From Thalassotalea hakodatensis (GTDB lineage Bacteria; Pseudomonadota; Gammaproteobacteria; Enterobacterales; Alteromonadaceae): a stretch of DNA of 64,000 bases. Made by a program: the position numbers and the translations under genes. Below the pieces are notes generated by a model. It searched no databases and was not told where the DNA came from. It saw nothing but the letters and a program-made list of their open reading frames with translations. Numbering within the stretch: position 1 is the first letter of the stretch; each line of letters opens with the position of its first letter. The stretch is from contig NZ_AP027365.1 of assembly GCF_030295995.1 (NCBI RefSeq), positions 2,636,066 through 2,700,065 of the forward strand, written 5' to 3'. Positions 1 through 64,000 of this stretch are shown in pieces.

Positions 1-282
1 GGTGATTTATCGCTAAGTGTTGAACAAACTACATCAACAGCTCAATTAAAGTTACTCACAACATTTTTGAGCCACTTGCTCAATAAATTAACAAAAACCC
101 AAGCGGTTCTATTGTATCAATACATTGAAAGTGACTTTACTGAACATAGGAAACTAGCCAAAATAACAAACACCTCACGACAAAACATCAGTAACAGATT
201 AGCGAATATTGGCGGGCACCTTGTCAGAGATTACATGCAGTTTATTCATCGAGAGGTTTTACAATACAAGGAATTTACATAA
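1..282 (+). CDS. SatD-family-like protein, C-terminal part (5' end outside window)
   Basis: The reading frame is open from base 1 to the stop at 280-282, so this is the 3' end of a gene that starts upstream; a TTG at 67 is only an internal possibility. The visible 93 residues include a helix-turn-helix-like stretch (HRKLAKITNTSRQNISNRL), as in the C-terminus of SatD-family proteins. The next gene is a DUF3307 membrane protein, and SatD and DUF3307 genes are commonly paired. The two genes overlap by one base (TAATG), which implies translational coupling. Molecular function is not established; the name is inferred from the tail and the neighbour. Confidence 0.55.
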   Translation, partial: GDLSLSVEQTTSTAQLKLLTTFLSHLLNKLTKTQAVLLYQYIESDFTEHRKLAKITNTSRQNISNRLANIGGHLVRDYMQFIHREVLQYKEFT

Positions 283-1037
283 TGGAAATATTGCTTTTAT
301 TACTTACGGCACACTTCATTGGTGATTTTTATTTACAACCCACACACTGGATTTCTTGTCGTAATCAGCACCATTATGCCTCTAACGGGCTTAAAAAGCA
401 TTGCTTAGTACATACGCTATTAAACACGCTTGCTCTTTTCATCCTTAACATAGCGTTCATGCCAGCGATTATAGCCATCATCGTCATTACGCTTTCTCAT
501 GCTATCGTTGATCTGTGGAAGTCATACCGACCAAATACACTCGGGTATTTCTTACTTGATCAAGGTATTCACCTCGCCATTATTGGTTTAATTTCAGCTT
601 ATTTAAATGAGATAACTTTATTACAGTTGCTACAATTTGCGACAGAGCAATTAACCGCAGCCAATATTATTATTGTTATGGCCTATTTAGTAGCATGTAA
701 ACCCGCTTCCATCATTATTTCTTTAGCGCTAAAAAGACATACGGAAACATTATTAGAAACCAATAAAAATGCTCAGAGTAATAACACAGGACTTATTTCA
801 GCTGGTGCTTGGATAGGTTATCTTGAACGCTGTTTGGCGATTTCATTTATGTTTACCGGGCAATTTATTGGTATTGGCTTTTTAGTGGCTACGAAAACCA
901 TATTTCGCTTTGGCGACCTCACGAAAAACCATGATATGAAGCTCACAGAATATATGTTATTGGGTACGTTATTAAGTTATGCCATTGCATTTTTAATTGG
1001 TTGGAATGCCATCGAAGTATATCAATGGCTAAATTAA
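282..1037 (+). CDS. DUF3307 domain-containing membrane protein
   Basis: This 251-residue protein is almost entirely hydrophobic, with about six or seven membrane segments. It carries the DUF3307 N-terminal signature: HFIGDFYLQP at residues 11-20, a Trp soon after, and a KKHCLVHTLL motif near residue 40. A second H-x3-D pair (LSHAIVDLWK) follows at about residues 86-95. These conserved His and Asp residues within membrane helices suggest a metal- or proton-handling site, but the family has no assigned function. The start codon overlaps the stop of the upstream SatD-like gene. It ends with a 4-base convergent overlap with the next gene. Confidence 0.8.
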   Translation: MEILLLLLTAHFIGDFYLQPTHWISCRNQHHYASNGLKKHCLVHTLLNTLALFILNIAFMPAIIAIIVITLSHAIVDLWKSYRPNTLGYFLLDQGIHLAIIGLISAYLNEITLLQLLQFATEQLTAANIIIVMAYLVACKPASIIISLALKRHTETLLETNKNAQSNNTGLISAGAWIGYLERCLAISFMFTGQFIGIGFLVATKTIFRFGDLTKNHDMKLTEYMLLGTLLSYAIAFLIGWNAIEVYQWLN

Positions 1038-1342
1038 GGTGTTGACTGTTGCTTGTTAGCAGAAAAAAGAAAGCGGTATAATAAGTAAACGGGTAATAAC
1101 ATCATTAGCTCACCTAGCAATATTCCTATCGTCACTTGTGCATTCATGGCGCCAGACTGAATGGTTGACCATACCAATTTATACAAGGCCCAGTCGCTAT
1201 AAAGTGTAGGGTTAAATTGATACACTTCTCGATAAATAGTCATCAATGTCATAGGCTTTATTAATTGCAATGCGACAAATGTTGCTATGCATAGAAACGC
1301 ATTCGCCCATTGATGCTTTTTTTGCATTGTACTTACCATCAC
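1034..1342 (-). CDS. Hypothetical small membrane protein
   Basis: This is a 102-residue protein with two clear hydrophobic segments (about residues 14-35 and 71-92) separated by a polar loop. I do not recognise a family. The start could be the ATG at 1342 or the ATG five codons later (MQKKHQWAN); neither has a convincing ribosome-binding site. It converges with the DUF3307 gene and overlaps it by four bases. The even coding frame and lack of a competing reading frame make it a likely real gene, but function is unknown. Confidence 0.5.
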   Translation of the reverse strand: MMVSTMQKKHQWANAFLCIATFVALQLIKPMTLMTIYREVYQFNPTLYSDWALYKLVWSTIQSGAMNAQVTIGILLGELMMLLPVYLLYRFLFSANKQQSTP

Positions 1343-1468
1343 ACGACCAAACCTTTATTACGAAAGACTATTATGCCCATTGACCGATTTATTCAAAACG
1401 ATAAATGTTATCAATTAATAGGATTGTAAATGACCATGTTCAAAATACAACCCTACTAACCATTTGTA

Positions 1469-2641
1469 TTAAAGTTCTTTTTTACTACCATCAGCTAATA
1501 AACGATAAAATAAACTATCTTTGATTAACAGACCTTCTGAACTTCTAGATGGAAAGTGTGATTCATAATCGCTTGGATGCCTTACATCAATTGCCACAAC
1601 TTTACCTTGATATAGTTTTTGAACTTGCCATTGAATCGTGTGGCCAACGATCACCGCTGTTGCTGAAAACTTATCTAACCCTTGCTGCACCTCTTGCTGC
1701 GTTAAATCATCTTTAAAATACCCTCGATACCAAGAAGGTCCCGTTTTATTAGACACTAAAAAGTCATCATCGTCTGCATTTAAACGCGTAAGAAAAGGTT
1801 TTCGATAATGTGATCTGACTATTTGATTTATCTGGTCTAAATCATAATCAAATTCACTCAACTTAGGATGTATGCCACCATGAACAAACAAATAACCATT
1901 AATTTTTTCTATGCTATTTTTACTAGCAAGCCATTTACCAATAAACGAACTTTCATCATAAAGCTCTGCCTGTGTTTTGCCTAACATTGCAGCAATATAA
2001 AGATATTTTTGTGATGCGCTATAGAAGTTAGCCTGTAAATTTTTTATTTCATGATTACCTAGAATATAATGTACATGCCCACCCTGCTTTTTCGCTTCTT
2101 GCTCTAATTTATAAATTAGCCACAAAACTTGTGTTACCGAGTTTCCGCGATCAACGAAATCACCTACCAACACTAAATGCCCTTGGCCAAATGACCATAT
2201 TAAAGAGCTATCAATAACACCGTGAATAATCAAAAAATCACGAAACGCCTTATAACCCCCTTCTATATCTGAAATTGCTAACATTGGTTTGTTATCTTGA
2301 TAGGTAGTTGGTGGTACTTCAATACGAGAGTTTATCGTAATTGGAATTTCCTGCTGTTCTAAAGGGAAATATGCCATTGCTTTAATATCCTCATTGACAG
2401 AATATTGTTGGCTATCACGATAAAAACCGCCAGATTCTTTGCTTCCTCTAACATAATTTACCGTCAGAGTTTGCTCATCAATAAAAATATGAGGCCCTTC
2501 CTTATCCAGCGTATAAGCCAGACGATTTTCGTTAAAATGTGCTTCAGCTCCGTGATATATACCAATCGCTACAACCAGTGAAAACACAAGAATGAAGGTG
2601 ATAAAAAAATGTTTAAGATTCGTTTTTAGTACATTGAACAT
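1469..2641 (-). CDS. Calcineurin-like metallophosphoesterase, membrane-anchored or secreted
   Basis: The protein (390 aa) has an N-terminal hydrophobic segment at residues 10-28 that acts as signal peptide or anchor, placing the enzyme on the outer side of the inner membrane. The metallophosphoesterase motifs occur in order: SDIEG (Asp125), GDFVDRG (160-166), GNHE (195-198), VHGG near 255 and GHT near 340, with all metal ligands present. The pattern is that of Ser/Thr-phosphatase or Shewanella-type protein phosphatases. Residues 30-115 form a non-catalytic N-terminal region. Substrate cannot be read from sequence. It appears to be a single-gene unit. Confidence 0.82.
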   Translation of the reverse strand: MFNVLKTNLKHFFITFILVFSLVVAIGIYHGAEAHFNENRLAYTLDKEGPHIFIDEQTLTVNYVRGSKESGGFYRDSQQYSVNEDIKAMAYFPLEQQEIPITINSRIEVPPTTYQDNKPMLAISDIEGGYKAFRDFLIIHGVIDSSLIWSFGQGHLVLVGDFVDRGNSVTQVLWLIYKLEQEAKKQGGHVHYILGNHEIKNLQANFYSASQKYLYIAAMLGKTQAELYDESSFIGKWLASKNSIEKINGYLFVHGGIHPKLSEFDYDLDQINQIVRSHYRKPFLTRLNADDDDFLVSNKTGPSWYRGYFKDDLTQQEVQQGLDKFSATAVIVGHTIQWQVQKLYQGKVVAIDVRHPSDYESHFPSRSSEGLLIKDSLFYRLLADGSKKEL

Positions 2642-2708
2642 ATAAACTCCTTTGTTCGAAGATTATTTTTAATCCCCAAATTGTAAATTTCAGACGCGAC
2701 TTACCCGC

Positions 2709-2732
2709 ATCACAGAGTCATTACTCTGTGAT
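2709..2732. terminator. Perfect 10-bp hairpin between metallophosphoesterase and HAAS genes
   Basis: Arms ATCACAGAGT and ACTCTGTGAT flank a 4-base CATT loop. It lies just after the HAAS gene and upstream of the metallophosphoesterase start, both on the minus strand. No U-tract follows on the minus strand, so it could be a Rho-assisted or weak terminator of the PadR-HAAS unit, or an operator for the downstream gene. Confidence 0.4.
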
Positions 2733-2768
2733 CAATAGACCCGTAAATATTTTTCTTAAGAGCAGTAG

Positions 2769-3326
2769 TTAGGTGATTATTCGTTTTAACGCTGCTAAAA
2801 TTTTCGTGGTTAAACCCGCGATAAAACCACCAGATAATAACGCGATGGGAATAAGCCAATAACCAAACACCTCTTGCGACTGCGGAAAGTTATGCTCTGA
2901 AATAGTAATCGTAATACTATTACCTTGTGAAGCTGACCAAACGCCAACCGCTTCAGGCATCACTAATTTGCACAAGCCAACAACGATTAAAAATAATGAA
3001 ATACCATAGCCAACAAAGGCCATTGTATAAAATAAGCTTTTTGTCACACCCCGCTTTACTTTTTGTATCGCGTTAAAACCTTCTGGTGGTGGTGCCCCAT
3101 TTACTACGTGTTCAACATATTGCTGAGCTAAAAGCCTGGGTTCACCAAAACCGTCAAGGATCACTTGTGCATTTGAAGGCTTACCTTGTTGCTGTTGTAA
3201 TTCAAGTGCATCATAAAGGTGGCTTTCAATTTCGCGGATCACATCGTTTGCGTCACTTTTATCTAACCGCGATAAATAAATAGATAACGACTTTAAATAT
3301 TGGTTGATCAATTCTCGTTCAGACAT
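2769..3326 (-). CDS. HAAS-domain (DUF1700-like) membrane protein, PadR partner
   Basis: The protein has 185 residues. Residues 1-75 form a helical HAAS-type domain (YLKSLSIYLSRL, then REIESHLYDAL, then FGEPRLLAQQYVE), and the C-terminal half has two membrane segments at about 97-122 and 155-178. Proteins of this type are regularly encoded directly downstream of PadR repressors. Here the start follows the PadR stop by one base, so the two are co-transcribed and probably coupled. It may sense envelope state or cooperate with the regulator; the biochemical role is unknown. Confidence 0.75.
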   Translation of the reverse strand: MSERELINQYLKSLSIYLSRLDKSDANDVIREIESHLYDALELQQQQGKPSNAQVILDGFGEPRLLAQQYVEHVVNGAPPPEGFNAIQKVKRGVTKSLFYTMAFVGYGISLFLIVVGLCKLVMPEAVGVWSASQGNSITITISEHNFPQSQEVFGYWLIPIALLSGGFIAGLTTKILAALKRIIT

Positions 3327-3327
3327 A

Positions 3328-3705
3328 TTATTTTCCTTGCGCTTTATTTACAAAAGTAGGTTGTGCAATTAATGACTCAATATCTTGTACTGACTGACGC
3401 CATCGACTGGCTAAAGCAGTTAGCTTTTCTTCGCCTTGAGTCGTTAAGTGATAATATTTTCTCGGGCGCGTATCTCCCTCTTGATGCCATGTAGCTTGTA
3501 TTACACCATCGCGTTTTAAACGATCGAGTAATGGATAAAGCGTCCCTTCTGTTATTTGCATCGTTTCATAGCCATGCAATAGTTTAAGTAGCTCTAACCC
3601 ATACAATTCTCGCGCCTTAAGTGCCGCAAGTATCACTAGCTCGAGCGTACCTTTGCGTAGCTGCACATCCCACTTTTCATTCTTTTGTTCTACTATATCT
3701 TTCAC
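3328..3705 (-). CDS. PadR family transcriptional regulator
   Basis: This is a 125-residue winged-helix protein with the PadR signature: RKGTLELVILAAL near residue 17, YGLELLKLL, TEGTLYPLLDRLKRDG (53-68) and RKYYHLTTQGEEKL. It starts with GTG, preceded by AGGAA at suitable spacing. It heads a two-gene unit with the HAAS membrane protein. PadR repressors normally bind their own promoter, and three palindromic elements stand immediately upstream (3732-3810), consistent with autoregulation. The effector is unknown. Confidence 0.85.
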   Translation of the reverse strand: MKDIVEQKNEKWDVQLRKGTLELVILAALKARELYGLELLKLLHGYETMQITEGTLYPLLDRLKRDGVIQATWHQEGDTRPRKYYHLTTQGEEKLTALASRWRQSVQDIESLIAQPTFVNKAQGK

Positions 3706-3731
3706 TGTTAATATTCCTATTCACACGCCGA

Positions 3732-3810
3732 GTACAAGGTGTCATGCACAGCACGACACCTTGCACTACATAGTACAGAACTATAACACACTTACCTTGT
3801 AGTACAAGGT
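3732..3810. promoter_or_regulatory. Palindrome cluster upstream of padR-like gene (candidate operators)
   Basis: Three inverted repeats are visible. At 3794-3810 ACCTTGTA and TACAAGGT flank a single G. At 3735-3763 CAAGGTGTC and GACACCTTG are 11 bases apart, extendable to 12-bp arms with one mismatch. A smaller ACTACATAGTA element lies at 3765-3775. The first two share the half-site ACAAGGT. Their position before the PadR gene makes them likely operators; binding itself is inferred. Confidence 0.55.
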
Positions 3811-3964
3811 AGTATTTTAAAATTTTCCATCCGTGCAAAATACAATAACAATAGTGATAAACAGCAGGGGTCAAAGGAGTTAAAAACTAATTTACCTGCT
3901 AAGTAGCAGATTTTAAAAAGTTTATTATACTAATATTTACCAGGGACCGATTGAGATACGAAAC

Positions 3965-5722
3965 GTGTTAAGTTTTTTAAAAAACCAAAATGATGATGTT
4001 GTTACCGCCATAAACAAATGCCAAGCAGTCATTGAATTTGATTTACAAGGAAAGATTAAAAACGCAAATAATAACTTTCTCACACTAATGGGCTATCAAA
4101 AACAAGAAGTAATTAATAAACACCATTCAATGTTTATTGATCAAGAAACCGCGCAGAGTAGTGAGTATCAACAGTTTTGGCAACAACTGCGACAAGGAAA
4201 ATCGCAAACAGATCAATTCAAACGTATTACTAAATCTAAAAAAGAAGTATGGATCCAAGCATCTTACACACCAATCGTCCATCAAAATAAAGTACAACGT
4301 ATCATTAAATTTGCTTCAGATATTACCGAGCAAGTCATGAGGAATGCGAGTAACCAGTCACAAATTAATGCAATCCATAAAGCCCAAGCCGTCATTGAAT
4401 TTACGTTAACCGGCGAAATTGTTGATGCCAATGAAAACTTCTTATCATTAATGGGATACCAGTTATCCGAAATCAAAGGTAAGCATCACCGTATTTTTGT
4501 TGATCCGAATGAAGCAAATTCATCAAGTTACACCCAATTTTGGGACTCATTACGTAATGGCAATATACAAACGGCAGAATACCAACGGTTTACCAAACAT
4601 AATGACCCCGTATGGATCCATGCAACCTATAATCCAATATTAGATCCTTCTGGCAATGTGATTAAAATAGTAAAATTTGCTAGTGATATTTCAGCACAAG
4701 TGGAACAACGAAAAGAATTCTCAATGTTGTCTGTTGTCGCGAATCAAACCAGTAACGCTGTACTTATTACGGATAAAGACAGACGAATAAAATATGCAAA
4801 TGAAGGCTTTACACAAATGTTAGGCTATTCAGAAAAAGAAGCACTGGGTCATACGGTTAGAGAATTAATTACAGGCTACTATACTGACGAATCAACATTG
4901 GCCAGAATAACAGCAGAACTCGAGGCACCTAATGCCTTTTATGATGAAATTCAGGTACATGACAAATACGACAATCCTAGTTGGGTTTCGGTAACCAGCA
5001 ACCCTATTTTAGACGAAAATAATACTCATACCGGTTTTATGGCCATTTTAGCCAACATTGATAAAGTAAAAACAACCGCATTAGAGTTTGAAACACGGTT
5101 CAATGTTATTTGTCAGTCACTTCTCTTTGTTGAGTGGGATGCAAGCAAAAGCCTGCTCAGTAGCAATCATCTACTACAAAAATTTGCCAACATCAGTAAA
5201 GAAAACGAGCGAGCAAGCCTAGCCAATTTAGATACCTTAATCAACCTTGATGAATTAACAAAGCTTGCTGATGACAACACAATAATTAAAGAATTTGATT
5301 TAGCGATATCAGGCAGTAACCAAATGATAGGCCTAGCCGCCACTTTTGCCGTTATTAAAGACGTACACGGCGATATTCGAAAATATGTGATGTTTGCAAA
5401 CGATGTGAGCAATAGACGGCAAGTTGTCAATAAAAGTGAAGATGTCACAAATGGTTTGATTAGTTCAGGCAATAGCATTTCAAAAATGGTAGAGACTATT
5501 AACGCCATTGCTGAACAAACGAACCTACTTGCGTTAAATGCTGCAATTGAAGCGGCTCGAGCTGGCGATGCTGGCCGAGGGTTTTCAGTTGTTGCAGATG
5601 AAGTAAGAAACTTAGCACAAAAAGCCAGCACCAGTGCAGATGAAATAAACCAAGTGGTCGCTAAGAATCAACAACTCGTTAACGAGTTGTCTGACGAAAT
5701 TTCTAAATTGAAAAAAAATTAA
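3965..5722 (+). CDS. Cytoplasmic methyl-accepting chemotaxis protein with multiple PAS domains
   Basis: The 585-residue protein has no membrane segment or HAMP domain. It contains two closely similar PAS-PAC units (about 18-125 and 140-250), a third PAS (about 255-365), a weaker PAS-like region (about 370-480, ending in a PAC-like [17 protein letters not shown]), and a C-terminal MCP signalling hairpin with the invariant tip [18 protein letters not shown] (about 513-530). The signalling domain is very short, about 40 residues per arm. It should signal to CheA/CheW from the cytoplasm in response to a PAS-bound cofactor or ligand, as in BdlA/Aer-like receptors. It starts with GTG at 3965. No chemotaxis genes lie nearby. 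Confidence 0.88.
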
Positions 5723-5847
5723 CATCATCAATACCTCAATCATATTACCGCAGCCAAGATAGCAATTACGTTACATATAGCCTTGTAACGTAATTGTTTT
5801 GGGTTACACACAAGCGACGAAATGCGTTAACATAGCCTGCTGATAAT

Positions 5848-6768
5848 ATGCTCTACTCAAAAGCCTCATACATGAATAGCAACCACGGTAAACAAAGAAG
5901 ACATAAACACTCATCGCAAAAATCTCTGTTATCGTTAGTATCATTAACATTATTAACCTTAATAGCTTTTGCTGGAAACTCAGTGTTATGCCGACTCGCA
6001 GTAAAAGAAGGCTATATTGACCCAGCAAGCTACACCAATATTAGACTTGTTGCTGGCGTATTCGCCCTGTGGTTAATTTTTCTTTTCACCCATAAACCAG
6101 CAAAATTAACAGTAAATAAAAACAATTGGTTAGGTGGCATCAGTTTATATTTATACGCAATCACCCTTTCTTACGGTTACTTAACGGTAGAAACAGGCAT
6201 TGGTGCTGTTGTACTTTTTGGCGCTGTTCAAGTGACTTTAGTGTTATTTTCTTTTATTAAAGGACATAAAATTAGTTTATTAGAATGGTTAGGGTTGTTA
6301 ATTGCCTTCATTGGCTTTGTTTATTTAATGGCAGACGAATTAGGACAACCGTCATTAATCGGATTAATATTGATGACAATTTCAGGGATAACTTGGGGAG
6401 TATATACGCAATCTGGCTTAGGTGGTCTAGCACCTATTCAAAATACAACAGCAAACTTTACTTGTACTATTCCACTTATTTTGGTTTCTATGTTCCTGAT
6501 CACCACCGAAGTTTCATTCAGTTTTCAAGGTATTATTTTAGCCATTATTTCGGGGGCTGTTACCTCAGCAATAGGTTATGCACTTTGGTATAACATATTA
6601 CCTTCCTTTACTTCTATTCAAGCGGGTGTGGTACAACTGCTTGTGCCTATTGTTGCAGCTATCGGTGGCGTTATTTTTGTTAATGACGCTATTACGATAA
6701 AACTGTTTATCGCCTCACTATTAGTATTGGGCGGTGCAGCGCTAGTCACGTATGGAAAACGCGCTTAA
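5848..6768 (+). CDS. EamA/DMT family transporter
   Basis: This 306-residue integral membrane protein has about ten hydrophobic helices arranged as two EamA repeats (about 30-155 and 165-300). Typical features are FAGNSVLCRLAV at the start of the first repeat and GAVTSAIGYALWYNILP followed by QLLVPIVAAIGGVIF in the second. Members of the drug/metabolite superfamily export amino acids, metabolites or drugs; the substrate is not predictable. A second ATG nine codons in (5872) is an equally possible start, because neither has a strong ribosome-binding site. Confidence 0.85.
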   Translation: MLYSKASYMNSNHGKQRRHKHSSQKSLLSLVSLTLLTLIAFAGNSVLCRLAVKEGYIDPASYTNIRLVAGVFALWLIFLFTHKPAKLTVNKNNWLGGISLYLYAITLSYGYLTVETGIGAVVLFGAVQVTLVLFSFIKGHKISLLEWLGLLIAFIGFVYLMADELGQPSLIGLILMTISGITWGVYTQSGLGGLAPIQNTTANFTCTIPLILVSMFLITTEVSFSFQGIILAIISGAVTSAIGYALWYNILPSFTSIQAGVVQLLVPIVAAIGGVIFVNDAITIKLFIASLLVLGGAALVTYGKRA

Positions 6769-6791
6769 CGCTAACTAAAAGGTAAAAATTA

Positions 6792-7199
6792 CTATTGACC
6801 CAATAACGGAAGGTGCTTTATCTGCTGATAAGTTAAAGCTAATGTAAGACAATGAGAAATAACGTTTTTAGGTAAATGTGATGAACGACTTAGAACAATC
6901 GCCCGGTTACCTTGAAACTCAAGCTCATCAGGATATAGCTCACGAAAAGTTGCAACTAATGTAGTATTGCAATTAAAAAAAAGGAAATAATTTTCTGGTA
7001 TTTTTTCTTTCCAATCCATTCGAATTGGGCTACCTGACTTCACTGAATAACTAGGCTCTCCCCATTTAAGTGACTCGGTCACTTCCTCTAAATCTAACGT
7101 TGATGCCAATTGTAAAATCATTGTGCGAACTTCAATAAGTAATGTATAAATATCGTCAGGGTACCAATCAAATTTATCTTTTACCTTTTGTTCCATCAT
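6792..7199 (-). CDS. DUF1801 domain-containing protein
   Basis: This 135-residue soluble protein matches the DUF1801 pattern: LKWGEPSYSVKSGSPIRMDWK in the middle, then FFNCNTTLVATFRELYPDELEFQGNRAI. The fold is related to YdhG/frataxin-like proteins; no reaction is assigned. AGGAAGG lies only three bases before the first ATG but six before the second, so translation may start at 7196. It is followed upstream by another small gene in the same direction (7233-7580), with which it may form a unit. Confidence 0.78.
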   Translation of the reverse strand: MMEQKVKDKFDWYPDDIYTLLIEVRTMILQLASTLDLEEVTESLKWGEPSYSVKSGSPIRMDWKEKIPENYFLFFNCNTTLVATFRELYPDELEFQGNRAIVLSRSSHLPKNVISHCLTLALTYQQIKHLPLLGQ

Positions 7200-7232
7200 T
7201 AGCCTTCCTTCATTATCAATTCACCTAACTTG

Positions 7233-7580
7233 TTATTGTTTTGCTAACCTAATCGCCCAATTGCCGCCATGTTGAGCTTCACACGATTGTTCTGTATCGA
7301 ATGATATATGTTTAGTGATGTTTTTTACCTTAATACCAAGATTAATAAGCTCAATCTCAATACACGATTCTAGTGACTTACTTTGCGCTGAACCTTGATA
7401 ACTCTGCAAGTTATCATTGGTATCAAACACACAAACAATCTGTAAGCTGTGTGGAAAATTAGCATAGTTCACGGTATGCGTTAACCACATAAAACCATGA
7501 ATATCTTTTAACGCTTTATTACAAACATCGGTTAAACCGATACGAAGTTGGTTTTCAATTTTTTTATCTGTTTTACGCAT
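7233..7580 (-). CDS. Conserved hypothetical protein (often labelled Fis-like)
   Basis: The 115-residue protein begins MRKTDKKIENQLRIGLTDVC and contains GFMWLTHTVNYANFPHSLQIVCVFDTN, a pattern I associate with small uncharacterised gammaproteobacterial proteins sometimes annotated as Fis-family regulators. I see no convincing Fis-type helix-turn-helix, so the regulator label is doubtful. It is soluble, and ends NWAIRLAKQ. It lies 33 bases upstream of the DUF1801 gene on the same strand. Confidence 0.6.
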   Translation of the reverse strand: MRKTDKKIENQLRIGLTDVCNKALKDIHGFMWLTHTVNYANFPHSLQIVCVFDTNDNLQSYQGSAQSKSLESCIEIELINLGIKVKNITKHISFDTEQSCEAQHGGNWAIRLAKQ

Positions 7581-7789
7581 AGGGCAATTGTACCAGTGAT
7601 GTTCCTACTAGATTACCATCTTACCTTTGATAAGCTAAAGCCTTACTTAACGAATAAATGATCAATACATACAATAGCATATGGCCATTCTGTTATTCGC
7701 CTCAATTACTGCGCAATTTGACTAATTAATATAGTTAAAAATGAGTGATTGTGTATGCTGATATCATATCAAAACAATAAGGACACATT

Positions 7790-9316
7790 GTGAACGTTCG
7801 TTTATTAACTGCTTTATCGTTGATACTATTTTTAGTACAACCTGTACAAGCACAAAACACCTCAAAAAATCAACTTGAGGCTGACAACGTAGTTGTCACC
7901 AAGCACAGCACAAAGATTAACGGTAAGAAAGTCGCTTATACTGCAACAACAGGCACTCAGCCTGTGTGGGATAAAGACGGCAATCCAACGGCTAGTCTGT
8001 TTTATACTTACTATCAACGCAGTGATATAAAAGATCAGGCATCACGCCCATTATTAATTTCTTTTAATGGTGGTCCTGGCTCAGCTTCTGTGTGGATGCA
8101 TGTCGCTTATACTGGCCCAAAAGTATTAAATGTTGATAACGAAGGTTATCCGTTGCAGCCTTATGGTGTTAAAACTAACCCTTATTCGGTACTCGATGTT
8201 GCGGATATTGTGTTTGTTAACCCTGTAAATACAGGCTTCTCTCGCGTTTTACCAAACGATGAAGGTAAGTTACCTAGTCGCGACAAACAAAAATCAATAT
8301 TTTTTGGCGTCAATGCAGACATTAAATATTTAGCACAATGGGTTGAAACGTTTGTTAGTCGCAATAATCGTTGGCGCTCACCTAAATATCTCATTGGTGA
8401 AAGTTACGGTACAACCCGAGTTTCAGGTTTAGCGCTTGAATTACAAAATCGCCAATGGATGTATTTAAATGGCGTAATTCTAGTGTCTCCGACTGGCATT
8501 GGTATCAAGCGTGACGGTCCCGTTAAAGCAGCAAATCGATTACCATACTTTGCCGCTGCTGCTTGGTATCACAAAGCATTACCAAATGAGCTACAACAAA
8601 AAGACTTACTTGAACTTTTGCCAGAAGTTGAGCAATTTACCATTAACCATTATATTCCAGCACTCGCCAAAGGTGGCTTTATCGACGCAAATGAGAAACA
8701 AAACATCGCGCAACAAGTTGCCAAATATTCAGGCTTAACGGTAGAAGAAGTGCTTAATAATAATATGGACATCAACCCATCTTATTTCTGGAAAGCATTA
8801 TTACGAGATAAAAAGCAAACGATTGGCCGTTTGGATTCTCGCTATTTAGGCATCGATAAAAAAGCAAGCGGTAGTCGTCCTGATTATAGTGCAGAGCTAA
8901 CGTCGTGGTTGCACAGCTTTACGCCAGCGATAAATTATTATTTGCGAGAAGAGCTAGGCTATAAAACAGATTTAAAATACGCGATGTTTGGCGACGTACA
9001 TCCATGGGATAGAACAAACAACAATTCCGGTGAAAATTTACGTCAAGCTATGGCTCAAAATCCATACTTAAACGTTATGGTGCAATCAGGCTATTATGAT
9101 GGCGCAACAAATTATTTTGACGCAAAGTACACCATGTGGCAGCTAGACCCTAGCGGTCAGATGAAAGATAGACTGTCTTTTAAAGGATATCGCAGTGGTC
9201 ATATGATGTACCTACGTTATGAGGATTTAAAGCAATCAAACCAAGATGTACGAGAATTCATTATCAATAGCATTCCAGCTAAAGATAAAGCCGCTAAGTA
9301 CACTTTAAAACCCTAG
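7790..9316 (+). CDS. Secreted serine carboxypeptidase, peptidase family S10
   Basis: The 508-residue protein has a classical signal peptide (residues 1-21, ending VQAQ). S10 hallmarks are present: NGGPGS at 93-98 (oxyanion hole), GESYG with nucleophile Ser205, a catalytic Asp in the SGYYDGATNY region and a catalytic His in RSGHMMY near the C-terminus. It should remove C-terminal residues from peptides in the periplasm or outside the cell. The start is GTG at 7790 with TAAGGAC nine bases upstream. It is a single gene ending at a strong hairpin terminator. Confidence 0.9.
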   Translation: MNVRLLTALSLILFLVQPVQAQNTSKNQLEADNVVVTKHSTKINGKKVAYTATTGTQPVWDKDGNPTASLFYTYYQRSDIKDQASRPLLISFNGGPGSASVWMHVAYTGPKVLNVDNEGYPLQPYGVKTNPYSVLDVADIVFVNPVNTGFSRVLPNDEGKLPSRDKQKSIFFGVNADIKYLAQWVETFVSRNNRWRSPKYLIGESYGTTRVSGLALELQNRQWMYLNGVILVSPTGIGIKRDGPVKAANRLPYFAAAAWYHKALPNELQQKDLLELLPEVEQFTINHYIPALAKGGFIDANEKQNIAQQVAKYSGLTVEEVLNNNMDINPSYFWKALLRDKKQTIGRLDSRYLGIDKKASGSRPDYSAELTSWLHSFTPAINYYLREELGYKTDLKYAMFGDVHPWDRTNNNSGENLRQAMAQNPYLNVMVQSGYYDGATNYFDAKYTMWQLDPSGQMKDRLSFKGYRSGHMMYLRYEDLKQSNQDVREFIINSIPAKDKAAKYTLKP

Positions 9317-9327
9317 ATATCTCTTTT

Positions 9328-9353
9328 AGGTTAGGGGGCTTCCCCTAACCTTT
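9328..9353 (+). terminator. Intrinsic terminator after the S10 peptidase gene
   Basis: A 10-bp GC-rich stem (AGGTTAGGGG / CCCCTAACCT) closes on a GCTT loop and begins 12 bases after the stop codon. The following T-run is short (TTT), so termination may be partial. Confidence 0.7.
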
Positions 9354-9557
9354 CCCGATTTACTGCCCTCTGGTGATAAGTAAACACATCGTTAACCTTA
9401 AAAAATAAATACTTTCTTTTTAATAATCCAAAAAGAGTATAAAACCGTATTATTCAACAGGTATAAATTATCATTAATCAAACGGCTTACCTTTAACGTT
9501 GTTTGATGATAAAACAACGTTAACGCTTTACTTCTATGCACGTAAATACGAGGCTCT

Positions 9558-9809
9558 ATGAAACTAAATAAACACCTACTTGTTTTTAATCACATTATTA
9601 GTCATGGTGAGCATAAAGATGGCAAGTATTGGCTTGAAAACTTATCCGCATGGCATGATCTTGACGGCTATACATGTTTTTTGGGCTACAAAGATTTAAT
9701 CATGACCATATACTTTCACAATCGATTTAATTTTGATTATCAAGACAAACAAACCCTCGAAAAATTTCATCGTATAATCGAACGTTACGAGTTAGACGCC
9801 CATGAATAA
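9558..9809 (+). CDS. Hypothetical protein upstream of the Trp-rich protein gene
   Basis: This 83-residue soluble protein is rich in aromatic residues and His (HIISHGEHKDGKYWLENLSAWHDLDGY). I do not recognise a family. It overlaps the next gene by eight bases, which suggests translational coupling and a functional link with the TIGR02450-type protein. The upstream 240 bases hold only the previous terminator and AT-rich DNA that should contain the promoter. Confidence 0.55.
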   Translation: MKLNKHLLVFNHIISHGEHKDGKYWLENLSAWHDLDGYTCFLGYKDLIMTIYFHNRFNFDYQDKQTLEKFHRIIERYELDAHE

Positions 9810-10017
9810 AATTGCACCAAAATCGTTACTACTTAGCAAGTGGACTAAAACACATATTAACAATAAAGAGAAACACTTTAGCGTAGTCAGCATCAGTTTT
9901 GATGAAGATCAACGCGTGGTTGAATGCGTGATACAAGCAGTGATTAATCACAATGAATATATGATTGATTGGCGTGAACTAAAAGACAGCTCGCAATGGA
10001 AAATTGGATGGAAATAG
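9802..10017 (+). CDS. TIGR02450-type small tryptophan-rich protein
   Basis: This 71-residue protein fits the small Trp-rich family throughout: NKIAPKSLLLSKWT near the start, NKEKHFSVV in the middle, and YMIDWRELKDSSQWKIGWK at the end. The family is conserved in marine gammaproteobacteria, with no known biochemical role. It begins inside the end of the preceding 83-residue gene (8-base overlap). An imperfect inverted repeat spanning 10015-10047 separates it from the convergent SDR gene and may serve as a shared terminator. Confidence 0.8.
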   Translation: MNKIAPKSLLLSKWTKTHINNKEKHFSVVSISFDEDQRVVECVIQAVINHNEYMIDWRELKDSSQWKIGWK

Positions 10018-10075
10018 TGAGTTGGCGATTATCAGACTCCAATCACTAACTAAACAGTTATTCACAAACAATAAG

Positions 10076-10816
10076 CTACCAGATAATAGTCTCACCTTGC
10101 CAATCCAGATAACTTAACTCGCCATCAATTGCTAAGTCATCAATAATGGTGAGCAATTGTTGTGCGACAAACATACTCGTAAACAACTTCCCTTTTGGCA
10201 CATTTTTTTGAAAAGGTTTAGACAAAGGAGAATCGGTTGTTCCAGGGTGAAAGGCTATAATTTTTATATTTTTTGCTCGGCGTTTTAACTCGATCGCTGC
10301 TGACTTTAAAAGCATATTTAGCGCGGCTTTAGCGCTGCGATAGCTATACCAACCACCTCGTTTATTATCACCTATACTACCTACCCTGGCACTAAAAAAA
10401 ACAATTTTACAGTCTATGTTTCCGCTGAGAATTACGGTTAAATGTTTAAGCCATAACATGGGCGTAATTGTATTGACTAAGCTCACTTGGGCAAAGCTTT
10501 CAGATGAAAAATCTTCAAGCCTTTTTTCAGGTGTGTATTGATCGTTGTGTAAAAAGCCATGACAAATAAATATACGCTTGATCGCATAATTTCCTAGTGT
10601 CGCCACTACAGCTTGTATATCACTCTCTCTATACTGTTCTACTTCAATTAATTTAGCATCATAATAAAGGTCGCTTTGATAGTACTGTAAATTTCTCGAT
10701 ATCAATATCAACTGGTGCGGTGATTGCTTTATATACAGCTTTGCTATTGCTTTAGCAATTTCACTATTCGCGCCAACAATTAATACGGCTTGTGGGGTAA
10801 CAGGTTCCATTTTCAC
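10076..10816 (-). CDS. SDR family NAD(P)-dependent oxidoreductase
   Basis: The 246-residue protein is a short-chain dehydrogenase/reductase. It has an N-terminal dinucleotide-binding loop (VLIVGANSEIAKAIA, near 12-26; the usual TGxxxGxG is degenerate), a catalytic Ser in VFFSARVGSIGD, and the Tyr-Lys pair in YRSAK (about 165). HPGTTDSPLS follows at the usual cofactor-binding place. It resembles C-factor/YciK-type SDRs. The first 41-53 bases overlap the end of the DCC gene in another frame, so the two are translationally coupled. Substrate is unknown. Confidence 0.85.
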   Translation of the reverse strand: MKMEPVTPQAVLIVGANSEIAKAIAKLYIKQSPHQLILISRNLQYYQSDLYYDAKLIEVEQYRESDIQAVVATLGNYAIKRIFICHGFLHNDQYTPEKRLEDFSSESFAQVSLVNTITPMLWLKHLTVILSGNIDCKIVFFSARVGSIGDNKRGGWYSYRSAKAALNMLLKSAAIELKRRAKNIKIIAFHPGTTDSPLSKPFQKNVPKGKLFTSMFVAQQLLTIIDDLAIDGELSYLDWQGETIIW

Positions 10817-11216
10817 AATGTGCTTTTCCTATTCCTAAGTAACGATGCAGAAATGAAGAGATAGGTTGTCGATATTTTGCTATAACCAAATAACTAACAT
10901 TAGCGATTTGTTTTATCACTGGGAACTTAAGTGGTGCAACATAAATCCCTTTTCCAACCATCCTCCATGCTTGATAAGTTACGTCTAATGCCTGCAAAAC
11001 TTTACCTTGGTATTCACCGTGTAAAACCCGTAAAGCAACCTTTGTGTTAATGTGCGGGTAATTTAATGAAAAGTTGTCATGGCGTAAATTCACTAACTCA
11101 ATCACATTGTTTTTATCACATTGCTTTAATTGGTTCATTTCAGCGCAGCAAAGCGGACAATAACCATCATAGAATATCGTTAAAACGTTATTTTTCATTT
11201 TCAGCTTATACAACAA
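10764..11216 (-). CDS. DCC family (DUF393) thiol-disulfide oxidoreductase-like protein
   Basis: The 150-residue protein carries the DCC signature FYDGYCPLCCAEM (residues 14-26), where Asp and the Cys-x2-Cys give the family its name. AWRMVGKGIYVAPLKFP and a YRQPISSFLHRYLG segment follow. Family members are thought to be thioredoxin-like redox proteins. It precedes the SDR gene with a roughly 50-base overlap. The extra Cys residues in the C-terminus (CENGTC) fall in or near the overlap. Confidence 0.8.
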   Translation of the reverse strand: MLYKLKMKNNVLTIFYDGYCPLCCAEMNQLKQCDKNNVIELVNLRHDNFSLNYPHINTKVALRVLHGEYQGKVLQALDVTYQAWRMVGKGIYVAPLKFPVIKQIANVSYLVIAKYRQPISSFLHRYLGIGKAHCENGTCYPTSRINCWRE

Positions 11217-11389
11217 GTTATACCCAACATACGCAGTAAAACTGTTTAAAGATCATTTTCACGAGAAATTGTTATCAACGTGGGCTTCATTGACACGGTG
11301 TGTTGCGATAAAGAAATAGTGGAAGCTTAGCGCGCTGCCTATAGTGTTAAAGCCAAAACAGCTAAAATATGATCAACAGTAAATCATCA

Positions 11390-12076
11390 TTAATGTTCAT
11401 CGAAACGATCAAAGTTATTATATTCAATAATGTCGGCGAGTTCTTCACCATATTCGCTGCCTTTTTCTGAGTATTGATCTAACTTAGTCACTAAGGCAAG
11501 TGGATCATCGGTAGTCGCATTTAACTGTCTAAATTCACTAAATGCACGACCTCTGCCAAGCGTGCGATAATAATCAAAAACGGCCTCTTCAATGGTTGAA
11601 TATTTTTTTACCCAGATGGTTTTATCTCCGCGTTTTTGCAATGCAGCTATACGAGGTTCGTCTTCATTAAACGACCATACTCCAAATACATTGTTCGCTT
11701 TGCGAAAAAAACGGGAGGTAGCCCATGAACTTTCCATTGCCGCCTGCGCAATAGCAATACTTTTTGGATGGGGCTTTAACGCGATAAGTAATGCTTCATT
11801 GGAAGTAACCTTGTATTCTTCTTTGAGTTTTTCGATGCGATCATGACTTTGCCCATTATCAATCATCGCTTTAATATCTTCATAGCGCATCTGTAGTTTA
11901 GCGTAAACGGTATCAACCGCAGGCAAAATGAGAGCAATAAATCTCGCTTTTTTTTCTTTTACCGTCATCGGCGGTAATGGCTCATCTTTTTGTTGGCTAT
12001 AATAAAAAAACACAATCAATATACACAGTAATAATGTAGCAACAGCAACGATGGCAGCTCGGTATTTTAACAACAT
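11390..12076 (-). CDS. Bax-like glucosaminidase domain protein
   Basis: The protein has an N-terminal membrane anchor (about residues 5-27) followed by a short helical linker and a glucosaminidase domain. AIAQAAMESSWATSRF (about 110-125) holds the expected catalytic Glu, and NNVFGVWSF and YSTIEEAVFDYYRTLGRG follow in the Bax/FlgJ pattern. It probably trims peptidoglycan from the periplasmic side. I chose the ATG at 12076 over an in-frame GTG at 12082, because TAGGAG lies five bases before the ATG. Confidence 0.83.
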   Translation of the reverse strand: MLLKYRAAIVAVATLLLCILIVFFYYSQQKDEPLPPMTVKEKKARFIALILPAVDTVYAKLQMRYEDIKAMIDNGQSHDRIEKLKEEYKVTSNEALLIALKPHPKSIAIAQAAMESSWATSRFFRKANNVFGVWSFNEDEPRIAALQKRGDKTIWVKKYSTIEEAVFDYYRTLGRGRAFSEFRQLNATTDDPLALVTKLDQYSEKGSEYGEELADIIEYNNFDRFDEH

Positions 12077-12238
12077 TAACACTCCTAAAAAGATTAGAAT
12101 GATTACTTTTAAACGTTCAGCAACTACACAAGTACTACATTAGCGTAGCAGCCTTGAGTATTTGAATACAGTAAATAGCGTAATCTTCTAACATTTGAGT
12201 CATTTTTATTTCATTGATTTCTTACATCATCAATAATT

Positions 12239-12547
12239 ATACCAATTGAATTAAAGATTTGATCAACTTAGCACTTCATTAGCACGCTTAAAACACGCTA
12301 AATAATGTAAACACAGTCACTCTATGGTTTGATTATTTAGAGAAATTATCAGTGAACTGAGTTCCCAAGGGCGAGTTTAAAAGGCTAATAGGCTGTGTTA
12401 TTGATTTTAACAAGAACGCTACAGTGATCTAGCTTATTAGAGAACGCAGGAGCACGTTCTCCTGAGCGACCATTCTTTGCAATCAATGCCTTGCTTCTAA
12501 CCCTATTAACTCTCGCTAAGTAACCCATTATTTATTTCAATTGATAT
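12239..12547 (-). repeat. MITE-1 copy A (diverged, inverted orientation)
   Basis: This 309-bp element is related, on the opposite strand, to the repeats at 23106-24704 and 33677-33990. Its ends read ATACCAATTGAA and, on the other strand, ATATCAATTGAA, a diverged version of the 17-bp MITE-1 inverted repeat. Internally it retains the GAACGCAGGAGCACGTTC hairpin and the reverse complement of the TTTAAACTCGCCC segment. It has no coding capacity. The MITE-2 copy begins at the very next base. Confidence 0.75.
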
Positions 12548-12685
12548 TAGAGCGTGTTGATCTTTGCTGTTTAAGTTTTGTTCAAATTAAACGCCTTCTG
12601 ATCGCGGCACTTGGATTATTGCATAGTCATTCTATGGTTAATTCAAGTAACAAAGAGCAGGAGGTGTTTAGTTGAACCCTTCGGG

Positions 12686-13962
12686 CTGACGAATCCCCAA
12701 AAAATGACAGGCACAACATTTTATGATCTTATTAGTTCGTCAAAACAAAAATAAGAGTAAAATGCTATGCCTGAATCCTTACTTTGCCATAACTTCTTTG
12801 ATAAGTCCTTATCGAATTTCAATCAAGCGAGAATGAAGACACTTAAAGCATGCTCTGAAGCACTTATAGCGTCTGATAGATTAACCTTAACAAGTTTGGG
12901 GCGTTACTTAGCTGGGCGTGCGAACATTAAGCATAAAATAAAAAGGGTTGCTCGTTTTCTTAATAACGAGCATTTGTTTAACCAACAAGTTGAAATATAC
13001 GCTTCGTTGGCCAAGCCAATCATTAGCAACTTGCCTTGTTTAGCCATTGCAGTGGACTGGAGTGGTTGTTGCCGTTCAGATTACCACCTGCTTAGAGCGA
13101 GTTTACTCGTTGATGGTCGTTCTTTAGTGCTTTACAACATGGTTGTTGAATTAAAAGATTTTGATACGCCAGAAACCAATGCCAGATTTTTAGACAACCT
13201 CCTTCAAGTTATTGGTGAACACCGGTCCGTTTATATTTTGTCAGATGGTGGTTTTCTTACTCCTTGGTATACTAAAGTCCGTTCATTAGGATGGCACTTT
13301 ATTGGCCGTCTCAGAGGCACGATGACATGTAAGTTAGAAGGTAAAAATACTTGGGAAAAACTCCCTGCCTTTCATCAGGGAGCGAGCTGTCAACCAACTC
13401 GACTTGGCAAAGCGAGGGTTACTCAACACAGTCCAACAGCATGTGATGCATTTCTCCATTTGTACAAAGGAAAATACAAAGGACGAAAAGGGAATAGCCG
13501 TTTTACTAAAGATACTCGCATGTATCGACGGCATGCTCATGAGCCATGGTTACTCGCAACATCAGATAATACACTCACTAGTGATCAAGTAATTAAGTTG
13601 TACAGTAAAAGGATGCAAATTGAGCAAAACTTTCGCGATGACAAAAGCCAACAATATGGCTTTTCGTGGCGGTTTAGTAAAACACAAGGCGTAAGGCGAA
13701 TGAGTGCCTTGTGCTTAATTGCATGTTTAGCCAGTCTATTACTTTGGTTTGTTGGCTTTGAAGCGGAGCAGCGCAATTGGCAAATAATGTTTCAGGCTAA
13801 TACGATAAAACACCGCAGAGTTCTATCGTTTCTTACATTGGCGAAGCAAGTAATTCGGCATAGACTCCACAAAATTAAAAATCACTATCTACAGAAAAGT
13901 CGAGAAAACTTTTTAGCTTATTATCAAATATGTTCAGTTATATAAAAATGGGGATCCGTCAG
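12686..13962 (+). mobile_element. IS4-family (IS10-like) insertion sequence, copy 1
   Basis: The element is 1277 bp with ends CTGACGAATCCCCA (left) and CTGACGGATCCCCA (right, complement), closely resembling the CTGA..GATCCCC ends of IS10. It is flanked by a 9-bp duplication CCCTTCGGG at 12677-12685 and 13963-13971. Copies 2 and 3 have the same length and only scattered base differences, which indicates recent transposition. The target lies in the centre of a MITE-2 copy. Confidence 0.95.
12767..13945 (+). CDS. IS4-family (IS10-like) transposase, copy 1
   Basis: The 392-residue DDE transposase has Asp97 (AVDWSGCC), Asp160 (LSDGGF) and Glu286 within the Y-x2-R-x3-E-x6-K motif (Tyr279, Arg282, Glu286, Lys293). 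Length and motif spacing match the IS10 transposase. It differs from copies 2 and 3 at two residues: Ala62 instead of Asp in KRVARFL, where IS10 also has Asp, and Cys91 instead of Tyr. The change at 62 might impair this copy. The start lies 81 bases inside the left end. Confidence 0.95.
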   Translation: MPESLLCHNFFDKSLSNFNQARMKTLKACSEALIASDRLTLTSLGRYLAGRANIKHKIKRVARFLNNEHLFNQQVEIYASLAKPIISNLPCLAIAVDWSGCCRSDYHLLRASLLVDGRSLVLYNMVVELKDFDTPETNARFLDNLLQVIGEHRSVYILSDGGFLTPWYTKVRSLGWHFIGRLRGTMTCKLEGKNTWEKLPAFHQGASCQPTRLGKARVTQHSPTACDAFLHLYKGKYKGRKGNSRFTKDTRMYRRHAHEPWLLATSDNTLTSDQVIKLYSKRMQIEQNFRDDKSQQYGFSWRFSKTQGVRRMSALCLIACLASLLLWFVGFEAEQRNWQIMFQANTIKHRRVLSFLTLAKQVIRHRLHKIKNHYLQKSRENFLAYYQICSVI

Positions 13963-14089
13963 CCCTTCGGGCTGTATCTGTTTGGCATTTCTATTGTGTT
14001 AACGCTTGACTGGAGTAGAATAACTACACAGCGAAAGTGTTGCCTTGTATAAATACCAAACAAATTGCGGCAAAAGTAAACATGAAAGA

Positions 14090-14947
14090 TCAACACGCTC
14101 TAGTCGCGTAAAGACGGCTTTTAGCAATTATTTTATCTCTGTATTGACCAGGGGTTATGCCAATAACCTCTCTAAATTGATGATTAAAGTGTGCTTGATC
14201 ATAGAATCCTGCCAAGTACCCAATATCAGTAAGGCTCAGATCAAACAGCTGCGTTTTTAATAAATATCTCGCGTAATGATTTTGTCTAAGCCGGCTATAC
14301 TGCTTTGGCGCCAATCCCATGTGTTGTTTAAACAATCGATCAAGCTGACGTTGACCTAAACATAATTCATCATTTAAGGCAGAAATGGGTTTCAAGCCAT
14401 TATTCACATCAATCCAGTTTATCGCAAACGCTAACCGATTATCTAATTTACCTGACAATGACTTATTTTGTTTTTGTATGGTTAGAAGGTGAGAAAACAA
14501 ATGATATTCAATAGCAGTGATCCATTGCTCAACCGAAGCACTCATCATAAGCTCATTCATTAAGTGATCACATAATCTCGTTAATGAAATATCATCAGGT
14601 ACAATTGTTGTATTTTCAATCTCCGTCAACGGTAAACCAAAGAACTGATGTCCGGCTCCAGGGTGAAAACGAATACCAAATGCTTCTACTCTACCCAGCC
14701 CGGTAAAATGCACAGATTTACGGTTAGGACCAACAATAGTACAGCCTTGCTTTAACAAAAAATTGCCAATCTTGATTGGATCGGCACAATTAAAAATAAT
14801 ACCACTGCCACCTTCTGGGTGCATATATTCATCGGCAATAGCTAACTGCCCTTCCCCATATGTTACATGCCAATAGCATTGCACTAAATTTGCTAACTGA
14901 GAGGTTGGTGCAAAACGTTGAAAATGAGACCTGTTAAATGTTGTCAT
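14090..14947 (-). CDS. AraC family transcriptional regulator
   Basis: The protein (285 aa) has an N-terminal DUF6597-type sensing domain (HPEGGSGIIFNC, then FGIRFHPGAGHQFFG) and a C-terminal AraC DNA-binding domain. The two helix-turn-helix units are in ISALNDELCLGQRQLDRLF and DIGYLAGFYDQAHFNHQF, ending GITPGQYR. It is divergent from an AhpD-like gene 155 bases away, its likely target. The final residues R-A-C and the TGA stop are encoded by the terminal inverted repeat of MITE-2 copy A, so the natural C-terminus was altered by that insertion. Confidence 0.87.
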   Translation of the reverse strand: MTTFNRSHFQRFAPTSQLANLVQCYWHVTYGEGQLAIADEYMHPEGGSGIIFNCADPIKIGNFLLKQGCTIVGPNRKSVHFTGLGRVEAFGIRFHPGAGHQFFGLPLTEIENTTIVPDDISLTRLCDHLMNELMMSASVEQWITAIEYHLFSHLLTIQKQNKSLSGKLDNRLAFAINWIDVNNGLKPISALNDELCLGQRQLDRLFKQHMGLAPKQYSRLRQNHYARYLLKTQLFDLSLTDIGYLAGFYDQAHFNHQFREVIGITPGQYRDKIIAKSRLYATRAC

Positions 14948-15101
14948 AACATTAGGTGAAGTGAATTAAGTCATAGCAGTATAACAAAGATAAACATTGA
15001 CACAAATTCAACGACAAGCTGCTAAACATGTCGAAAATTTACAATCTTAATGCTCACGCATGCCTTATGATTTTCATCTTTACAACATAAAGGAAAAGGC
15101 A

Positions 15102-15575
15102 ATGCCAGTACAATTACATTATTATCAAATCGCGCCAAAAGCAATAGCCGCACAACTTGGGCTAGAGCAATATTTAACGTCAAAAGATGCCAGTCCGCAT
15201 ATTAGTAAGACAGTGATAGAGCTAATAAAAATACGTGTATCTCAACTTAATCGCTGTGCTTACTGTATTGATATGCACACTAAAGATGCACGAGCTAACG
15301 GAGAAAGTGAACAACGTATTTTTGGTTTGACTGCGTGGAAAGACTCACCGTTTTACACCGCAAAAGAGCGTGCAGCCTTAGCGTGGAGTGAAGCAATAAC
15401 AACAATAGACTCTCACGAACATTGCTCAACATTACTTGAAACGATGCGAAATAATTTTGACGATAAAACCATCGTTGATCTCTGTATTGTGGTCTGCAGT
15501 ATCAATAACTGGAATAGAATTACCTTAGCATTTGGTGCAGATGTTGGTAGTTATCAGGTTGGTCAATTTGAATAA
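15102..15575 (+). CDS. Carboxymuconolactone decarboxylase/AhpD-like protein
   Basis: This 157-residue protein has the AhpD-type redox motif RCAYCIDMHTKDA (Cys-x2-Cys-x3-His), followed by the helical pattern ALAWSEAIT and VVCSINNWNRI. Such proteins reduce peroxides or alkylhydroperoxidase partners, or act in general antioxidant roles. I chose the ATG at 15102, since AAAGGAAAAGG lies just upstream; an in-frame ATG at 15060 has no such site. It is divergent from the AraC regulator, a common pairing in which the regulator controls the enzyme. Confidence 0.83.
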   Translation: MPVQLHYYQIAPKAIAAQLGLEQYLTSKDASPHISKTVIELIKIRVSQLNRCAYCIDMHTKDARANGESEQRIFGLTAWKDSPFYTAKERAALAWSEAITTIDSHEHCSTLLETMRNNFDDKTIVDLCIVVCSINNWNRITLAFGADVGSYQVGQFE

Positions 15576-15889
15576 TGTTCTGAGAAACTCCATCTAGGGG
15601 CGCTAATACACCAACAAAAGGCCTCATGATATTATCCTTAAGAGGCAGTTTAAACAACGAGAGGTGCGGCACAACCATACGAAAGCGATTTTGTTTGGCT
15701 AAGTAACTTAAGCCCTCTCCTTTACAGTCATATATACAGCTGTCAGTAATCATTTTATGCGTTGACCTGCTAAATAACACAAAAACCATACGGCTTGTCG
15801 TCAAAGAATTAATTTCTTAGTGGGGTTTTGATATGTTATCACACTAATATTTCAGTCTCCTATTCTCCTTTTTTGCACGGTAATCTCAA
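15576..15889. other. Intergenic region between the AhpD-like and TonB receptor genes
   Basis: About 310 bases contain no convincing gene. A minus-strand open frame (15520-15804) has no recognisable domain and overlaps the end of the AhpD-like gene. The right-hand part holds the promoter region of the TonB receptor, including a candidate inverted repeat at 15830-15853. Confidence 0.5.
15830..15853 (+). promoter_or_regulatory. Candidate Zur-like inverted repeat upstream of the TonB receptor
   Basis: GATATGTTAT, identical to a Zur half-site, is followed after four bases by CTAATATTTC, which pairs at seven of ten positions. It lies about 37-60 bases before the receptor start. Zinc control would fit the His-rich plug loop of the receptor, but the match is partial and the call is tentative. 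Confidence 0.25.
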
Positions 15890-17920
15890 ATGAAAAAACA
15901 ACTCTCTGCTATTTCTATAATGGCACTTTCAACTCACGTATTAGCAGACGTTTCAGGGCTCGAACACTTTGTGGTCTTGGGTAAGCGAGCCAACTTAATT
16001 GGCGAAACCATGTCAGCTTCGGAAGGTTTGGTTGGCTATGGTGATATTGAACGGCGTCCTATTTTACGCTCAGGTGAAATATTAGAATTTGTACCCGGCA
16101 TGGTTGTTACTCAACATAGTGGTTCTGGTAAAGCCAATCAATACTTCTTACGAGGTTTTAACCTTGATCACGGTACCGATTTCAGTACCTATATTGATGG
16201 TATGCCCATTAATATGCGCACACATGGTCATGGCCAAGGTTATGCGGATTTAAATTTTATCACCCCTGAATTCATTGAAAGTATTCATTACCAAAAAGGA
16301 CCATATCAAACAGCACAAGGCGACTTTTCTACCGCAGGATCAGCATATTTCGCGTTAAAGTCTGACTTTATTAACCCATTCGTTACAGTAGAATTAGGCC
16401 AAGATAGCTACCGTCGAGGCGTTATTGGTCAAAACATCAAAACAACCGAAGGTAACCTTGCTATTGGTGCAGAATGGCAACAGTATGATGGCCCTTGGAC
16501 TGATATCGATGAAAACATAAATAAAAAGAATGTCATGCTTCGTTACCAACAAAACATACTTGATGGTACGTTAAACCTGACATTTTTAGGTTACCAAAAT
16601 AGCTGGAATGCTGCGGATCAAATCCCCACTCGAGCTGTCAAAAATCAGTTAATTGATGAGTTAGGCTCAATTGACGATACTTTAGGTGGTGAGTCTGATC
16701 GCTATAGTTTCTCAATGAATTGGCGTAACCAGCAATGGGCTCTTTCTGCATATGCTATTGAAAGCTCATTAAACCTCTATTCCAATTTTACGTATTTTCT
16801 AGACGATCAAAACAATGGCGACCAATTTGAGCAAGTTGACGATAGAAAAATATTTGGTGCTAGTGTAGTCAAACTCTTTAATCAACAACAAGGTAATACT
16901 CACATACACCATAGTGTAGGTCTTGATGTAAGATTTGATGACATTAACGAAGTCGGTCTTTACAAAACGAATGCCAGAAAAAGGTTATCCACTGTGCGAA
17001 CTGATTCCGTCGAACAATATTCCGTTAGTGGCTTTTATCAAGTCAATGCTGATATCAACGATAACTTGTCAGTTAATGCAGGCGTGCGTCATGATTACAT
17101 GAATGTAGACGTAAACAGCGACTTAACGATAAATAGTGGCGATAACAGCGACAGCATTACCAATTTCAAAGCGGGTTTGAGTTATCAATTTAACGAACAA
17201 TGGCAAACCTACGCTAACTGGGGACAATCATTTCACTCTAATGATGCTCGCGGGGCAACAATAAGTATTGACCCTGTAACGAATGAAGCGGCGGAAACCG
17301 TAGATTTACTGGTGCAAGGTCAAGGCGCAGAAGTAGGAGTAAGAGTGGCAGAATATGAAAACTACAACGCCTCTCTTTCACTTTGGTGGTTAGAGAATGA
17401 TTCTGAACTAGTGTTTGTTGGTGACGCCGGTAATACAGAAGCTAGTCGTGCTTCTAAGCGTTATGGTGCTGAATTTTCTGCGCTATATTGGCTTTCGTCA
17501 GAAATTGTCGCGGATGTTGAACTTGCATGGACAAAATCACGCTTTACCGAAGACGACGTTGGCGAAGGAAATTACATTGACGGTTCACTCCCTTTTGTTG
17601 CAAGTGTAGGTATAAGTTGGCACATCAATGACAGCTTCAACACAAGCATGCGTTTAAGACACTTTGGTAAACGTACACTTGATAGTTTCAACCACAACCA
17701 GTCAGACACATTCAGTGTTGTGAATATGAATGCGCAATACTTATTATCCGATTGGAAATTCAATGTCTCAGTATTAAATCTATTCGACAGTAATGATCAT
17801 GATATTGATTATTTATATGAAAGTCGTTTACCCGGAGAAAGCGAGACAGGCGAAGAAGATGTTCATTTTCATCCAATAGAACCACGAACAATACGCGCAA
17901 GTGTCACCTACTTATTCTAA
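15890..17920 (+). CDS. TonB-dependent outer-membrane receptor
   Basis: The 676-residue protein has a signal peptide (about 1-19, ending VLA), a plug domain (ILEFVPGMVVTQHSGSGKANQ, YFLRGFNLDHGTDFSTYIDG) and a long beta-barrel ending in an aromatic residue (SVTYLF). A His-rich loop, MRTHGHGQGYADLNFI, lies in the plug at about 104-119 and another HFHP lies near the C-terminus, which may bind metal ions. It imports a substrate across the outer membrane using TonB energy. Substrate identity is not shown; zinc is a weak possibility. No TonB/ExbB/ExbD genes are nearby. Confidence 0.9.
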   Translation: MKKQLSAISIMALSTHVLADVSGLEHFVVLGKRANLIGETMSASEGLVGYGDIERRPILRSGEILEFVPGMVVTQHSGSGKANQYFLRGFNLDHGTDFSTYIDGMPINMRTHGHGQGYADLNFITPEFIESIHYQKGPYQTAQGDFSTAGSAYFALKSDFINPFVTVELGQDSYRRGVIGQNIKTTEGNLAIGAEWQQYDGPWTDIDENINKKNVMLRYQQNILDGTLNLTFLGYQNSWNAADQIPTRAVKNQLIDELGSIDDTLGGESDRYSFSMNWRNQQWALSAYAIESSLNLYSNFTYFLDDQNNGDQFEQVDDRKIFGASVVKLFNQQQGNTHIHHSVGLDVRFDDINEVGLYKTNARKRLSTVRTDSVEQYSVSGFYQVNADINDNLSVNAGVRHDYMNVDVNSDLTINSGDNSDSITNFKAGLSYQFNEQWQTYANWGQSFHSNDARGATISIDPVTNEAAETVDLLVQGQGAEVGVRVAEYENYNASLSLWWLENDSELVFVGDAGNTEASRASKRYGAEFSALYWLSSEIVADVELAWTKSRFTEDDVGEGNYIDGSLPFVASVGISWHINDSFNTSMRLRHFGKRTLDSFNHNQSDTFSVVNMNAQYLLSDWKFNVSVLNLFDSNDHDIDYLYESRLPGESETGEEDVHFHPIEPRTIRASVTYLF

Positions 17921-17935
17921 TCACCAATACGTTAA

Positions 17936-17970
17936 GCTGAGGTAGATAACTGCCTCAGCGCAAATTTTTA
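17936..17970 (+). terminator. Intrinsic terminator after the TonB receptor gene
   Basis: GCTGAGG and CCTCAGC form a 7-bp stem with a 10-base interval, followed by GCAAATTTTT. It starts 16 bases after the receptor stop codon. Confidence 0.65.
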
Positions 17971-18118
17971 ATCAAATAAAACAAGCGCCTCTCTACAAAA
18001 GCCGGCAACGATACCTTTACATTTTTTTGCCATAATTGTTCATCACATTGCCCTTTTTCTCCCCTAAATAAGCCACTTCTTTCATGTTTAATAAAACCTA
18101 TTAAACATGGAGGATCTC

Positions 18119-20209
18119 ATGAACACGCATACCCGACTGATTATTACACTTGTCATACTCACAATAGCGCTTAGCGCCTCATTTTATCTTAATGGTAAAC
18201 ATTCCGAGAGCACGAGCCAATTTAATGTTGATCTGTCATATAAAACAGTTTCATCTAGCAAGCCACTATTACAAGTAGAACAATATGGGCAAGTACAACA
18301 AGGAAGCTTTTTTCTACAACAAGAAAACAAACAGGGGTATTTGCTTTCACCTTTATTAGATACCAAGGTAGATATTACGGTTACAGGGCTTATTGCTCGG
18401 GCTGTGGTAACGCAACAATTTACCAACTCAACAAATGATTGGGTCAACGGAATTTATGTTTTTCCATTACCCGAAAATGCTGCGGTTGATCATTTAACGA
18501 TGGACATTGGCGATCGCACAATCGTTGGAAAAATTCAGCCTAAACAAAAAGCCAGAAAATTATATCAACAAGCAAAATCTGACGGGAAAAAAGCCAGTCT
18601 ATTAGTACAAAATCGCTCAAACCTGTTTACCAATCATGTTGCAAACATAGGCCCCGGTGACACAATAAGGGTCACTATTGAATACCAACAAGCGATAACG
18701 TTTGAAAACAATATGTTTAGCTTGCGATTTCCTACTACTGTTACCCAACGCTACTTACCCGCTTCTCCTTTAAACAGCGAACAAAAATCTATTGATGAAA
18801 GTGGTTGGGGGATCACTCAGCCAACTTTCAATAACAATACTGTTGATGCACAAGAAGAAGCTGCACCGCCCATGCATAAAGTTGCCATGAACATCACTCT
18901 CAATAGCGGTTTCGAACTTAATAACATTGAAAGCGAACAACATCCTATCATCACGAATAAAGTGACATCTAGCCAATATAAAGTGCAACTAGAACAAGAT
19001 ATGATTGCAAACCAAGATTTCGTACTTCAATGGCAAGCAAAACCTACTCATCAACCAACAGCAGCGCATTTTAGCCAAACAACAGAAAATGGTCACTACG
19101 GTATGATAATGCTTATGCCGCCACAACTTACCGACAATGCTACACCGCTAAATCGAGAAGTCGTTTTCGTAATTGATACCTCTGGCTCTATGGCAGGCAC
19201 TTCAATTAAACAAGCTAAAAACGCACTTGCATGGGCTATTTCAGATCTTGCAGCCACTGATACTTTTAATGTCATAGCATTTAACAGTACCGCCAATAAA
19301 GTATTTCAACATTCCATGCCCGCCAATCGTGCATATAAAAATTCTGCCATGCAATATATTGAACAATTAAATGCAAATGGGGGCACCGAAATACTGTCGG
19401 CACTGCAACTTTCATTAGGCCACCAAAGGCCCAACCCAGCTAGAATACGGCAAGTTATTTTTATTACTGATGGCGCAGTAGGTAATGAAGCCGAATTATT
19501 TACCTATATCAACAATCATTTAAATCAAAGCCGACTTTTCACCGTAGGAATAGGTTCTGCACCTAACAGTTACTTTATGACTGAAGCAGCCTTGATGGGT
19601 AAAGGAACCTATACCTATGTAAATTCTGTAAACACGGTGCAAGCTAAAATGAAGCAACTTTTTGGCAAACTTAAACAGCCAGTATTAGCTAACCTAACCG
19701 CTAAAATGAGTCAAGATGCAGACATGTACCCTCGTCATTTACCTGATTTATATCAAGGGGAACCTGTCATGATCAGCTACTTTAGCGAGCAAACTCCAGA
19801 TAAAATGCTCATTTCAGGTGTATTACGCCAGCAAGACTGGCAGCAAACGCTTACGCTACAACACAGTGGGCAACAGTCAGGTTTATCTACCTTATGGGCT
19901 CGTCGGAAAATTGCCCAACTTTCTAGAGATAAATATAAAGGTAAAGATGCAACCATAATCAATGAACAAATTTTAGAGACTGCGATGGAACACCATTTAG
20001 TCAGTGAAATGACAAGCTTAGTCGCAATAGATATAACACCATCCGCAAAGGTACCAAGCTCAGACCGAGTCATCAAAAACCAACGACCTAAAGGCCAACA
20101 AGGTATGCTGCCACAAACAGCAACCCCCGCTTTATTACAAGCATTGATAGCCTTATTCTTTTTAGCTCTCGCCTTGGGTGTCACCTTACTGAATAACACG
20201 CGCCGATGA
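18119..20209 (+). CDS. Marine proteobacterial sortase target protein (VIT and von Willebrand A domains)
   Basis: This is a 696-residue secreted protein with an N-terminal signal or anchor (about 5-23), a VIT domain (ending near 200: GIYVFPLPENAAVDHLTM, FTNHVANIGPGDTIRVTIEY) and a vWA domain with an intact MIDAS motif, DTSGSMAGTS (near 350). The C-terminus has LPQTA, a hydrophobic span of about 20 residues and a terminal RR: a sortase sorting signal. The start at 18119 is supported by GGAGG five bases upstream. It overlaps the sortase gene by four bases, so the two form a dedicated enzyme-substrate operon. Confidence 0.93.
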   Translation: MNTHTRLIITLVILTIALSASFYLNGKHSESTSQFNVDLSYKTVSSSKPLLQVEQYGQVQQGSFFLQQENKQGYLLSPLLDTKVDITVTGLIARAVVTQQFTNSTNDWVNGIYVFPLPENAAVDHLTMDIGDRTIVGKIQPKQKARKLYQQAKSDGKKASLLVQNRSNLFTNHVANIGPGDTIRVTIEYQQAITFENNMFSLRFPTTVTQRYLPASPLNSEQKSIDESGWGITQPTFNNNTVDAQEEAAPPMHKVAMNITLNSGFELNNIESEQHPIITNKVTSSQYKVQLEQDMIANQDFVLQWQAKPTHQPTAAHFSQTTENGHYGMIMLMPPQLTDNATPLNREVVFVIDTSGSMAGTSIKQAKNALAWAISDLAATDTFNVIAFNSTANKVFQHSMPANRAYKNSAMQYIEQLNANGGTEILSALQLSLGHQRPNPARIRQVIFITDGAVGNEAELFTYINNHLNQSRLFTVGIGSAPNSYFMTEAALMGKGTYTYVNSVNTVQAKMKQLFGKLKQPVLANLTAKMSQDADMYPRHLPDLYQGEPVMISYFSEQTPDKMLISGVLRQQDWQQTLTLQHSGQQSGLSTLWARRKIAQLSRDKYKGKDATIINEQILETAMEHHLVSEMTSLVAIDITPSAKVPSSDRVIKNQRPKGQQGMLPQTATPALLQALIALFFLALALGVTLLNNTRR

Positions 20210-20802
20210 AATCACTAACCATGAACAAACACAAAGCAATAATTGTTACCTGCTGTTTCATTAGTGCTTTATTTTTTGCGTCAAGTATGTACATACACGC
20301 TAAAGCAATATTTGCACAATGGTTAATTGCAAACGCTTGGACCGCAACATTATCAACAGGTAAACAACAGCCACCGTGGTCATGGGCGGATACTTATCCA
20401 GTTGCTAAAATATCCTTGCAAAAAAAACGTTATTACTTGTTAGCAGGCGTGACAGGAAGAACGCTAGCCTTTGGCCCTGGACATATGAGTAGCACACCGC
20501 TACCAGGGGAGGTGGGTAATACTGTCATAGCCGGTCATCGTGATACCCATTTTGCACAACTTGAACACCTGACTTTTAATGATACTTTAACCGTAGAAAC
20601 ACTCAGGGGTAAGTTTACCTATCAAATCATCGATATTAGCATCGTACACGAACAAGACATGAGCGTTACCGCTGCAAGCAATAACGACACCCTGACCTTA
20701 ATCACCTGCTACCCATTTGATTCATTATCGCCTAATACTCAATGGCGTTATGTAATACAGGCAACGTTACAAAAGCAAGGTAATAACAGCGCAGATGTTT
20801 AA
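20206..20802 (+). CDS. Class GN sortase
   Basis: The 198-residue protein has an N-terminal membrane anchor (about 10-30) and a sortase fold with the catalytic His in NTVIAGHRDTHF, Cys in TLTLITCYPF and Arg in TQWRYVI. These are the elements of the Gram-negative class GN sortase, which is always paired with a vWA/VIT target. It overlaps the target gene by four bases (ATGA). It should cleave the LPQTA signal of the upstream protein and attach it to an unknown acceptor in the envelope. An alternative start is the ATG at 20221. Confidence 0.93.
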   Translation: MKSLTMNKHKAIIVTCCFISALFFASSMYIHAKAIFAQWLIANAWTATLSTGKQQPPWSWADTYPVAKISLQKKRYYLLAGVTGRTLAFGPGHMSSTPLPGEVGNTVIAGHRDTHFAQLEHLTFNDTLTVETLRGKFTYQIIDISIVHEQDMSVTAASNNDTLTLITCYPFDSLSPNTQWRYVIQATLQKQGNNSADV

Positions 20803-21251
20803 GGTGCTGCTAACGCCATGGCAATTTTTTCAATGCCATATGATGGCGTAAAACGTTTACGCTCTTCAAAGCCAAACTTTTGATATAACGTTATCGCAGG
20901 AATATTCACTACAGCCGTTTCCACGCTTACCGAGTGATAGCTAAAATGCGCTAGAATAAACGTCAGTAATTTACCAGCGATGCCTTTTCTAAAATGATCA
21001 GGATCAACCACTAAACTTTCAATGGCTAAATGTTTGTTAGCAAAGCTAACTTCAATAACAGCCGCAAGGTTACTATTATCAAAAAAGCCATAAAATAGCG
21101 TTTTAGAATGGGCAATATCTTCAATAGAACGCTGTAGCGGAGGAAAATCACTGACGCCAATTAATTGCGCCTCTATCAAATAAGAGCGCTGAAAAGTACG
21201 ATGGATTTGCTGAGCAATACGCTCATTTATTGGTGCTAATGCTTCAATCAT
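20799..21251 (-). CDS. GNAT family N-acetyltransferase
   Basis: The 150-residue protein has the GNAT acetyl-CoA site: LAIESLVVDPDHFRKGIAGKLL, with R-K-G-I-A-G as the Q/R-x2-G-x-G/A motif, and a C-terminal VNIPAITLYQKFGFEERKR strand-helix typical of the fold. The acceptor substrate is unknown. It converges on the sortase gene with a four-base overlap and is not part of that operon. Confidence 0.85.
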   Translation of the reverse strand: MIEALAPINERIAQQIHRTFQRSYLIEAQLIGVSDFPPLQRSIEDIAHSKTLFYGFFDNSNLAAVIEVSFANKHLAIESLVVDPDHFRKGIAGKLLTFILAHFSYHSVSVETAVVNIPAITLYQKFGFEERKRFTPSYGIEKIAMALAAP

Positions 21252-21311
21252 CTCACTGCATCATAGTAATATAACAGACCTTAGTTTCGTTAATTAAAGA
21301 CAACGTATTGA

Positions 21312-21623
21312 TCACATTATCTGTGCAAACAACGCAAACATCGAGATTGAAAGACCGCTAATAACAATGCCTTGCTGTAGTTTATCATTCACTAAGGCCT
21401 CTAATTTATATGTGGTAGAAAACAACTGTTTTATTGGCGTAAAAAATATTTTGGGGGCTAAGCCAAGACCAAAAAACATTAAGCTAACACCGATAATATT
21501 GGTTAGCTCCAGCGCTGATAAACTGTCCTGAGTAAATTGATATACGCCTGAGCCGCACATCAATAAAGTGGCTAGCCAACACACACAAACCACCATTTTT
21601 TCTTTGAAATTAAGAAACTTCAT
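21312..21623 (-). CDS. Hypothetical small membrane protein
   Basis: The 103-residue protein has three hydrophobic segments (about 10-28, 38-58 and 84-102). I do not recognise the family. A strong ribosome-binding site (GGAGGG) precedes the ATG, which supports a real gene. It lies between the GNAT and DUF2007 genes on the same strand; the gaps of 45 and 60 bases allow but do not prove an operon. Confidence 0.55.
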   Translation of the reverse strand: MKFLNFKEKMVVCVCWLATLLMCGSGVYQFTQDSLSALELTNIIGVSLMFFGLGLAPKIFFTPIKQLFSTTYKLEALVNDKLQQGIVISGLSISMFALFAQIM

Positions 21624-21668
21624 TCTTCCCTCCTACATAACCATTATTATTGTTTGTTAAGCTCAGTG

Positions 21669-21974
21669 TTATAAACTTTCTTGTTGGCAATTCCAACAAA
21701 TATCAAACGATGCGTCATTTTTTTCTGTGCAGTTATTACAGATCCAATCATCAGCATGTTTATTCTTTTGGTTCACGTTGACGAGCCCAATCGCCCGTTC
21801 ATAATCTTCATCATTGACCACCCAGAGTTCAGGCCAGCAATCTAATGGCGCTATTTCTCCCATAGCACCTTGAGCATATTCATTCTTTAGAAATACGACG
21901 ATACCTTGGGCACTAATGAGATCTTTCATTCTAGTTACAAGAAAACTATGTTCGTTGGTATAAACCCTTTTCAT
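21669..21974 (-). CDS. DUF2007-like protein with C-terminal zinc finger
   Basis: This 101-residue protein begins with a DUF2007-type (putative signal-transducing) domain: a start like MKRVYTNEHSFLVTRMKDLI, then GIVVFLKNEYAQGAMGEIAP and PELWVVNDEDYERA. It ends with a RanBP2-like zinc finger, DWICNNCTEKN...FDICWNCQQ, with four Cys and the characteristic W-x-C spacing. Neither module has a defined role in bacteria; protein-protein contact is likely. Confidence 0.78.
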   Translation of the reverse strand: MKRVYTNEHSFLVTRMKDLISAQGIVVFLKNEYAQGAMGEIAPLDCWPELWVVNDEDYERAIGLVNVNQKNKHADDWICNNCTEKNDASFDICWNCQQESL

Positions 21975-22080
21975 GATTGATAACTCTTTAAACTTTACTG
22001 TCAGCAGCCATGATGCTTTTAATACCTACTGCATTGATACATCGTATAATTCAAAGCGATATCAATAGAATTACTGGTGC

Positions 22081-22410
22081 CTACTTCGTTAATACAAAAG
22101 CTATAATGAATGCAATACAAAATGAAACAAGCGTTGCTTTTATATCCGTTTTAGCCACTTTATATTTTATTGTCGCTAAAGAAAATGGTACTACTCGCTC
22201 TTGATGTTCATTGCACATTAACAGTTCATTTAGTTGCACATCAAAAGTAGCACATAAAGATTTAACCGACTCAGGTGAGGCTACACCTGATTTTTCAATA
22301 CGCTGAATTGTTCTTAAACTAATACCACTAACCTCGGCAAGATGAGATTGGCTCCAAGCTTTTGCTTCTCTGTATTGTTTTAGTTTTACGTTATCTAATT
22401 TCATTTCCAT
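22081..22410 (-). CDS. XRE family regulator with C-terminal membrane segment
   Basis: The 109-residue protein has an N-terminal helix-turn-helix (LKQYREAKAWSQSHLAEVSG, ISLRTIQRIEKSG; residues 8-41) that matches Cro/CI-type DNA-binding domains, and a hydrophobic C-terminus (about 90-107: TLVSFCIAFIIAFVLTK) that looks like a single membrane anchor. GGAGG precedes the start. The combination suggests a membrane-tethered or membrane-responsive regulator. Direct repeats at 22469-22506 upstream may be its operator. Confidence 0.8.
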   Translation of the reverse strand: MEMKLDNVKLKQYREAKAWSQSHLAEVSGISLRTIQRIEKSGVASPESVKSLCATFDVQLNELLMCNEHQERVVPFSLATIKYKVAKTDIKATLVSFCIAFIIAFVLTK

Positions 22411-22468
22411 TACTGTTCCTCCGCGCTAAATATTGAAATAATTATCGAAGGAAAGCCTTTTATTTGAT

Positions 22469-22506
22469 ACGTCATCAATACGACATCTTAACGTCATCAT
22501 TGCGTC
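22469..22506. promoter_or_regulatory. 22-bp-spaced direct repeats upstream of the XRE gene
   Basis: ACGTCATCAATACGAC (22469-22484) and ACGTCATCATTGCGTC (22491-22506) are imperfect direct repeats 22 bases apart, two DNA turns. They lie about 60-95 bases upstream of the XRE start, as expected for cooperative binding of two dimers on one face. Binding is inferred. Confidence 0.35.
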
Positions 22507-22650
22507 GTGAATGTACAATACTCACATAATCAAGAGTAAAAATAAAAACAAGCTAGAAACATTTAGCACATCTACATATCTCTATTAATCAATCTCGTTT
22601 TTTTAACACTTTGCCGCTAGGCAAAATATTTCATGCTAACAACTTACGGG

Positions 22651-22986
22651 CTATGCCTTTTTAACAAACTTAGCAGTTATCATCATTTCACCGGCACCGT
22701 CGACCTTACAGTCTAATTGATGATCTTTAGCATCTTTAATCTGTTTAATGGTAGCTTTAGTGCCAATTTTTATCACTTGTGAACTGCCTTTAATTTTTAA
22801 ATCTTTTATTGCTGTGATTTTATCGCCTTCACTTAACAAAGTGCCATTTGCATCTTTCACTTTAATAGTGTCTTCATCTGCCTGCTCAGAAGGATTCCAT
22901 TCATAAGCACACTCTGGGCATATTAAATTGTTTTGATCTTGATATACATATTCTGAGGTACAACGAGGACAAGGAGGAAAAGACAT
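22651..22986 (-). CDS. yjdM: PhnA/YjdM family zinc-ribbon protein
   Basis: The 111-residue protein starts with a zinc ribbon ([21 protein letters not shown], four Cys) followed by the PhnA core: EWNP, then [27 protein letters not shown], typical of PhnA/YjdM proteins. Despite the old name (alkylphosphonate operon), no phosphonate genes are nearby, and the family has no firmly assigned function. It is a single gene. The MITE-1 copy B begins about 120 bases beyond its start. Confidence 0.85.
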
Positions 22987-23289
22987 AGAAAATCACACTA
23001 TTGAAAAAACAAATATTCTAATAAATTTTTCTCCGCTATGCGAATAATGATTAATGAACTTGATATACTGATAGACAGCTAAAATAGGCCTACCAGTATA
23101 CAATAATACCAATTCGCATAAATATTCGGTCATTCAGCGAGAAATAAAAGGGATAGAGGCAAGGCATTGATTGCAAAGAATGGTTATTCAGGAGAACGTG
23201 CTCTGCGTTCTCTAATAAGCTACATCCTTGTAGCGTCCTTGTTAAAATCAACAACACAGGCTATGAAGCGTTTAAACTCGCCCTTTGGG

Positions 23290-24566
23290 CTGACGAATCC
23301 CCAAAAAATGACAGGCACAACATTTTATGATCTTATTAGTTCGCCAAAACAAAAATAAGAGTAAAATGCTATGCCTGAATCCTTACTTTGCCATAACTTC
23401 TTTGATAAGTCCTTATCGAATTTCAATCAAGCGAGAATGAAGACACTTAAAGCATGCTCTGAAGCACTTATAGCGTCTGATAGATTAACCTTAACAAGTT
23501 TGGGGCGTTACTTAGCTGGGCGTGCGAACATTAAGCATAAAATAAAAAGGGTTGATCGTTTTCTTAATAACGAGCATTTGTTTAACCAACAAGTTGAAAT
23601 ATACGCTTCGTTGGCCAAACCAATCATTAGCAACTTGCCTTATTTAGCCATTGCAGTGGACTGGAGTGGTTGTTGTCGTTCAGATTACCACCTGCTTAGA
23701 GCGAGTTTACTCGTTGATGGTCGTTCTTTAGTGCTTTACAACATGGTTGTTGAATTAAAAGATTTTGATACGCCAGAAACCAATGCCAGATTTTTAGACA
23801 ACCTCCTTCAAGTTATTGGTGAACACCGGTCCGTTTATATTTTGTCAGATGGTGGTTTTCTTACTCCTTGGTATACTAAAGTCCGTTCATTAGGATGGCA
23901 CTTTATTGGCCGTCTCAGAGGCACGATGACATGTAAGTTAGAAGGTAAAAATACTTGGGAAAAACTCCCTGCCTTTCATCAGGGAGCGAGCTGTCAACCA
24001 ACTCGACTTGGCAAAGCGAGGGTTACTCAACACAGTCCAACAGCATGTGATGCATTTCTCCATTTGTACAAAGGAAAATACAAAGGACGAAAAGGGAATA
24101 GCCGTTTTACTAAAGATACTCGCATGTATCGACGGCATGCTCATGAGCCATGGTTACTCGCAACATCAGATAATACACTCACTAGTGATCAAGTAATTAA
24201 GTTGTACAGTAAAAGGATGCAAATTGAGCAAAACTTTCGCGATGACAAAAGCCAACAATATGGCTTTTCGTGGCGGTTTAGTAAAACACAAGGCGTAAGG
24301 CGAATGAGTGCCTTGTGCTTAATTGCATGTTTAGCTAGTCTATTACTTTGGTTTGTTGGCTTTGAAGCGGAGCAGCGCAATTGGCAAATAATGTTTCAGG
24401 CTAATACGATAAAACACCGCAGAGTTCTATCGTTTCTTACATTGGCGAAGCAAGTAATTCGGCATAGACTCCACAAAATTAAAAATCACTATCTACAGAA
24501 AAGTCGAGAAAACTTTTTAGCTTATTATCAAATATGTTCAGTTATATAAAAATGGGGATCCGTCAG
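23290..24566 (+). mobile_element. IS4-family (IS10-like) insertion sequence, copy 2
   Basis: This is a 1277-bp element with the same ends as copy 1, inserted in MITE-1 copy B. The 9-bp duplication CCCTTTGGG is at 23281-23289 and 24567-24575. The corresponding unduplicated CCCTTTGGG is visible in MITE-1 copy C, which proves the insertion point. Confidence 0.96.
23371..24549 (+). CDS. IS4-family (IS10-like) transposase, copy 2
   Basis: This is a 392-residue intact transposase with DDE residues Asp97, Asp160 and Glu286 and the YREK motif. The protein is identical to copy 3 and differs from copy 1 in having Asp62 and Tyr91. It starts 81 bases from the IS left end. Confidence 0.95.
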   Translation: MPESLLCHNFFDKSLSNFNQARMKTLKACSEALIASDRLTLTSLGRYLAGRANIKHKIKRVDRFLNNEHLFNQQVEIYASLAKPIISNLPYLAIAVDWSGCCRSDYHLLRASLLVDGRSLVLYNMVVELKDFDTPETNARFLDNLLQVIGEHRSVYILSDGGFLTPWYTKVRSLGWHFIGRLRGTMTCKLEGKNTWEKLPAFHQGASCQPTRLGKARVTQHSPTACDAFLHLYKGKYKGRKGNSRFTKDTRMYRRHAHEPWLLATSDNTLTSDQVIKLYSKRMQIEQNFRDDKSQQYGFSWRFSKTQGVRRMSALCLIACLASLLLWFVGFEAEQRNWQIMFQANTIKHRRVLSFLTLAKQVIRHRLHKIKNHYLQKSRENFLAYYQICSVI

Positions 24567-24762
24567 CCCTTTGGGAGCGTGTTAGAGGCGCGATAATTAC
24601 GCAAAACGTGTTTGATGTAGAACAACTATACCTGCACACGTTTCGCTTATTCTCCCACCTCTGACATCGCTCTGTACTGACTTAATCTTTATGCGAATTG
24701 GTATAAGGTGTTTTTTTAATAATTGATACACGTACCAACTTACTGATTTATTAACCAAACAT

Positions 24763-26019
24763 TTATTCTTGAAGCGTTGATAATCGTTCAATAGATTGAA
24801 CAATTTTATCAAACTGCCAATGATCAGTTTTACTTGCTAAGTTTTTCGCTTGGGCTAATGTATCTAAAGCTAACGATAAGTTATTTAATGTTTCATACAC
24901 TCGCGCCAATGCAAGGTAACTTGATACGTTTTCAGGCGTATATTGCACCAATCGCAACGCCACCGTTTCAGCTTCTTTGAATCGCTCTAATTCAATTAAA
25001 TGACTAACAATAAATGTAAGAGAATTAACACTGTTCCAACGGACAGGGTTTGGTAATACGGTAAAGCCAACATCCTCGCTTATTTTTTGATAATAATGAT
25101 CAATATTCGTTAATGCATCCCCTTTTTGAGCCACAAGTTCACGGTATTTAGGTGCCCAAAGGCTTTCAGGGTATAACGTATCAAAAGCTAATAACAAAGT
25201 TTTGATAAAAGCATCATAATGACGTTCGTTATCAAACACATGCGTAATCAACTTACCTTGCTTATTAGCTAGTTTTTGATAGTTTTCTAACACGGTTTTA
25301 TGATTATTAATATAATCAGGCTTACCTTCTAAATCATCATCCGCTACGGCAAAAAGTACCAGCCCATTAAGCTCCTTTTCTAACTGCATAGGTATTGTTT
25401 CACTAAACGGACGCTTAGTTTCTTGATTAAAGCTCATACCCAACATGTCACTCGCAGCAAGAAAAATATAGTTATCAAAAAGCGCTGGTTTACTACGTAT
25501 ACTATACAAAGGAAATAGTGATGCCCCAGACACACCGATAATCGAGCGTTTATTCATTGCACGGTAATGTTTTTCAAGGTATGGAAATAACTCTTGCTCC
25601 AACATTGCTTGATATTTCATTGCATCACCATAACCGGATATTACCTCACGCTTCGGCCACATTCCGTTGGTATAAGTATCGGGGAAGTGTCCACTATAGT
25701 TTAAGCTGACAACAATACTTTCGGGCATACGATCAACACTGGCTAAGTGCTTTACAATGCCTGTTAAGGTATGAAAAAAACGATTACCGTGCGAGCCATT
25801 GATAAAAATAATCGGGTAACGAAAATCTTCAGAGACAGTATCAAAATTTGCTGGCAGGTATATATTTAAAGGAATTTTATCCTCAATAATGTCAGACTCA
25901 AAATCTAACGTGAATCCATAAGTGAGCTGGTTTTCAGCATTATCATTGCCTTGTGCGACGGTTGCGATAAGCAAAAAACATACGCCAATTAAAGCACTGA
26001 ACGCAGATGTAAATGTCAT
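24763..26019 (-). CDS. Secreted alpha/beta hydrolase (esterase D-type) with C-terminal TPR
   Basis: The 418-residue protein has a signal peptide (about 1-24), an esterase domain resembling enterochelin esterase/Esterase_phd proteins (INGSHGNRFFHT, then SLNYSGHF; nucleophile motif GVSGAS with Ser near 170; a DNERHYDAFI region that could hold the catalytic His), and a C-terminal tetratricopeptide-like region (about 330-410, ALARVYETLNNLSLALDTLAQAKN). GAGGAAG precedes the start. It is divergent from a CadC-like regulator that may control it. Substrate is unknown. Confidence 0.8.
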   Translation of the reverse strand: MTFTSAFSALIGVCFLLIATVAQGNDNAENQLTYGFTLDFESDIIEDKIPLNIYLPANFDTVSEDFRYPIIFINGSHGNRFFHTLTGIVKHLASVDRMPESIVVSLNYSGHFPDTYTNGMWPKREVISGYGDAMKYQAMLEQELFPYLEKHYRAMNKRSIIGVSGASLFPLYSIRSKPALFDNYIFLAASDMLGMSFNQETKRPFSETIPMQLEKELNGLVLFAVADDDLEGKPDYINNHKTVLENYQKLANKQGKLITHVFDNERHYDAFIKTLLLAFDTLYPESLWAPKYRELVAQKGDALTNIDHYYQKISEDVGFTVLPNPVRWNSVNSLTFIVSHLIELERFKEAETVALRLVQYTPENVSSYLALARVYETLNNLSLALDTLAQAKNLASKTDHWQFDKIVQSIERLSTLQE

Positions 26020-26213
26020 ATTCTTCCTCGTGATTATTATGTAATTGTTATTCGAGAATAATATGACAAAACGGTATTCAAATTACCTGAAGCACTGATG
26101 ATAAAATACTGACTTTTCACTGAATATTTATAAATCAATGAGTTAAGAATTATTGAAATTCTTTAAACAAGGATATAATGTTAACTTATCATCGATAATG
26201 AGATTTACTTTCA

Positions 26214-28334
26214 ATGCCGACAAAATTTTTCATCGGTCAGTTTTACGTCGACATTCAGCGAAACTTAATCATCGTCCAACAAGAGGGTGGTATTCAAGAA
26301 GAACACATTCTTCCACCGAAAACTATTGCTGTATTACAACTTCTTGCCAAGCAGCAAGGTGAAGTATTAAAAACAGATTATATCATTGATCAAGTTTGGC
26401 CAGATACCATCGTTTCGCCCAACTCGTTACAGCGTTGCATAACGCAATTAAGAAAAGTACTTGTTATTTCGGGCGATAATCAAGCCATTATAAAAACCCA
26501 CACTAAGAAAGGCTACTGCTTAGAACTTCCTGTTAATATTGCAGAAGATCACTTTGCGTTATCGCCGAAACAAGCAACGATAAATAGCCAGAAAAATAAC
26601 AAGATAATAAGCCAAAAGTCTTTACGTATTTCAGCTTTAGCATTGTTAATAATGTTGGCTTTGGTCGCATTTATCAAAAACATTGAACAGCGAACTCCGG
26701 CCTTCTCAACCATCAAACAACTCACTCACTCAGACTATAAAGAACAATTCCCTAGTTATGCCCCAAATAGTCAATACCTTGTCTTTCATCGCTATGATGG
26801 CCGCTGTAATAACAATATATGGGCGATAGATAACGCGACAAAAGAAGAAATTCAACTCACAAAATCCACTGACTTTTACGGACCACACAGGTTTTCATCT
26901 GACGGCAAAAAGTTAATATTTTTGGCTAAAAACGCTTGCACCCAACCCCAAAAAGAAGAAAATCAAAAACAATGTTGGAAAATAATGTCTTTAGATTTTG
27001 ATGCTGCACTTTCGTCACCTCAGGCACCGATTGAGTTAGCGAATTGTCGACAAGGAAAACTTAACTACCCAACATGGTTAGATAACGGTAGCATCGCGAT
27101 ATTACGGGGTAAAAATGAAACTTGGCGTCTCGCTAAATACATGCTCAATGCAGCTAATAGCGTTGATATTTATAACCCTAAAAACAAACAACTTTATTAT
27201 TTTGATTACTTAGCAGCGCAACAACAATTCGTTGTATTATCTAAAGATAAAAGCAACCAACACTGGCGAGAAATCATTTCAATAACCGGTGATATTATTA
27301 ACAGTACACGCATATCATTGCCTCAATCTTTCAACGCTCACAACAACATTAGACCTTTCGCGTATGATGGAAAAGGATCACACTTTTTTGCAACTGGGAA
27401 AAATATATATACATTACATGACGATGGCTCGATAAACCATTTTCAACAATTACCCTTTATAAACACTCATCAGTATGCATTATCGCCAGATGGTACTACC
27501 CTTCTGGCGAGTAGAGGGCGATTAGATAATGATGTTGCACAAGTCAGCTTAACACCTACAAATACTGATACTGTTCAACCAAGTCAAATCAATCAAGTAA
27601 CAACAGATTTCCCCAGTCTTTTTCGAAGTACTGCACAAGAGCACAGCGGTAAATATCAGCCTTTGGGTGAGCAAATTGCGTTTGTTTCTGATCGGTCAGG
27701 TCAAGCACAGATTTGGCTTGGTCAAAAAAATCGCGTTAAACAGCTCACTTTCTTTCCTATCGACAGTCAATTAAGCAATTTTCAATGGCACCCTGAGGGT
27801 GTTCAATTAATCGTTGCCAATAATCGTCAACTTTGGCTGATAGATTTAGATGGCACAGCAAGCAAATTAAACTACCCGCATTCGGTTACCAAAGTGTATC
27901 AATGGATAACTGATGACGAAGTATTAGTTTCCTCATTTAACAATGATAAAAACCATGTATCTTTATTATCATTAAACTCAGGTAAGCTTACAAATTTGTT
28001 CTCAGAACCGGTTCGCTGGGCTCAATACACACTAAACGGCAACTTGATTTTATTGGATGACAATAACAAATTTTGGCAAAAAGATGACCACGTTAAAAAA
28101 CAGTTAACAACGCTCAAAAACCAATCAGCTCGGAAAGAGTTTTTACTTGAAAAGCAAAATATTTATTCAGTAAATAAGCACGGTCATCTCTGGCGTTATC
28201 GTTTAGATAACTATGAATTCAGCGTGATTAATCAAAAAGCTAGCTACCTTTCCGCCTTAACAGACATAAAAAATTATCAAATTTTAGCCACACAAGTTGT
28301 TACCGACAAAAAAGATATTGTCGAAATTTATTAG
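26214..28334 (+). CDS. CadC/ToxR-like winged-helix transmembrane regulator with beta-propeller
   Basis: The 706-residue protein has an N-terminal OmpR-type winged helix (LPPKTIAVLQLLAKQQG, DQVWPDTIVSPNSLQRCITQLRK; about 5-100), one membrane helix (about 141-160, ALALLIMLALVAFI) and a periplasmic TolB/WD40-like propeller with SPDGT- and SDGKK-type repeats. This is the CadC layout, sensing outside and binding DNA inside. It is divergent from an esterase gene, a likely target. The TAG stop (28332-28334) is the first three bases of MITE-2 copy B, so the C-terminus was probably truncated by the insertion. Confidence 0.87.
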   Translation: MPTKFFIGQFYVDIQRNLIIVQQEGGIQEEHILPPKTIAVLQLLAKQQGEVLKTDYIIDQVWPDTIVSPNSLQRCITQLRKVLVISGDNQAIIKTHTKKGYCLELPVNIAEDHFALSPKQATINSQKNNKIISQKSLRISALALLIMLALVAFIKNIEQRTPAFSTIKQLTHSDYKEQFPSYAPNSQYLVFHRYDGRCNNNIWAIDNATKEEIQLTKSTDFYGPHRFSSDGKKLIFLAKNACTQPQKEENQKQCWKIMSLDFDAALSSPQAPIELANCRQGKLNYPTWLDNGSIAILRGKNETWRLAKYMLNAANSVDIYNPKNKQLYYFDYLAAQQQFVVLSKDKSNQHWREIISITGDIINSTRISLPQSFNAHNNIRPFAYDGKGSHFFATGKNIYTLHDDGSINHFQQLPFINTHQYALSPDGTTLLASRGRLDNDVAQVSLTPTNTDTVQPSQINQVTTDFPSLFRSTAQEHSGKYQPLGEQIAFVSDRSGQAQIWLGQKNRVKQLTFFPIDSQLSNFQWHPEGVQLIVANNRQLWLIDLDGTASKLNYPHSVTKVYQWITDDEVLVSSFNNDKNHVSLLSLNSGKLTNLFSEPVRWAQYTLNGNLILLDDNNKFWQKDDHVKKQLTTLKNQSARKEFLLEKQNIYSVNKHGHLWRYRLDNYEFSVINQKASYLSALTDIKNYQILATQVVTDKKDIVEIY

Positions 28335-28469
28335 AGTCTGTTAATCTTTCCAGATTAAATGTTGTTCGAACTAAACGCTTTTTGTTCAAGGCGTGAGCAA
28401 TGTCGCATGGTTATGCCATGTCAATTGCGAACAACGATGAAGAAATAGCGTTTAATTGAACCCAAAGGG

Positions 28470-29746
28470 CTGACGAATCCCCAAAAAATGACAAGCACAA
28501 CATTTTATGATCTTATTAGTTCGCCAAAACAAAAATAAGAGTAAAATGCTATGCCTGAATCCTTACTTTGCCATAACTTCTTTGATAAGTCCTTATCGAA
28601 TTTCAATCAAGCGAGAATGAAGACACTTAAAGCATGCTCTGAAGCACTTATAGCGTCTGATAGATTAACCTTAACAAGTTTGGGGCGTTACTTAGCTGGA
28701 CGTGCGAACATTAAGCATAAAATAAAAAGGGTTGATCGTTTTCTTAATAACGAGCATTTGTTTAACCAACAAGTTGAAATATACGCTTCGTTGGCCAAAC
28801 CAATCATTAGCAACTTGCCTTATTTAGCCATTGCAGTGGACTGGAGTGGTTGTTGTCGTTCAGATTACCACCTGCTTAGAGCGAGTTTACTCGTTGACGG
28901 CCGTTCTTTAGTGCTTTACAACATGGTTGTTGAATTAAAAGATTTTGATACGCCAGAAACCAATGCCAGATTTTTAGACAACCTCCTTCAAGTTATTGGT
29001 GAACACCGGTCCGTTTATATTTTGTCAGATGGTGGTTTTCTTACTCCTTGGTATACTAAAGTCCGTTCATTAGGATGGCACTTTATTGGCCGTCTCAGAG
29101 GCACGATGACATGTAAGTTAGAAGGTAAAAATACTTGGGAAAAACTCCCTGCCTTTCATCAGGGAGCGAGCTGTCAACCAACTCGACTTGGCAAAGCGAG
29201 GGTTACTCAACACAGTCCAACAGCATGTGATGCATTTCTCCATTTGTACAAAGGAAAATACAAAGGACGAAAAGGGAATAGCCGTTTTACTAAAGATACT
29301 CGCATGTATCGACGGCATGCTCATGAGCCATGGTTACTCGCAACATCAGATAATACACTCACTAGTGATCAAGTAATTAAGTTGTACAGTAAAAGGATGC
29401 AAATTGAGCAAAACTTTCGCGATGACAAAAGCCAACAATATGGCTTTTCGTGGCGGTTTAGTAAAACACAAGGCGTAAGGCGAATGAGTGCCTTGTGCTT
29501 AATTGCATGTTTAGCCAGTCTATTACTTTGGTTTGTTGGCTTTGAAGCGGAGCAGCGCAATTGGCAAATAATGTTTCAGGCTAATACGATAAAACACCGC
29601 AGAGTTCTATCGTTTCTTACATTGGCGAAGCAAGTAATTCGGCATAGACTCCACAAAATTAAAAATCACTATCTACAGAAAAGTCGAGAAAACTTTTTAG
29701 CTTATTATCAAATATGTTCAGTTATATAAAAATGGGGATCCGTCAG
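28470..29746 (+). mobile_element. IS4-family (IS10-like) insertion sequence, copy 3
   Basis: This is a 1277-bp element with 9-bp duplication CCCAAAGGG at 28461-28469 and 29747-29755, inserted in MITE-2 copy B. It is in the same orientation as copies 1 and 2. Confidence 0.96.
28551..29729 (+). CDS. IS4-family (IS10-like) transposase, copy 3
   Basis: This is a 392-residue intact transposase with Asp97, Asp160, Glu286 and the YREK motif. It is identical in protein sequence to copy 2 despite a few silent base differences (for example GTTGACGGCCGT against GTTGATGGTCGT). Confidence 0.95.
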   Translation: MPESLLCHNFFDKSLSNFNQARMKTLKACSEALIASDRLTLTSLGRYLAGRANIKHKIKRVDRFLNNEHLFNQQVEIYASLAKPIISNLPYLAIAVDWSGCCRSDYHLLRASLLVDGRSLVLYNMVVELKDFDTPETNARFLDNLLQVIGEHRSVYILSDGGFLTPWYTKVRSLGWHFIGRLRGTMTCKLEGKNTWEKLPAFHQGASCQPTRLGKARVTQHSPTACDAFLHLYKGKYKGRKGNSRFTKDTRMYRRHAHEPWLLATSDNTLTSDQVIKLYSKRMQIEQNFRDDKSQQYGFSWRFSKTQGVRRMSALCLIACLASLLLWFVGFEAEQRNWQIMFQANTIKHRRVLSFLTLAKQVIRHRLHKIKNHYLQKSRENFLAYYQICSVI

Positions 29747-29907
29747 CCCAAAGGGCAGCGTTTTTTGTCATTTATACGTCGTTATTGCTTTTTCATGTGG
29801 AATAACCACACATTAATCGCAATGCCTTGTCTAAATCCCCATAAACTGCTGTAAAAATAAACGCGAAAGATCAACAGACCCTAACCAGTATTGTGATTTT
29901 CACTTAT

Positions 29908-29935
29908 AAAAAAAGGACAAAATTTGCCCTTTTTT
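29908..29935 (-). terminator. Intrinsic terminator after the PEP-CTERM gene
   Basis: A stem of A-rich arm plus GG(A)CAAA against TTTG(C)CC and T-rich arm, with one mismatch, lies 25 bases past the stop of the minus-strand PEP-CTERM gene. On that strand it ends in a run of at least six T. Confidence 0.7.
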
Positions 29936-29959
29936 CAAAATAGGTTTCTACAAAGTATT

Positions 29960-30700
29960 CTATTTTTTCAAGCGGCGTGATACGCCACCTAATAGAGCAA
30001 GTGCTAATAACGCTAACGTAGACGGTTCTGGAATATCTGCCGCAAGGTCAGCTCTAGTTAATGTTGCATTATCAATGGTTAAGTTATTATTGGTATAAGT
30101 AAACCAACCATAACGATTGCCACCAATTGTCGTTGCAATATCATCAGCAGTTGATGAACGCGTTTCGCTGAATAATAGCCCTTGATTGTTATCGTATACG
30201 TTAAAATCAACCGCTAAAAAGCCATTGAGATCATAAAAGTTATGTTCAAAAGTATACCAACCACTTGAACCTACAGTGAAAAAGCTGTTATCTGAAATTA
30301 ATTTATATTCGTTATAAATAAAGTCAGTATTATTTGAACTGTTAATTACAAAGCCATTATTGGCTGTTTTACCCGCATGAAAAATAAAATCACGACGATG
30401 ATTACCCGCCTGATCGTTTACCGCTGAAGTAAAATCAAACCCTTGGCCGATATCCCATGCGTCTATATCTAAATATATATCTAGACTCGTCGTAAAGCCG
30501 TTTCCAAAAGTGTCGCTATAGCCACCAAATTGGGTATAAATAGCACCTGAATTATTAGTCACCCCTACATCAGCACTATTATCTACCGTGTTCCAAGTAT
30601 TACCATTACCATCAAACGTTTCTTGGTAAATAACATTTGCAGTTGCACCCGTAGACGCTAAAACAAGCAATGAAGTAGTCAGTATTTTTTTAAAAAACAT
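29960..30700 (-). CDS. PEP-CTERM sorting domain-containing secreted protein
   Basis: The 246-residue protein has a signal peptide (MFFKKILTTSLLVLASTG, cleaved near ATA) and a C-terminal PEP-CTERM signal: IPEPSTLALLALALLGG followed by SRRLKK. The body is a beta-rich, Asn/Asp/Gly-rich domain. It should be processed by an exosortase encoded elsewhere and released with exopolysaccharide. I chose the ATG at 30700 because AAAGGA precedes it and it opens a perfect signal peptide; the frame is open 56 codons further upstream. A perfect 18-bp palindrome lies 44 bases upstream. Confidence 0.87.
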   Translation of the reverse strand: MFFKKILTTSLLVLASTGATANVIYQETFDGNGNTWNTVDNSADVGVTNNSGAIYTQFGGYSDTFGNGFTTSLDIYLDIDAWDIGQGFDFTSAVNDQAGNHRRDFIFHAGKTANNGFVINSSNNTDFIYNEYKLISDNSFFTVGSSGWYTFEHNFYDLNGFLAVDFNVYDNNQGLLFSETRSSTADDIATTIGGNRYGWFTYTNNNLTIDNATLTRADLAADIPEPSTLALLALALLGGVSRRLKK

Positions 30701-30743
30701 TATATTTTCCTTTACAGCTTTTTTGTAGTGTATAAAAGTTAAA

Positions 30744-30761
30744 TTTGTACTGCAGTACAAA
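30744..30761. promoter_or_regulatory. Perfect 18-bp palindrome upstream of the PEP-CTERM gene
   Basis: TTTGTACTGCAGTACAAA is a perfect inverted repeat centred about 52 bases upstream of the start codon, a typical operator position. The factor that binds is unknown. Confidence 0.55.
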
Positions 30762-30926
30762 AGCAAGAACCACACCTTAAAAATAAAAAGCATTAAAGTC
30801 AAATACTTATCCGAACACATCTCCCGAACCCTACCAAGAATGTAAAAAAATTCGACATAAAAAGCCAACTCACAAGAAACAAATTTGATTACATTAAACG
30901 ATTAGTATGCCCAAACCATCAAAAAT

Positions 30927-31700
30927 TTATGCTAATTTACGCGCTTTTATTGCATAAATTAATGGTACTTGTTGGCCTTTATGTAGCAACTGATACCCTT
31001 GCTCAGCAACATATTCTAAATCTTCAATGCAATTATAAGGGCTATAAGGAAACTCATTTACTTGCTCAATAAATAAACCAGCAGATATCAATGCATTTAT
31101 CACTTCACTGAATGCATGTGGCCAAGTCACTATCGTAGATTTAACACCATCACTATTTTCTGTGTACGTTTCTTCAGCTTCAACATCAGGCTCTGTTCGA
31201 GGAAAATATGAATAGCCAGTCAGTAAATCAATTGTTGGGTGAAACTCTATCAAGTGGAGTTCACCACCTGGCAATAATGCTTTTGCTACCGTTTGCGCCC
31301 AACGATCAAGATCAGGTAACCAACAGAGCACACCATAAGAAGTAAACACAATATTGTATTTTTTGGTATTTTCATCAGAAAATTGATAAATATCTGAAGC
31401 TATAAAAGTCGCATTTAAGCCAAGTTCATTGTTGAGTTTATTCGCTTGCACGATGGCTTTGGTAGATAAGTCAACCCCGGTGACAATCGCTCCTTTTCTG
31501 GCCCACGACAATGTGTCTAAACCAAAATGACATTGCAAATGTAATAATGACTTCCCTTTAACTTCACCTACTTGGTTAAGCTCAATTTCATTCAGTGAAG
31601 ACTTGCCGCTTATAAAGGCATTAACATCATAAAACGTTGAATTTACGTGAATCTCGGTACGATCATCCCACGCTTTTCTATTTATTGATAAATAATCCAT
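30927..31700 (-). CDS. Class I SAM-dependent methyltransferase
   Basis: The 257-residue protein contains the SAM-binding region LLHLQCHFGLDTLSWARKG (about 51-69), the acidic motif II in VTGVDLSTKAI, and VFTSYGVLCWLPDLDRW later on. It belongs to the Methyltransf_25-type group; the methyl acceptor is unknown. AGGATA precedes the start. It lies downstream of the folX-folE-folM operon with a 60-base gap on the same strand, so it may be co-transcribed. Confidence 0.83.
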   Translation of the reverse strand: MDYLSINRKAWDDRTEIHVNSTFYDVNAFISGKSSLNEIELNQVGEVKGKSLLHLQCHFGLDTLSWARKGAIVTGVDLSTKAIVQANKLNNELGLNATFIASDIYQFSDENTKKYNIVFTSYGVLCWLPDLDRWAQTVAKALLPGGELHLIEFHPTIDLLTGYSYFPRTEPDVEAEETYTENSDGVKSTIVTWPHAFSEVINALISAGLFIEQVNEFPYSPYNCIEDLEYVAEQGYQLLHKGQQVPLIYAIKARKLA

Positions 31701-31760
31701 ATGAAATATCCTGAAGTGGTACTTAACAACGAATAAGGTAAAATAGTAGCGGCTTAGCGG

Positions 31761-32486
31761 TTATTTTAAATGCCTACCACCGTCTAATTGCATATTTCTG
31801 CCCGTCATAAATTGACTATTAAAAATAAACTCAACGGCTTGTATTACTTCATCAAAGCCACCTTCTTTAGGCAGCAGTGCTTTTGCAAGCGCCTTTTTTT
31901 GGTAGGCATCATCGTCACCTTCGTTGAACTTCAATAACGCGGGAGAAATTGAATTCACTTTAACATCAGGCGCTAACAGTGCAGAAAAAGATAAGGTTAA
32001 GCTATTCATTGCCGTTTTACTTGCCGCATAAGCGATATGTTTTTTACTGCCTTTTTCCGCGACGTAATCACTTAAATGGATGATGTCTGCCCCGCCGATA
32101 TCTGAGTTTTTCAATAACGTTTTTAACCCTAAATTTAATTGATAAGGAATGCCAACATGAATTGTCATCATTTTCTGCATAATGTCAGCAGCAGAATACT
32201 GCACATCCTCCTTTTGCGCGTTATCAGGTAACCAATCAGAAGCATTATGAATAATGGCTCGCAGCGAGGTATACTTTTGTTTAAGCTGTGCGATAAAATT
32301 ATCTACTTGTGTTTGTTGGTAAAAATCCACTTGATATAGATCAGCACCTTGTTGTTTTAGTTCATCTAGCACAGGGTACGCTGTTCTATAAGTACCAATG
32401 ACTTGATATCCTTGTGCTAAAAAATGACTTGCTAGCGCTAAACCTAATCGTTTACCAATTCCAGTAATTAAGACAACTTGGCTCAC
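31761..32486 (-). CDS. folM: Dihydromonapterin reductase
   Basis: This 241-residue SDR has a pteridine-reductase-like cofactor loop TGIGKRLG (8-15), the IIHNAS motif, and the Tyr-Lys pair in YAASKTAMN (about 160-168), and ends [15 protein letters not shown]. With FolX, FolM produces tetrahydromonapterin, the known cofactor of phenylalanine hydroxylase in some bacteria. It overlaps folE by four bases as the third gene of a compact pterin operon. Confidence 0.88.
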
Positions 32487-33121
32487 GATAAAAACTCCGC
32501 ACGTGTTTGAGGATTTGTTTTAAATATGCCGCCTAAAGCGGTAGTGGTAGTTTTAGAATTCACATCCATGATACCTCGAGATTTAACGCAAAAATGTGTC
32601 GCATTAATCGATACAGCAACATTATCTGTCTCCGTTAATGTTTGTATTGCCACCAATATTTGCTGCGTTAAACGCTCTTGCACTTGAGGTCTTTGAGCAA
32701 AAAAACGCACAATTCGATTAATTTTCGACAAACCTATAATCTTTTTGTTAGGAATATAGGCAACTTGCGCTAAGCCATCTATCGTCACAAAATGATGTTC
32801 ACACGTTGACGTTAAATTAATATCGGTCACCTTCACCATTTCATCAACAGCCATTTTGTTTTCTATAACTGAAATGGCAGGAAAGTTTTCATAATTTAAA
32901 CCTGAAAAAACTTCATGAATATACATTTTAGCAATACGATGCGGCGTTTCAGCAAGGCTATCATCAGTTAAATCTAAACCAATCGTGTTAGCCACCTCAG
33001 TAAATAAGCCTTTTAGACGTGTGTATTTTTCTTCGCTAGTTAACTCAGTGACTACCATGGGCGTTTCTAAACCTCTGGCAATTAACGTATCTCGAACTAA
33101 CGCTGCTTCATAGCTGATCAT
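32483..33121 (-). CDS. folE: GTP cyclohydrolase I
   Basis: This 212-residue protein has the FolE active-site motifs: zinc ligands in TSTCEHHF (Cys and His) and [12 protein letters not shown], and the substrate-binding [21 protein letters not shown] segment. It converts GTP to dihydroneopterin triphosphate, first step of folate and monapterin synthesis. It is placed between folX and folM with four-base overlaps on both sides, so all three genes are translated as one unit. Confidence 0.93.
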
Positions 33122-33495
33122 AATATGCCCCCTTCCTCTGCTTGATAGCTTAAAGTAAGCGACACCGAATCCGCAAAACGTAACGCATGGGGTTTATCAA
33201 TGGTAACCTTTGCATAATTCACCCACGGGTGATTAACACAAATATTTAATACATCACTGGTTAATTTTTCTAATAATAAGAAACGACCACTTTCAACGTG
33301 GTTAATAATATCTTTACAAATTGTTTTATAATTTAGTGCACTTTCAACGCTATCATTTAAACAGAGTTTACTAACCGGGTAATGTACCTCTGCATTAATA
33401 ACAATGTCTTGTTGTTTGTTTTTCTCTTCTTCATTAAAGCCAATAAAGGTTCTTAACCGTAAATTGGTAATAGTAATAATGGCATTGTTGTTCAT
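33118..33495 (-). CDS. folX: Dihydroneopterin triphosphate 2'-epimerase
   Basis: The 125-residue protein belongs to the FolB/FolX family: [20 protein letters not shown] near the start, [10 protein letters not shown] in the middle, and KLTSDVLNI followed by [17 protein letters not shown]. Position beside folE and folM supports FolX (epimerase for monapterin) rather than FolB (aldolase). It overlaps folE by four bases. The folK gene lies upstream, separated by MITE-1 copy C. Confidence 0.83.
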
Positions 33496-33676
33496 AAACC
33501 TGACCTGTTTTTTATTCTTTTTAATCGTAAGTATATACGTATAAAGGCAATTTAGGGTTCACCTATTAATGATAAAAATATTGAATTTAAATTACTAAAC
33601 ACGTTAAGTGTTGTATTAAAGCAATATTATCTATGCAGCACTATCTGTTTAACGATTATTTTTTCGGTTACCAATT

Positions 33677-33990
33677 ATACCAATTCGCATAAATATTCGG
33701 TCATTCAGCGAGAATTAAACGCTTTAGAGGCACGGCGTTGATTGCAGAGAATGGTTATTCAGGAGAACGTGCTCCTGCGTTCTCTAATAAGCTACATCCT
33801 TGTAGCGTCCTTTTCAAAATCAACAACACAGGCTATGAAGCGTTTAAACTCGCCCTTTGGGAGCGTATTAGAGGCGCGATAATTGCGCAAAACGTGTTTG
33901 ATGTAGAACAACTATACCTGCACACGTTTCGCTTATTCTCCCACCTCTAACATCGCTCTGAACTGACTTAATCTTTATGCGAATTGGTAT
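33677..33990 (+). repeat. MITE-1 copy C (uninterrupted reference copy)
   Basis: This 314-bp element has inverted ends ATACCAATTCGCATAAA (left) and its exact complement (right). It contains internal hairpins GAGAACG...CGTTCTC and GCTACA...TGTAGC and a single CCCTTTGGG, the site duplicated by the IS in copy B. It sits within the fol operon between folX and folK, and its right end supplies the last codons of folK. It has no coding capacity. Confidence 0.92.
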
Positions 33991-34471
33991 TAAACTCTAT
34001 GGCCGATAATTTTTGATACTGTTTATCATACTGTTGCCAGAGCTGTTGATAGGTTTTCTGTAATTGAGGATGTACTTCATTCGGCGCAATATTTGAAAGA
34101 GGCAACAGTACAAAAGCATTTTCGGTAATTTCGCCACGCGGTAATGTAACACCGTTAAAATCGCCTATAAGATCATCATACGTAAGAATATCAATATCTA
34201 AGGTTCGAGAGGAAAACTTAGGCCCTACTCTTACTCGGCCATTGTCATCTTCTATTTTTCTCAAAATAGTGGTGATCTCAGCAATTGCACAATCGCAGTC
34301 AAAACCCACCACTAAATTTAAAAAGTTATCACCGATAAAGCCCACAGGTTCACAGTCATATGCTTGGGAAACTATCAATGGCGCGAAATGTTTATCGAGC
34401 GCATCAAGAGCACGCGATATGTGCTGCTCACGATCAATATTACTACCAAGGCTTAGATAAACTCTAGGCAT
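33968..34471 (-). CDS. folK: 2-amino-4-hydroxy-6-hydroxymethyldihydropteridine diphosphokinase
   Basis: The protein (167 aa) starts MPRVYLSLGSNI, the usual HPPK start, so I chose the ATG at 34471 over one eleven codons upstream. It includes FLNLVVGF, and the GPKFSSRTLDIDILTYDDL segment that matches the HPPK R-x4-RTLDLDLL motif with catalytic Asp pair. The final seven residues, NTNSHKD, and the TAA stop are encoded entirely by the inverted repeat of MITE-1 copy C. It supplies the pyrophosphorylated pterin for folate synthesis and is upstream of folX-folE-folM. Confidence 0.9.
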   Translation of the reverse strand: MPRVYLSLGSNIDREQHISRALDALDKHFAPLIVSQAYDCEPVGFIGDNFLNLVVGFDCDCAIAEITTILRKIEDDNGRVRVGPKFSSRTLDIDILTYDDLIGDFNGVTLPRGEITENAFVLLPLSNIAPNEVHPQLQKTYQQLWQQYDKQYQKLSAIEFNTNSHKD

Positions 34472-34504
34472 AACGATTTTTCTACCTATTAAAAAATACA
34501 ACAA

Positions 34505-34907
34505 GTGACTATTATCACATGAAAACAGAATAATTCATGCTTAAACGTCTTTAATCCGGCTACAACCTCTGTAAATCACTAATGCATATAAATGCTGTTG
34601 CCGCTCAATACTGCCAGATTAAATACCTGCATTTAAGCGAAAAGTTAATACCTGTTTCAAGAAGAGGTATCAATGCACAATGCAATACTTAACCGTACTT
34701 TTCTTGAGGCTAATAAATTGCAGTACTAATGAAAATATATGTTACATAATCGCATTCAGCTTATAAGACTATTATTCTATATTTCGTTACGATAGCGGTA
34801 ATTTAATGTCTTTTATATTTACTTTGATTACATACAGTTACAATTATTAAGATTCAACTTTGGTAACCTCTGTAACTTATAACATCATTTATAATTAAGG
34901 GATTATC
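34505..34907. other. Divergent intergenic region between folK and a lipoprotein gene
   Basis: About 400 bases of AT-rich DNA with no open frame of interest and no recognisable repeat from the families in this window. It should hold both divergent promoters, but I could not single out convincing -35/-10 pairs. Confidence 0.5.
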
Positions 34908-35990
34908 ATGTTTAAAAACGTTGTATCGTTTATCTTGTTCTCTACTTTAGCATCATTCATGATTGGCTGTAATTCAAGCTCAAGTAATAAAGCTATTATC
35001 GTGCCTGACAAACCAGAAACGCCATTAACCCCTAAATTTACTGAGCTTGGCTTAGAGCGGCATAAAGTCGAAAAGTTAATGCAGATTAATGGACAATTAC
35101 TCGCGTTAACTGATCAGGGGTTGTATCGATATGATACTAACTGGCAAATCATCACTGACAAAAGTTTCCACGTATTAGCGATGGTAGCGATTAGTGACAC
35201 ACATTGGGTGGCGAGTATTAAACAAAATGAACAGGGTTTTTTAATTGAAAGTACCGATGCAGGTGTAACTTGGCAACAGTTTGACAATAACTTTGGTGGC
35301 GACTTTTCATCCGGTGAAGTGGCTCGGACTTTGGCTTATGATAATGAAAAACAAAAACTATACGCGACAGGGTTATATGTTTTAGCTAGCTCTTCAGATG
35401 TAGGACGCTCATGGACTGTAGAAGAGGGGCAATGGAGCTCACTCGGTACAGGGTTAGGCTCTATCTTATTGCATCCGGAGAAACAAGATGTTTGGTATGG
35501 TGGACAAAACGGTATTGAGAGCCCAATTTTAGACCAGCTTAATACCGAAACCTATGAGCTAACTATGCATGGCCAAGCTATTAATGAATATTTACCTAGC
35601 CCCAGTGTAATTTATCAAATTTTATATGATCCTAAAAATAACGAGCGTATTGTCGCCAGTGGTGAAGGTGGTATTGTTCATTCTAATGACTATGGTGAAA
35701 CTTGGCTGCCATTGCTCACGGAGCAAGACTATCGTTTTCATTTTTCACCAGTCTTTGATCCAAACGATCATAATGTTATATACACCGCTGGCTGGGATAA
35801 AGGCGATAATGTGCAACCATTAATTTTAGAAATGAGCAAAGACGATGGCCAAACTTGGCAATCGTATACCTATGAACAACAAGAGTTCAAAGGTGGTGTT
35901 AGAAGTATGTTAGCGGTTGAAAATGCAGGAAAAACCGTCATCTACATTGGCTTGTATAATAATGGAGTGGTGAAAGTAACGTTTGAATAG
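34908..35990 (+). CDS. Lipoprotein with BNR/Asp-box (sialidase-like or Ycf48-like) repeats
   Basis: This 360-residue protein has a lipoprotein signal (residues 1-21, lipobox FMIGC) and a beta-propeller with three clear Asp boxes: STDAGVTW (about 120), SNDYGETW (about 260) and SKDDGQTW (about 310). Such propellers occur in sialidases, Ycf48-type assembly factors and WD40/YVTN-like surface proteins. No catalytic residues of sialidases are recognised, so a binding or structural role is more likely. AAGGGA precedes the ATG. Confidence 0.82.
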   Translation: MFKNVVSFILFSTLASFMIGCNSSSSNKAIIVPDKPETPLTPKFTELGLERHKVEKLMQINGQLLALTDQGLYRYDTNWQIITDKSFHVLAMVAISDTHWVASIKQNEQGFLIESTDAGVTWQQFDNNFGGDFSSGEVARTLAYDNEKQKLYATGLYVLASSSDVGRSWTVEEGQWSSLGTGLGSILLHPEKQDVWYGGQNGIESPILDQLNTETYELTMHGQAINEYLPSPSVIYQILYDPKNNERIVASGEGGIVHSNDYGETWLPLLTEQDYRFHFSPVFDPNDHNVIYTAGWDKGDNVQPLILEMSKDDGQTWQSYTYEQQEFKGGVRSMLAVENAGKTVIYIGLYNNGVVKVTFE

Positions 35991-36012
35991 TATTTGGCAA
36001 ATGCTGAATTTA

Positions 36013-36033
36013 ATACCAATTCGCATAAATAAT
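36013..36033 (+). repeat. Solitary MITE-1 end
   Basis: ATACCAATTCGCATAAATAAT matches the MITE-1 terminal inverted repeat, but the next 200 bases do not match the MITE-1 interior. A weak TTAATCAATGGGGTATTA near 36150-36165 might be a degenerate opposite end of a shorter element. It lies 23 bases after the lipoprotein stop. Confidence 0.5.
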
Positions 36034-36217
36034 TGTTCATTACGATGAAGCATTAAAACCTAAGTTATCTTCCTTAAAATAGAAACTATCTAAGATATGA
36101 GTGATTTAGTCACATTAGAAAGGTAATGATATTAAATTCGATGTTAATCAATGGGGTATTATGGGAAGCGCTATTATTTAAATTAACTATTGGCGCGATG
36201 GTCTCTTGTTAAGTGCT

Positions 36218-36577
36218 TTATTGCTCGACATATTTAAATGTGTTCGCACCATCAAAATATCTAATATTAACTGCTTTAAGAATATCTGAGTTTACCATTC
36301 TAGTATTTATTGCAACTCTATTTGTACCATCATCCCGTATTTGTGTGTAGTGAGTGATACACCCGCAAAACGAACACGAATGATACGAACGTAGTTTATT
36401 ACCCCATAGATATACAGTACTTTTCGATGCTTGTTTTATTATTACTTGATTCGCTGCGTAATATGCCCACAAAGCACCAATACGATAACACATAGAACAA
36501 TTACAACTTGTTACTGATTCTGGTAATTTATTTGTGGTTATTGCTATATTTCCACAATGGCAAGTCGCTTCAATCAT
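36218..36577 (-). CDS. GFA (CENP-V/GFA-domain) family protein
   Basis: The 119-residue protein has the zinc-binding pattern of the GFA family: ATCHCGNIAI, then SCNCSMCYRIG and SFCGCITHY, with seven Cys in the expected positions, and a VAINTRMVN segment. Related enzymes include glutathione-dependent formaldehyde-activating proteins, though most members have no known substrate. AAGGAG precedes the start. It appears to be a single-gene unit. Confidence 0.85.
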   Translation of the reverse strand: MIEATCHCGNIAITTNKLPESVTSCNCSMCYRIGALWAYYAANQVIIKQASKSTVYLWGNKLRSYHSCSFCGCITHYTQIRDDGTNRVAINTRMVNSDILKAVNIRYFDGANTFKYVEQ

Positions 36578-36607
36578 GTCATCTCCTTGTTTTTTAAAAC
36601 CTCAAGA

Positions 36608-36634
36608 AGGCGAGCCACCTTTTGGCCTCGCCCT
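36608..36634 (-). terminator. Terminator after the TolB-like gene
   Basis: GGCGAGCC and GGCCTCGCC form a stem with one bulged base and a short T-rich loop. It lies about 40 bases past the end of the minus-strand TolB-like gene and is followed on that strand by TTCTTGAGGTTTT. Confidence 0.55.
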
Positions 36635-36670
36635 TACTGCAATGTTATTTGGTTCATTACTTGATTCTGG

Positions 36671-37558
36671 CTAACGCTGAAATATCCCTTTTCTACCATG
36701 AGAGATAATCTTTTGTACTGAAGAACCATCCTTATTCATCATATAAATATGTGACTCTTTATCTGTGCTGGACGATGAAAAAATTATTTTAACACCATCT
36801 GGAGACCAAGATGGGTGCCAGTTACCCGCATTATTAAATGTTAATCGTTTTTGATCAGAGCCATCTATATTCATTACATAAATTTCATAATTTCCATCTC
36901 TGTTCGACATAAAAGCGATTTGCTTACCATCAGGAGAAACGTCAGGGTGCCACTCTTCAGCAGCATTATTCGTCAAGTGGATAACGTTGCTACCATCAAA
37001 ATCGGCTATGCTAATCTCACTTTTTTTATCTTTATGTTCAGAAGAAAAGACTATTTTCCCATCGGGAGTAAAATAAGGATTACTCCCTTTTAATGATTTT
37101 ATTTGAGTCCTTTCGCTACCATCTGAATTCATAATCCAAATTTCTGCCTGCCAAACACCTTCCGAATCTTTGTATTCTCTCGCAAAAGCAATTTTATCCC
37201 CATCGGGAGTCCATGCAGGTGCACTATCCCATTTATTTTTAGCATGAGTTAATCGTTCAATATTCGTACCATCAATGTTCATTGTATAAATAGACCAAGT
37301 CTTTCCACCATCAAGGTATATGCGAAAAGCAAATGTGTTTCCATCAGGAGATAAAGCTAAGTAATCCCCCTTTGTCTTTATACTTTTAATATTTGATATA
37401 CCTTCTTTATCACTTGAATAAATTTTGACAACGCCCTTTGAAGTATAGGCTATGGTATAAGAGCTATCGAGCACTTGAACGTTATCTTGAGCACGACTTT
37501 CGCCACTCATTATCAACAGAGAAAGTAATAGAGATATTGAAGGATAAATCGGTTTCAT
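36671..37558 (-). CDS. Secreted TolB-like beta-propeller protein (PD40 repeats)
   Basis: The 295-residue protein has a signal peptide (about 1-23) and repeated PD40 units: LSPDGNTFAF, TPDGDKIAFA, FTPDGKIVFSS, SPDGKQIAFMSNRDGNYEIYV and SPDGVKIIFSS, alternating with MNxDGSxxxRLT strands. It is a TolB-type propeller. It is not TolB itself, because the N-terminal domain and the Tol-Pal operon context are missing. AAGGAA precedes the ATG. A binding or sensing role in the periplasm is likely. Confidence 0.82.
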   Translation of the reverse strand: MKPIYPSISLLLSLLIMSGESRAQDNVQVLDSSYTIAYTSKGVVKIYSSDKEGISNIKSIKTKGDYLALSPDGNTFAFRIYLDGGKTWSIYTMNIDGTNIERLTHAKNKWDSAPAWTPDGDKIAFAREYKDSEGVWQAEIWIMNSDGSERTQIKSLKGSNPYFTPDGKIVFSSEHKDKKSEISIADFDGSNVIHLTNNAAEEWHPDVSPDGKQIAFMSNRDGNYEIYVMNIDGSDQKRLTFNNAGNWHPSWSPDGVKIIFSSSSTDKESHIYMMNKDGSSVQKIISHGRKGIFQR

Positions 37559-37957
37559 AAATTATTCCTTATTTTGAAGCCAGCGAATTATTTTGCTTAA
37601 GTTTAAAAGCGGTTGAATAAGCGTTCAATTTAACTAAACTGGGTTTAGAATACCTGACCCCCTTATGATTTTTAGATGATTTTTCACTGACTGCGATCAA
37701 AAGCTTATTAAGCACATATAACACCCGATTAACGATTGAGCAGATGATGAGGTGACGCTTACGAACTCATATTGCATGGCATGAGCTGATAACCTCTGTT
37801 AGATCGTTTGTTATACCTCACTCTTCCAGAGCCCTCTAATCTTGTGTAAATGTTCGTTTTGATCGTTTCATGAGAGCTTCCAATGCAAATCAGTATGTTA
37901 GTAAAACTGTTGCATTGACCATTTGGATCTACATGCGCCCTCCTACTAAAGGAAACG
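37559..37957. other. Intergenic region before the REP-like cluster
   Basis: About 400 bases between the TolB-like gene and the hairpin downstream of kdsA. It contains a short CCTGACCCCCTT piece near 37652 that echoes the arm of the REP-like hairpin, but no coding frame I can support. Confidence 0.4.
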
Positions 37958-38005
37958 AAGGAAAAAAGGGGTCAAGGAAAAAAGGGGTCAAGGAAAAAAG
38001 GGGTC
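37958..38005. repeat. Three tandem 16-bp repeats next to the REP-like hairpin
   Basis: AAGGAAAAAAGGGGTC occurs exactly three times in a row (37958-37973, 37974-37989, 37990-38005). The last copy runs into the left arm of the hairpin at 37995, which indicates slippage-type duplication of the hairpin foot. Confidence 0.85.
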
Positions 38006-38039
38006 AGGTACATTTAATAAATGTACCTGACCCCTTTTT
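37995..38039. terminator. REP-like perfect hairpin, probable bidirectional terminator after kdsA
   Basis: Two perfectly complementary 22-base arms (37995-38016 and 38018-38039) surround a single base. The arms contain GGGGTCAGGTACATTTA, a sequence type often linked to RAYT (TnpA-REP) transposases in marine gammaproteobacteria; no RAYT gene is in this window. On both strands the hairpin ends in a T-run, so it can terminate kdsA, which ends 16 bases away. Confidence 0.75.
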
Positions 38040-38054
38040 GTCTTTATTGTAAAT

Positions 38055-38906
<852 letters not shown>

Positions 38907-38913
38907 CTAATAC

Positions 38914-40185
38914 TTAAGCCACTGCTTGTAAAAATTGACCACATAGCCATGCCATATAGGTTCCTAAGGTATAACCGAGTACAGCCAATAATACACCTAC
39001 CGGTGCAAGAGATGGGTGGAATGCAGAGGCAACAATCGGTGCCGATGCCGCGCCGCCAACATTGGCTTGGCTACCTATCGCCATATAAAATAAAGGCGCT
39101 TTAATTAATTTCGCCACAATGAGCATTAATGAAGCATGAATAATCATCCAAATAGCACCGATGACAAAATACAAAGGTGTATCCATAATCATTCTCACAT
39201 CCATTTTCATACCTATGGTTGCGATTAATACATAAAGAAATGCACTACCTACTTTCGAGGCACCTGCCCCTTCCAAATTACGAACTTTAGTGAAGGAAAG
39301 AATAATACCAACGGTACTAGCAAAAATAACCATCCAAAAGAATTTACTGTGAAAACTGAATTTACCTAACGTCGGATGATTTTCTACAAAGTACGGAGTA
39401 ACAATATCAGCAAATAAATGCGCAAAGCCTGTAACGCCCAAACCAACAGCAACAATAATCATTAAATCGGCTAAACTGGGAATACGTGAATGCTTGGCGT
39501 GAAATTGTTCAACTTTTTCTTTCAATTCATTAATGGCACTAACATCTGCGCCCGACTTTTTATCGATAGAGGCTGCTCTACCTGACATTATTAGCAGTAC
39601 CGCCATCCATAAATTTGCAACAATTACATCAACCGTTACCATGGTTGAGAAAATAGCGTCACCTGCACCATAAATTTCTTTCATCGCTGCTTGGTTTGCA
39701 CTGCCACCTATCCAACTTCCGGCAACTGTTGTCATACCGCGCCATGCAGCTTCTGGTCCTGATACACCTATAAGTTCAGGCACAACTGCTGATACGATTA
39801 ATAACGCTATCGGACCACCGATAACAATACCTACCGTACCGGTAAAAAATAAAATAATCGCCTTACTTCCTAAACGTTTGATCGCTTTAATATCAATACT
39901 AATTGTCAGTAAGACTAAACAAGCAGGCAATAAATATCTTGAAGCAACATAATAAAGGTTTGAGTCTTCGCCACGAATAATATCGAACGTATTCAAAAGT
40001 GAGGGTAAAAAGTAACAAAGCAATACGGCAGGAACTACCCCATAAAACTTTTTCCAAAAAGGCGACTGGCTATTTGACGTATAAAATACCCAACCTAACA
40101 TTAAGGCAAAAATACCCAGAATAGTTGCGTCGTTTGTTAATAATGGTGCGTGTGCAGCATCTGCTACTGTAGGGTCGGCAAACAT
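38914..40185 (-). CDS. DUF819 family membrane protein
   Basis: The 423-residue protein has about eleven to twelve hydrophobic helices, with GTVGIVIGGPIALLIV, TVAGSWIGGSANQAAMKE and GSQANVGGAASAPIVAS as DUF819 signatures. The Gly/Asn-rich motifs resemble those of 2-hydroxycarboxylate or glutamate-type carriers, so a transport role is likely but the substrate is unknown. GGAGA precedes the ATG. It interrupts the usual kdsA-sirB1 adjacency and may be a lineage-specific insertion. Confidence 0.83.
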   Translation of the reverse strand: MFADPTVADAAHAPLLTNDATILGIFALMLGWVFYTSNSQSPFWKKFYGVVPAVLLCYFLPSLLNTFDIIRGEDSNLYYVASRYLLPACLVLLTISIDIKAIKRLGSKAIILFFTGTVGIVIGGPIALLIVSAVVPELIGVSGPEAAWRGMTTVAGSWIGGSANQAAMKEIYGAGDAIFSTMVTVDVIVANLWMAVLLIMSGRAASIDKKSGADVSAINELKEKVEQFHAKHSRIPSLADLMIIVAVGLGVTGFAHLFADIVTPYFVENHPTLGKFSFHSKFFWMVIFASTVGIILSFTKVRNLEGAGASKVGSAFLYVLIATIGMKMDVRMIMDTPLYFVIGAIWMIIHASLMLIVAKLIKAPLFYMAIGSQANVGGAASAPIVASAFHPSLAPVGVLLAVLGYTLGTYMAWLCGQFLQAVA

Positions 40186-40246
40186 AATTAATCTCCAATT
40201 TGTTTGTCTTGTTATTTTTATTTGTTTGTTATTGTTTTAATAGCGA

Positions 40247-41053
40247 TCAGTGTAGCACGGTCTCGCCTAAGTTTATGTTATCGAGTTGTAACTTTAATAA
40301 TTGCGCTGCAGGATCTTTAGGACATTGCTGAACAAAGTACTGATAATCATCATAAGCCACTTTAAAGCAGTCAAGTTGATGAAGCAAAAAACCTCTATCG
40401 CGTCTTTCAAAGGGGTCTTCTGGTTTTATTGCTAATAATAAGTCAACACATTTTAACGCCTGATCAAATTTCGATTCGCTAATTAGGCTATTTTTTAATA
40501 ATGTTAAATGCTCAACGATAGTACTACTTTTATCCATTGGCTCTAGATATTTACTATGAGGTTCATTAGGTAAACCGTCTAATCGCCTATCTAGTTCTTC
40601 CCAATTCAAAGACTCTCCAGTAATGGGGTCAAAAATGATTGAATAAACATCATCACATATAATTCTAACCATCACACTTTCAGGTACATAAACGATTTCA
40701 GCCTCTAACTGACAACGATTAATAATGTGTAGAATAACGGCAGCCTTTACCACAGGAGACAATACTCTGTGTGCTATTGCACTTTCAATAACACAAGAAA
40801 GAACAGGCCAAGCAGAACGTTGTTTATCGATAAACAACTCATCAACATACAACGCATTGATTAAACATTCAGCTTGCGCCATTGTGTCATCTATGCCCTC
40901 AATAGCGTCTTGGCAAGTATCTACAACGGGCGCGATGACACGTTCAAATTGGTTACTAGCGTGCTTGTCAAAAACATACTTTTCAATTAAAACCAACAAT
41001 GATAATAAATCACTTTGTTCAGAACAGATTTCTGACAACAACAAATCATTCAT
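40247..41053 (-). CDS. SirB1 family protein (transglutaminase-like and TPR)
   Basis: The 268-residue soluble protein has a SirB1-type N-terminal helical domain, a weak transglutaminase-like core (about 110-165), and a C-terminal TPR pair (LLKNSLISESKFDQALKCVD, RDRGFLLHQLDCFKVAYDD). The catalytic Cys of true transglutaminases is not obvious. Its position between kdsA and sirB2/prmC is the standard gammaproteobacterial location (ychA in E. coli). No biochemical role is established. Confidence 0.8.
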   Translation of the reverse strand: MNDLLLSEICSEQSDLLSLLVLIEKYVFDKHASNQFERVIAPVVDTCQDAIEGIDDTMAQAECLINALYVDELFIDKQRSAWPVLSCVIESAIAHRVLSPVVKAAVILHIINRCQLEAEIVYVPESVMVRIICDDVYSIIFDPITGESLNWEELDRRLDGLPNEPHSKYLEPMDKSSTIVEHLTLLKNSLISESKFDQALKCVDLLLAIKPEDPFERRDRGFLLHQLDCFKVAYDDYQYFVQQCPKDPAAQLLKLQLDNINLGETVLH

Positions 41054-41116
41054 TAAATTTTCTTTTATCCTATAAAAACTTACGGGCGCAATATTAATAA
41101 AACAGCGGTTATACGG

Positions 41117-41482
41117 CTAAAATATAATATTATCTTTTGTTAGTGCTAATCGTACAACAAGTACTATCCAGCCAATCGCACCGAAATAGCCAATAAATTG
41201 CATTAAGCGATTTCTTGCCAATTTTAAGGTGTAATAAGCGGTAAAAATATAGGCAACTACTGCTAATAATTTCTCAGCTAACCAAGTATGCTCTAACGGA
41301 TTCCAGCCAACTTGAACCATTAACGCAATACCAAAAATTAATAACAACGTATCAACGGCATGAGGGGTTACTTTTACCCATTTTTTGTCTAATTGCTTAG
41401 AGCCTATTAGTGTCCATACAAAACGAATGGTAAATAACGAAATACTGATCGCCGCCAATGTCATATGTAAATGCTTAAACAT
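41117..41482 (-). CDS. SirB2 family membrane protein
   Basis: The 121-residue protein has four hydrophobic helices and SirB2 features: FKHLHMTLAAISISLFTIRFVW at the start, VTPHAVDTLLLIFGIALM, then WLAEKLLAVVAYI. It is named from an invasion-gene screen in Salmonella; the real function is unknown. It is adjacent to prmC as in E. coli (ychQ). Confidence 0.85.
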   Translation of the reverse strand: MFKHLHMTLAAISISLFTIRFVWTLIGSKQLDKKWVKVTPHAVDTLLLIFGIALMVQVGWNPLEHTWLAEKLLAVVAYIFTAYYTLKLARNRLMQFIGYFGAIGWIVLVVRLALTKDNIIF

Positions 41483-41505
41483 GTATAATTTCCTTAAATA
41501 TTATT

Positions 41506-42366
41506 TTATTTATTGTGGTAACAAGCCAATGTGACTCGATCGTTATTGTTATAATCTTTCACGGTTTGAATATGATGATAATCAAATGCTGAAAAAATGC
41601 TTTGTACCTCAAATGCTTGATCGCAGCCATGTTCTATATACAGATACCCGCCTGACATTAAATAGCGTCGCGCATCTGATACTATTTTTTGAATATCTGA
41701 AAGACCATTTTTTTCAGCCACTAACGCACTTTTTGGCTCAAATGCTACATCCCCCTCTAACAGGTGTTGATCATTTTTATCAATATACGGTGGGTTGCTT
41801 ACGATAATATCAAAACGCGTCGCTTGATCAATATGAGCAAACCAGTCACTTTGATAAACAGAAACATTTTGTAAACCAAACCGCTCAACATTTTCTGAAG
41901 CAAGTTCAACAGCTTCTTCTTGAAAGTCTACCGCCTCTATTTGCCAATTTGGTTTCTCTGTTGCTAACGCTAAAGCGATAGCGCCCGTTCCCGTTCCTAA
42001 GTCTAAACAACGACAACTCTTTGCTTTATGATTTAACAACACTTGCTCTACCAATACTTCTGTATCTGGCCTAGGAATCAAGGTTGCGGGTGAAACTTTT
42101 AACGGTAATGACCAAAACTCTTTTTCACCGGTTATATACGCAATTGGCTCACCATTAACCCTTCGCACCACTAACGATTCAAACAATAGTTGCTGTGAAT
42201 TCGCTAACGTTTTTTCAGGCCAAGTAAACAAATAACTGGTTGGTTTTTCAAGACAAAACGCAAGCAACACCTGACTGTCTAATTTAGCTGAGTCAGAAAC
42301 GCTAGAACATAAATGTCTACCGTGTTCAATTGCTTGCTGTATTGTAAAGGTAGTTAGTTCACCCAT
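41506..42366 (-). CDS. prmC: Release factor glutamine methyltransferase
   Basis: The 286-residue protein has the SAM-binding DLGTGTGAIALALA (about 115-128) and the substrate Gln-binding NPPYID motif (about 183). It methylates the Gln of the GGQ motif of PrfA and PrfB. It starts nine bases after the prfA stop, so enzyme and substrate are co-expressed. Confidence 0.95.
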   Translation of the reverse strand: MGELTTFTIQQAIEHGRHLCSSVSDSAKLDSQVLLAFCLEKPTSYLFTWPEKTLANSQQLLFESLVVRRVNGEPIAYITGEKEFWSLPLKVSPATLIPRPDTEVLVEQVLLNHKAKSCRCLDLGTGTGAIALALATEKPNWQIEAVDFQEEAVELASENVERFGLQNVSVYQSDWFAHIDQATRFDIIVSNPPYIDKNDQHLLEGDVAFEPKSALVAEKNGLSDIQKIVSDARRYLMSGGYLYIEHGCDQAFEVQSIFSAFDYHHIQTVKDYNNNDRVTLACYHNK

Positions 42367-42375
42367 ATAAGTGGA

Positions 42376-43464
42376 TTAATGGCTATCAGAAAGCGCAGCA
42401 AGCATATCAGCTTGGTATTCTTGTAGAATAGGGTCTAACACCAAACCAAGACTGCCTTCCATAACTTCTGCTAAACGATATAACGTCAAATTAATACGGT
42501 GATCTGTCATTCTACTTTGCGGATAATTATACGTGCGGATACGCTCTGAACGATCGCCACTTGCAACGAGGTTTCGACGCGAATCTTCTTCTTCACTGCG
42601 ACGTTTCTCATCTTCTGCCGCTTGAAGTCTCGCTTGTAATACTGACATAGCTTGTGCACGATTTTTATGTTGAGAGCGCTGATCTTGACACTCAACCACT
42701 AGTCCCGTTGGAATATGGGTAATCCGAATGGCTGAATCAGTTTTGTTAACGTGCTGGCCACCTGCACCTGATGCGCGGAACGTATCAATGCGTAAGTCCG
42801 CTTTGTTAATTTCAATCGCCTCAGATTCGGGTATTTCTGGTAGCACAACGACAGTACAAGCAGATGTATGAACGCGGCCTTGAGATTCAGTTTCAGGAAC
42901 ACGTTGAACACGGTGTCCACCTGATTCAAACTTCATTTGGCCATAAACGCCTTCACCGGCTATTTTAAAGATCATCTCTTTAAAGCCGCCCTGCTCACTT
43001 TCGTTCATGTTCATTACTTCAATACGCCAGCCTTTAGACTCGCAATAACGAGTATACATACGATATAAATCACCCGCAAAAATAGCAGCTTCGTCTCCAC
43101 CTGCACCCGCACGAATTTCAACAAAACAGTTGTTATCGTCATTTGGATCGCGTGGCAGTAATAAAATTTGTAACTCGTCTGTTAATGCTTCAACGGCTTT
43201 TTTAGCGTCTTTAAATTCGTCTTGAGCCATTTCTCTTAGATCAGGGTCTTCATCTTTTAGCATTTCTTCAGCCGCAGCGAAATCGTCTTGTGCTGATTTA
43301 TAACGATTGAAAACTTCTGTCACTTCATCTAACTGCTTAAACTCTTTGGATAATGCTTGAAATTTTTCTTGATCGGCAATGGTCTGAGGATCAGACAATA
43401 GCGCTTGAACTTCCTCAAAACGCTCTACTAACCCTTCTAGTTTTTCGTAAACTGACTTTTTCAT
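42376..43464 (-). CDS. prfA: Peptide chain release factor 1
   Basis: The protein begins [16 protein letters not shown] and has 362 residues, the standard RF1 length; the frame is open 16 codons upstream but that would exceed the family length. Family motifs are [14 protein letters not shown], then [14 protein letters not shown] (with the PET-like anticodon region) and [16 protein letters not shown] with the catalytic GGQ. It terminates at UAA/UAG codons. It is located between hemA and prmC. Confidence 0.96.
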
Positions 43465-43591
43465 GAAACTTCTATCTTTTGATACGTTGATTAAACGGTG
43501 TGCTTGCACCATTTATTGAATAATTTCTCTGAGAATTGCGCGAAGTGTAAAGGCTTACTTAGCGACTTTCAACAAAGAGCCCATGTTGTCG

Positions 43592-44854
43592 CTATTTATC
43601 GATATTAAAAATATCACGTAAGTACACGATTTTGTCTAATTCTCCACCTTGTGCAGCATGTTGAATTGCGCTAGTCGGCGCATGCATAAATTTATTGGTT
43701 AATTTAGTGGCTAACTCGGCAACAACCGCTTGTGGGTCTTTATTAGCACTTAATTGCTGCATTGCTTTTTCAAGTAATATATCACGTTCTGTTAAACACT
43801 GATTGCGGTAACTCACTACCGTATCTTGCGTATTTAAACCACGTAACCATGCCATGAAACTGTCGGTTTGTTCTGTCACTATCGCTTCAGCATCTACTGC
43901 TGCTTTGCGTCTATTTTCGATATTTTTAGCGATAATGCCTTGAAGATCATCAACCGTGTATAAAAATACATCCTCTAAATCTGAAACCTGCTCTTCTATA
44001 TCGCGAGGAACAGCAAGATCAACCATAAAAACAGGCCGATGTTTACGCTTCGTTAACGCATTTTCCACCATACCTTTGCCTATTATAGGTAATGTACTGC
44101 CCGTTGAACTGATGACGATATCAGCATCACTAATTTGTTCAGGTATTTGTGCAAGTGTTATCACATTAGCGCCAATTTGCTCAGCCATTGCTTGCGCGCG
44201 TGACAAGGTGCGATTTGCTACCGTTATGCTGCCAACGTTATTCTCATATAAATGTTTCGCCACTAATTCAATCGTTTCACCAGCCCCTACGAGTAATACA
44301 TTCGCTTTTGTTAAACTGGCAAAAATATGCTTCGCTAAATTCACCGCAGCAAAGGCAACTGACACAGCACTTGCACCAATATCAGTATCTGTTCTAACTT
44401 GTTTGGCAACGCCAAAGGTCCGTTGAAAGAGTCTGTCCATCACTAATGCCATTGAACCGGCAGCTTTAGCCTGACTATATGCTTGTTTCATCTGCCCCAA
44501 AATTTGAGGTTCGCCTAACACTAATGAATCTAGACCACAGGCAACACGCATCATGTGGTTAACTGCTTGTTGGTCTCGGTGCCAATATAAACTTGGTAGG
44601 ATTGATGATGCTGCTACGTTATGATGTTTCTCTAGCCATGACGTTACCAGCGTTTTAGTGTCAGTAATTGATTTCGTTTCAACTAAATAAAGTTCAGTTC
44701 TATTACAGGTGGATAAAATAGCTGCTTCTTTACATTGCACATGGCGTAACATATCTTGCAGTGCTGAAGACAAATTATCAGGGTTAAATGATATTTTCTC
44801 CCGAACAGCAACGGGTGCAGTTTTGTGATTTATTCCAACAGCAAGTATGGGCAT
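43592..44854 (-). CDS. hemA: Glutamyl-tRNA reductase
   Basis: The 420-residue protein has GINHKTAPVAVREK at the N-terminus, the catalytic Cys in STCNRTELY (about 50), LGEPQILGQMKQAY, and an NADPH-binding region VLLVGAGETIELVAKHL. It reduces glutamyl-tRNA to glutamate-1-semialdehyde in tetrapyrrole synthesis. It is divergent from lolB, as usual in this group. Confidence 0.96.
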   Translation of the reverse strand: MPILAVGINHKTAPVAVREKISFNPDNLSSALQDMLRHVQCKEAAILSTCNRTELYLVETKSITDTKTLVTSWLEKHHNVAASSILPSLYWHRDQQAVNHMMRVACGLDSLVLGEPQILGQMKQAYSQAKAAGSMALVMDRLFQRTFGVAKQVRTDTDIGASAVSVAFAAVNLAKHIFASLTKANVLLVGAGETIELVAKHLYENNVGSITVANRTLSRAQAMAEQIGANVITLAQIPEQISDADIVISSTGSTLPIIGKGMVENALTKRKHRPVFMVDLAVPRDIEEQVSDLEDVFLYTVDDLQGIIAKNIENRRKAAVDAEAIVTEQTDSFMAWLRGLNTQDTVVSYRNQCLTERDILLEKAMQQLSANKDPQAVVAELATKLTNKFMHAPTSAIQHAAQGGELDKIVYLRDIFNIDK

Positions 44855-45016
44855 AAAACGTAAAGATAAACCTATAATATTTTAATAATGAAATAGCGCT
44901 GACAATTACTTTTAGTGGTGTATCATACACACAAATAATTGAATAATGACGGTTAGCCATACGCTGCGAACGGCGTAATTTTACGAAATAAACCGACTAA
45001 TTGAAAGAAATAAACC

Positions 45017-45634
45017 ATGATAAAAGTACGAGTATTACTAATTATTGCCTTTTGTAGCTTTATTAATGCCTGTTCAAGTTTACCCAGTGAAAAAAACACC
45101 CCATTAAACAACCTTGATTCTTATCAGGAACGTCAAGCGAAAATAGCTCAACTAAATCAATGGAAATTAACAGGTAAAATTGCATTTCTAGAAGGAAAAA
45201 AACGCGAAAGCGCGAATATATATTGGCAATATTTTCCTAAAACTCAAACTCAGCAACTCACCCTCACCACTTATTTAGGCATTCAGGTTTTTTCTCTTAC
45301 CTCTTTAGATGGTTTGCATACGTTAACACTTGATGGAAAATCTTATACCGACACTAACCTTTCTAGGTTACTCGATTCTTTCACCGGTTACCCATTACCC
45401 GCTACCCAGTTAACACAATGGTTATTTGGTCTTGCTGCCAATAAAAGTGATCAGGTCCACTTTGCACAAGATAAGAAATTACCCTCAAGGCTAACTACCG
45501 AAAGCTATGATTCTCCTTGGCAAGTAAAATATGAAGATTATCAAACAATAAATACGCTTTTTCTGGCAAATAAATTAACCATTAAACATCAAAATTTGAC
45601 CATAAAATTATTGATCAGTGAATGGACTTTGTAA
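45017..45634 (+). CDS. lolB: Outer-membrane lipoprotein LolB
   Basis: The 205-residue protein has a lipoprotein signal (lipobox INAC, Cys19) and the LolB pattern WKLTGKIAF near 51, NIYWQYFP, then LTQWLFGLA. It receives lipoproteins from LolA and inserts them in the outer membrane. It is divergent from hemA and directly upstream of ispE, the conserved order. Confidence 0.9.
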   Translation: MIKVRVLLIIAFCSFINACSSLPSEKNTPLNNLDSYQERQAKIAQLNQWKLTGKIAFLEGKKRESANIYWQYFPKTQTQQLTLTTYLGIQVFSLTSLDGLHTLTLDGKSYTDTNLSRLLDSFTGYPLPATQLTQWLFGLAANKSDQVHFAQDKKLPSRLTTESYDSPWQVKYEDYQTINTLFLANKLTIKHQNLTIKLLISEWTL

Positions 45635-45635
45635 T

Positions 45636-46496
45636 ATGTCGACAAATACTTTTATTTCTTTTCCTTCTCCAGCAAAACTTAATTTGTTTTTACATATTGT
45701 GGGGCAACGTACCGACGGCTATCACGAACTAGAAACTGTTTTTCAATTTTTAGATGTTGGTGACACCATAGAAATTGCAACCTTGATCTCTAGTTCCATC
45801 ACATTATTAACGCCTATTGCCAACGTTAACAATGAAGATAACCTTATCATTAAAGCAGCCACGGCCCTGCAACAATATTCGAACACAACAAAAGGTGCTC
45901 AAATAAAAATAAACAAATTACTTCCTATGGGTGGTGGGCTTGGTGGAGGATCTTCTAATGCTGCAACAGTATTAATTGCTTTAAACCACTTGTGGCAATT
46001 ACAGCTATCACTAGATGAACTAGCCAGCATCGGTATCTCTCTAGGAGCAGACGTACCGGTATTTATTCATGGGTATGCTGCGTTTGCACAAGGTATTGGC
46101 GAAAAGTTAACACCAGTCTATCCAAAAGAAGATTATTACCTGATTACTAAACCAATGGTCAGTATTTCAACTCAGTCAGTATTTACCGCTCCTTCGCTTA
46201 CCCGAGACACGCCAAAAATAAAACTTGACCAAATGGACATAGAAAACTGCCGTAATGATTGTCAAACTTTCGTAATAAAACACTATCCTGAGGTTGCCAA
46301 TCTATTAGCTTGGTTGATAGAATACGCGCCGTCTCAGATGACGGGTACTGGTGCTTGCATATTTAGTCGATTCTCTACCAAAGAGGAGGCTGAAAAAGTG
46401 CAATGTTTATTACCGGAACATATCTCTTCTTTTGTGGCAAAAGGTGTTAATCATTCTCCACTTCATCAGAAAATGGCGATGTTGAAAACAGGATAA
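45636..46496 (+). CDS. ispE: 4-diphosphocytidyl-2-C-methyl-D-erythritol kinase
   Basis: The 286-residue GHMP kinase has FPSPAKLNLFLHIVGQRTDGYHELET at the start and the ATP-binding LPMGGGLGGGSSNAATVL (about 99-116), followed by MTGTGACIFSRF near 245. It catalyses the ATP-dependent step of the MEP isoprenoid pathway. I chose the ATG at 45636, one base after the lolB stop; an in-frame GTG at 45618 lies within lolB. Confidence 0.94.
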   Translation: MSTNTFISFPSPAKLNLFLHIVGQRTDGYHELETVFQFLDVGDTIEIATLISSSITLLTPIANVNNEDNLIIKAATALQQYSNTTKGAQIKINKLLPMGGGLGGGSSNAATVLIALNHLWQLQLSLDELASIGISLGADVPVFIHGYAAFAQGIGEKLTPVYPKEDYYLITKPMVSISTQSVFTAPSLTRDTPKIKLDQMDIENCRNDCQTFVIKHYPEVANLLAWLIEYAPSQMTGTGACIFSRFSTKEEAEKVQCLLPEHISSFVAKGVNHSPLHQKMAMLKTG

Positions 46497-46516
46497 CACA
46501 GTAAAAAAGTTGTATA

Positions 46517-46542
46517 AAAAAAGCCTAATAGTTGGCTTTTTT
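46517..46542 (+). terminator. Intrinsic terminator between ispE and prs
   Basis: AAAAAAGCC and GGCTTTTTT form a 9-bp stem around an 8-base loop, ending in a T-run. It closes the lolB-ispE unit. Confidence 0.8.
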
Positions 46543-46624
46543 GTTAATGTGTGCTGTTATTATCCTAGTGATTGATAACGGTATGAAAGATAAACCAATG
46601 TCAAAAGTTTCTGAGGAACTACCT

Positions 46625-47572
46625 GTGCCTGACATGAAAATTTTTGCGGGTAATGCCACCCCTGAACTGGCCAAAAAAATAGCTAATCGCTTATACATCA
46701 CCTTAGGTGAAGCCAAGGTTGGCAGTTTTAGTGATGGTGAAATCAGCGTTGAAATCACCGAAAATGTTCGTGGTGCTGACGTTTTTATTATTCAATCTAC
46801 TTGTGCCCCAACCAACGATAACCTAATGGAATTGATCGTGATGATCGACGCATTTCGTCGTGCATCAGCTGGTCGTATTACCGCAGTAATGCCTTATTTT
46901 GGTTATGCAAGACAAGATCGCCGAGTACGTAGTGCTCGTGTACCTATTACCGCAAAAGTTGTTGCTGACTTCCTTTCAAGTGTTGGTGTTGATCGTGTAT
47001 TAACAGTAGATTTACATGCAGAGCAAATACAAGGCTTCTTTGATGTGCCAGTAGATAATGTATTTGGTACGCCAATATTACTAGAAGACATGCAAGAAAA
47101 AGCCTTAGATAACCCGGTAATTGTATCGCCTGACATTGGTGGTGTAGTGCGAGCTCGTGCTGTTGCCAAACTTCTTGATGATGCAGACTTGGCAATTATT
47201 GATAAGCGCCGGCCAAAAGCAAACGTTGCACAAGTAATGCATATTATTGGTGATGTAGTTGGTCGTGACTGCATTATCGTTGATGATATGATAGACACTG
47301 GCGGCACATTAGCTAAAGCTGCTGAAGCATTAAAAGATCATGGTGCTAAACGCGTTTTTGCTTATGCTACACACCCGGTTCTTTCAGGTAATGCTGCTGA
47401 AAATCTAAAAAATTCAGTGATTGATGAAGTGATTGTTACTGACTCTATCCCGCTTTCTCCTGAAATTAAAAAGCTTAAAAACGTTCGCCAATTAACCTTG
47501 AGCGGTATGCTTTCTGAAGCAATTCGTCGCGTTTGCAACGAAGAATCTATTTCAGCGATGTTTGATAATTAA
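46625..47572 (+). CDS. prs: Ribose-phosphate pyrophosphokinase
   Basis: The protein begins V(M)[15 protein letters not shown] and has 315 residues, exactly the E. coli length. GTG at 46625 has GAGGA eight bases upstream, so it is preferred over longer frames starting at 46583 or 46598. Motifs are FGYARQDRR, the PRPP loop DDMIDTGGT and the [20 protein letters not shown] segment. It makes PRPP from ribose-5-phosphate and ATP for nucleotide, His and Trp synthesis. Confidence 0.96.
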
Positions 47573-47592
47573 TAACACAAATAATCGATAAG

Positions 47593-47620
47593 TGGCGCTT
47601 ATTTAAAGCGCCATTTTTTT
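47593..47620 (+). terminator. Intrinsic terminator after prs
   Basis: TGGCGCTT and AAGCGCCA form an 8-bp stem with a 5-base interval, followed by seven T. It lies 21 bases after the prs stop. Confidence 0.9.
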
Positions 47621-47803
47621 CATTTCAACCACCGCTTCACTCCTATTAACGCCTTCTATCGTGCTTAGCTCTCGCTATGCTTAGCCTATGAAATCACGTT
47701 CCGTTTTATTACTCACTTCGGCTAGTATTCGTCAGATGATAATGTTATTATGCCGCGCCTTTTTTATCCGAGTACTAAAAGCAAGGTTAGAAAAGCATTA
47801 CGC

Positions 47804-47830
47804 GGTTGTTTTTGGTCGCAAAAAACAACC
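47804..47830 (+). promoter_or_regulatory. Hairpin in the rplY leader
   Basis: GGTTGTTTTT and AAAAACAACC form a 10-bp stem with a 7-base loop 30 bases before the rplY start. Since L25 expression is autogenously controlled in E. coli, this structure may be part of an L25-binding leader; the link is inferred. Confidence 0.45.
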
Positions 47831-47860
47831 AAAATTATACTTTTACATTAGGTAATAACA

Positions 47861-48481
47861 ATGACTGATATATTTACTTTGGATGCTGAAGTACGTACTG
47901 ATTTAGGGAAAGGTGCGAGCCGCCGCCTACGTCACGCGAATAAAGTTCCAGCGATCCTTTACGGTGAAGGCAAAGAGCCTGTTTCTTTAACACTTGCGCA
48001 CAACAAAGTTTTCCGTGCACAACAAGAAGAAGCATTCTACTCACAAGTATTAACGTTAAATGTTGACGGTAAACCTGTTGAGTGTCTTGTTAAAGATATG
48101 CAACGTCACCCGTTCAAGCAAATCATCATGCACTTAGACTTTATGCGTGTTGATGCTGCTCACCCAATCCACACTAACGTGCCTCTGCATTTCTTAAATG
48201 AAGAAGCTATCGTAAAAAGTGGTGGCATCTTAGCTCACAACATCACTGAAATCGCAGTAACATGTTTACCTGGCGATTTACCAGAGTTTATCGAAGTTGA
48301 TGTAGCTGGCTTAGAAATTGGTCAAACCTTACACTTATCAGATATAACACTTCCAAAAGGTGTAACTTCAGATGAGTTATCAAAAGGTGAAGACCACGAC
48401 CAAGCTGTTGTAACTGCAAATGCACCTAAAGGTGGAAGCAGTGACGACGAAGAAGCTGAAGAAGAAACTACTGAAGAATAA
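47861..48481 (+). CDS. rplY: Ribosomal protein L25 with CTC-type C-terminal domain
   Basis: The 206-residue protein has the L25 N-terminal 5S-rRNA-binding domain ([46 protein letters not shown]) and a TL5/CTC C-terminal beta domain (about 95-185), followed by an acidic tail ([14 protein letters not shown]). This long form is common in marine gammaproteobacteria, unlike the 94-residue E. coli L25. It is followed 17 bases later by pth. Confidence 0.93.
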
Positions 48482-48498
48482 TTAAGGCCAGTCCTTAA

Positions 48499-49086
48499 AT
48501 GACTATTCAGTTAGTTGTGGGCCTGGGTAATCCAGGCCCCGAATATACAAATACCCGTCATAATGCAGGCGTCTGGTTTGTTGAAGAACTTGCCGCACGT
48601 TATAACATTTCTCTCCGTCCTGAAAAAAAATATTTTGGTCTTTATGGTAAAGGCGATATTGGTGGCAATATTGTGCATTTACTGGTTCCAACAACATTTA
48701 TGAATAGAAGTGGTCAAGCTGTAGCGCCATTAGCCAACTTTTATAAAATACCTGTTGACGATATGTTAGTTGCACATGATGAACTGGATATGGAACCTGG
48801 TGTATGCAAAATTAAAAAAGGGGGCGGACATGGAGGTCATAATGGCTTACGAGACATTATTTCAAGGCTAGCCAATAATAAAGAATTCTATCGATTACGT
48901 ATCGGTATTGGCCACCCCGGACACCGTGAAAAAGTCACCGGCCATGTGTTAGGAAAAGCACCAGCCAGTGAACAAGCGTTGATTGATCAAAGTATTGATG
49001 AAGCAAGTCGCTGTTTTGAGATTTGGCAAGAAAAAGACATCAAAGTTGCACAAAACAGATTACACTCCTTTAAAGCACAAGCTTAA
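48499..49086 (+). CDS. pth: Peptidyl-tRNA hydrolase
   Basis: This 195-residue protein has [22 protein letters not shown] (catalytic His21 region), FMNRSGQAV and [11 protein letters not shown] with the essential Asn, Asp and Asn residues, and [12 protein letters not shown]. It recycles peptidyl-tRNAs released from ribosomes. It is between rplY and ychF, as in E. coli (pth-ychF). Confidence 0.96.
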
Positions 49087-49108
49087 TAACGATTACAGGT
49101 AAAAAACT

Positions 49109-50200
49109 ATGGGATTTAAATGTGGTATCGTTGGCTTACCCAACGTTGGTAAATCAACCCTTTTTAACGCATTAACTAAAGCAGGTATTGAAGCTGCAAA
49201 CTTTCCGTTCTGTACCATAGAACCTAACACAGGTGTTGTACCTGTGCCGGATCCTCGATTAGATCAACTGGCTGAAATCGTCAACCCTGAGCGAGTCATC
49301 CCAACCTCAATGGAGTTCGTCGATATCGCAGGTCTAGTAGCGGGTGCTTCAAAAGGTGAAGGTTTAGGGAACAAGTTTTTAGCGAATATTCGCGAGACAG
49401 ACGCCATTGGCCATGTAGTGCGTTGTTTTGAAAACGACAATATTATTCATGTAGCGAACAAAATTAATCCTGCCGATGATATCGACGTGATTAATACTGA
49501 ATTAGCACTAGCAGATTTAGATACCGCTGAACGAGCCATTACCCGCCAAGCTAAGCGTGCAAAAGGCGGCGATAAAGATGCTAAGTTCGAGTTGCCCGTA
49601 TTAGAGAAAATATTAAAACACGTTGAAGATGGCGAAATGGTCCGCTCTTTAGCGTTGACAAAAGAAGAAAAAGCCGCCGTAGCCTATTTAAACTTTTTAA
49701 CCATTAAGCCCACTATGTACATAGCCAACGTCAATGACGATGGTTTTGAAAACAACCCTTACCTAGATGTTGTGCAAGCTATTGCTGATAAAGAAGGTGC
49801 TGTAGTTGTCGCTGTTTGTGCTGAAATTGAAGGGGAACTATCTGAAATGGATGATGAAGATAGAGACGAATTTATGGCTGAAATGGGATTAACAGAGCCT
49901 GGTTTAAACCGAGTGATCAACTCAGGCTACGGCTTACTTAACCTTCAAACCTACTTCACAGCGGGCGTAAAAGAAGTACGCGCTTGGACCGTAAAGCACA
50001 ATGCAACAGCACCACAAGCTGCTGGCGTTATTCATACTGATTTTGAAAAAGGCTTTATTCGCGCTGAAGTAGTCGCTTATGATGATTTTATCGGCTGTAA
50101 CGGTGAGTCAGGAGCTAAAGAAGCCGGTAAGTGGCGTTTAGAGGGTAAAGATTACCTTGTTAAAGATGGTGACGTTGTTCACTTTAGGTTCAACGTATAA
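49109..50200 (+). CDS. ychF: Redox-regulated ATPase/GTPase YchF
   Basis: The 363-residue protein has G1 GLPNVGKST (8-16), G3 DIAG, and a C-terminal TGS domain ([17 protein letters not shown], then VVHFRFNV). The G4 position, NxxE in typical YchF, reads NVND in [15 protein letters not shown]. It is a translation-associated P-loop enzyme of the Obg family. It lies 23 bases after pth and ends at a strong terminator. Confidence 0.95.
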
Positions 50201-50221
50201 CACTCCATTTCTAACCACGAA

Positions 50222-50250
50222 CAAGGCGCTTTTTAGCGCCTTGCTTTATT
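50222..50250 (+). terminator. Intrinsic terminator after ychF
   Basis: CAAGGCGCT and AGCGCCTTG form a 9-bp stem with a TTTT loop, followed by CTTTATTT. It closes the rplY-pth-ychF series. Confidence 0.88.
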
Positions 50251-50324
50251 TCAAATACCGACCAAACTTATACCTATAAGAATTACTTAATATCAATAAT
50301 AACTTATTAAGGGAAGGTAAAAAT

Positions 50325-50681
50325 ATGAATAAAACAATTCTTGCTTTAAGTCTGCTTGCAGTTACTGCCTCAATAACTCCCACTTCAAAAGCATTTGCCA
50401 ATGAAAACATGGCACAACGCATTTGTGAATACGTTGCTGCCAATGATAAAAATAGATTACGCACATATATGAGAGCCCAAAAAATCAAAGTACGATCTAT
50501 TTTTGATAACATGAAATGTAACGGCGATAACTTACTCATCTTTGCTGCAAAAAATAATGCTTTAGCAGCGGGGGAATTTATTATTGGTAAAATTCCTGCG
50601 AAAAAGGTATCTGCAAATATTGACGCCCTAAGTGCACACTCTGCTCATTTAACCGCAGAAGCTAAGGAGCGCGTAAAGTAA
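50325..50681 (+). CDS. DUF3718 domain-containing periplasmic protein
   Basis: The 118-residue protein has a signal peptide (about 1-25, ending AFA) and two Cys residues (in RICEYVAA and NMKCNGD) that may form a disulphide, in the DUF3718 pattern seen in Shewanella and Colwellia. Function is unknown. AAGGGAAGG precedes the ATG. It lies between the ychF terminator and the tRNA operon promoter. Confidence 0.78.
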   Translation: MNKTILALSLLAVTASITPTSKAFANENMAQRICEYVAANDKNRLRTYMRAQKIKVRSIFDNMKCNGDNLLIFAAKNNALAAGEFIIGKIPAKKVSANIDALSAHSAHLTAEAKERVK

Positions 50682-50868
50682 TATCATTATTTACTTGAGG
50701 GTATTTGAACTTTCAATTTTTTTTACAACAAACATAATACCCTCTAAATAAGTCGAAGCCACTTGCTGCCATTTACCCTTTTATCCGCCAACTTTGCACA
50801 CTTCACCAACGAATTGATGATGAAATAAGCAAACAACTAAAAAGTGTCATAATTTTCAAAAAAAACGG

Positions 50869-50897
50869 TTGACGTTACGCGATCAGATTTGCATAAT
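50869..50897 (+). promoter_or_regulatory. Sigma-70 promoter of the tRNA operon
   Basis: TTGACG (50869-50874) and CATAAT (50892-50897) are separated by 17 bases. The GC-rich stretch ACGCGCC after the -10 box is a discriminator typical of stringently controlled stable RNA promoters. The first tRNA starts 34 bases after the -10 box. Confidence 0.75.
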
Positions 50898-50930
50898 ACG
50901 CGCCACTTGCTGAGAGGCAAGATTGTAAAT

Positions 50931-51007
50931 GGCTACATAGCTCAGCTGGTTAGAGCACATCACTCATAATGATGGGGTCCCAAGTTCAAATCTCGGTGTA
51001 GCCACCA
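50931..51007 (+). tRNA. tRNA-Met (CAT)
   Basis: This 77-base tRNA has acceptor GGCTACA/TGTAGCC, encoded CCA, and anticodon CAT at 50965-50967. The anticodon arm is identical to the E. coli elongator Met tRNA (metT/metU). The T-stem has one A-C mismatch (CCAAG/CTCGG). It is the first gene of the cluster. Confidence 0.95.
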
Positions 51008-51014
51008 TTTACAA

Positions 51015-51202
51015 TGCAAGAATGGCGGAATTGGTAGACGCGCTGGCATTCCTAAGGTAATAGCGTTCCAGTATCTAGAGTTGCAAACTCTTTAAACTAT
51101 GCAAAAAATGCGGGAGTGGCGGAATTGGTAGACGCGCTGGCATTCCTAAGGTAATAGCGTTCCAGTATCTAGAGTTGCAAGCTCTTTAAACTATGCAAAA
51201 AA
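51015..51202 (+). repeat. Two tandem 94-bp tRNA-Leu-derived repeats
   Basis: Units at 51015-51108 and 51109-51202 precede the first intact tRNA-Leu. Each carries the D arm and the 5' strand of the anticodon stem of tRNA-Leu, identical over about 30 bases (GTGGCGGAATTGGTAGACGC and on), but the anticodon loop is expanded to about 21 bases, a small AGAGTT/AACTCT hairpin replaces the T arm, and no 3' acceptor strand or CCA is present. They cannot form a normal tRNA. Confidence 0.85.
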
Positions 51203-51203
51203 T

Positions 51204-51288
<85 letters not shown>

Positions 51289-51325
51289 TTCAAGCAACAC
51301 ATGTTGCGAGAATAAGAAACATTGC

Positions 51326-51400
51326 AGGGGTATAGCCAAGCGGTAAGGCAGCGGGTTTTGATCCCGTCATTCAGAGGTTCAAATCCTCTTACCCCTGCCA
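51326..51400 (+). tRNA. tRNA-Gln (TTG), first copy
   Basis: This 75-base tRNA has acceptor AGGGGTA/TACCCCT, anticodon TTG at 51358-51360 and encoded CCA. It is identical to the next copy. Confidence 0.96.
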
Positions 51401-51470
51401 CTTTCTTTTAACATTCATAAAGAAAGCGGCGAGTATAAATCATCAATGTTTCAAGGTTAAGAATTTCGGA

Positions 51471-51545
51471 AGGGGTATAGCCAAGCGGTAAGGCAGCGGG
51501 TTTTGATCCCGTCATTCAGAGGTTCAAATCCTCTTACCCCTGCCA
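51471..51545 (+). tRNA. tRNA-Gln (TTG), second copy
   Basis: This is a 75-base duplicate of the preceding tRNA-Gln, with anticodon TTG at 51503-51505 and CCA encoded. Confidence 0.96.
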
Positions 51546-51603
51546 ATTCTTACCAATGTTCCATTACTTATTACGTAAATTACCTACTAATTAATACGAA
51601 CAT

Positions 51604-51760
51604 CAGCGTTCCAGTATCAAAGAGTTGCAAACTCCTTAAACTATGCAAAGTTTCAAAGTGCGGGAGTGGCGGAATTGGTAGACGCGCTGGCATTTTGTAG
51701 GTATTAGCGTTCCAGTAGCGCAGGAGTTGTAAACTCCTTAAACTATACAAAGTTTCAAAG
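51604..51760 (+). repeat. Partial plus complete tRNA-Leu-derived repeats before the second tRNA-Leu
   Basis: A 3' fragment (51604-51658) and a 102-bp unit (51659-51760) repeat the pattern seen before the first tRNA-Leu: an intact D-arm half, an enlarged anticodon region (CATTTTGTAGGTATTAGCGTT between CTGG and CCAG), then a GGAGTT/AACTCC hairpin. Compared with AGAGTT/AACTCT in the earlier units, both stem sides changed together. Confidence 0.82.
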
Positions 51761-51761
51761 T

Positions 51762-51846
<85 letters not shown>

Positions 51847-52226
51847 TTAAAAAATTACCTTCTAATAATTACCACGTTGAACATCAAATCATATACGTAA
51901 ATGTAATACATCTATTTGCCAAATAGTAGACGCGCTGGCAGCGCTTAGGTATTAACGTTCCAGTACGCTTGGGGTTTATGTGAGAGTTCAAGTCTCTCCT
52001 CCCGTACCATTAAAAAATTACCTTCTAATAATTACCACGTTGAACATCAAATCATATACGTAAATGTAATACATCTATTTGCCAAATTAGTAGACGCGCT
52101 GGCAGCGCTTAGGTATTAACGTTCCAGTACGCTTGGGGTTTATGTGAGAGTTCAAGTCTCTCCTCCCGTACCATTCAAAAATTACCTTTTAATCATTACC
52201 TTCTAATAATTACCACGTTGAACATC
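51847..52226 (+). repeat. 163/164-bp tandem repeats ending in the tRNA-Leu 3' end
   Basis: After the last tRNA-Leu, two tandem units end at CCA positions 52009 and 52173, and a third partial spacer follows to about 52226. Each unit contains an AT-rich spacer, the D-arm half TAGTAGACGCGCTGG, an altered anticodon region, and then the exact 32 3'-terminal bases of tRNA-Leu including CCA. The layout resembles the E. coli tyrT repeats that yield rtT RNA. Confidence 0.85.
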
Positions 52227-52388
52227 TGGCAAACAGCTCTATTTATTTCTAGCAAACTTCTTAATGCATTGTTTACCATGATATTTTTTAAATCTAATTG
52301 TTAAGTATCACACTAGTCATTGATTAGTATTTGACTACACAACAAAATAAGATACTATATCCCCCTATTCATTAGAGAATTTATTAAT

Positions 52389-52805
52389 ATGTTAAATGAA
52401 GCAAAAGAGCATCTAGTCTTTGAGTTAATTGGCCTACAAAATAGTATGTTAAAAAAATTTACCGGTACGCTCTCAATACACGGGTTAGGACTATCTGATT
52501 ATCTCGTCTTAGATAAGCTTTATCACGCTCCTTATTCGAAAATGAGACGTTCTGATCTCGCTGAACAAGTAGGATTAAGTCCATCAGGAGTAACAAGATT
52601 ATTAAATCCACTAGAAAAAATAGGCCTTGTTGCAAAAGAAGCGAATGCGCGTGATGCAAGAGTTAGCTTAGTCACCTTATCGCCTACAGGCGAACAAATT
52701 TACCAAGAAGCGAAAGCATCATTTTCACAAACAACAAACTCGTTATTTGACTCATTAAAACCAGTAGAAATAAATAGCCTAGTACAATTATTAAAAAAAA
52801 TTTAA
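52389..52805 (+). CDS. MarR family transcriptional regulator
   Basis: The 138-residue protein has the MarR winged helix: LGLSDYLVLDKL, RRSDLAEQVGLSPSGVTRLLNPLEKIGLV (the recognition helix), and ANARDARVSLVTLSPTGEQI (wing with the D-x-R motif). It probably binds DNA as a dimer and responds to a small ligand. No divergent target gene is adjacent. Confidence 0.9.
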   Translation: MLNEAKEHLVFELIGLQNSMLKKFTGTLSIHGLGLSDYLVLDKLYHAPYSKMRRSDLAEQVGLSPSGVTRLLNPLEKIGLVAKEANARDARVSLVTLSPTGEQIYQEAKASFSQTTNSLFDSLKPVEINSLVQLLKKI

Positions 52806-53216
52806 TGTAGGGTTCTCAGCCATTAAAATCAATTATAAACAAATACACGTTAACAAACCTCATACATGGCCTTTGGCGATAGGGAAATATAAGTGCATGA
52901 TATGTATTTAAAGTTCTTTAGCGCAAAAAACACGTGATAAAAAGAGTTTAAGCAACAAATATCAATATTCTACGCGTCCTCTCTTAACTATTTATTAACA
53001 ATTACAGCAGTATAGGATGAAAAGTTAAGTGAGTTTACCTATGAATTTATCGCCTATACTGTAAAATAATCGGCTGTGCTATTCTTGTGGCTTTTATTAA
53101 ATACAGTAAAACATCCGACTCAGTGTATAAGAAGGTGTTTTGGCTTTGAATTACTTAGACTACTAATTTAGCCATAGCCACTCAACGTACATACGTCAAA
53201 ACATGCAAGGTTTTCT
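52806..53216. other. Intergenic region between MarR and EAL genes
   Basis: About 410 bases, AT-rich, without a supported gene or repeat. It should hold the promoter of the EAL gene. I see no clear terminator hairpin after marR. Confidence 0.45.
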
Positions 53217-53987
53217 ATGAATGAACAGCAATTTATATATGATCGTTTTTCCTGTAATGGGTGCAAAGATAAAGGCTCACTGAGCTTTGACTTTACGATG
53301 GCGTTTCAACCCATCATCAATTGCCAAGAAAAAACCATCTATGGTTATGAAGCACTGGTAAGAGGCCTGAACAACGAGTCAGCTTATTCTATAATTTCTC
53401 AAGTAAATGACGAAAATCGTTATCTTTTTGATCAATTATGTCGTACTAAAGCCATTACTTTAGCTGCCAAGCTTAATATGGATTGCGTACTTAGTATTAA
53501 TTTCCTACCTAACGCAATCTATAAACCAGAACGCTGCATACGTACGACATTGGAGGCCGCTAAGGTAAATAACTTTCCTATTGAGAAAATACTTTTTGAA
53601 TTTACCGAAGTCGAAAAAGTAGAAGATCAAAACCACCTTAAAAATATTGTTAACTATTACAATTCTATGGGGTTACGTACCGCAATAGATGACTTTGGTG
53701 CGGGATATTCAGGCCTTGGATTACTTGCTGATTTTCAAACAAATATTATAAAATTTGATATGGGACTTATTAGAAATATTGATACCGATGTTACGAGGCA
53801 ACACATTATTAGGCACTGCATAAGTTTGTGTCAGTCACTCAATATAACGCCATTAGCAGAAGGTATTGAATCCATAGAAGAAATGCAGTGGTTAAACAGT
53901 GCTGGTATCAATTTAATGCAAGGGTATTTATTTGCTCATCCGGGCTTTGAATTACTGCCAGAGGTCGACTTTGCTCTCTTCGGGTAA
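53217..53987 (+). CDS. Stand-alone EAL domain c-di-GMP phosphodiesterase
   Basis: The 256-residue protein is almost only an EAL domain. The signature appears as YEALVRG (about 45), with SINFLPN, LFEFTEVE, the DDFGAGYSG loop (about 161-169), IKFDMGLIRN, LAEGIES and MQGYLFAHP. All metal-binding and catalytic residues are present, so active hydrolysis of c-di-GMP to pGpG is likely. A short N-terminal Cys pair (CNGC, about 14-17) could bind a metal. There is no sensor domain, so partner proteins may control it. AAGG precedes the ATG. Confidence 0.88.
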   Translation: MNEQQFIYDRFSCNGCKDKGSLSFDFTMAFQPIINCQEKTIYGYEALVRGLNNESAYSIISQVNDENRYLFDQLCRTKAITLAAKLNMDCVLSINFLPNAIYKPERCIRTTLEAAKVNNFPIEKILFEFTEVEKVEDQNHLKNIVNYYNSMGLRTAIDDFGAGYSGLGLLADFQTNIIKFDMGLIRNIDTDVTRQHIIRHCISLCQSLNITPLAEGIESIEEMQWLNSAGINLMQGYLFAHPGFELLPEVDFALFG

Positions 53988-54008
53988 AGTATTACCGGTT
54001 AACCTCTT

Positions 54009-55175
54009 TTATACACCACATGCATATGCCAATGCTTTAGATTTAAGTATTGGCATTTTGTTTACCGTAGCAAGGCCAATATTTCGTAATGATTTAAGCA
54101 CAGGATTTTGGTTGCTAAAAGCAGCATAAAACATATCCATCGTTGTCATCATCATTAAATTGTCTTTACGGCGCATTTTTTCATAGTTAGCCAATACAGC
54201 AGGATCATGCCAACAGCGATTTTCACCAATAGCTTTTGCGATTACCGTTTGTAATGCTTTTACGTCTTTAAAACCAAGGTTTACCCCCTGCCCAGCTAAG
54301 GGGTTTATTGTATGGGCAGCATCGCCCAGTAGTAATACTCTGCCTTGTTGATATTGATTCGCATGTTGTCGTGTTAACGGAAATGCACCTTTATCAATCA
54401 CTCGAACATTACCAAGTTTCGTTGAAAAGTGTTGGTTAATTTCTTGCTGTAGTTGCTGGTTATTGAGATTAACAAGGCGAGCTAGTTCCGCCTTTTGATG
54501 ATACCAGACTAAAGAAGCGTATTTCCCTTTCATTGGTAGCATGGCAACAGGGCCAGTAGGTTGAAATTGTTGCCAGGTAATATCTTGTTGAGGTAATTCA
54601 GTTTCAACGTTGATCAACATGGCATCTTGACTATACCCCCAACCGGTAACGCCAATACCAGCAAGTTGACGTACTTGAGAGTTAGCGCCATCTGCTGCCA
54701 CAAGCAATGTTGTAGAAATTTTTTCAGAGCTTAGCGTCAAGTTAACAGCATCTGCACTTTGTTCTAACGTAACTAATGACTCAGGACATTTAAGCGTTAT
54801 ATTTTGATGCTCAGCAAGTTGTTGCCATAGCGATAATTGAATGAGTCTGTTCTCAACAATATGCCCTAAATAAGGTTGATCAATTTCTTTAGATGAAAAT
54901 TCTGTATACGCCTGTTCATGCTCCCAAACACCTAATCTTTTATACGGACAACTGCGCCAATTAGCAATTTGCTGCCATGCTTGCATTTGCTCAAGTAAAT
55001 GTTGCGAAGCAAGAGATATTGCAGACACACGTAAATCAAAAGGTTGTGATGGTTCAAATGCTTTCGGTTGGTGCTTTTCAATCACAGCTACCGTTAACCC
55101 TAACTCGGCCAACGCAAGAGCGCTTGTTGCTCCTACCATTCCTCCACCAACAACCACGCAGTCAAACTGATCCAT
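54009..55175 (-). CDS. ubiF: UbiH/UbiF/VisC family FAD-dependent monooxygenase, probably UbiF
   Basis: The 388-residue flavoprotein has the N-terminal GGGMVGA FAD site, the DG motif in VAADGANSQVR, and LLGDAAHTINPLAGQGVNLGF near 290. This group hydroxylates the ubiquinone ring. The position, divergent from miaB, is the same as ubiF in E. coli, which supports UbiF (C6 hydroxylase) over UbiH or UbiI. It is a single gene. Confidence 0.8.
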   Translation of the reverse strand: MDQFDCVVVGGGMVGATSALALAELGLTVAVIEKHQPKAFEPSQPFDLRVSAISLASQHLLEQMQAWQQIANWRSCPYKRLGVWEHEQAYTEFSSKEIDQPYLGHIVENRLIQLSLWQQLAEHQNITLKCPESLVTLEQSADAVNLTLSSEKISTTLLVAADGANSQVRQLAGIGVTGWGYSQDAMLINVETELPQQDITWQQFQPTGPVAMLPMKGKYASLVWYHQKAELARLVNLNNQQLQQEINQHFSTKLGNVRVIDKGAFPLTRQHANQYQQGRVLLLGDAAHTINPLAGQGVNLGFKDVKALQTVIAKAIGENRCWHDPAVLANYEKMRRKDNLMMMTTMDMFYAAFSNQNPVLKSLRNIGLATVNKMPILKSKALAYACGV

Positions 55176-55392
55176 TACTTGCTATTACCTTAAAATATTT
55201 ATCTCGCAAACATTCTAACCAACCCTAGCGGCTAATTCGATGATTATGATCATCAAAATGTCAACTAAGCATGATTTTTCAGCTTTATCGCTTGTTAAGC
55301 TAGCCACCTTGATAAAGAACGAGTAAAATACGCCCCCTGAAATTCTCTAGCATAAACTAGAATCAATTTTAATCGATAATAGGCATTTAAAA

Positions 55393-56844
55393 ATGAGCAA
55401 GAAGTTATTCATCAAAACCTGGGGCTGCCAAATGAACGAGTATGACTCGCAGAAAATGGCAGATTTACTCGACTCTACACATGGCTTTTCATTAGCTGAA
55501 GAAGCTGAAGACGCCGATGTTATTCTTTTGAATACTTGCTCTATCCGAGAAAAAGCCCAAGAAAAAGTGTTTCATCAACTTGGCCGATGGAAAAACCTTA
55601 AAGATCAGAAACCTGATTTAGTTATTGGTGTTGGTGGCTGTGTAGCCTCGCAGGAAGGTGATGCTATTCGTGCTCGCGCCCCTTATGTTGACATGGTATT
55701 TGGCCCTCAAACGTTACACCGCTTGCCTGAAATGATCCAACAAGTGAAAGGCGAACGTAGCCCTGTTGTTGATGTAAGTTTTCCCGAAATTGAAAAATTT
55801 GACCGTTTACCAGAGCCAAAAGCTGAAGGCCCTTCTGCTTTCGTTTCTATTATGGAAGGTTGTAGCAAGTACTGTACATTCTGTGTTGTCCCCTACACGC
55901 GTGGTGAAGAAGTTAGCCGACCATTAGATGATGTTCTCTATGAGATCGCACAACTTGCTGAACAAGGTGTGCGTGAAGTAAACTTACTTGGTCAGAATGT
56001 AAACGCCTACCGCGGTGATACCCACGATGGCAGTATTTGTCGTTTTTCTGATTTGATCCGCTTAATTGCAACAATCGATGGCATTGACCGTATTCGATAT
56101 ACCACATCGCATCCTGTAGAGTTTACAGACGATATTATTGACGTATATAAAGATGTACCAGAGCTTGTAAGTCATTTACATTTACCTGTACAAACCGGTT
56201 CAGATCGCATTTTAATGCAAATGAAGCGTGCGCACACTGCGTTGGAATATAAATCTAAAATTCGTCGTTTACGTAAAGCAAGACCAGATATTTGCATGTC
56301 GTCTGACTTTATTATTGGTTTTCCAGGGGAAACTAATGAAGACTTTGAAGCCACAATGAACTTGATCAAAGACATTGATTTTGATTTAAGCTTTAGCTTT
56401 ATTTACAGTGCACGTCCAGGTACACCAGCAGCTGATTTACCTGACGATATTACAGAAGATGTGAAAAAACAGCGGTTAGCAATTCTACAAGATCGTATTA
56501 ATCAACAAGCTTTGCGAATTGCACGCCAAATGTTAGATACTGAACAACGTATTTTAGTTGAAGGGCCATCTAAGAAAAATCCGATGGAATTACGTGGCCG
56601 TACTGAAAATAATCGCATTGTTAACTTTGAAGCACCGCATGCAGTCATCGGGCAGTTTGTAGACGTAAAAATTACCGATGTTTATGCCAATTCATTACGT
56701 GGCGAGTTAGTACGTATGGAAAAAGATATGGGCTTACGTATTGCACATTCGCCTGCAGATATTTTGTCAAATAGTCACCATAAATCAACAAATACTAGTA
56801 ACACTCGTATTGATGAACTAGGTGTAGGCACTTTTGCACCATAA
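55393..56844 (+). CDS. miaB: tRNA-2-methylthio-N6-dimethylallyladenosine synthase
   Basis: The 483-residue radical-SAM methylthiotransferase has three N-terminal Cys for the auxiliary cluster (WGCQMN, NTCSIRE, GGCVA), the radical-SAM [15 protein letters not shown] (Cys-x3-Cys-x2-Cys) and a C-terminal TRAM domain. It adds the methylthio group to i6A37 of tRNAs reading UNN codons. It is the first gene of the miaB-phoH-ybeY-corC-lnt series. Confidence 0.96.
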
Positions 56845-56879
56845 TTTTCGCAGAGAATAGCAACAAATAGGATACTTTT

Positions 56880-57944
56880 TTGAGCAATATAGTTACCGAA
56901 AACCTCATATTAGAACCTGTTGATAACAGCAGGCAAGCTAACCTATGTGGGCCGATGGATGATAACCTTAAAGCCATTGAGCGCCGTTTAGGTGTGGAAA
57001 TAAGTTACCGTAGCAATAACTTTAAAGTTGTTGGCGAGCCAAAAAGTGCTGAAGCCGTTATAAAACTGCTGAAAGATTTATATGTTGAAACAGAAACGGT
57101 AAAAGGCAAACAACAAACCATAACCGATGAAATGGTACATTTAGCGATTGTTGATGCCAACGTATTAGAACAAGCACCATCGAAGGTAGATGTTGACTAC
57201 GAACAAATGGTGACGATTAAAACTAAACGGGGTTTAATTAAACCGCGTAATAAAAATCAATCAGCTTACGTTCAAAATGTATTAACCAATGACATTAGTT
57301 TTGGTATTGGTCCTGCTGGTACCGGTAAAACATATTTAGCGGTTGCCTGTGCCGTAGATGCTCTTGAACGCCAAGAGGTAAGGCGTATTTTATTAACTCG
57401 TCCTGCCGTTGAAGCGGGCGAAAAACTGGGTTTTTTACCTGGTGACTTATCACAAAAAGTCGACCCTTACTTACGTCCGCTTTACGATGCCTTATTTGAA
57501 ATGCTGGGCTTTGAAAAAGTTGAAAAGTTAATTGAACGTAGTGTCATTGAAATCGCCCCTCTTGCTTATATGCGTGGTAGAACATTAAACGACGCTTTTA
57601 TCATTCTTGATGAAAGCCAAAATACCACGGTAGAACAAATGAAAATGTTCTTAACTCGCATTGGTTTTAATTCTCGTGCGGTTATTACTGGTGATATTAC
57701 CCAAGTCGATTTACCGAGAGGACAAAAATCAGGGTTACGACACGCCATTGAAGTGCTCGATAACATACCCGGCGTTAGTTTTAATTTCTTTATGTCTAAA
57801 GATGTGGTTAGACACCCAGTAGTTGCTAGAATTGTAGAGGCTTATGAAGCACACGAAACAAAAATGAACCGTATTCGTGAAGCTAAAAAGCAACAAGCTG
57901 AGCTTGAAAAACAACAGCAAGCAGCACAGGATAAAAACGATTAA
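56880..57944 (+). CDS. ybeZ: PhoH family ATPase (YbeZ)
   Basis: The 354-residue protein has an N-terminal KH-like region and a PhoH ATPase domain: Walker A GPAGTGKTYL (about 144-153), Walker B FIILDESQNTT, and VITGDITQVDLP. It is a partner of the rRNA-maturation endonuclease YbeY. The start is a TTG at 56880 with AGGA upstream. It abuts ybeY without a gap. Confidence 0.92.
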   Translation: MSNIVTENLILEPVDNSRQANLCGPMDDNLKAIERRLGVEISYRSNNFKVVGEPKSAEAVIKLLKDLYVETETVKGKQQTITDEMVHLAIVDANVLEQAPSKVDVDYEQMVTIKTKRGLIKPRNKNQSAYVQNVLTNDISFGIGPAGTGKTYLAVACAVDALERQEVRRILLTRPAVEAGEKLGFLPGDLSQKVDPYLRPLYDALFEMLGFEKVEKLIERSVIEIAPLAYMRGRTLNDAFIILDESQNTTVEQMKMFLTRIGFNSRAVITGDITQVDLPRGQKSGLRHAIEVLDNIPGVSFNFFMSKDVVRHPVVARIVEAYEAHETKMNRIREAKKQQAELEKQQQAAQDKND

Positions 57945-58403
57945 ATGTCTCACCTTGTCGATTTACAAATAGCTTGTAATAAAAACAACCTACCTTTGCC
58001 TGCAGAGTTTCAAACGTGGGTTGATACCGCATTAAGCCATGTGAAAAATAGTTATGAGCTCACCATTCGACTTGTTGATGAGGCTGAAAGCCAGCAATTA
58101 AATCATCAATATCGTGATAAAGACAAGCCAACCAACGTATTATCTTTTCCTTTTGAAGTGCCTGATGGCGTTGATATTAACTTACTTGGTGATCTTATTA
58201 TTTGTACCTCTGTGGTTGAAACTGAAGCTAAACAACAGCAAAAGCCCTTAAATCACCATTGGGCTCATATGGTGATCCATGGCTGCTTGCATTTATTAGG
58301 TTATGACCATATATCTAGCGAAGAAGCACAAGAAATGGAAACAATAGAAATTGAAAAACTTGCTACACTAGGTATTAACAACCCTTACATTATTAGCGAG
58401 TAA
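57945..58403 (+). CDS. ybeY: rRNA maturation endonuclease YbeY
   Basis: This 152-residue metalloprotein has the zinc site [11 protein letters not shown] (about 110-120) and the family motif [15 protein letters not shown]. It takes part in 16S rRNA 3' end processing and ribosome quality control. The ATG immediately follows the ybeZ stop, so it is translationally coupled. Confidence 0.96.
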
Positions 58404-58522
58404 TAATTGTTCTTTGATCTATTGCGATTTAACATAATCATCGAACATAAATTTTTCTTGAATTGTTTGCTAATTAAATAGACACTTAAAAACCGAGTTA
58501 CATAAGGAATACAGATTGCTCT

Positions 58523-59401
58523 ATGAGCGAAGATAGCCCCCACTCTAGTAACGGTTCTGCAAATAAATCGCTGATTGATAAATTCGTTCAGCTTTTTACT
58601 GGGGAACCGCAAAATAAAGAAGAATTGGTTGAGGTATTAAATGATGCCGAAGACCGTGAACTAATAAAGCCTGAAACCAAGCTTATGATTGAAGGCGTAT
58701 TAGAAGTTTCAGATATGCGTGTTAGGGATATTATGATCCCACGTTCACAAATGATCACCCTAGATATTAATACTCCGCTTAATGAATTGCTACCCGTCAT
58801 CATCGACTCAGGACACTCTCGTTTTCCAGTCATTAATGAAGACATTGATCACATTGAGGGTATTTTATTAGCAAAAGACCTACTCGCTTATGGTTTCGAA
58901 CAGCAAGCACCCTTAACCTCTTTACAAGAAGTGATCAGACAAGCGATCATTGTGCCTGAAAGCAAACGCGTAGAACCGTTATTAAAAGAGTTTCGATCTC
59001 AACGTTACCATATGGCAATTGTTGTTGATGAATATGGCGGTGTGTCTGGGGTCGTTACCATTGAAGATATTCTTGAGTTAATCGTTGGTGAAATAGAAGA
59101 TGAAACCGATGATGAAATTGAAGAAGATATAAAATATTTAGCGGGTAATGTTTACCAAGTAAAAGCATTAACAGAGCTCGATGATTTTATGGAATACTTT
59201 AATTGCCAACTTGATGAAGGCGACTCTGATACCATTGGTGGAGTAGTACTTCATACTTTTGGCCATATGCCGCGTAAAGGTGAAGAAGTCACTATCAACA
59301 AATTTGAATATAAAGTAACCTCTGCTGACAGTCGCCGTTTACAAACCTTACAAGTTACCGTACCTAAGAACCATAAAGTAAATGGTAAACCTTCCGAATA
59401 G
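58523..59401 (+). CDS. ybeX: CorC/YbeX family CBS-domain protein
   Basis: The 292-residue soluble protein has two CBS repeats (MIPRSQMITLDINTPLNELL; HSRFPVINEDIDHIEGILLAKDL; VVDEYGGVSGVVTIEDILELIVG) and a C-terminal CorC_HlyC domain. It was earlier linked to magnesium/cobalt efflux and, more recently, to ribosome metabolism with ybeY/ybeZ. It is followed five bases later by lnt. Confidence 0.93.
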   Translation: MSEDSPHSSNGSANKSLIDKFVQLFTGEPQNKEELVEVLNDAEDRELIKPETKLMIEGVLEVSDMRVRDIMIPRSQMITLDINTPLNELLPVIIDSGHSRFPVINEDIDHIEGILLAKDLLAYGFEQQAPLTSLQEVIRQAIIVPESKRVEPLLKEFRSQRYHMAIVVDEYGGVSGVVTIEDILELIVGEIEDETDDEIEEDIKYLAGNVYQVKALTELDDFMEYFNCQLDEGDSDTIGGVVLHTFGHMPRKGEEVTINKFEYKVTSADSRRLQTLQVTVPKNHKVNGKPSE

Positions 59402-59406
59402 CACAA

Positions 59407-61002
59407 ATGCTTAAAACGTTCATCAACAAACTAGGCACCATTCGCATTGGTGCCGTGTTGTCTAATTCTTCGCTTTGGATAAGTGCGTTTCTTGGTGCCA
59501 GCTTGGTTTTTGCTTATGCTCCTTTTTCGCAATGGTGGCTAAGCTGGCTTGTTTTACCTATATGGTTTATTTATGTAAATAATCAGTGTGCTAACAGTCC
59601 CTCTTTTATCAAAGATTGCACTAAACATGGCTTCGCTTTCGGTGTTGGTTGGTTTTCTGCTGGCATTAGTTGGGTGCATGTCAGTATTGCTGAGTTTGGT
59701 GGTATGCCGTTAGTTGTCTCTGTCGCTATTATGTTTTTGCTTTGCTTATATTTAGCGATATACCCTGCTCTGGCGTTGTTTCTCACCGCCAAAATATCAG
59801 AGTTGATATGTAAACGTATTCAATGGTGGTTATTAGCACCCATTTGGTTATTTACAGAATACCTTCGCAGTGTAGTGCTCACAGGCTTCCCTTGGCTTTC
59901 TATTGGTTACACACAAATTGATTCCCCCCTAGCTTCGCTTGCCCCTATTATTGGTGAAATCGGCTTAACATTTACCGTTATATTTATCGCTGGTTTAACA
60001 GTGGATCTGTTCATAACGAAAAAAACTAAGCTTATTATAATACCGACAGTTATTTTAGGAGCCGTGGTTTGGCTCAGCCAATCAATTGAATGGGTCACCC
60101 CTACAGGTAAATCTAAACGTGTTGCTTTAGTGCAAGGTAATATTGCTCAGTCAATCAAATGGGAGCCAGAACAGCAGTGGCCTACCATGCTTAAGTACTT
60201 GGATTTAAGTCGAAAACATTATGATGCAGACATTATTATCTGGCCAGAGTCTGCAATTCCTGCCATAGAAACCATGAGCAGTACACAAGAATTTTTAGAT
60301 ATTGCCAATCAGTCTGCAAGTGTTAACAATGCAGCGATTATCACCGGGATCATTAATTATCATTTTGAATCAAAGCACTATTTTAATAGTTTAGTTGTGC
60401 TTGGCAATGAAACGGCCAATGATCAACAAGGTGGTTATTATTACAATCACAAAAACCGCTACGATAAGAATCATTTATTACCCATTGGCGAATTTGTACC
60501 TTTTGGCGACTTACTCAGACCATTAGCACCTTTTTTTAACTTACCCATGTCATCTTTTACCCGCGGGGATTACGTGCAGCAAAACTTGCAAGCACATGAT
60601 ACTAGATTATTAGCATTAATTTGTTTTGAAATTGCCTTCGCCGACCAACTTAGCGCAAACTTTTCAGCCAACAGTGACTTTTTGCTTACCGTCAGCAATG
60701 ATGCATGGTTTGGCAATTCTCATGGCCCGCACCAACATATGGAAATAGCACGAATGCGCGCACTTGAATTCGGTCGGCCATTACTTCGTTCAACAAATAC
60801 CGGGATCACAGCAATCACCAATCATTTAGGTGAGTTCACCAGTATATTACCGCAGTTTACTCAAGACGTTTTAAAGCAAGATGTGACATTAGTCACAGGC
60901 ATAACACCCTATGCCCGTTATGGAAATACACCACTTTATGTTATTTCATTTCTATTAGTGCTATGTGTTCTGATACGAAATTTACGTATTGGTAAATTAT
61001 AA
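59407..61002 (+). CDS. lnt: Apolipoprotein N-acyltransferase
   Basis: The 531-residue protein has several N-terminal membrane helices (about 25-215) and a nitrilase domain with catalytic residues Glu (IIWPESAIP), Lys (KNRYDKNHLLPIGEFVPFGD) and Cys (LICFEIAF). It transfers the third acyl chain onto the N-terminal Cys of lipoproteins in the inner membrane. It is the last gene of the miaB-lnt series. Confidence 0.95.
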   Translation: MLKTFINKLGTIRIGAVLSNSSLWISAFLGASLVFAYAPFSQWWLSWLVLPIWFIYVNNQCANSPSFIKDCTKHGFAFGVGWFSAGISWVHVSIAEFGGMPLVVSVAIMFLLCLYLAIYPALALFLTAKISELICKRIQWWLLAPIWLFTEYLRSVVLTGFPWLSIGYTQIDSPLASLAPIIGEIGLTFTVIFIAGLTVDLFITKKTKLIIIPTVILGAVVWLSQSIEWVTPTGKSKRVALVQGNIAQSIKWEPEQQWPTMLKYLDLSRKHYDADIIIWPESAIPAIETMSSTQEFLDIANQSASVNNAAIITGIINYHFESKHYFNSLVVLGNETANDQQGGYYYNHKNRYDKNHLLPIGEFVPFGDLLRPLAPFFNLPMSSFTRGDYVQQNLQAHDTRLLALICFEIAFADQLSANFSANSDFLLTVSNDAWFGNSHGPHQHMEIARMRALEFGRPLLRSTNTGITAITNHLGEFTSILPQFTQDVLKQDVTLVTGITPYARYGNTPLYVISFLLVLCVLIRNLRIGKL

Positions 61003-61078
61003 ACAAGTCCCCACACTATAATTTCTACTAAATCCTGTTAAGATTAAAAAACGCACTCTTAATACATATAATAAAAAC

Positions 61079-62752
61079 ATGAAATATACACAGCTAATCG
61101 CATTGAGTTTAACTTCGGTTTTAAGCACGATTGCATCTGCACAAACAACGCTAATTACCAATATAAATGGTTATACCATCAATAATGATACCGTAACGCG
61201 GTTTGCAGCGATAAAGTTTAACGATGATACCATCGAACAAATTTATCAAAAAAACCACCGTCCAATTAACTGCAATGGTTGTATAGTTATTGATGGAAAA
61301 GGCAAAACTATGTTACCTGGCTTAATTGATGCTCACGGGCATGTATTAAGTTATGGTGAAAGTTTAATGCAAGCAGATTTAACCCCAGCGAAAAGCGAAA
61401 AAGAAGCGGTTGAAGCAACGCTAACCTACGCCAATAGCAATAAAAATTTAACGTGGATCAAAGGCCGAGGGTGGAACCAAACACAATGGCTGAAAAATGC
61501 TTTTCCAACCGCAGCTTCCTTAGATAAATTTTTTCCCAATAAACCTGTTTGGTTAAGCCGCGTTGACGGACATGCTGGCTGGGCAAATACTAAAGCAATG
61601 GCGTTAGCAGGTATAACTAAACAGACCAAGGCACCACAAGGAGGTGAAATTATTCGCGATAAAAATGGTAACGCTACCGGTGTTTTTATTGATAACGCCA
61701 TGAAACTCATTGAAAAAAATATTGCGCCATTAACCTTAGCTGAGCAAAAAACAATATTAGAGAACGCGATGAATTCACTCGCAGCTCAAGGGTTAACCAG
61801 CGTACATGATGCCGGCATTGACAGTAATAATCTCGAAGCTTATTTGCAAATGTCGGGCAATAATAATATGGCAATTCGCATTAATGCCATGCTTTACCTC
61901 CCTTCTCCTGATTGGCAACAAACACTAAAATACGGCACATTTAGCACTGACAATGATATGCTGCAATTTAATAGCGTAAAAATTCAAGCTGACGGTGCGC
62001 TTGGTAGTAGAGGGGCGGCACTCATTGAAGATTATTCAGATCAACATGGTCATCGCGGTTTGCTATTGCATACCCAAGAAGATTTCGAACGCTACGTAAA
62101 AACTGCGATGAAAGAAGGTTTCCAAGTCAACACGCATGCCATTGGTGATAATGCGAATAAAATTGTATTAGACAATTACGAAAAAAATATTGCTAACAGC
62201 AAAACTCAACACTTACGCCACCGCGTAGAACACGCACAAGTACTAAGGTTAAAAGATATTCCGCGTTTTAATGAGTTAAACGTTATCGCATCCATGCAAG
62301 CAACGCATGCAACCTCTGATAAAAATATGGCTAGCGACCGACTCGGCGAAGATAGAATTAAGGGCGCATACGCATGGCGAAAATTACTGAATGCTAATGC
62401 TATTATCGCCGCTGGTTCAGACTTTCCCGTTGAATCCCCTAACCCGTTTTTCGGCTTACACGCTTCAATTACCAGACAAGATAAGCAAAACTTACCTGAA
62501 GGTGGTTGGATAAAAGAAGAGAAGATGACGAGAGAAGAAGCATTACGAAGCTTCACTATTGATGCCGCCTATTCAGGCCATCAAGAGGATATCATTGGCT
62601 CACTAAGTAAAGGGAAAAAAGCCGACTTCATTATCATTGATAACGACTTCTTTACCATGCCAGAGCAAGATATTTGGCAAATTAAAGTGCTTGAAACCTG
62701 GGTCAATGGTAAAAAAGTCTATGTAGCAGGTAGCAACTCAGACCAAATCTAA
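61079..62752 (+). CDS. Periplasmic amidohydrolase (YtcJ/Amidohydro_3 type)
   Basis: The 557-residue protein has a signal peptide (about 1-21, ASAQ), the metal site LPGLIDAHGHV (about 83-93), an NTHAIGDNAN His, a HRVEHAQVL His region, and AAGSDFPVESPNPFFGLHA with the catalytic Asp. It belongs to the metal-dependent hydrolases acting on amides; substrate is unknown. It is a single gene, 76 bases downstream of lnt. Confidence 0.87.
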   Translation: MKYTQLIALSLTSVLSTIASAQTTLITNINGYTINNDTVTRFAAIKFNDDTIEQIYQKNHRPINCNGCIVIDGKGKTMLPGLIDAHGHVLSYGESLMQADLTPAKSEKEAVEATLTYANSNKNLTWIKGRGWNQTQWLKNAFPTAASLDKFFPNKPVWLSRVDGHAGWANTKAMALAGITKQTKAPQGGEIIRDKNGNATGVFIDNAMKLIEKNIAPLTLAEQKTILENAMNSLAAQGLTSVHDAGIDSNNLEAYLQMSGNNNMAIRINAMLYLPSPDWQQTLKYGTFSTDNDMLQFNSVKIQADGALGSRGAALIEDYSDQHGHRGLLLHTQEDFERYVKTAMKEGFQVNTHAIGDNANKIVLDNYEKNIANSKTQHLRHRVEHAQVLRLKDIPRFNELNVIASMQATHATSDKNMASDRLGEDRIKGAYAWRKLLNANAIIAAGSDFPVESPNPFFGLHASITRQDKQNLPEGGWIKEEKMTREEALRSFTIDAAYSGHQEDIIGSLSKGKKADFIIIDNDFFTMPEQDIWQIKVLETWVNGKKVYVAGSNSDQI

Positions 62753-62763
62753 CACAACATGCA

Positions 62764-62813
62764 TAAAAAAAGAGTTACCCGATCCAATCAAAACATGAAC
62801 GGAAGGTAACTCT
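62764..62813 (-). terminator. Intrinsic terminator after proA
   Basis: AGAGTTACC and GGTAACTCT form a 9-bp stem with a 25-base loop. On the minus strand, a run of seven T follows. It lies 20 bases past the proA stop. Confidence 0.7.
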
Positions 62814-62832
62814 CTTATCAAGCGTTTATTAA

Positions 62833-64000
62833 TTAGGCTCTTACTTGCCCGGTTCCATTGACTAAAAACTTTTCAGTGGTAAGCGATTCAATGCCCATTG
62901 GGCCGTAGGCGTGCAACTTAGTAGTGGCAATACCAATTTCAGCACCTAAACCTAATTCAGAACCATCAGAAAAACGAGAAGAGGCATTAACCATAACAAC
63001 TGACGCATCAACTACTTGTTGGAAAATAGCTGCTGTTTCATTATTCTCAGTACAAATCACTTCAGTGTGATTACTACCAAAGTCATCAATGTGTTTAATT
63101 GCCTTTTCAAGGCTATCAACAACTTTCACTGAAATTTCTAGACTTAAGTATTCTTCACCAAAACCAGTATTTTCGATCGGTTTAAATGAACTAAAGTACT
63201 GACTTATATCACTTTCACCATTTACCGTAACCTGCTCTTTTTCGAAGGTTTCATTCACCATCGGAAGAAAACGCTCTGCGATATCTTTATGCACGACTAA
63301 ACCTTCAAGAGCATTACAAACGCCAGGTCGTTGAGTTTTGCCATTAACAAGAATGTTAAGGGCTTTTTCTAGATCGGCATCTTTATCAACATACAAATGG
63401 CAAACGCCTTTATAGTGTTGAATAACGGGAATTTTACTATTTTCACTCACAAAATTTATTAACCCTTCGCCCCCTCTTGGGATGACTAAATCAATATATT
63501 GCTTTAAGGTTAATAATTCATTGAGAAGTGCTCTATTTGGATCAGGAATAACTGAGACAATAGACGTTGGTAAATCATACTTTTTCAACACACTTTGCAG
63601 TGCATCAGCAATTGCTAAGCTAGAACTCAGTGCTTCTTTACCACCACGCAAAATCACGGCATTACCTGATTTAATGCACAACCCTGCCGCATCAGCAGTA
63701 ACATTTGGCCTAGCCTCGTAAATCATACATATTACGCCTAATGGTACGCGCATTTTTTGAATATCTATGCCATTCGGTCGCGTTTCTATCAGGCGAGTGG
63801 TGCCGACAACATCAGGTAAGTGAGCAACTGTTTCTAAGCCAACAGCCATATCTTCGATGCGTTGAGCAGTTAACGTTAAACGGTCAATCATGGCATCAGA
63901 CAACCCGTTGTCACGCGCATTTGCTAAATCTTCACTGTTGGCGTTTAATATTTCATCTTGTCTTATTCTTAATGCGTTCGCCATGTCGCTAAGTAATGCT
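62833..64000 (-). CDS. proA: Gamma-glutamyl phosphate reductase (5' end outside window)
   Basis: The frame is open through the right edge of the window (ALLSDMANALRI...), so an ATG at 63984 is internal and the N-terminus is missing. Family motifs include GLSDAMIDRLTLT, MRVPLGVICMIYEARPNVTADAAGLCIKSGNAVILRGG, and the catalytic Cys in KTQRPGVCNALEG. It reduces gamma-glutamyl phosphate to the semialdehyde in proline synthesis. proB is expected beyond the window. Confidence 0.94.
   Translation of the reverse strand, partial: ALLSDMANALRIRQDEILNANSEDLANARDNGLSDAMIDRLTLTAQRIEDMAVGLETVAHLPDVVGTTRLIETRPNGIDIQKMRVPLGVICMIYEARPNVTADAAGLCIKSGNAVILRGGKEALSSSLAIADALQSVLKKYDLPTSIVSVIPDPNRALLNELLTLKQYIDLVIPRGGEGLINFVSENSKIPVIQHYKGVCHLYVDKDADLEKALNILVNGKTQRPGVCNALEGLVVHKDIAERFLPMVNETFEKEQVTVNGESDISQYFSSFKPIENTGFGEEYLSLEISVKVVDSLEKAIKHIDDFGSNHTEVICTENNETAAIFQQVVDASVVMVNASSRFSDGSELGLGAEIGIATTKLHAYGPMGIESLTTEKFLVNGTGQVRA

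Follow-up and report, generated by a model that had tools for sequence, protein, structure and literature searches.

The locus analysed here raises the question of why one insertion sequence (IS) should be found three times, each time in the middle of a miniature inverted-repeat transposable element (MITE), within a single 64,000-nucleotide stretch of the Thalassotalea hakodatensis genome (contig NZ_AP027365.1, positions 2,636,066 to 2,700,065; hereafter the window). The original prediction held that an IS10 relative has a palindromic target of its own, CCC-NNN-GGG, which two unrelated MITE families provide as a safe landing place.

Three IS copies split three MITEs at the same motif

Copy 1 (12686-13962, ends and length read from the sequence; transposase open reading frame (ORF) 12767-13945) is flanked by CCCTTCGGG at 12677-12685 and 13963-13971, and splits a MITE-2a (12550-14100; 265 bp without the IS, site at 128-136). 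Copy 2 (23290-24566; ORF 23371-24549) lies between CCCTTTGGG at 23281-23289 and 24567-24575 within a MITE-1 (23107-24703). Copy 3 (28470-29746; ORF 28551-29729) lies between CCCAAAGGG at 28461-28469 and 29747-29755 within a MITE-2b (28333-29882; 264 bp without the IS, site central), the right end of which was placed by eye from the inverted ends, where the script used 268 bp. All three copies are 1277 bp long, lie on the plus strand and have the ends CTGACGAATCCCC and GGGGATCCGTCAG. The perfect 9-bp duplications and the central position inside MITEs claimed for these copies were thus both confirmed. The window also holds an empty MITE-1 (33678-33989) with an unoccupied target CCCTTTGGG at 33853-33861, and a truncated, inverted MITE-1 remnant on the minus strand (12364-12547), seen also in the left flank of copy L010.

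The MITE-1 and MITE-2 forms that we measured have a length of about 264 bp, and CCC-NNN-GGG stands precisely in their middle; the MITE-1 form present in the window is longer, at 312 bp. We doubt that the two families are unrelated, because they have length, layout and central palindrome in common. Seven MITE-1 sequences, drawn from five genomes and from the window, were aligned: 39 of the 92 pairs of a three-arm fold covary, and CCCNN(N)GGG lies between the inner arms in every sequence, exactly in the middle where the form is 261-264 bp long. A search of Rfam with positions 12300-34100 gave no match above the gathering score. MITE-1 matches were found in 14 of the 59 genomes searched, our own counted. 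Three of these genomes, from the same genus, had no IS match at E ≤ 1e-60, and MITE-1 is therefore more widespread than the IS.

The transposase places the element in the IS10 subgroup, apart from IS10 itself

The transposase is a single ORF of 392 residues that matched the Pfam family DDE_Tnp_1 (E = 5e-16) and the NCBIfam IS4 family model NF033591 (291 bits against a cut-off of 152). It carries the Y(2)R(3)E(6)K motif as YSKRMQIEQNFRDDK at residue 279 and, together with a 9-bp duplication of about one helix turn, this single-ORF DDE transposase fits the IS4 family as defined in PMC2266710. In that source, the IS10 subgroup comprises elements of 1200-1350 bp with 5'-CT ends and 9-bp duplications, and the 1277-bp length, CTGACGAATCCCC end and 9-bp duplication of our element agree with it. 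Membership of IS10 proper would entail clustering with IS10 and a NGCTNAGCN target. Our element uses CCC-NNN-GGG, and a midpoint-rooted tree placed it in a group of 23 rows, split from the 32-row group that contains IS10 with support of 100/100. The tree has one of the element's own 18 copies and lacks L048, L077 and L086, whose ends are weak, as well as L050 and L080 (frames below 330 aa). A PDB sequence search gave no hit at E 0.1, and a scan of viral contigs yielded four candidate stretches, with no relative among them.

Copies across the genome keep the motif

A whole-genome search found 18 copies, a number that led us to reject chance. They differ pairwise at no more than 10 of 1277 bases, while the longer MITE-1 matches have 82-100% identity to their query. 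In 17 of the IS copies both flanks read CCCNNNGGG, although the two sides are unequal in L005 and L016; the sides are identical in the other 16 copies. The 18th copy, L018, has CCCGAAGGT on both sides, one letter off the motif, and lies at the tip of a strong terminator-like hairpin within a tRNA-Arg array. The loose specificity of IS10 was rejected on the same count of 17 of 18.

These same 17 copies are the ones hosted by MITEs. Assigned by flank match, eight are in MITE-1, five in MITE-2a and four in MITE-2b; L016, counted under MITE-2a, has a MITE-2b-like left flank. MITE-1 and MITE-2b each host the IS in both orientations, MITE-2a in only one (5/5).

MITE centres supply most of the sites

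The original prediction proposed setting the fraction of copies in MITE-1 and MITE-2 against random expectation. MITE matches cover 21,108 of 4,275,310 bases (0.49% of the genome, overlaps counted twice and short matches left out), so that the probability of at least 17 of 18 copies falling in them at random positions is about 1e-38. This comparison makes the effect look too large, because MITEs already contain most of the sites that carry the used motif. We therefore supplemented it with a test among CCCTTYGGG sites, for which 100 of 105 places were used, and 41 of 82, 29 of 49 and 29 of 50 MITE matches from three lists. Matches left out were terminal-repeat echoes, mostly fragments below 120 bp, and places already in another list. 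Among the distinct sites listed, 66 of 85 were in MITEs and 19 outside; all 16 occupied sites were in MITEs (P = 0.011 for the sites listed).

The preference for MITEs among CCCTTYGGG sites is therefore mild, and the link between IS and MITEs is explained mostly by sequence. Seven of the 12 non-MITE CCCTTYGGG sites that were read lay on stop-free stretches of at least 90 codons. In the first 1.73 Mb, where 16, 17 and 15 MITE matches were used, the same held for nine of 14 non-MITE sites with used centres, eight of these nine on stretches of at least 240 codons. Given so mild a preference, site supply together with loss of genic insertions could suffice. Since every occupied site is in a MITE and 19 of the 85 sites are outside, a factor beyond the 9-mer, either selection or structure, contributes.

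Relatives land at palindromes with or without MITEs

All three homologues with 65-69% identity have CCCNNNGGG on both sides (in L028 the sides are unequal and the left flank is only 28 bp), which supports, with the 17 genome copies, the claim of a palindromic target peculiar to this IS10 relative. The 69% element, in another genus, is likewise in a MITE. On a second contig of its genome (G011), a MITE-1-like sequence runs into CCCTTCGGG and then into an IS end one base off that of the 69% element over the 32 bases compared. The sites considered in that comparison were those with a left flank that passes a simple filter, none of them in the G003, G006 or G010 pieces (L160, L164, L165). One of the three relatives is outside MITEs: the 65% homologue of Pseudoalteromonas sp. 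HL-AS1 has CCCCAAGGG as its target, in or next to S8 peptidase genes, and the 320 bp on either side give no match to MITE-1 or MITE-2. Insertion inside MITEs thus stands as the rule for the genome copies, but this homologue and L018 show that MITEs are dispensable.

We surveyed the flanks of 88 loci and found ends in 74; the 14 others were L029, L031-L035, L043, L049, L094, L103-L105, L134 and L135, the last two being ISSfl9-type and IS10 loci. Plasmid relatives came from the best 60 of 2883 records, from which six regions were taken, with two more from a phage collection; L038 and L066 duplicate L027 and L028 and were omitted. For pairing, the 74 loci were sorted by identity to the window protein (L041 and L071 were put in the distant group by hand), and means exclude 18 rows with more than two duplication mismatches. 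Among these excluded rows, L095, L131 and L068 favour a palindrome reading and L048, L077 and L079-L081 show nothing; the duplication of L131, 12 bp by eye, was scored poorly by the script.

Most insertions of wider relatives (39-54% identity) mark the dyad centre of some other palindrome, for example a REP-like repeat or a terminator-like hairpin. The outer triplets of the duplication paired at 2.81 of 3 positions on average in 16 sites of relatives with 39-69% identity (at most two duplication mismatches), and at 1.22 of 3 in 23 more distant sites. L047 (G051), with one outer pair of three, speaks against the explanation that we prefer below. Beyond the duplication, the mean for the 16 sites was 4.44 pairs out of 8, compared with 2.06 for random places; nine sites have at least five pairs and five at most three, including L027 and L128 of the closest homologues (2/8 each). 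Where sites belong to one repeat family of a single genome, they count as only partly independent. The window element's own sites averaged 2.88 of 8 pairs just outside the 9-mer. In G433, three of four copies had CTCT[CCCNNNGGG]AGAG flanks (one, L095, with unequal inner triplets), whereas the extended pattern CTCCCNNNGGGAG occurs at only 66 of 1068 CCCNNNGGG sites (P = 9e-4). Terminator-like hairpin tips were seen by eye as sites in G383 and on a Klebsiella michiganensis plasmid.

A dyad-symmetric target as the probable explanation

We consider it likely that a transposase of the IS10 subgroup in the broad sense reads a dyad-symmetric CCC-NNN-GGG, that MITE centres supply most of its sites, and that its clade is likewise drawn to G/C palindromes. 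The element would be a cut-and-paste IS of this subgroup of the IS4 family, recognising the motif inside the 9 bp that are duplicated; by analogy with IS10 and Tn5, a symmetric transpososome would perform the 9-bp staggered strand transfer. With a TTT or TTC centre, the motif is found mainly at the dyad centre of abundant foldback MITEs of about 264 bp, which is why most copies would settle there; genic sites with this motif probably take up few insertions or do not keep them. The wider clade uses mostly palindromic targets whose outer triplets are G/C-rich. Its members would end in the middle of G/C palindromes that hosts retain in intergenic DNA, in MITEs, REP-like hairpins and terminator-like hairpins alike.

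It is doubtful that structure itself is the target. On that reading, extruded hairpins or cruciforms would attract the transposase (or a host factor), cutting would fall on the dyad axis, CCC-NNN-GGG would be the tip or three-way junction formed when a MITE folds, and REP-like or terminator-like hairpins would serve the relatives likewise. The covarying MITE-1 fold with the motif between its inner arms, L018 in its hairpin off the 9-mer, the extended G433 flanks, the hairpin-tip sites and the pairing beyond the duplication in relatives all argue for it. Against it, the window element's own sites are little paired outside the 9-mer, five of the 16 relatives' sites have few outer pairs, the close subclade holds sequence fixed and not structure alone, and intergenic hairpins are also places where insertions survive. 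We prefer, provisionally, a reading of duplex sequence. Two observations run against a pure 9-bp duplex model, namely L018, off the motif yet in a strong hairpin, and the relatives' pairing past the duplication, which that model does not require. A broader proposal, which we regard as speculative and improbable, is that the IS10-like clade finds targets by dyad symmetry or extruded hairpins and cuts inverted repeats at their axis whatever their size, be they 20-bp terminators and REPs, 264-bp three-arm MITEs or anything between; sister groups would have become specialists for other DNA that folds, integron attC sites for example. If so, safe insertion would be a built-in property of target capture.

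The many host MITEs of one family and the single orientation in MITE-2a would also fit a small number of entries into a MITE, perhaps a single one, after which transposition of that MITE multiplied the IS, with no choice of target. We rejected such spread since orientations and triplets differ, and hold it to be very improbable: three MITE types are involved, both orientations occur in MITE-1 and MITE-2b, different central triplets (TTT, TTC, TAA) are each present on both sides, one copy outside MITEs has its own duplication, and the 69% IS did likewise in another genus. It is scarcely credible that a loose, IS10-type specificity was followed by survival of MITE insertions only. The stop-free surroundings of nine of the 14 non-MITE sites speak for such selection, but MITEs make up only about 0.5% of the genome, a share that all intergenic DNA taken together must presumably exceed, and the same motif is present at every copy but one.

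The "safe landing place" of the original prediction is a plausible consequence, and putative as a function; what the transposase recognises may lead to landing sites where genes are seldom damaged. Target choice diverges within one well-studied subgroup, while the principle, a G/C palindrome kept between genes, is largely constant. The homologues form a tractable set with which to map target reading by an IS10-type transposase, and the MITEs are documented with a landing site at the dyad centre and a covarying three-arm fold.

Comparison with known systems

What is new is the dyad-axis habit of this element's IS10-subgroup clade and the anatomy of the MITEs; for repeat or palindrome targeting as such, ISRm22 (REPs), IS231A (Tn4430 end) and IS1272 (inverted repeats) are prior art. 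IS231A has the target GGG-N5-CCC. It and its kin, also of the IS4 family, occupy a constant position within an end of class II transposons, Tn4430 among them (PMC1626470), and belong to another subgroup with 10-12-bp duplications (PMC2266710), whereas our element uses MITE centres. IS10/Tn10 is alike in its related transposase (34.9% identity), 9-bp duplication and symmetric target, given as NGCTNAGCN or NPuCNNNGPyN in PMC4574204; our element, in the other half of the tree, uses CCC-NNN-GGG. The claim that no such case is known for this group stands at most for the IS10 subgroup, for which no insertion into MITEs or terminators was seen among the titles and abstract beginnings listed. Within the IS4 family, ISRm22 has 10 of 10 copies inside palindromic REPs of Sinorhizobium meliloti (PMC1525189) and belongs to the IS4Sa subgroup (PMC2266710); its conserved target takes in nearly the whole REP, whereas ours is a 9-bp core in hosts of about 264 bp. 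IS1272 targets inverted-repeat structures (PMC5678879), but it replaces the inverted repeat without target duplication, whereas our element and its relatives keep duplications of 9-10 bp. IS1397, ISPa11, ISPpu9/10 and other REP-targeting IS insert in intergenic palindromic repeats, as PMC1525189 describes; the named elements are of the IS3 and IS110 families, unlike ours. With nearly all copies (17/18) in palindromic extragenic repeats and at the same site, our element behaves as a REP-targeting IS does, but in MITE-sized hosts instead of REPs of 20-40 bp.

Target sites of the IS copies

The three window copies of the IS and their 9-bp duplications were located exactly where the original prediction had placed them. 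The 4.28-Mb T. hakodatensis genome holds 18 copies, all of 1277 bp and differing pairwise by no more than 10 bases. We found CCCNNNGGG on both sides of 17 of these 18 copies, with central triplets TTT/AAA, TTC/GAA or TAA, and flank matches assigned the 17 to MITE-1 (8), MITE-2a (5) and MITE-2b (4). At two loci, L005 and L016, CCCNNNGGG differs between left and right, suggesting either a point change or that copies have recombined; the left flank of L016 is MITE-2b-like and its right flank MITE-2a-like, the pattern that recombination of one IS copy with another would leave.

The 18th copy (L018) was found at CCCGAAGGT, within the spacer DNA of a tandem array of tRNA-Arg, where it occupies a hairpin tip; read on the minus strand, this hairpin is CCAACC-TTCG-GGTTGG with TTTT after it. 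By eye, this hairpin reads as a terminator, and a second, uninterrupted copy precedes the nearest called tRNA-Arg; no tRNA was called in the tRNA-Arg-like DNA adjoining the site. Degenerate tRNA-Arg-like copies adjoin the IS in this array (L018 1400-1500 and 2781-3614), whose spacers carry repeats of the same hairpin. The window itself contains a tRNA cluster with tandem copies (51013-52226), where a spacing of ~163 bp recurs and ARAGORN calls Met, two Leu and two Gln; tRNA-Leu-like 5' halves at 51013, 51107 and 51657 are not called by ARAGORN and look like degenerate tRNA copies.

Motif and MITE in site choice

MITE-matched DNA makes up only ~0.5% of the genome, and random insertion, the expectation against which the original prediction proposed to set the fraction of copies in MITEs, is therefore excluded. 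The first 1.73 Mb, in which all places with CCCNNNGGG were covered (100 of the 244 in the genome), contained 96 distinct sites after duplications were collapsed: 24 in MITEs, 4 of them occupied, versus 72 outside, none occupied. A used centre was present in 14 of the 72 non-MITE sites. Nine of these 14 fall where no stop codon occurs for 90 codons or more (in 8 cases for 240 or more); two tandem arrays hold another 4, and the remaining site was judged by eye to be part of a broken MITE-1. CCCTTYGGG accounts for 12 of the 14, of which 7 have a stop-free run of 90 codons or more and 6 one of 240 or more. Genome-wide, among 100 of 105 places listed, 66 of 85 distinct CCCTTYGGG sites are in MITEs, as are all 16 occupied ones (hypergeometric P 0.011). 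The target motif itself is concentrated in MITEs, and on these counts most of the link between IS and MITE is accounted for by the 9-mer; the remainder could be due to loss of genic insertions or to an additional structural preference.

Two loci of the same genome, L116 and L117 (C1:1142862-1144410 and 1344040-1345816), are tandem arrays of CCCNNNGGG followed by GAAGTACAGGATGTACGGA-like sequence. They fall outside stop-free stretches of 90 codons, and no IS was found among their listed sites.

Anatomy of the host repeats

MITE-1 homologues measure 261-264 bp in G001, G011 and G029, with CCCNNNGGG after 127 bp, and 262 bp in G003 and G006, with CCCTTGGG after 127 bp. Further relatives have central triplets TAT (G002), TAC (G027) and AAC (G004), with CCC and GGG constant. 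The window MITE-1 (33678-33989) measures 312 bp, its left arm carrying 48 additional bases. MITE-2a is 265 bp long with its site after 127 bp, and MITE-2b, measured from inverted ends with the right end placed by eye, is ~264 bp long. The two families had been predicted to be unrelated; at an aligned identity of only 42-48%, it is their shared length and central site that suggest, without proving, common descent.

One three-arm fold accommodates seven MITE-1 sequences with 95.2% of cells paired. Both partners have changed in 39 of its 92 pairs, where shuffles give 19.1 and sliding gives 4-7; the structure was derived from the alignment, although the alignment had not been adjusted to it. This fold seems to be held by selection. 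The fold places the target between its inner two arms. Three target bases, the first C and the final two Gs, are drawn as belonging to these arms, so a small hairpin of CCC with GGG would form at their expense; nor does such a hairpin have covariation support, since CCC and GGG are invariant in all seven sequences. Beyond the 18-bp ends, each of the nine elements compared shows a weak likeness between its left half and its right half when the latter is inverted (z 1.7-3.1). The MITE-1 foldback (window 33678-33989; L137, L140, L142, L143, L144 and L148) is common to several genera of the family, and Rfam gave no match to MITE-1 in the window stretch searched.

Targets of related elements

With the own genome counted in each set, matches at E<=1e-60 occurred in 9 of 118 relatives, 31 of 394 genomes of the order and 4 of 369 of the class; GTDB contigs gave 10 homologue loci, and plasmids and phages were also searched. 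A 69% element (G011, MAG WFQC01000001) lies at CCCTTCGGG with both flanks matching MITE-1. In the same genome, contig C119 joins MITE-1-like sequence to an IS end by way of CCCTTCGGG, and C163 stops exactly at a CCCTTCGGG site, compatible with more IS copies. In Colwellia sp. E2M01, a 65% element is flanked by CCCAAAGGG on one side and CCCTTTGGG on the other, with no MITE match found in flanks of which the left covered 28 bp only. Another 65% element, in Pseudoalteromonas sp. HL-AS1, is bordered left and right by CCCCAAGGG; it is next to or inside S8 peptidase genes, and its flanks have no MITE match. The predicted IS10 relative with its own target is thus borne out for CCC-NNN-GGG, at 17 of 18 copies and in 65-69% homologues, but not for constant residence in MITEs, as HL-AS1 shows.

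Among 39-54% relatives, with hairpins judged by eye, the sites are CGC-rich 10-mers within REP-like hairpins (G051, 2 sites; G094/G393, 4 sites), CTCT[CCCNNNGGG]AGAG hairpins (four copies in G433 and an Enterobacter cloacae plasmid) and tips of terminator-like hairpins (G383 and a Klebsiella michiganensis plasmid). Exceptions in G433 are L070, at CCTTTGGGG, and L095, with unequal sides.

A midpoint-rooted transposase tree of 55 rows splits 23 from 32 with support 100/100, although a Treekit long-branch warning leaves the deepest joins unsure. The 23-row side holds the window element and the relatives described above; the other holds IS10, a TAA[CGCCNNNNT]-type target set and a GGTCAGA-type target set. 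At 16 relatives' sites (39-69% identity, at most 2 duplication mismatches), outer TSD pairs were complementary at 2.81/3 on average, versus 2.94/3 at 17 of the element's own 18 sites (L016 set apart) and 1.22/3 at 23 distant sites; a palindromic core is therefore common to most of the window element's group. Outside the TSD, the corresponding values were 4.44/8 (9 sites at least 5, 5 sites at most 3), 2.88/8 and 3.09/8, against 2.06/8 at random places. Thus, the extended hairpin is largely a feature of the REP-like and terminator-like sites and is not seen at the 9-mer of the window element.

Elsewhere in the IS10 subgroup, IS loci L041, L071, L042, L098 and L099 (G081, G124, G089 and G384, the last with three copies within 10 kb) duplicate a CGCCNNNNT-type 9-mer directly after TAA. 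By eye, their empty sites look like integron attC sites, with TAACGCC...TAAGG and then TTGTTA/G ~100-120 bp on; only 5 of the 12 folded look clear. Another group of the IS10 subgroup, at loci L044, L051, L087, L088, L090, L106 and L107 (G055, G061, G144, G253 and G616), is inserted in GGGGTCAGA / TCTGACCCC repeats.

Comparison with known systems

De Palmenaer et al. 2008 describe IS10-subgroup elements as 1200-1350 bp long, ending in CT and flanked by 9-bp repeats, place ISRm22 in subgroup IS4Sa, and may show a CCC/GGG target among those of their Figure 3 (PMC2266710). Searching by title and abstract start, with most subscription journals outside the scope, we found no description of IS10-subgroup elements targeting MITEs or terminators. 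IS231 elements are located in transposon ends (PMC1626470), and IS1272 is directed to inverted repeats but makes no duplications (PMC5678879), whereas the window IS keeps its 9-bp duplications. ISRm22, an IS4-family element, is listed in REPs in 10 of 10 cases by Tobes and Pareja 2006 (PMC1525189); it differs in belonging to IS4Sa rather than the IS10 subgroup. Together, the window element is a real, target-specific IS, and IS insertion into palindromic repeats is already known from ISRm22.
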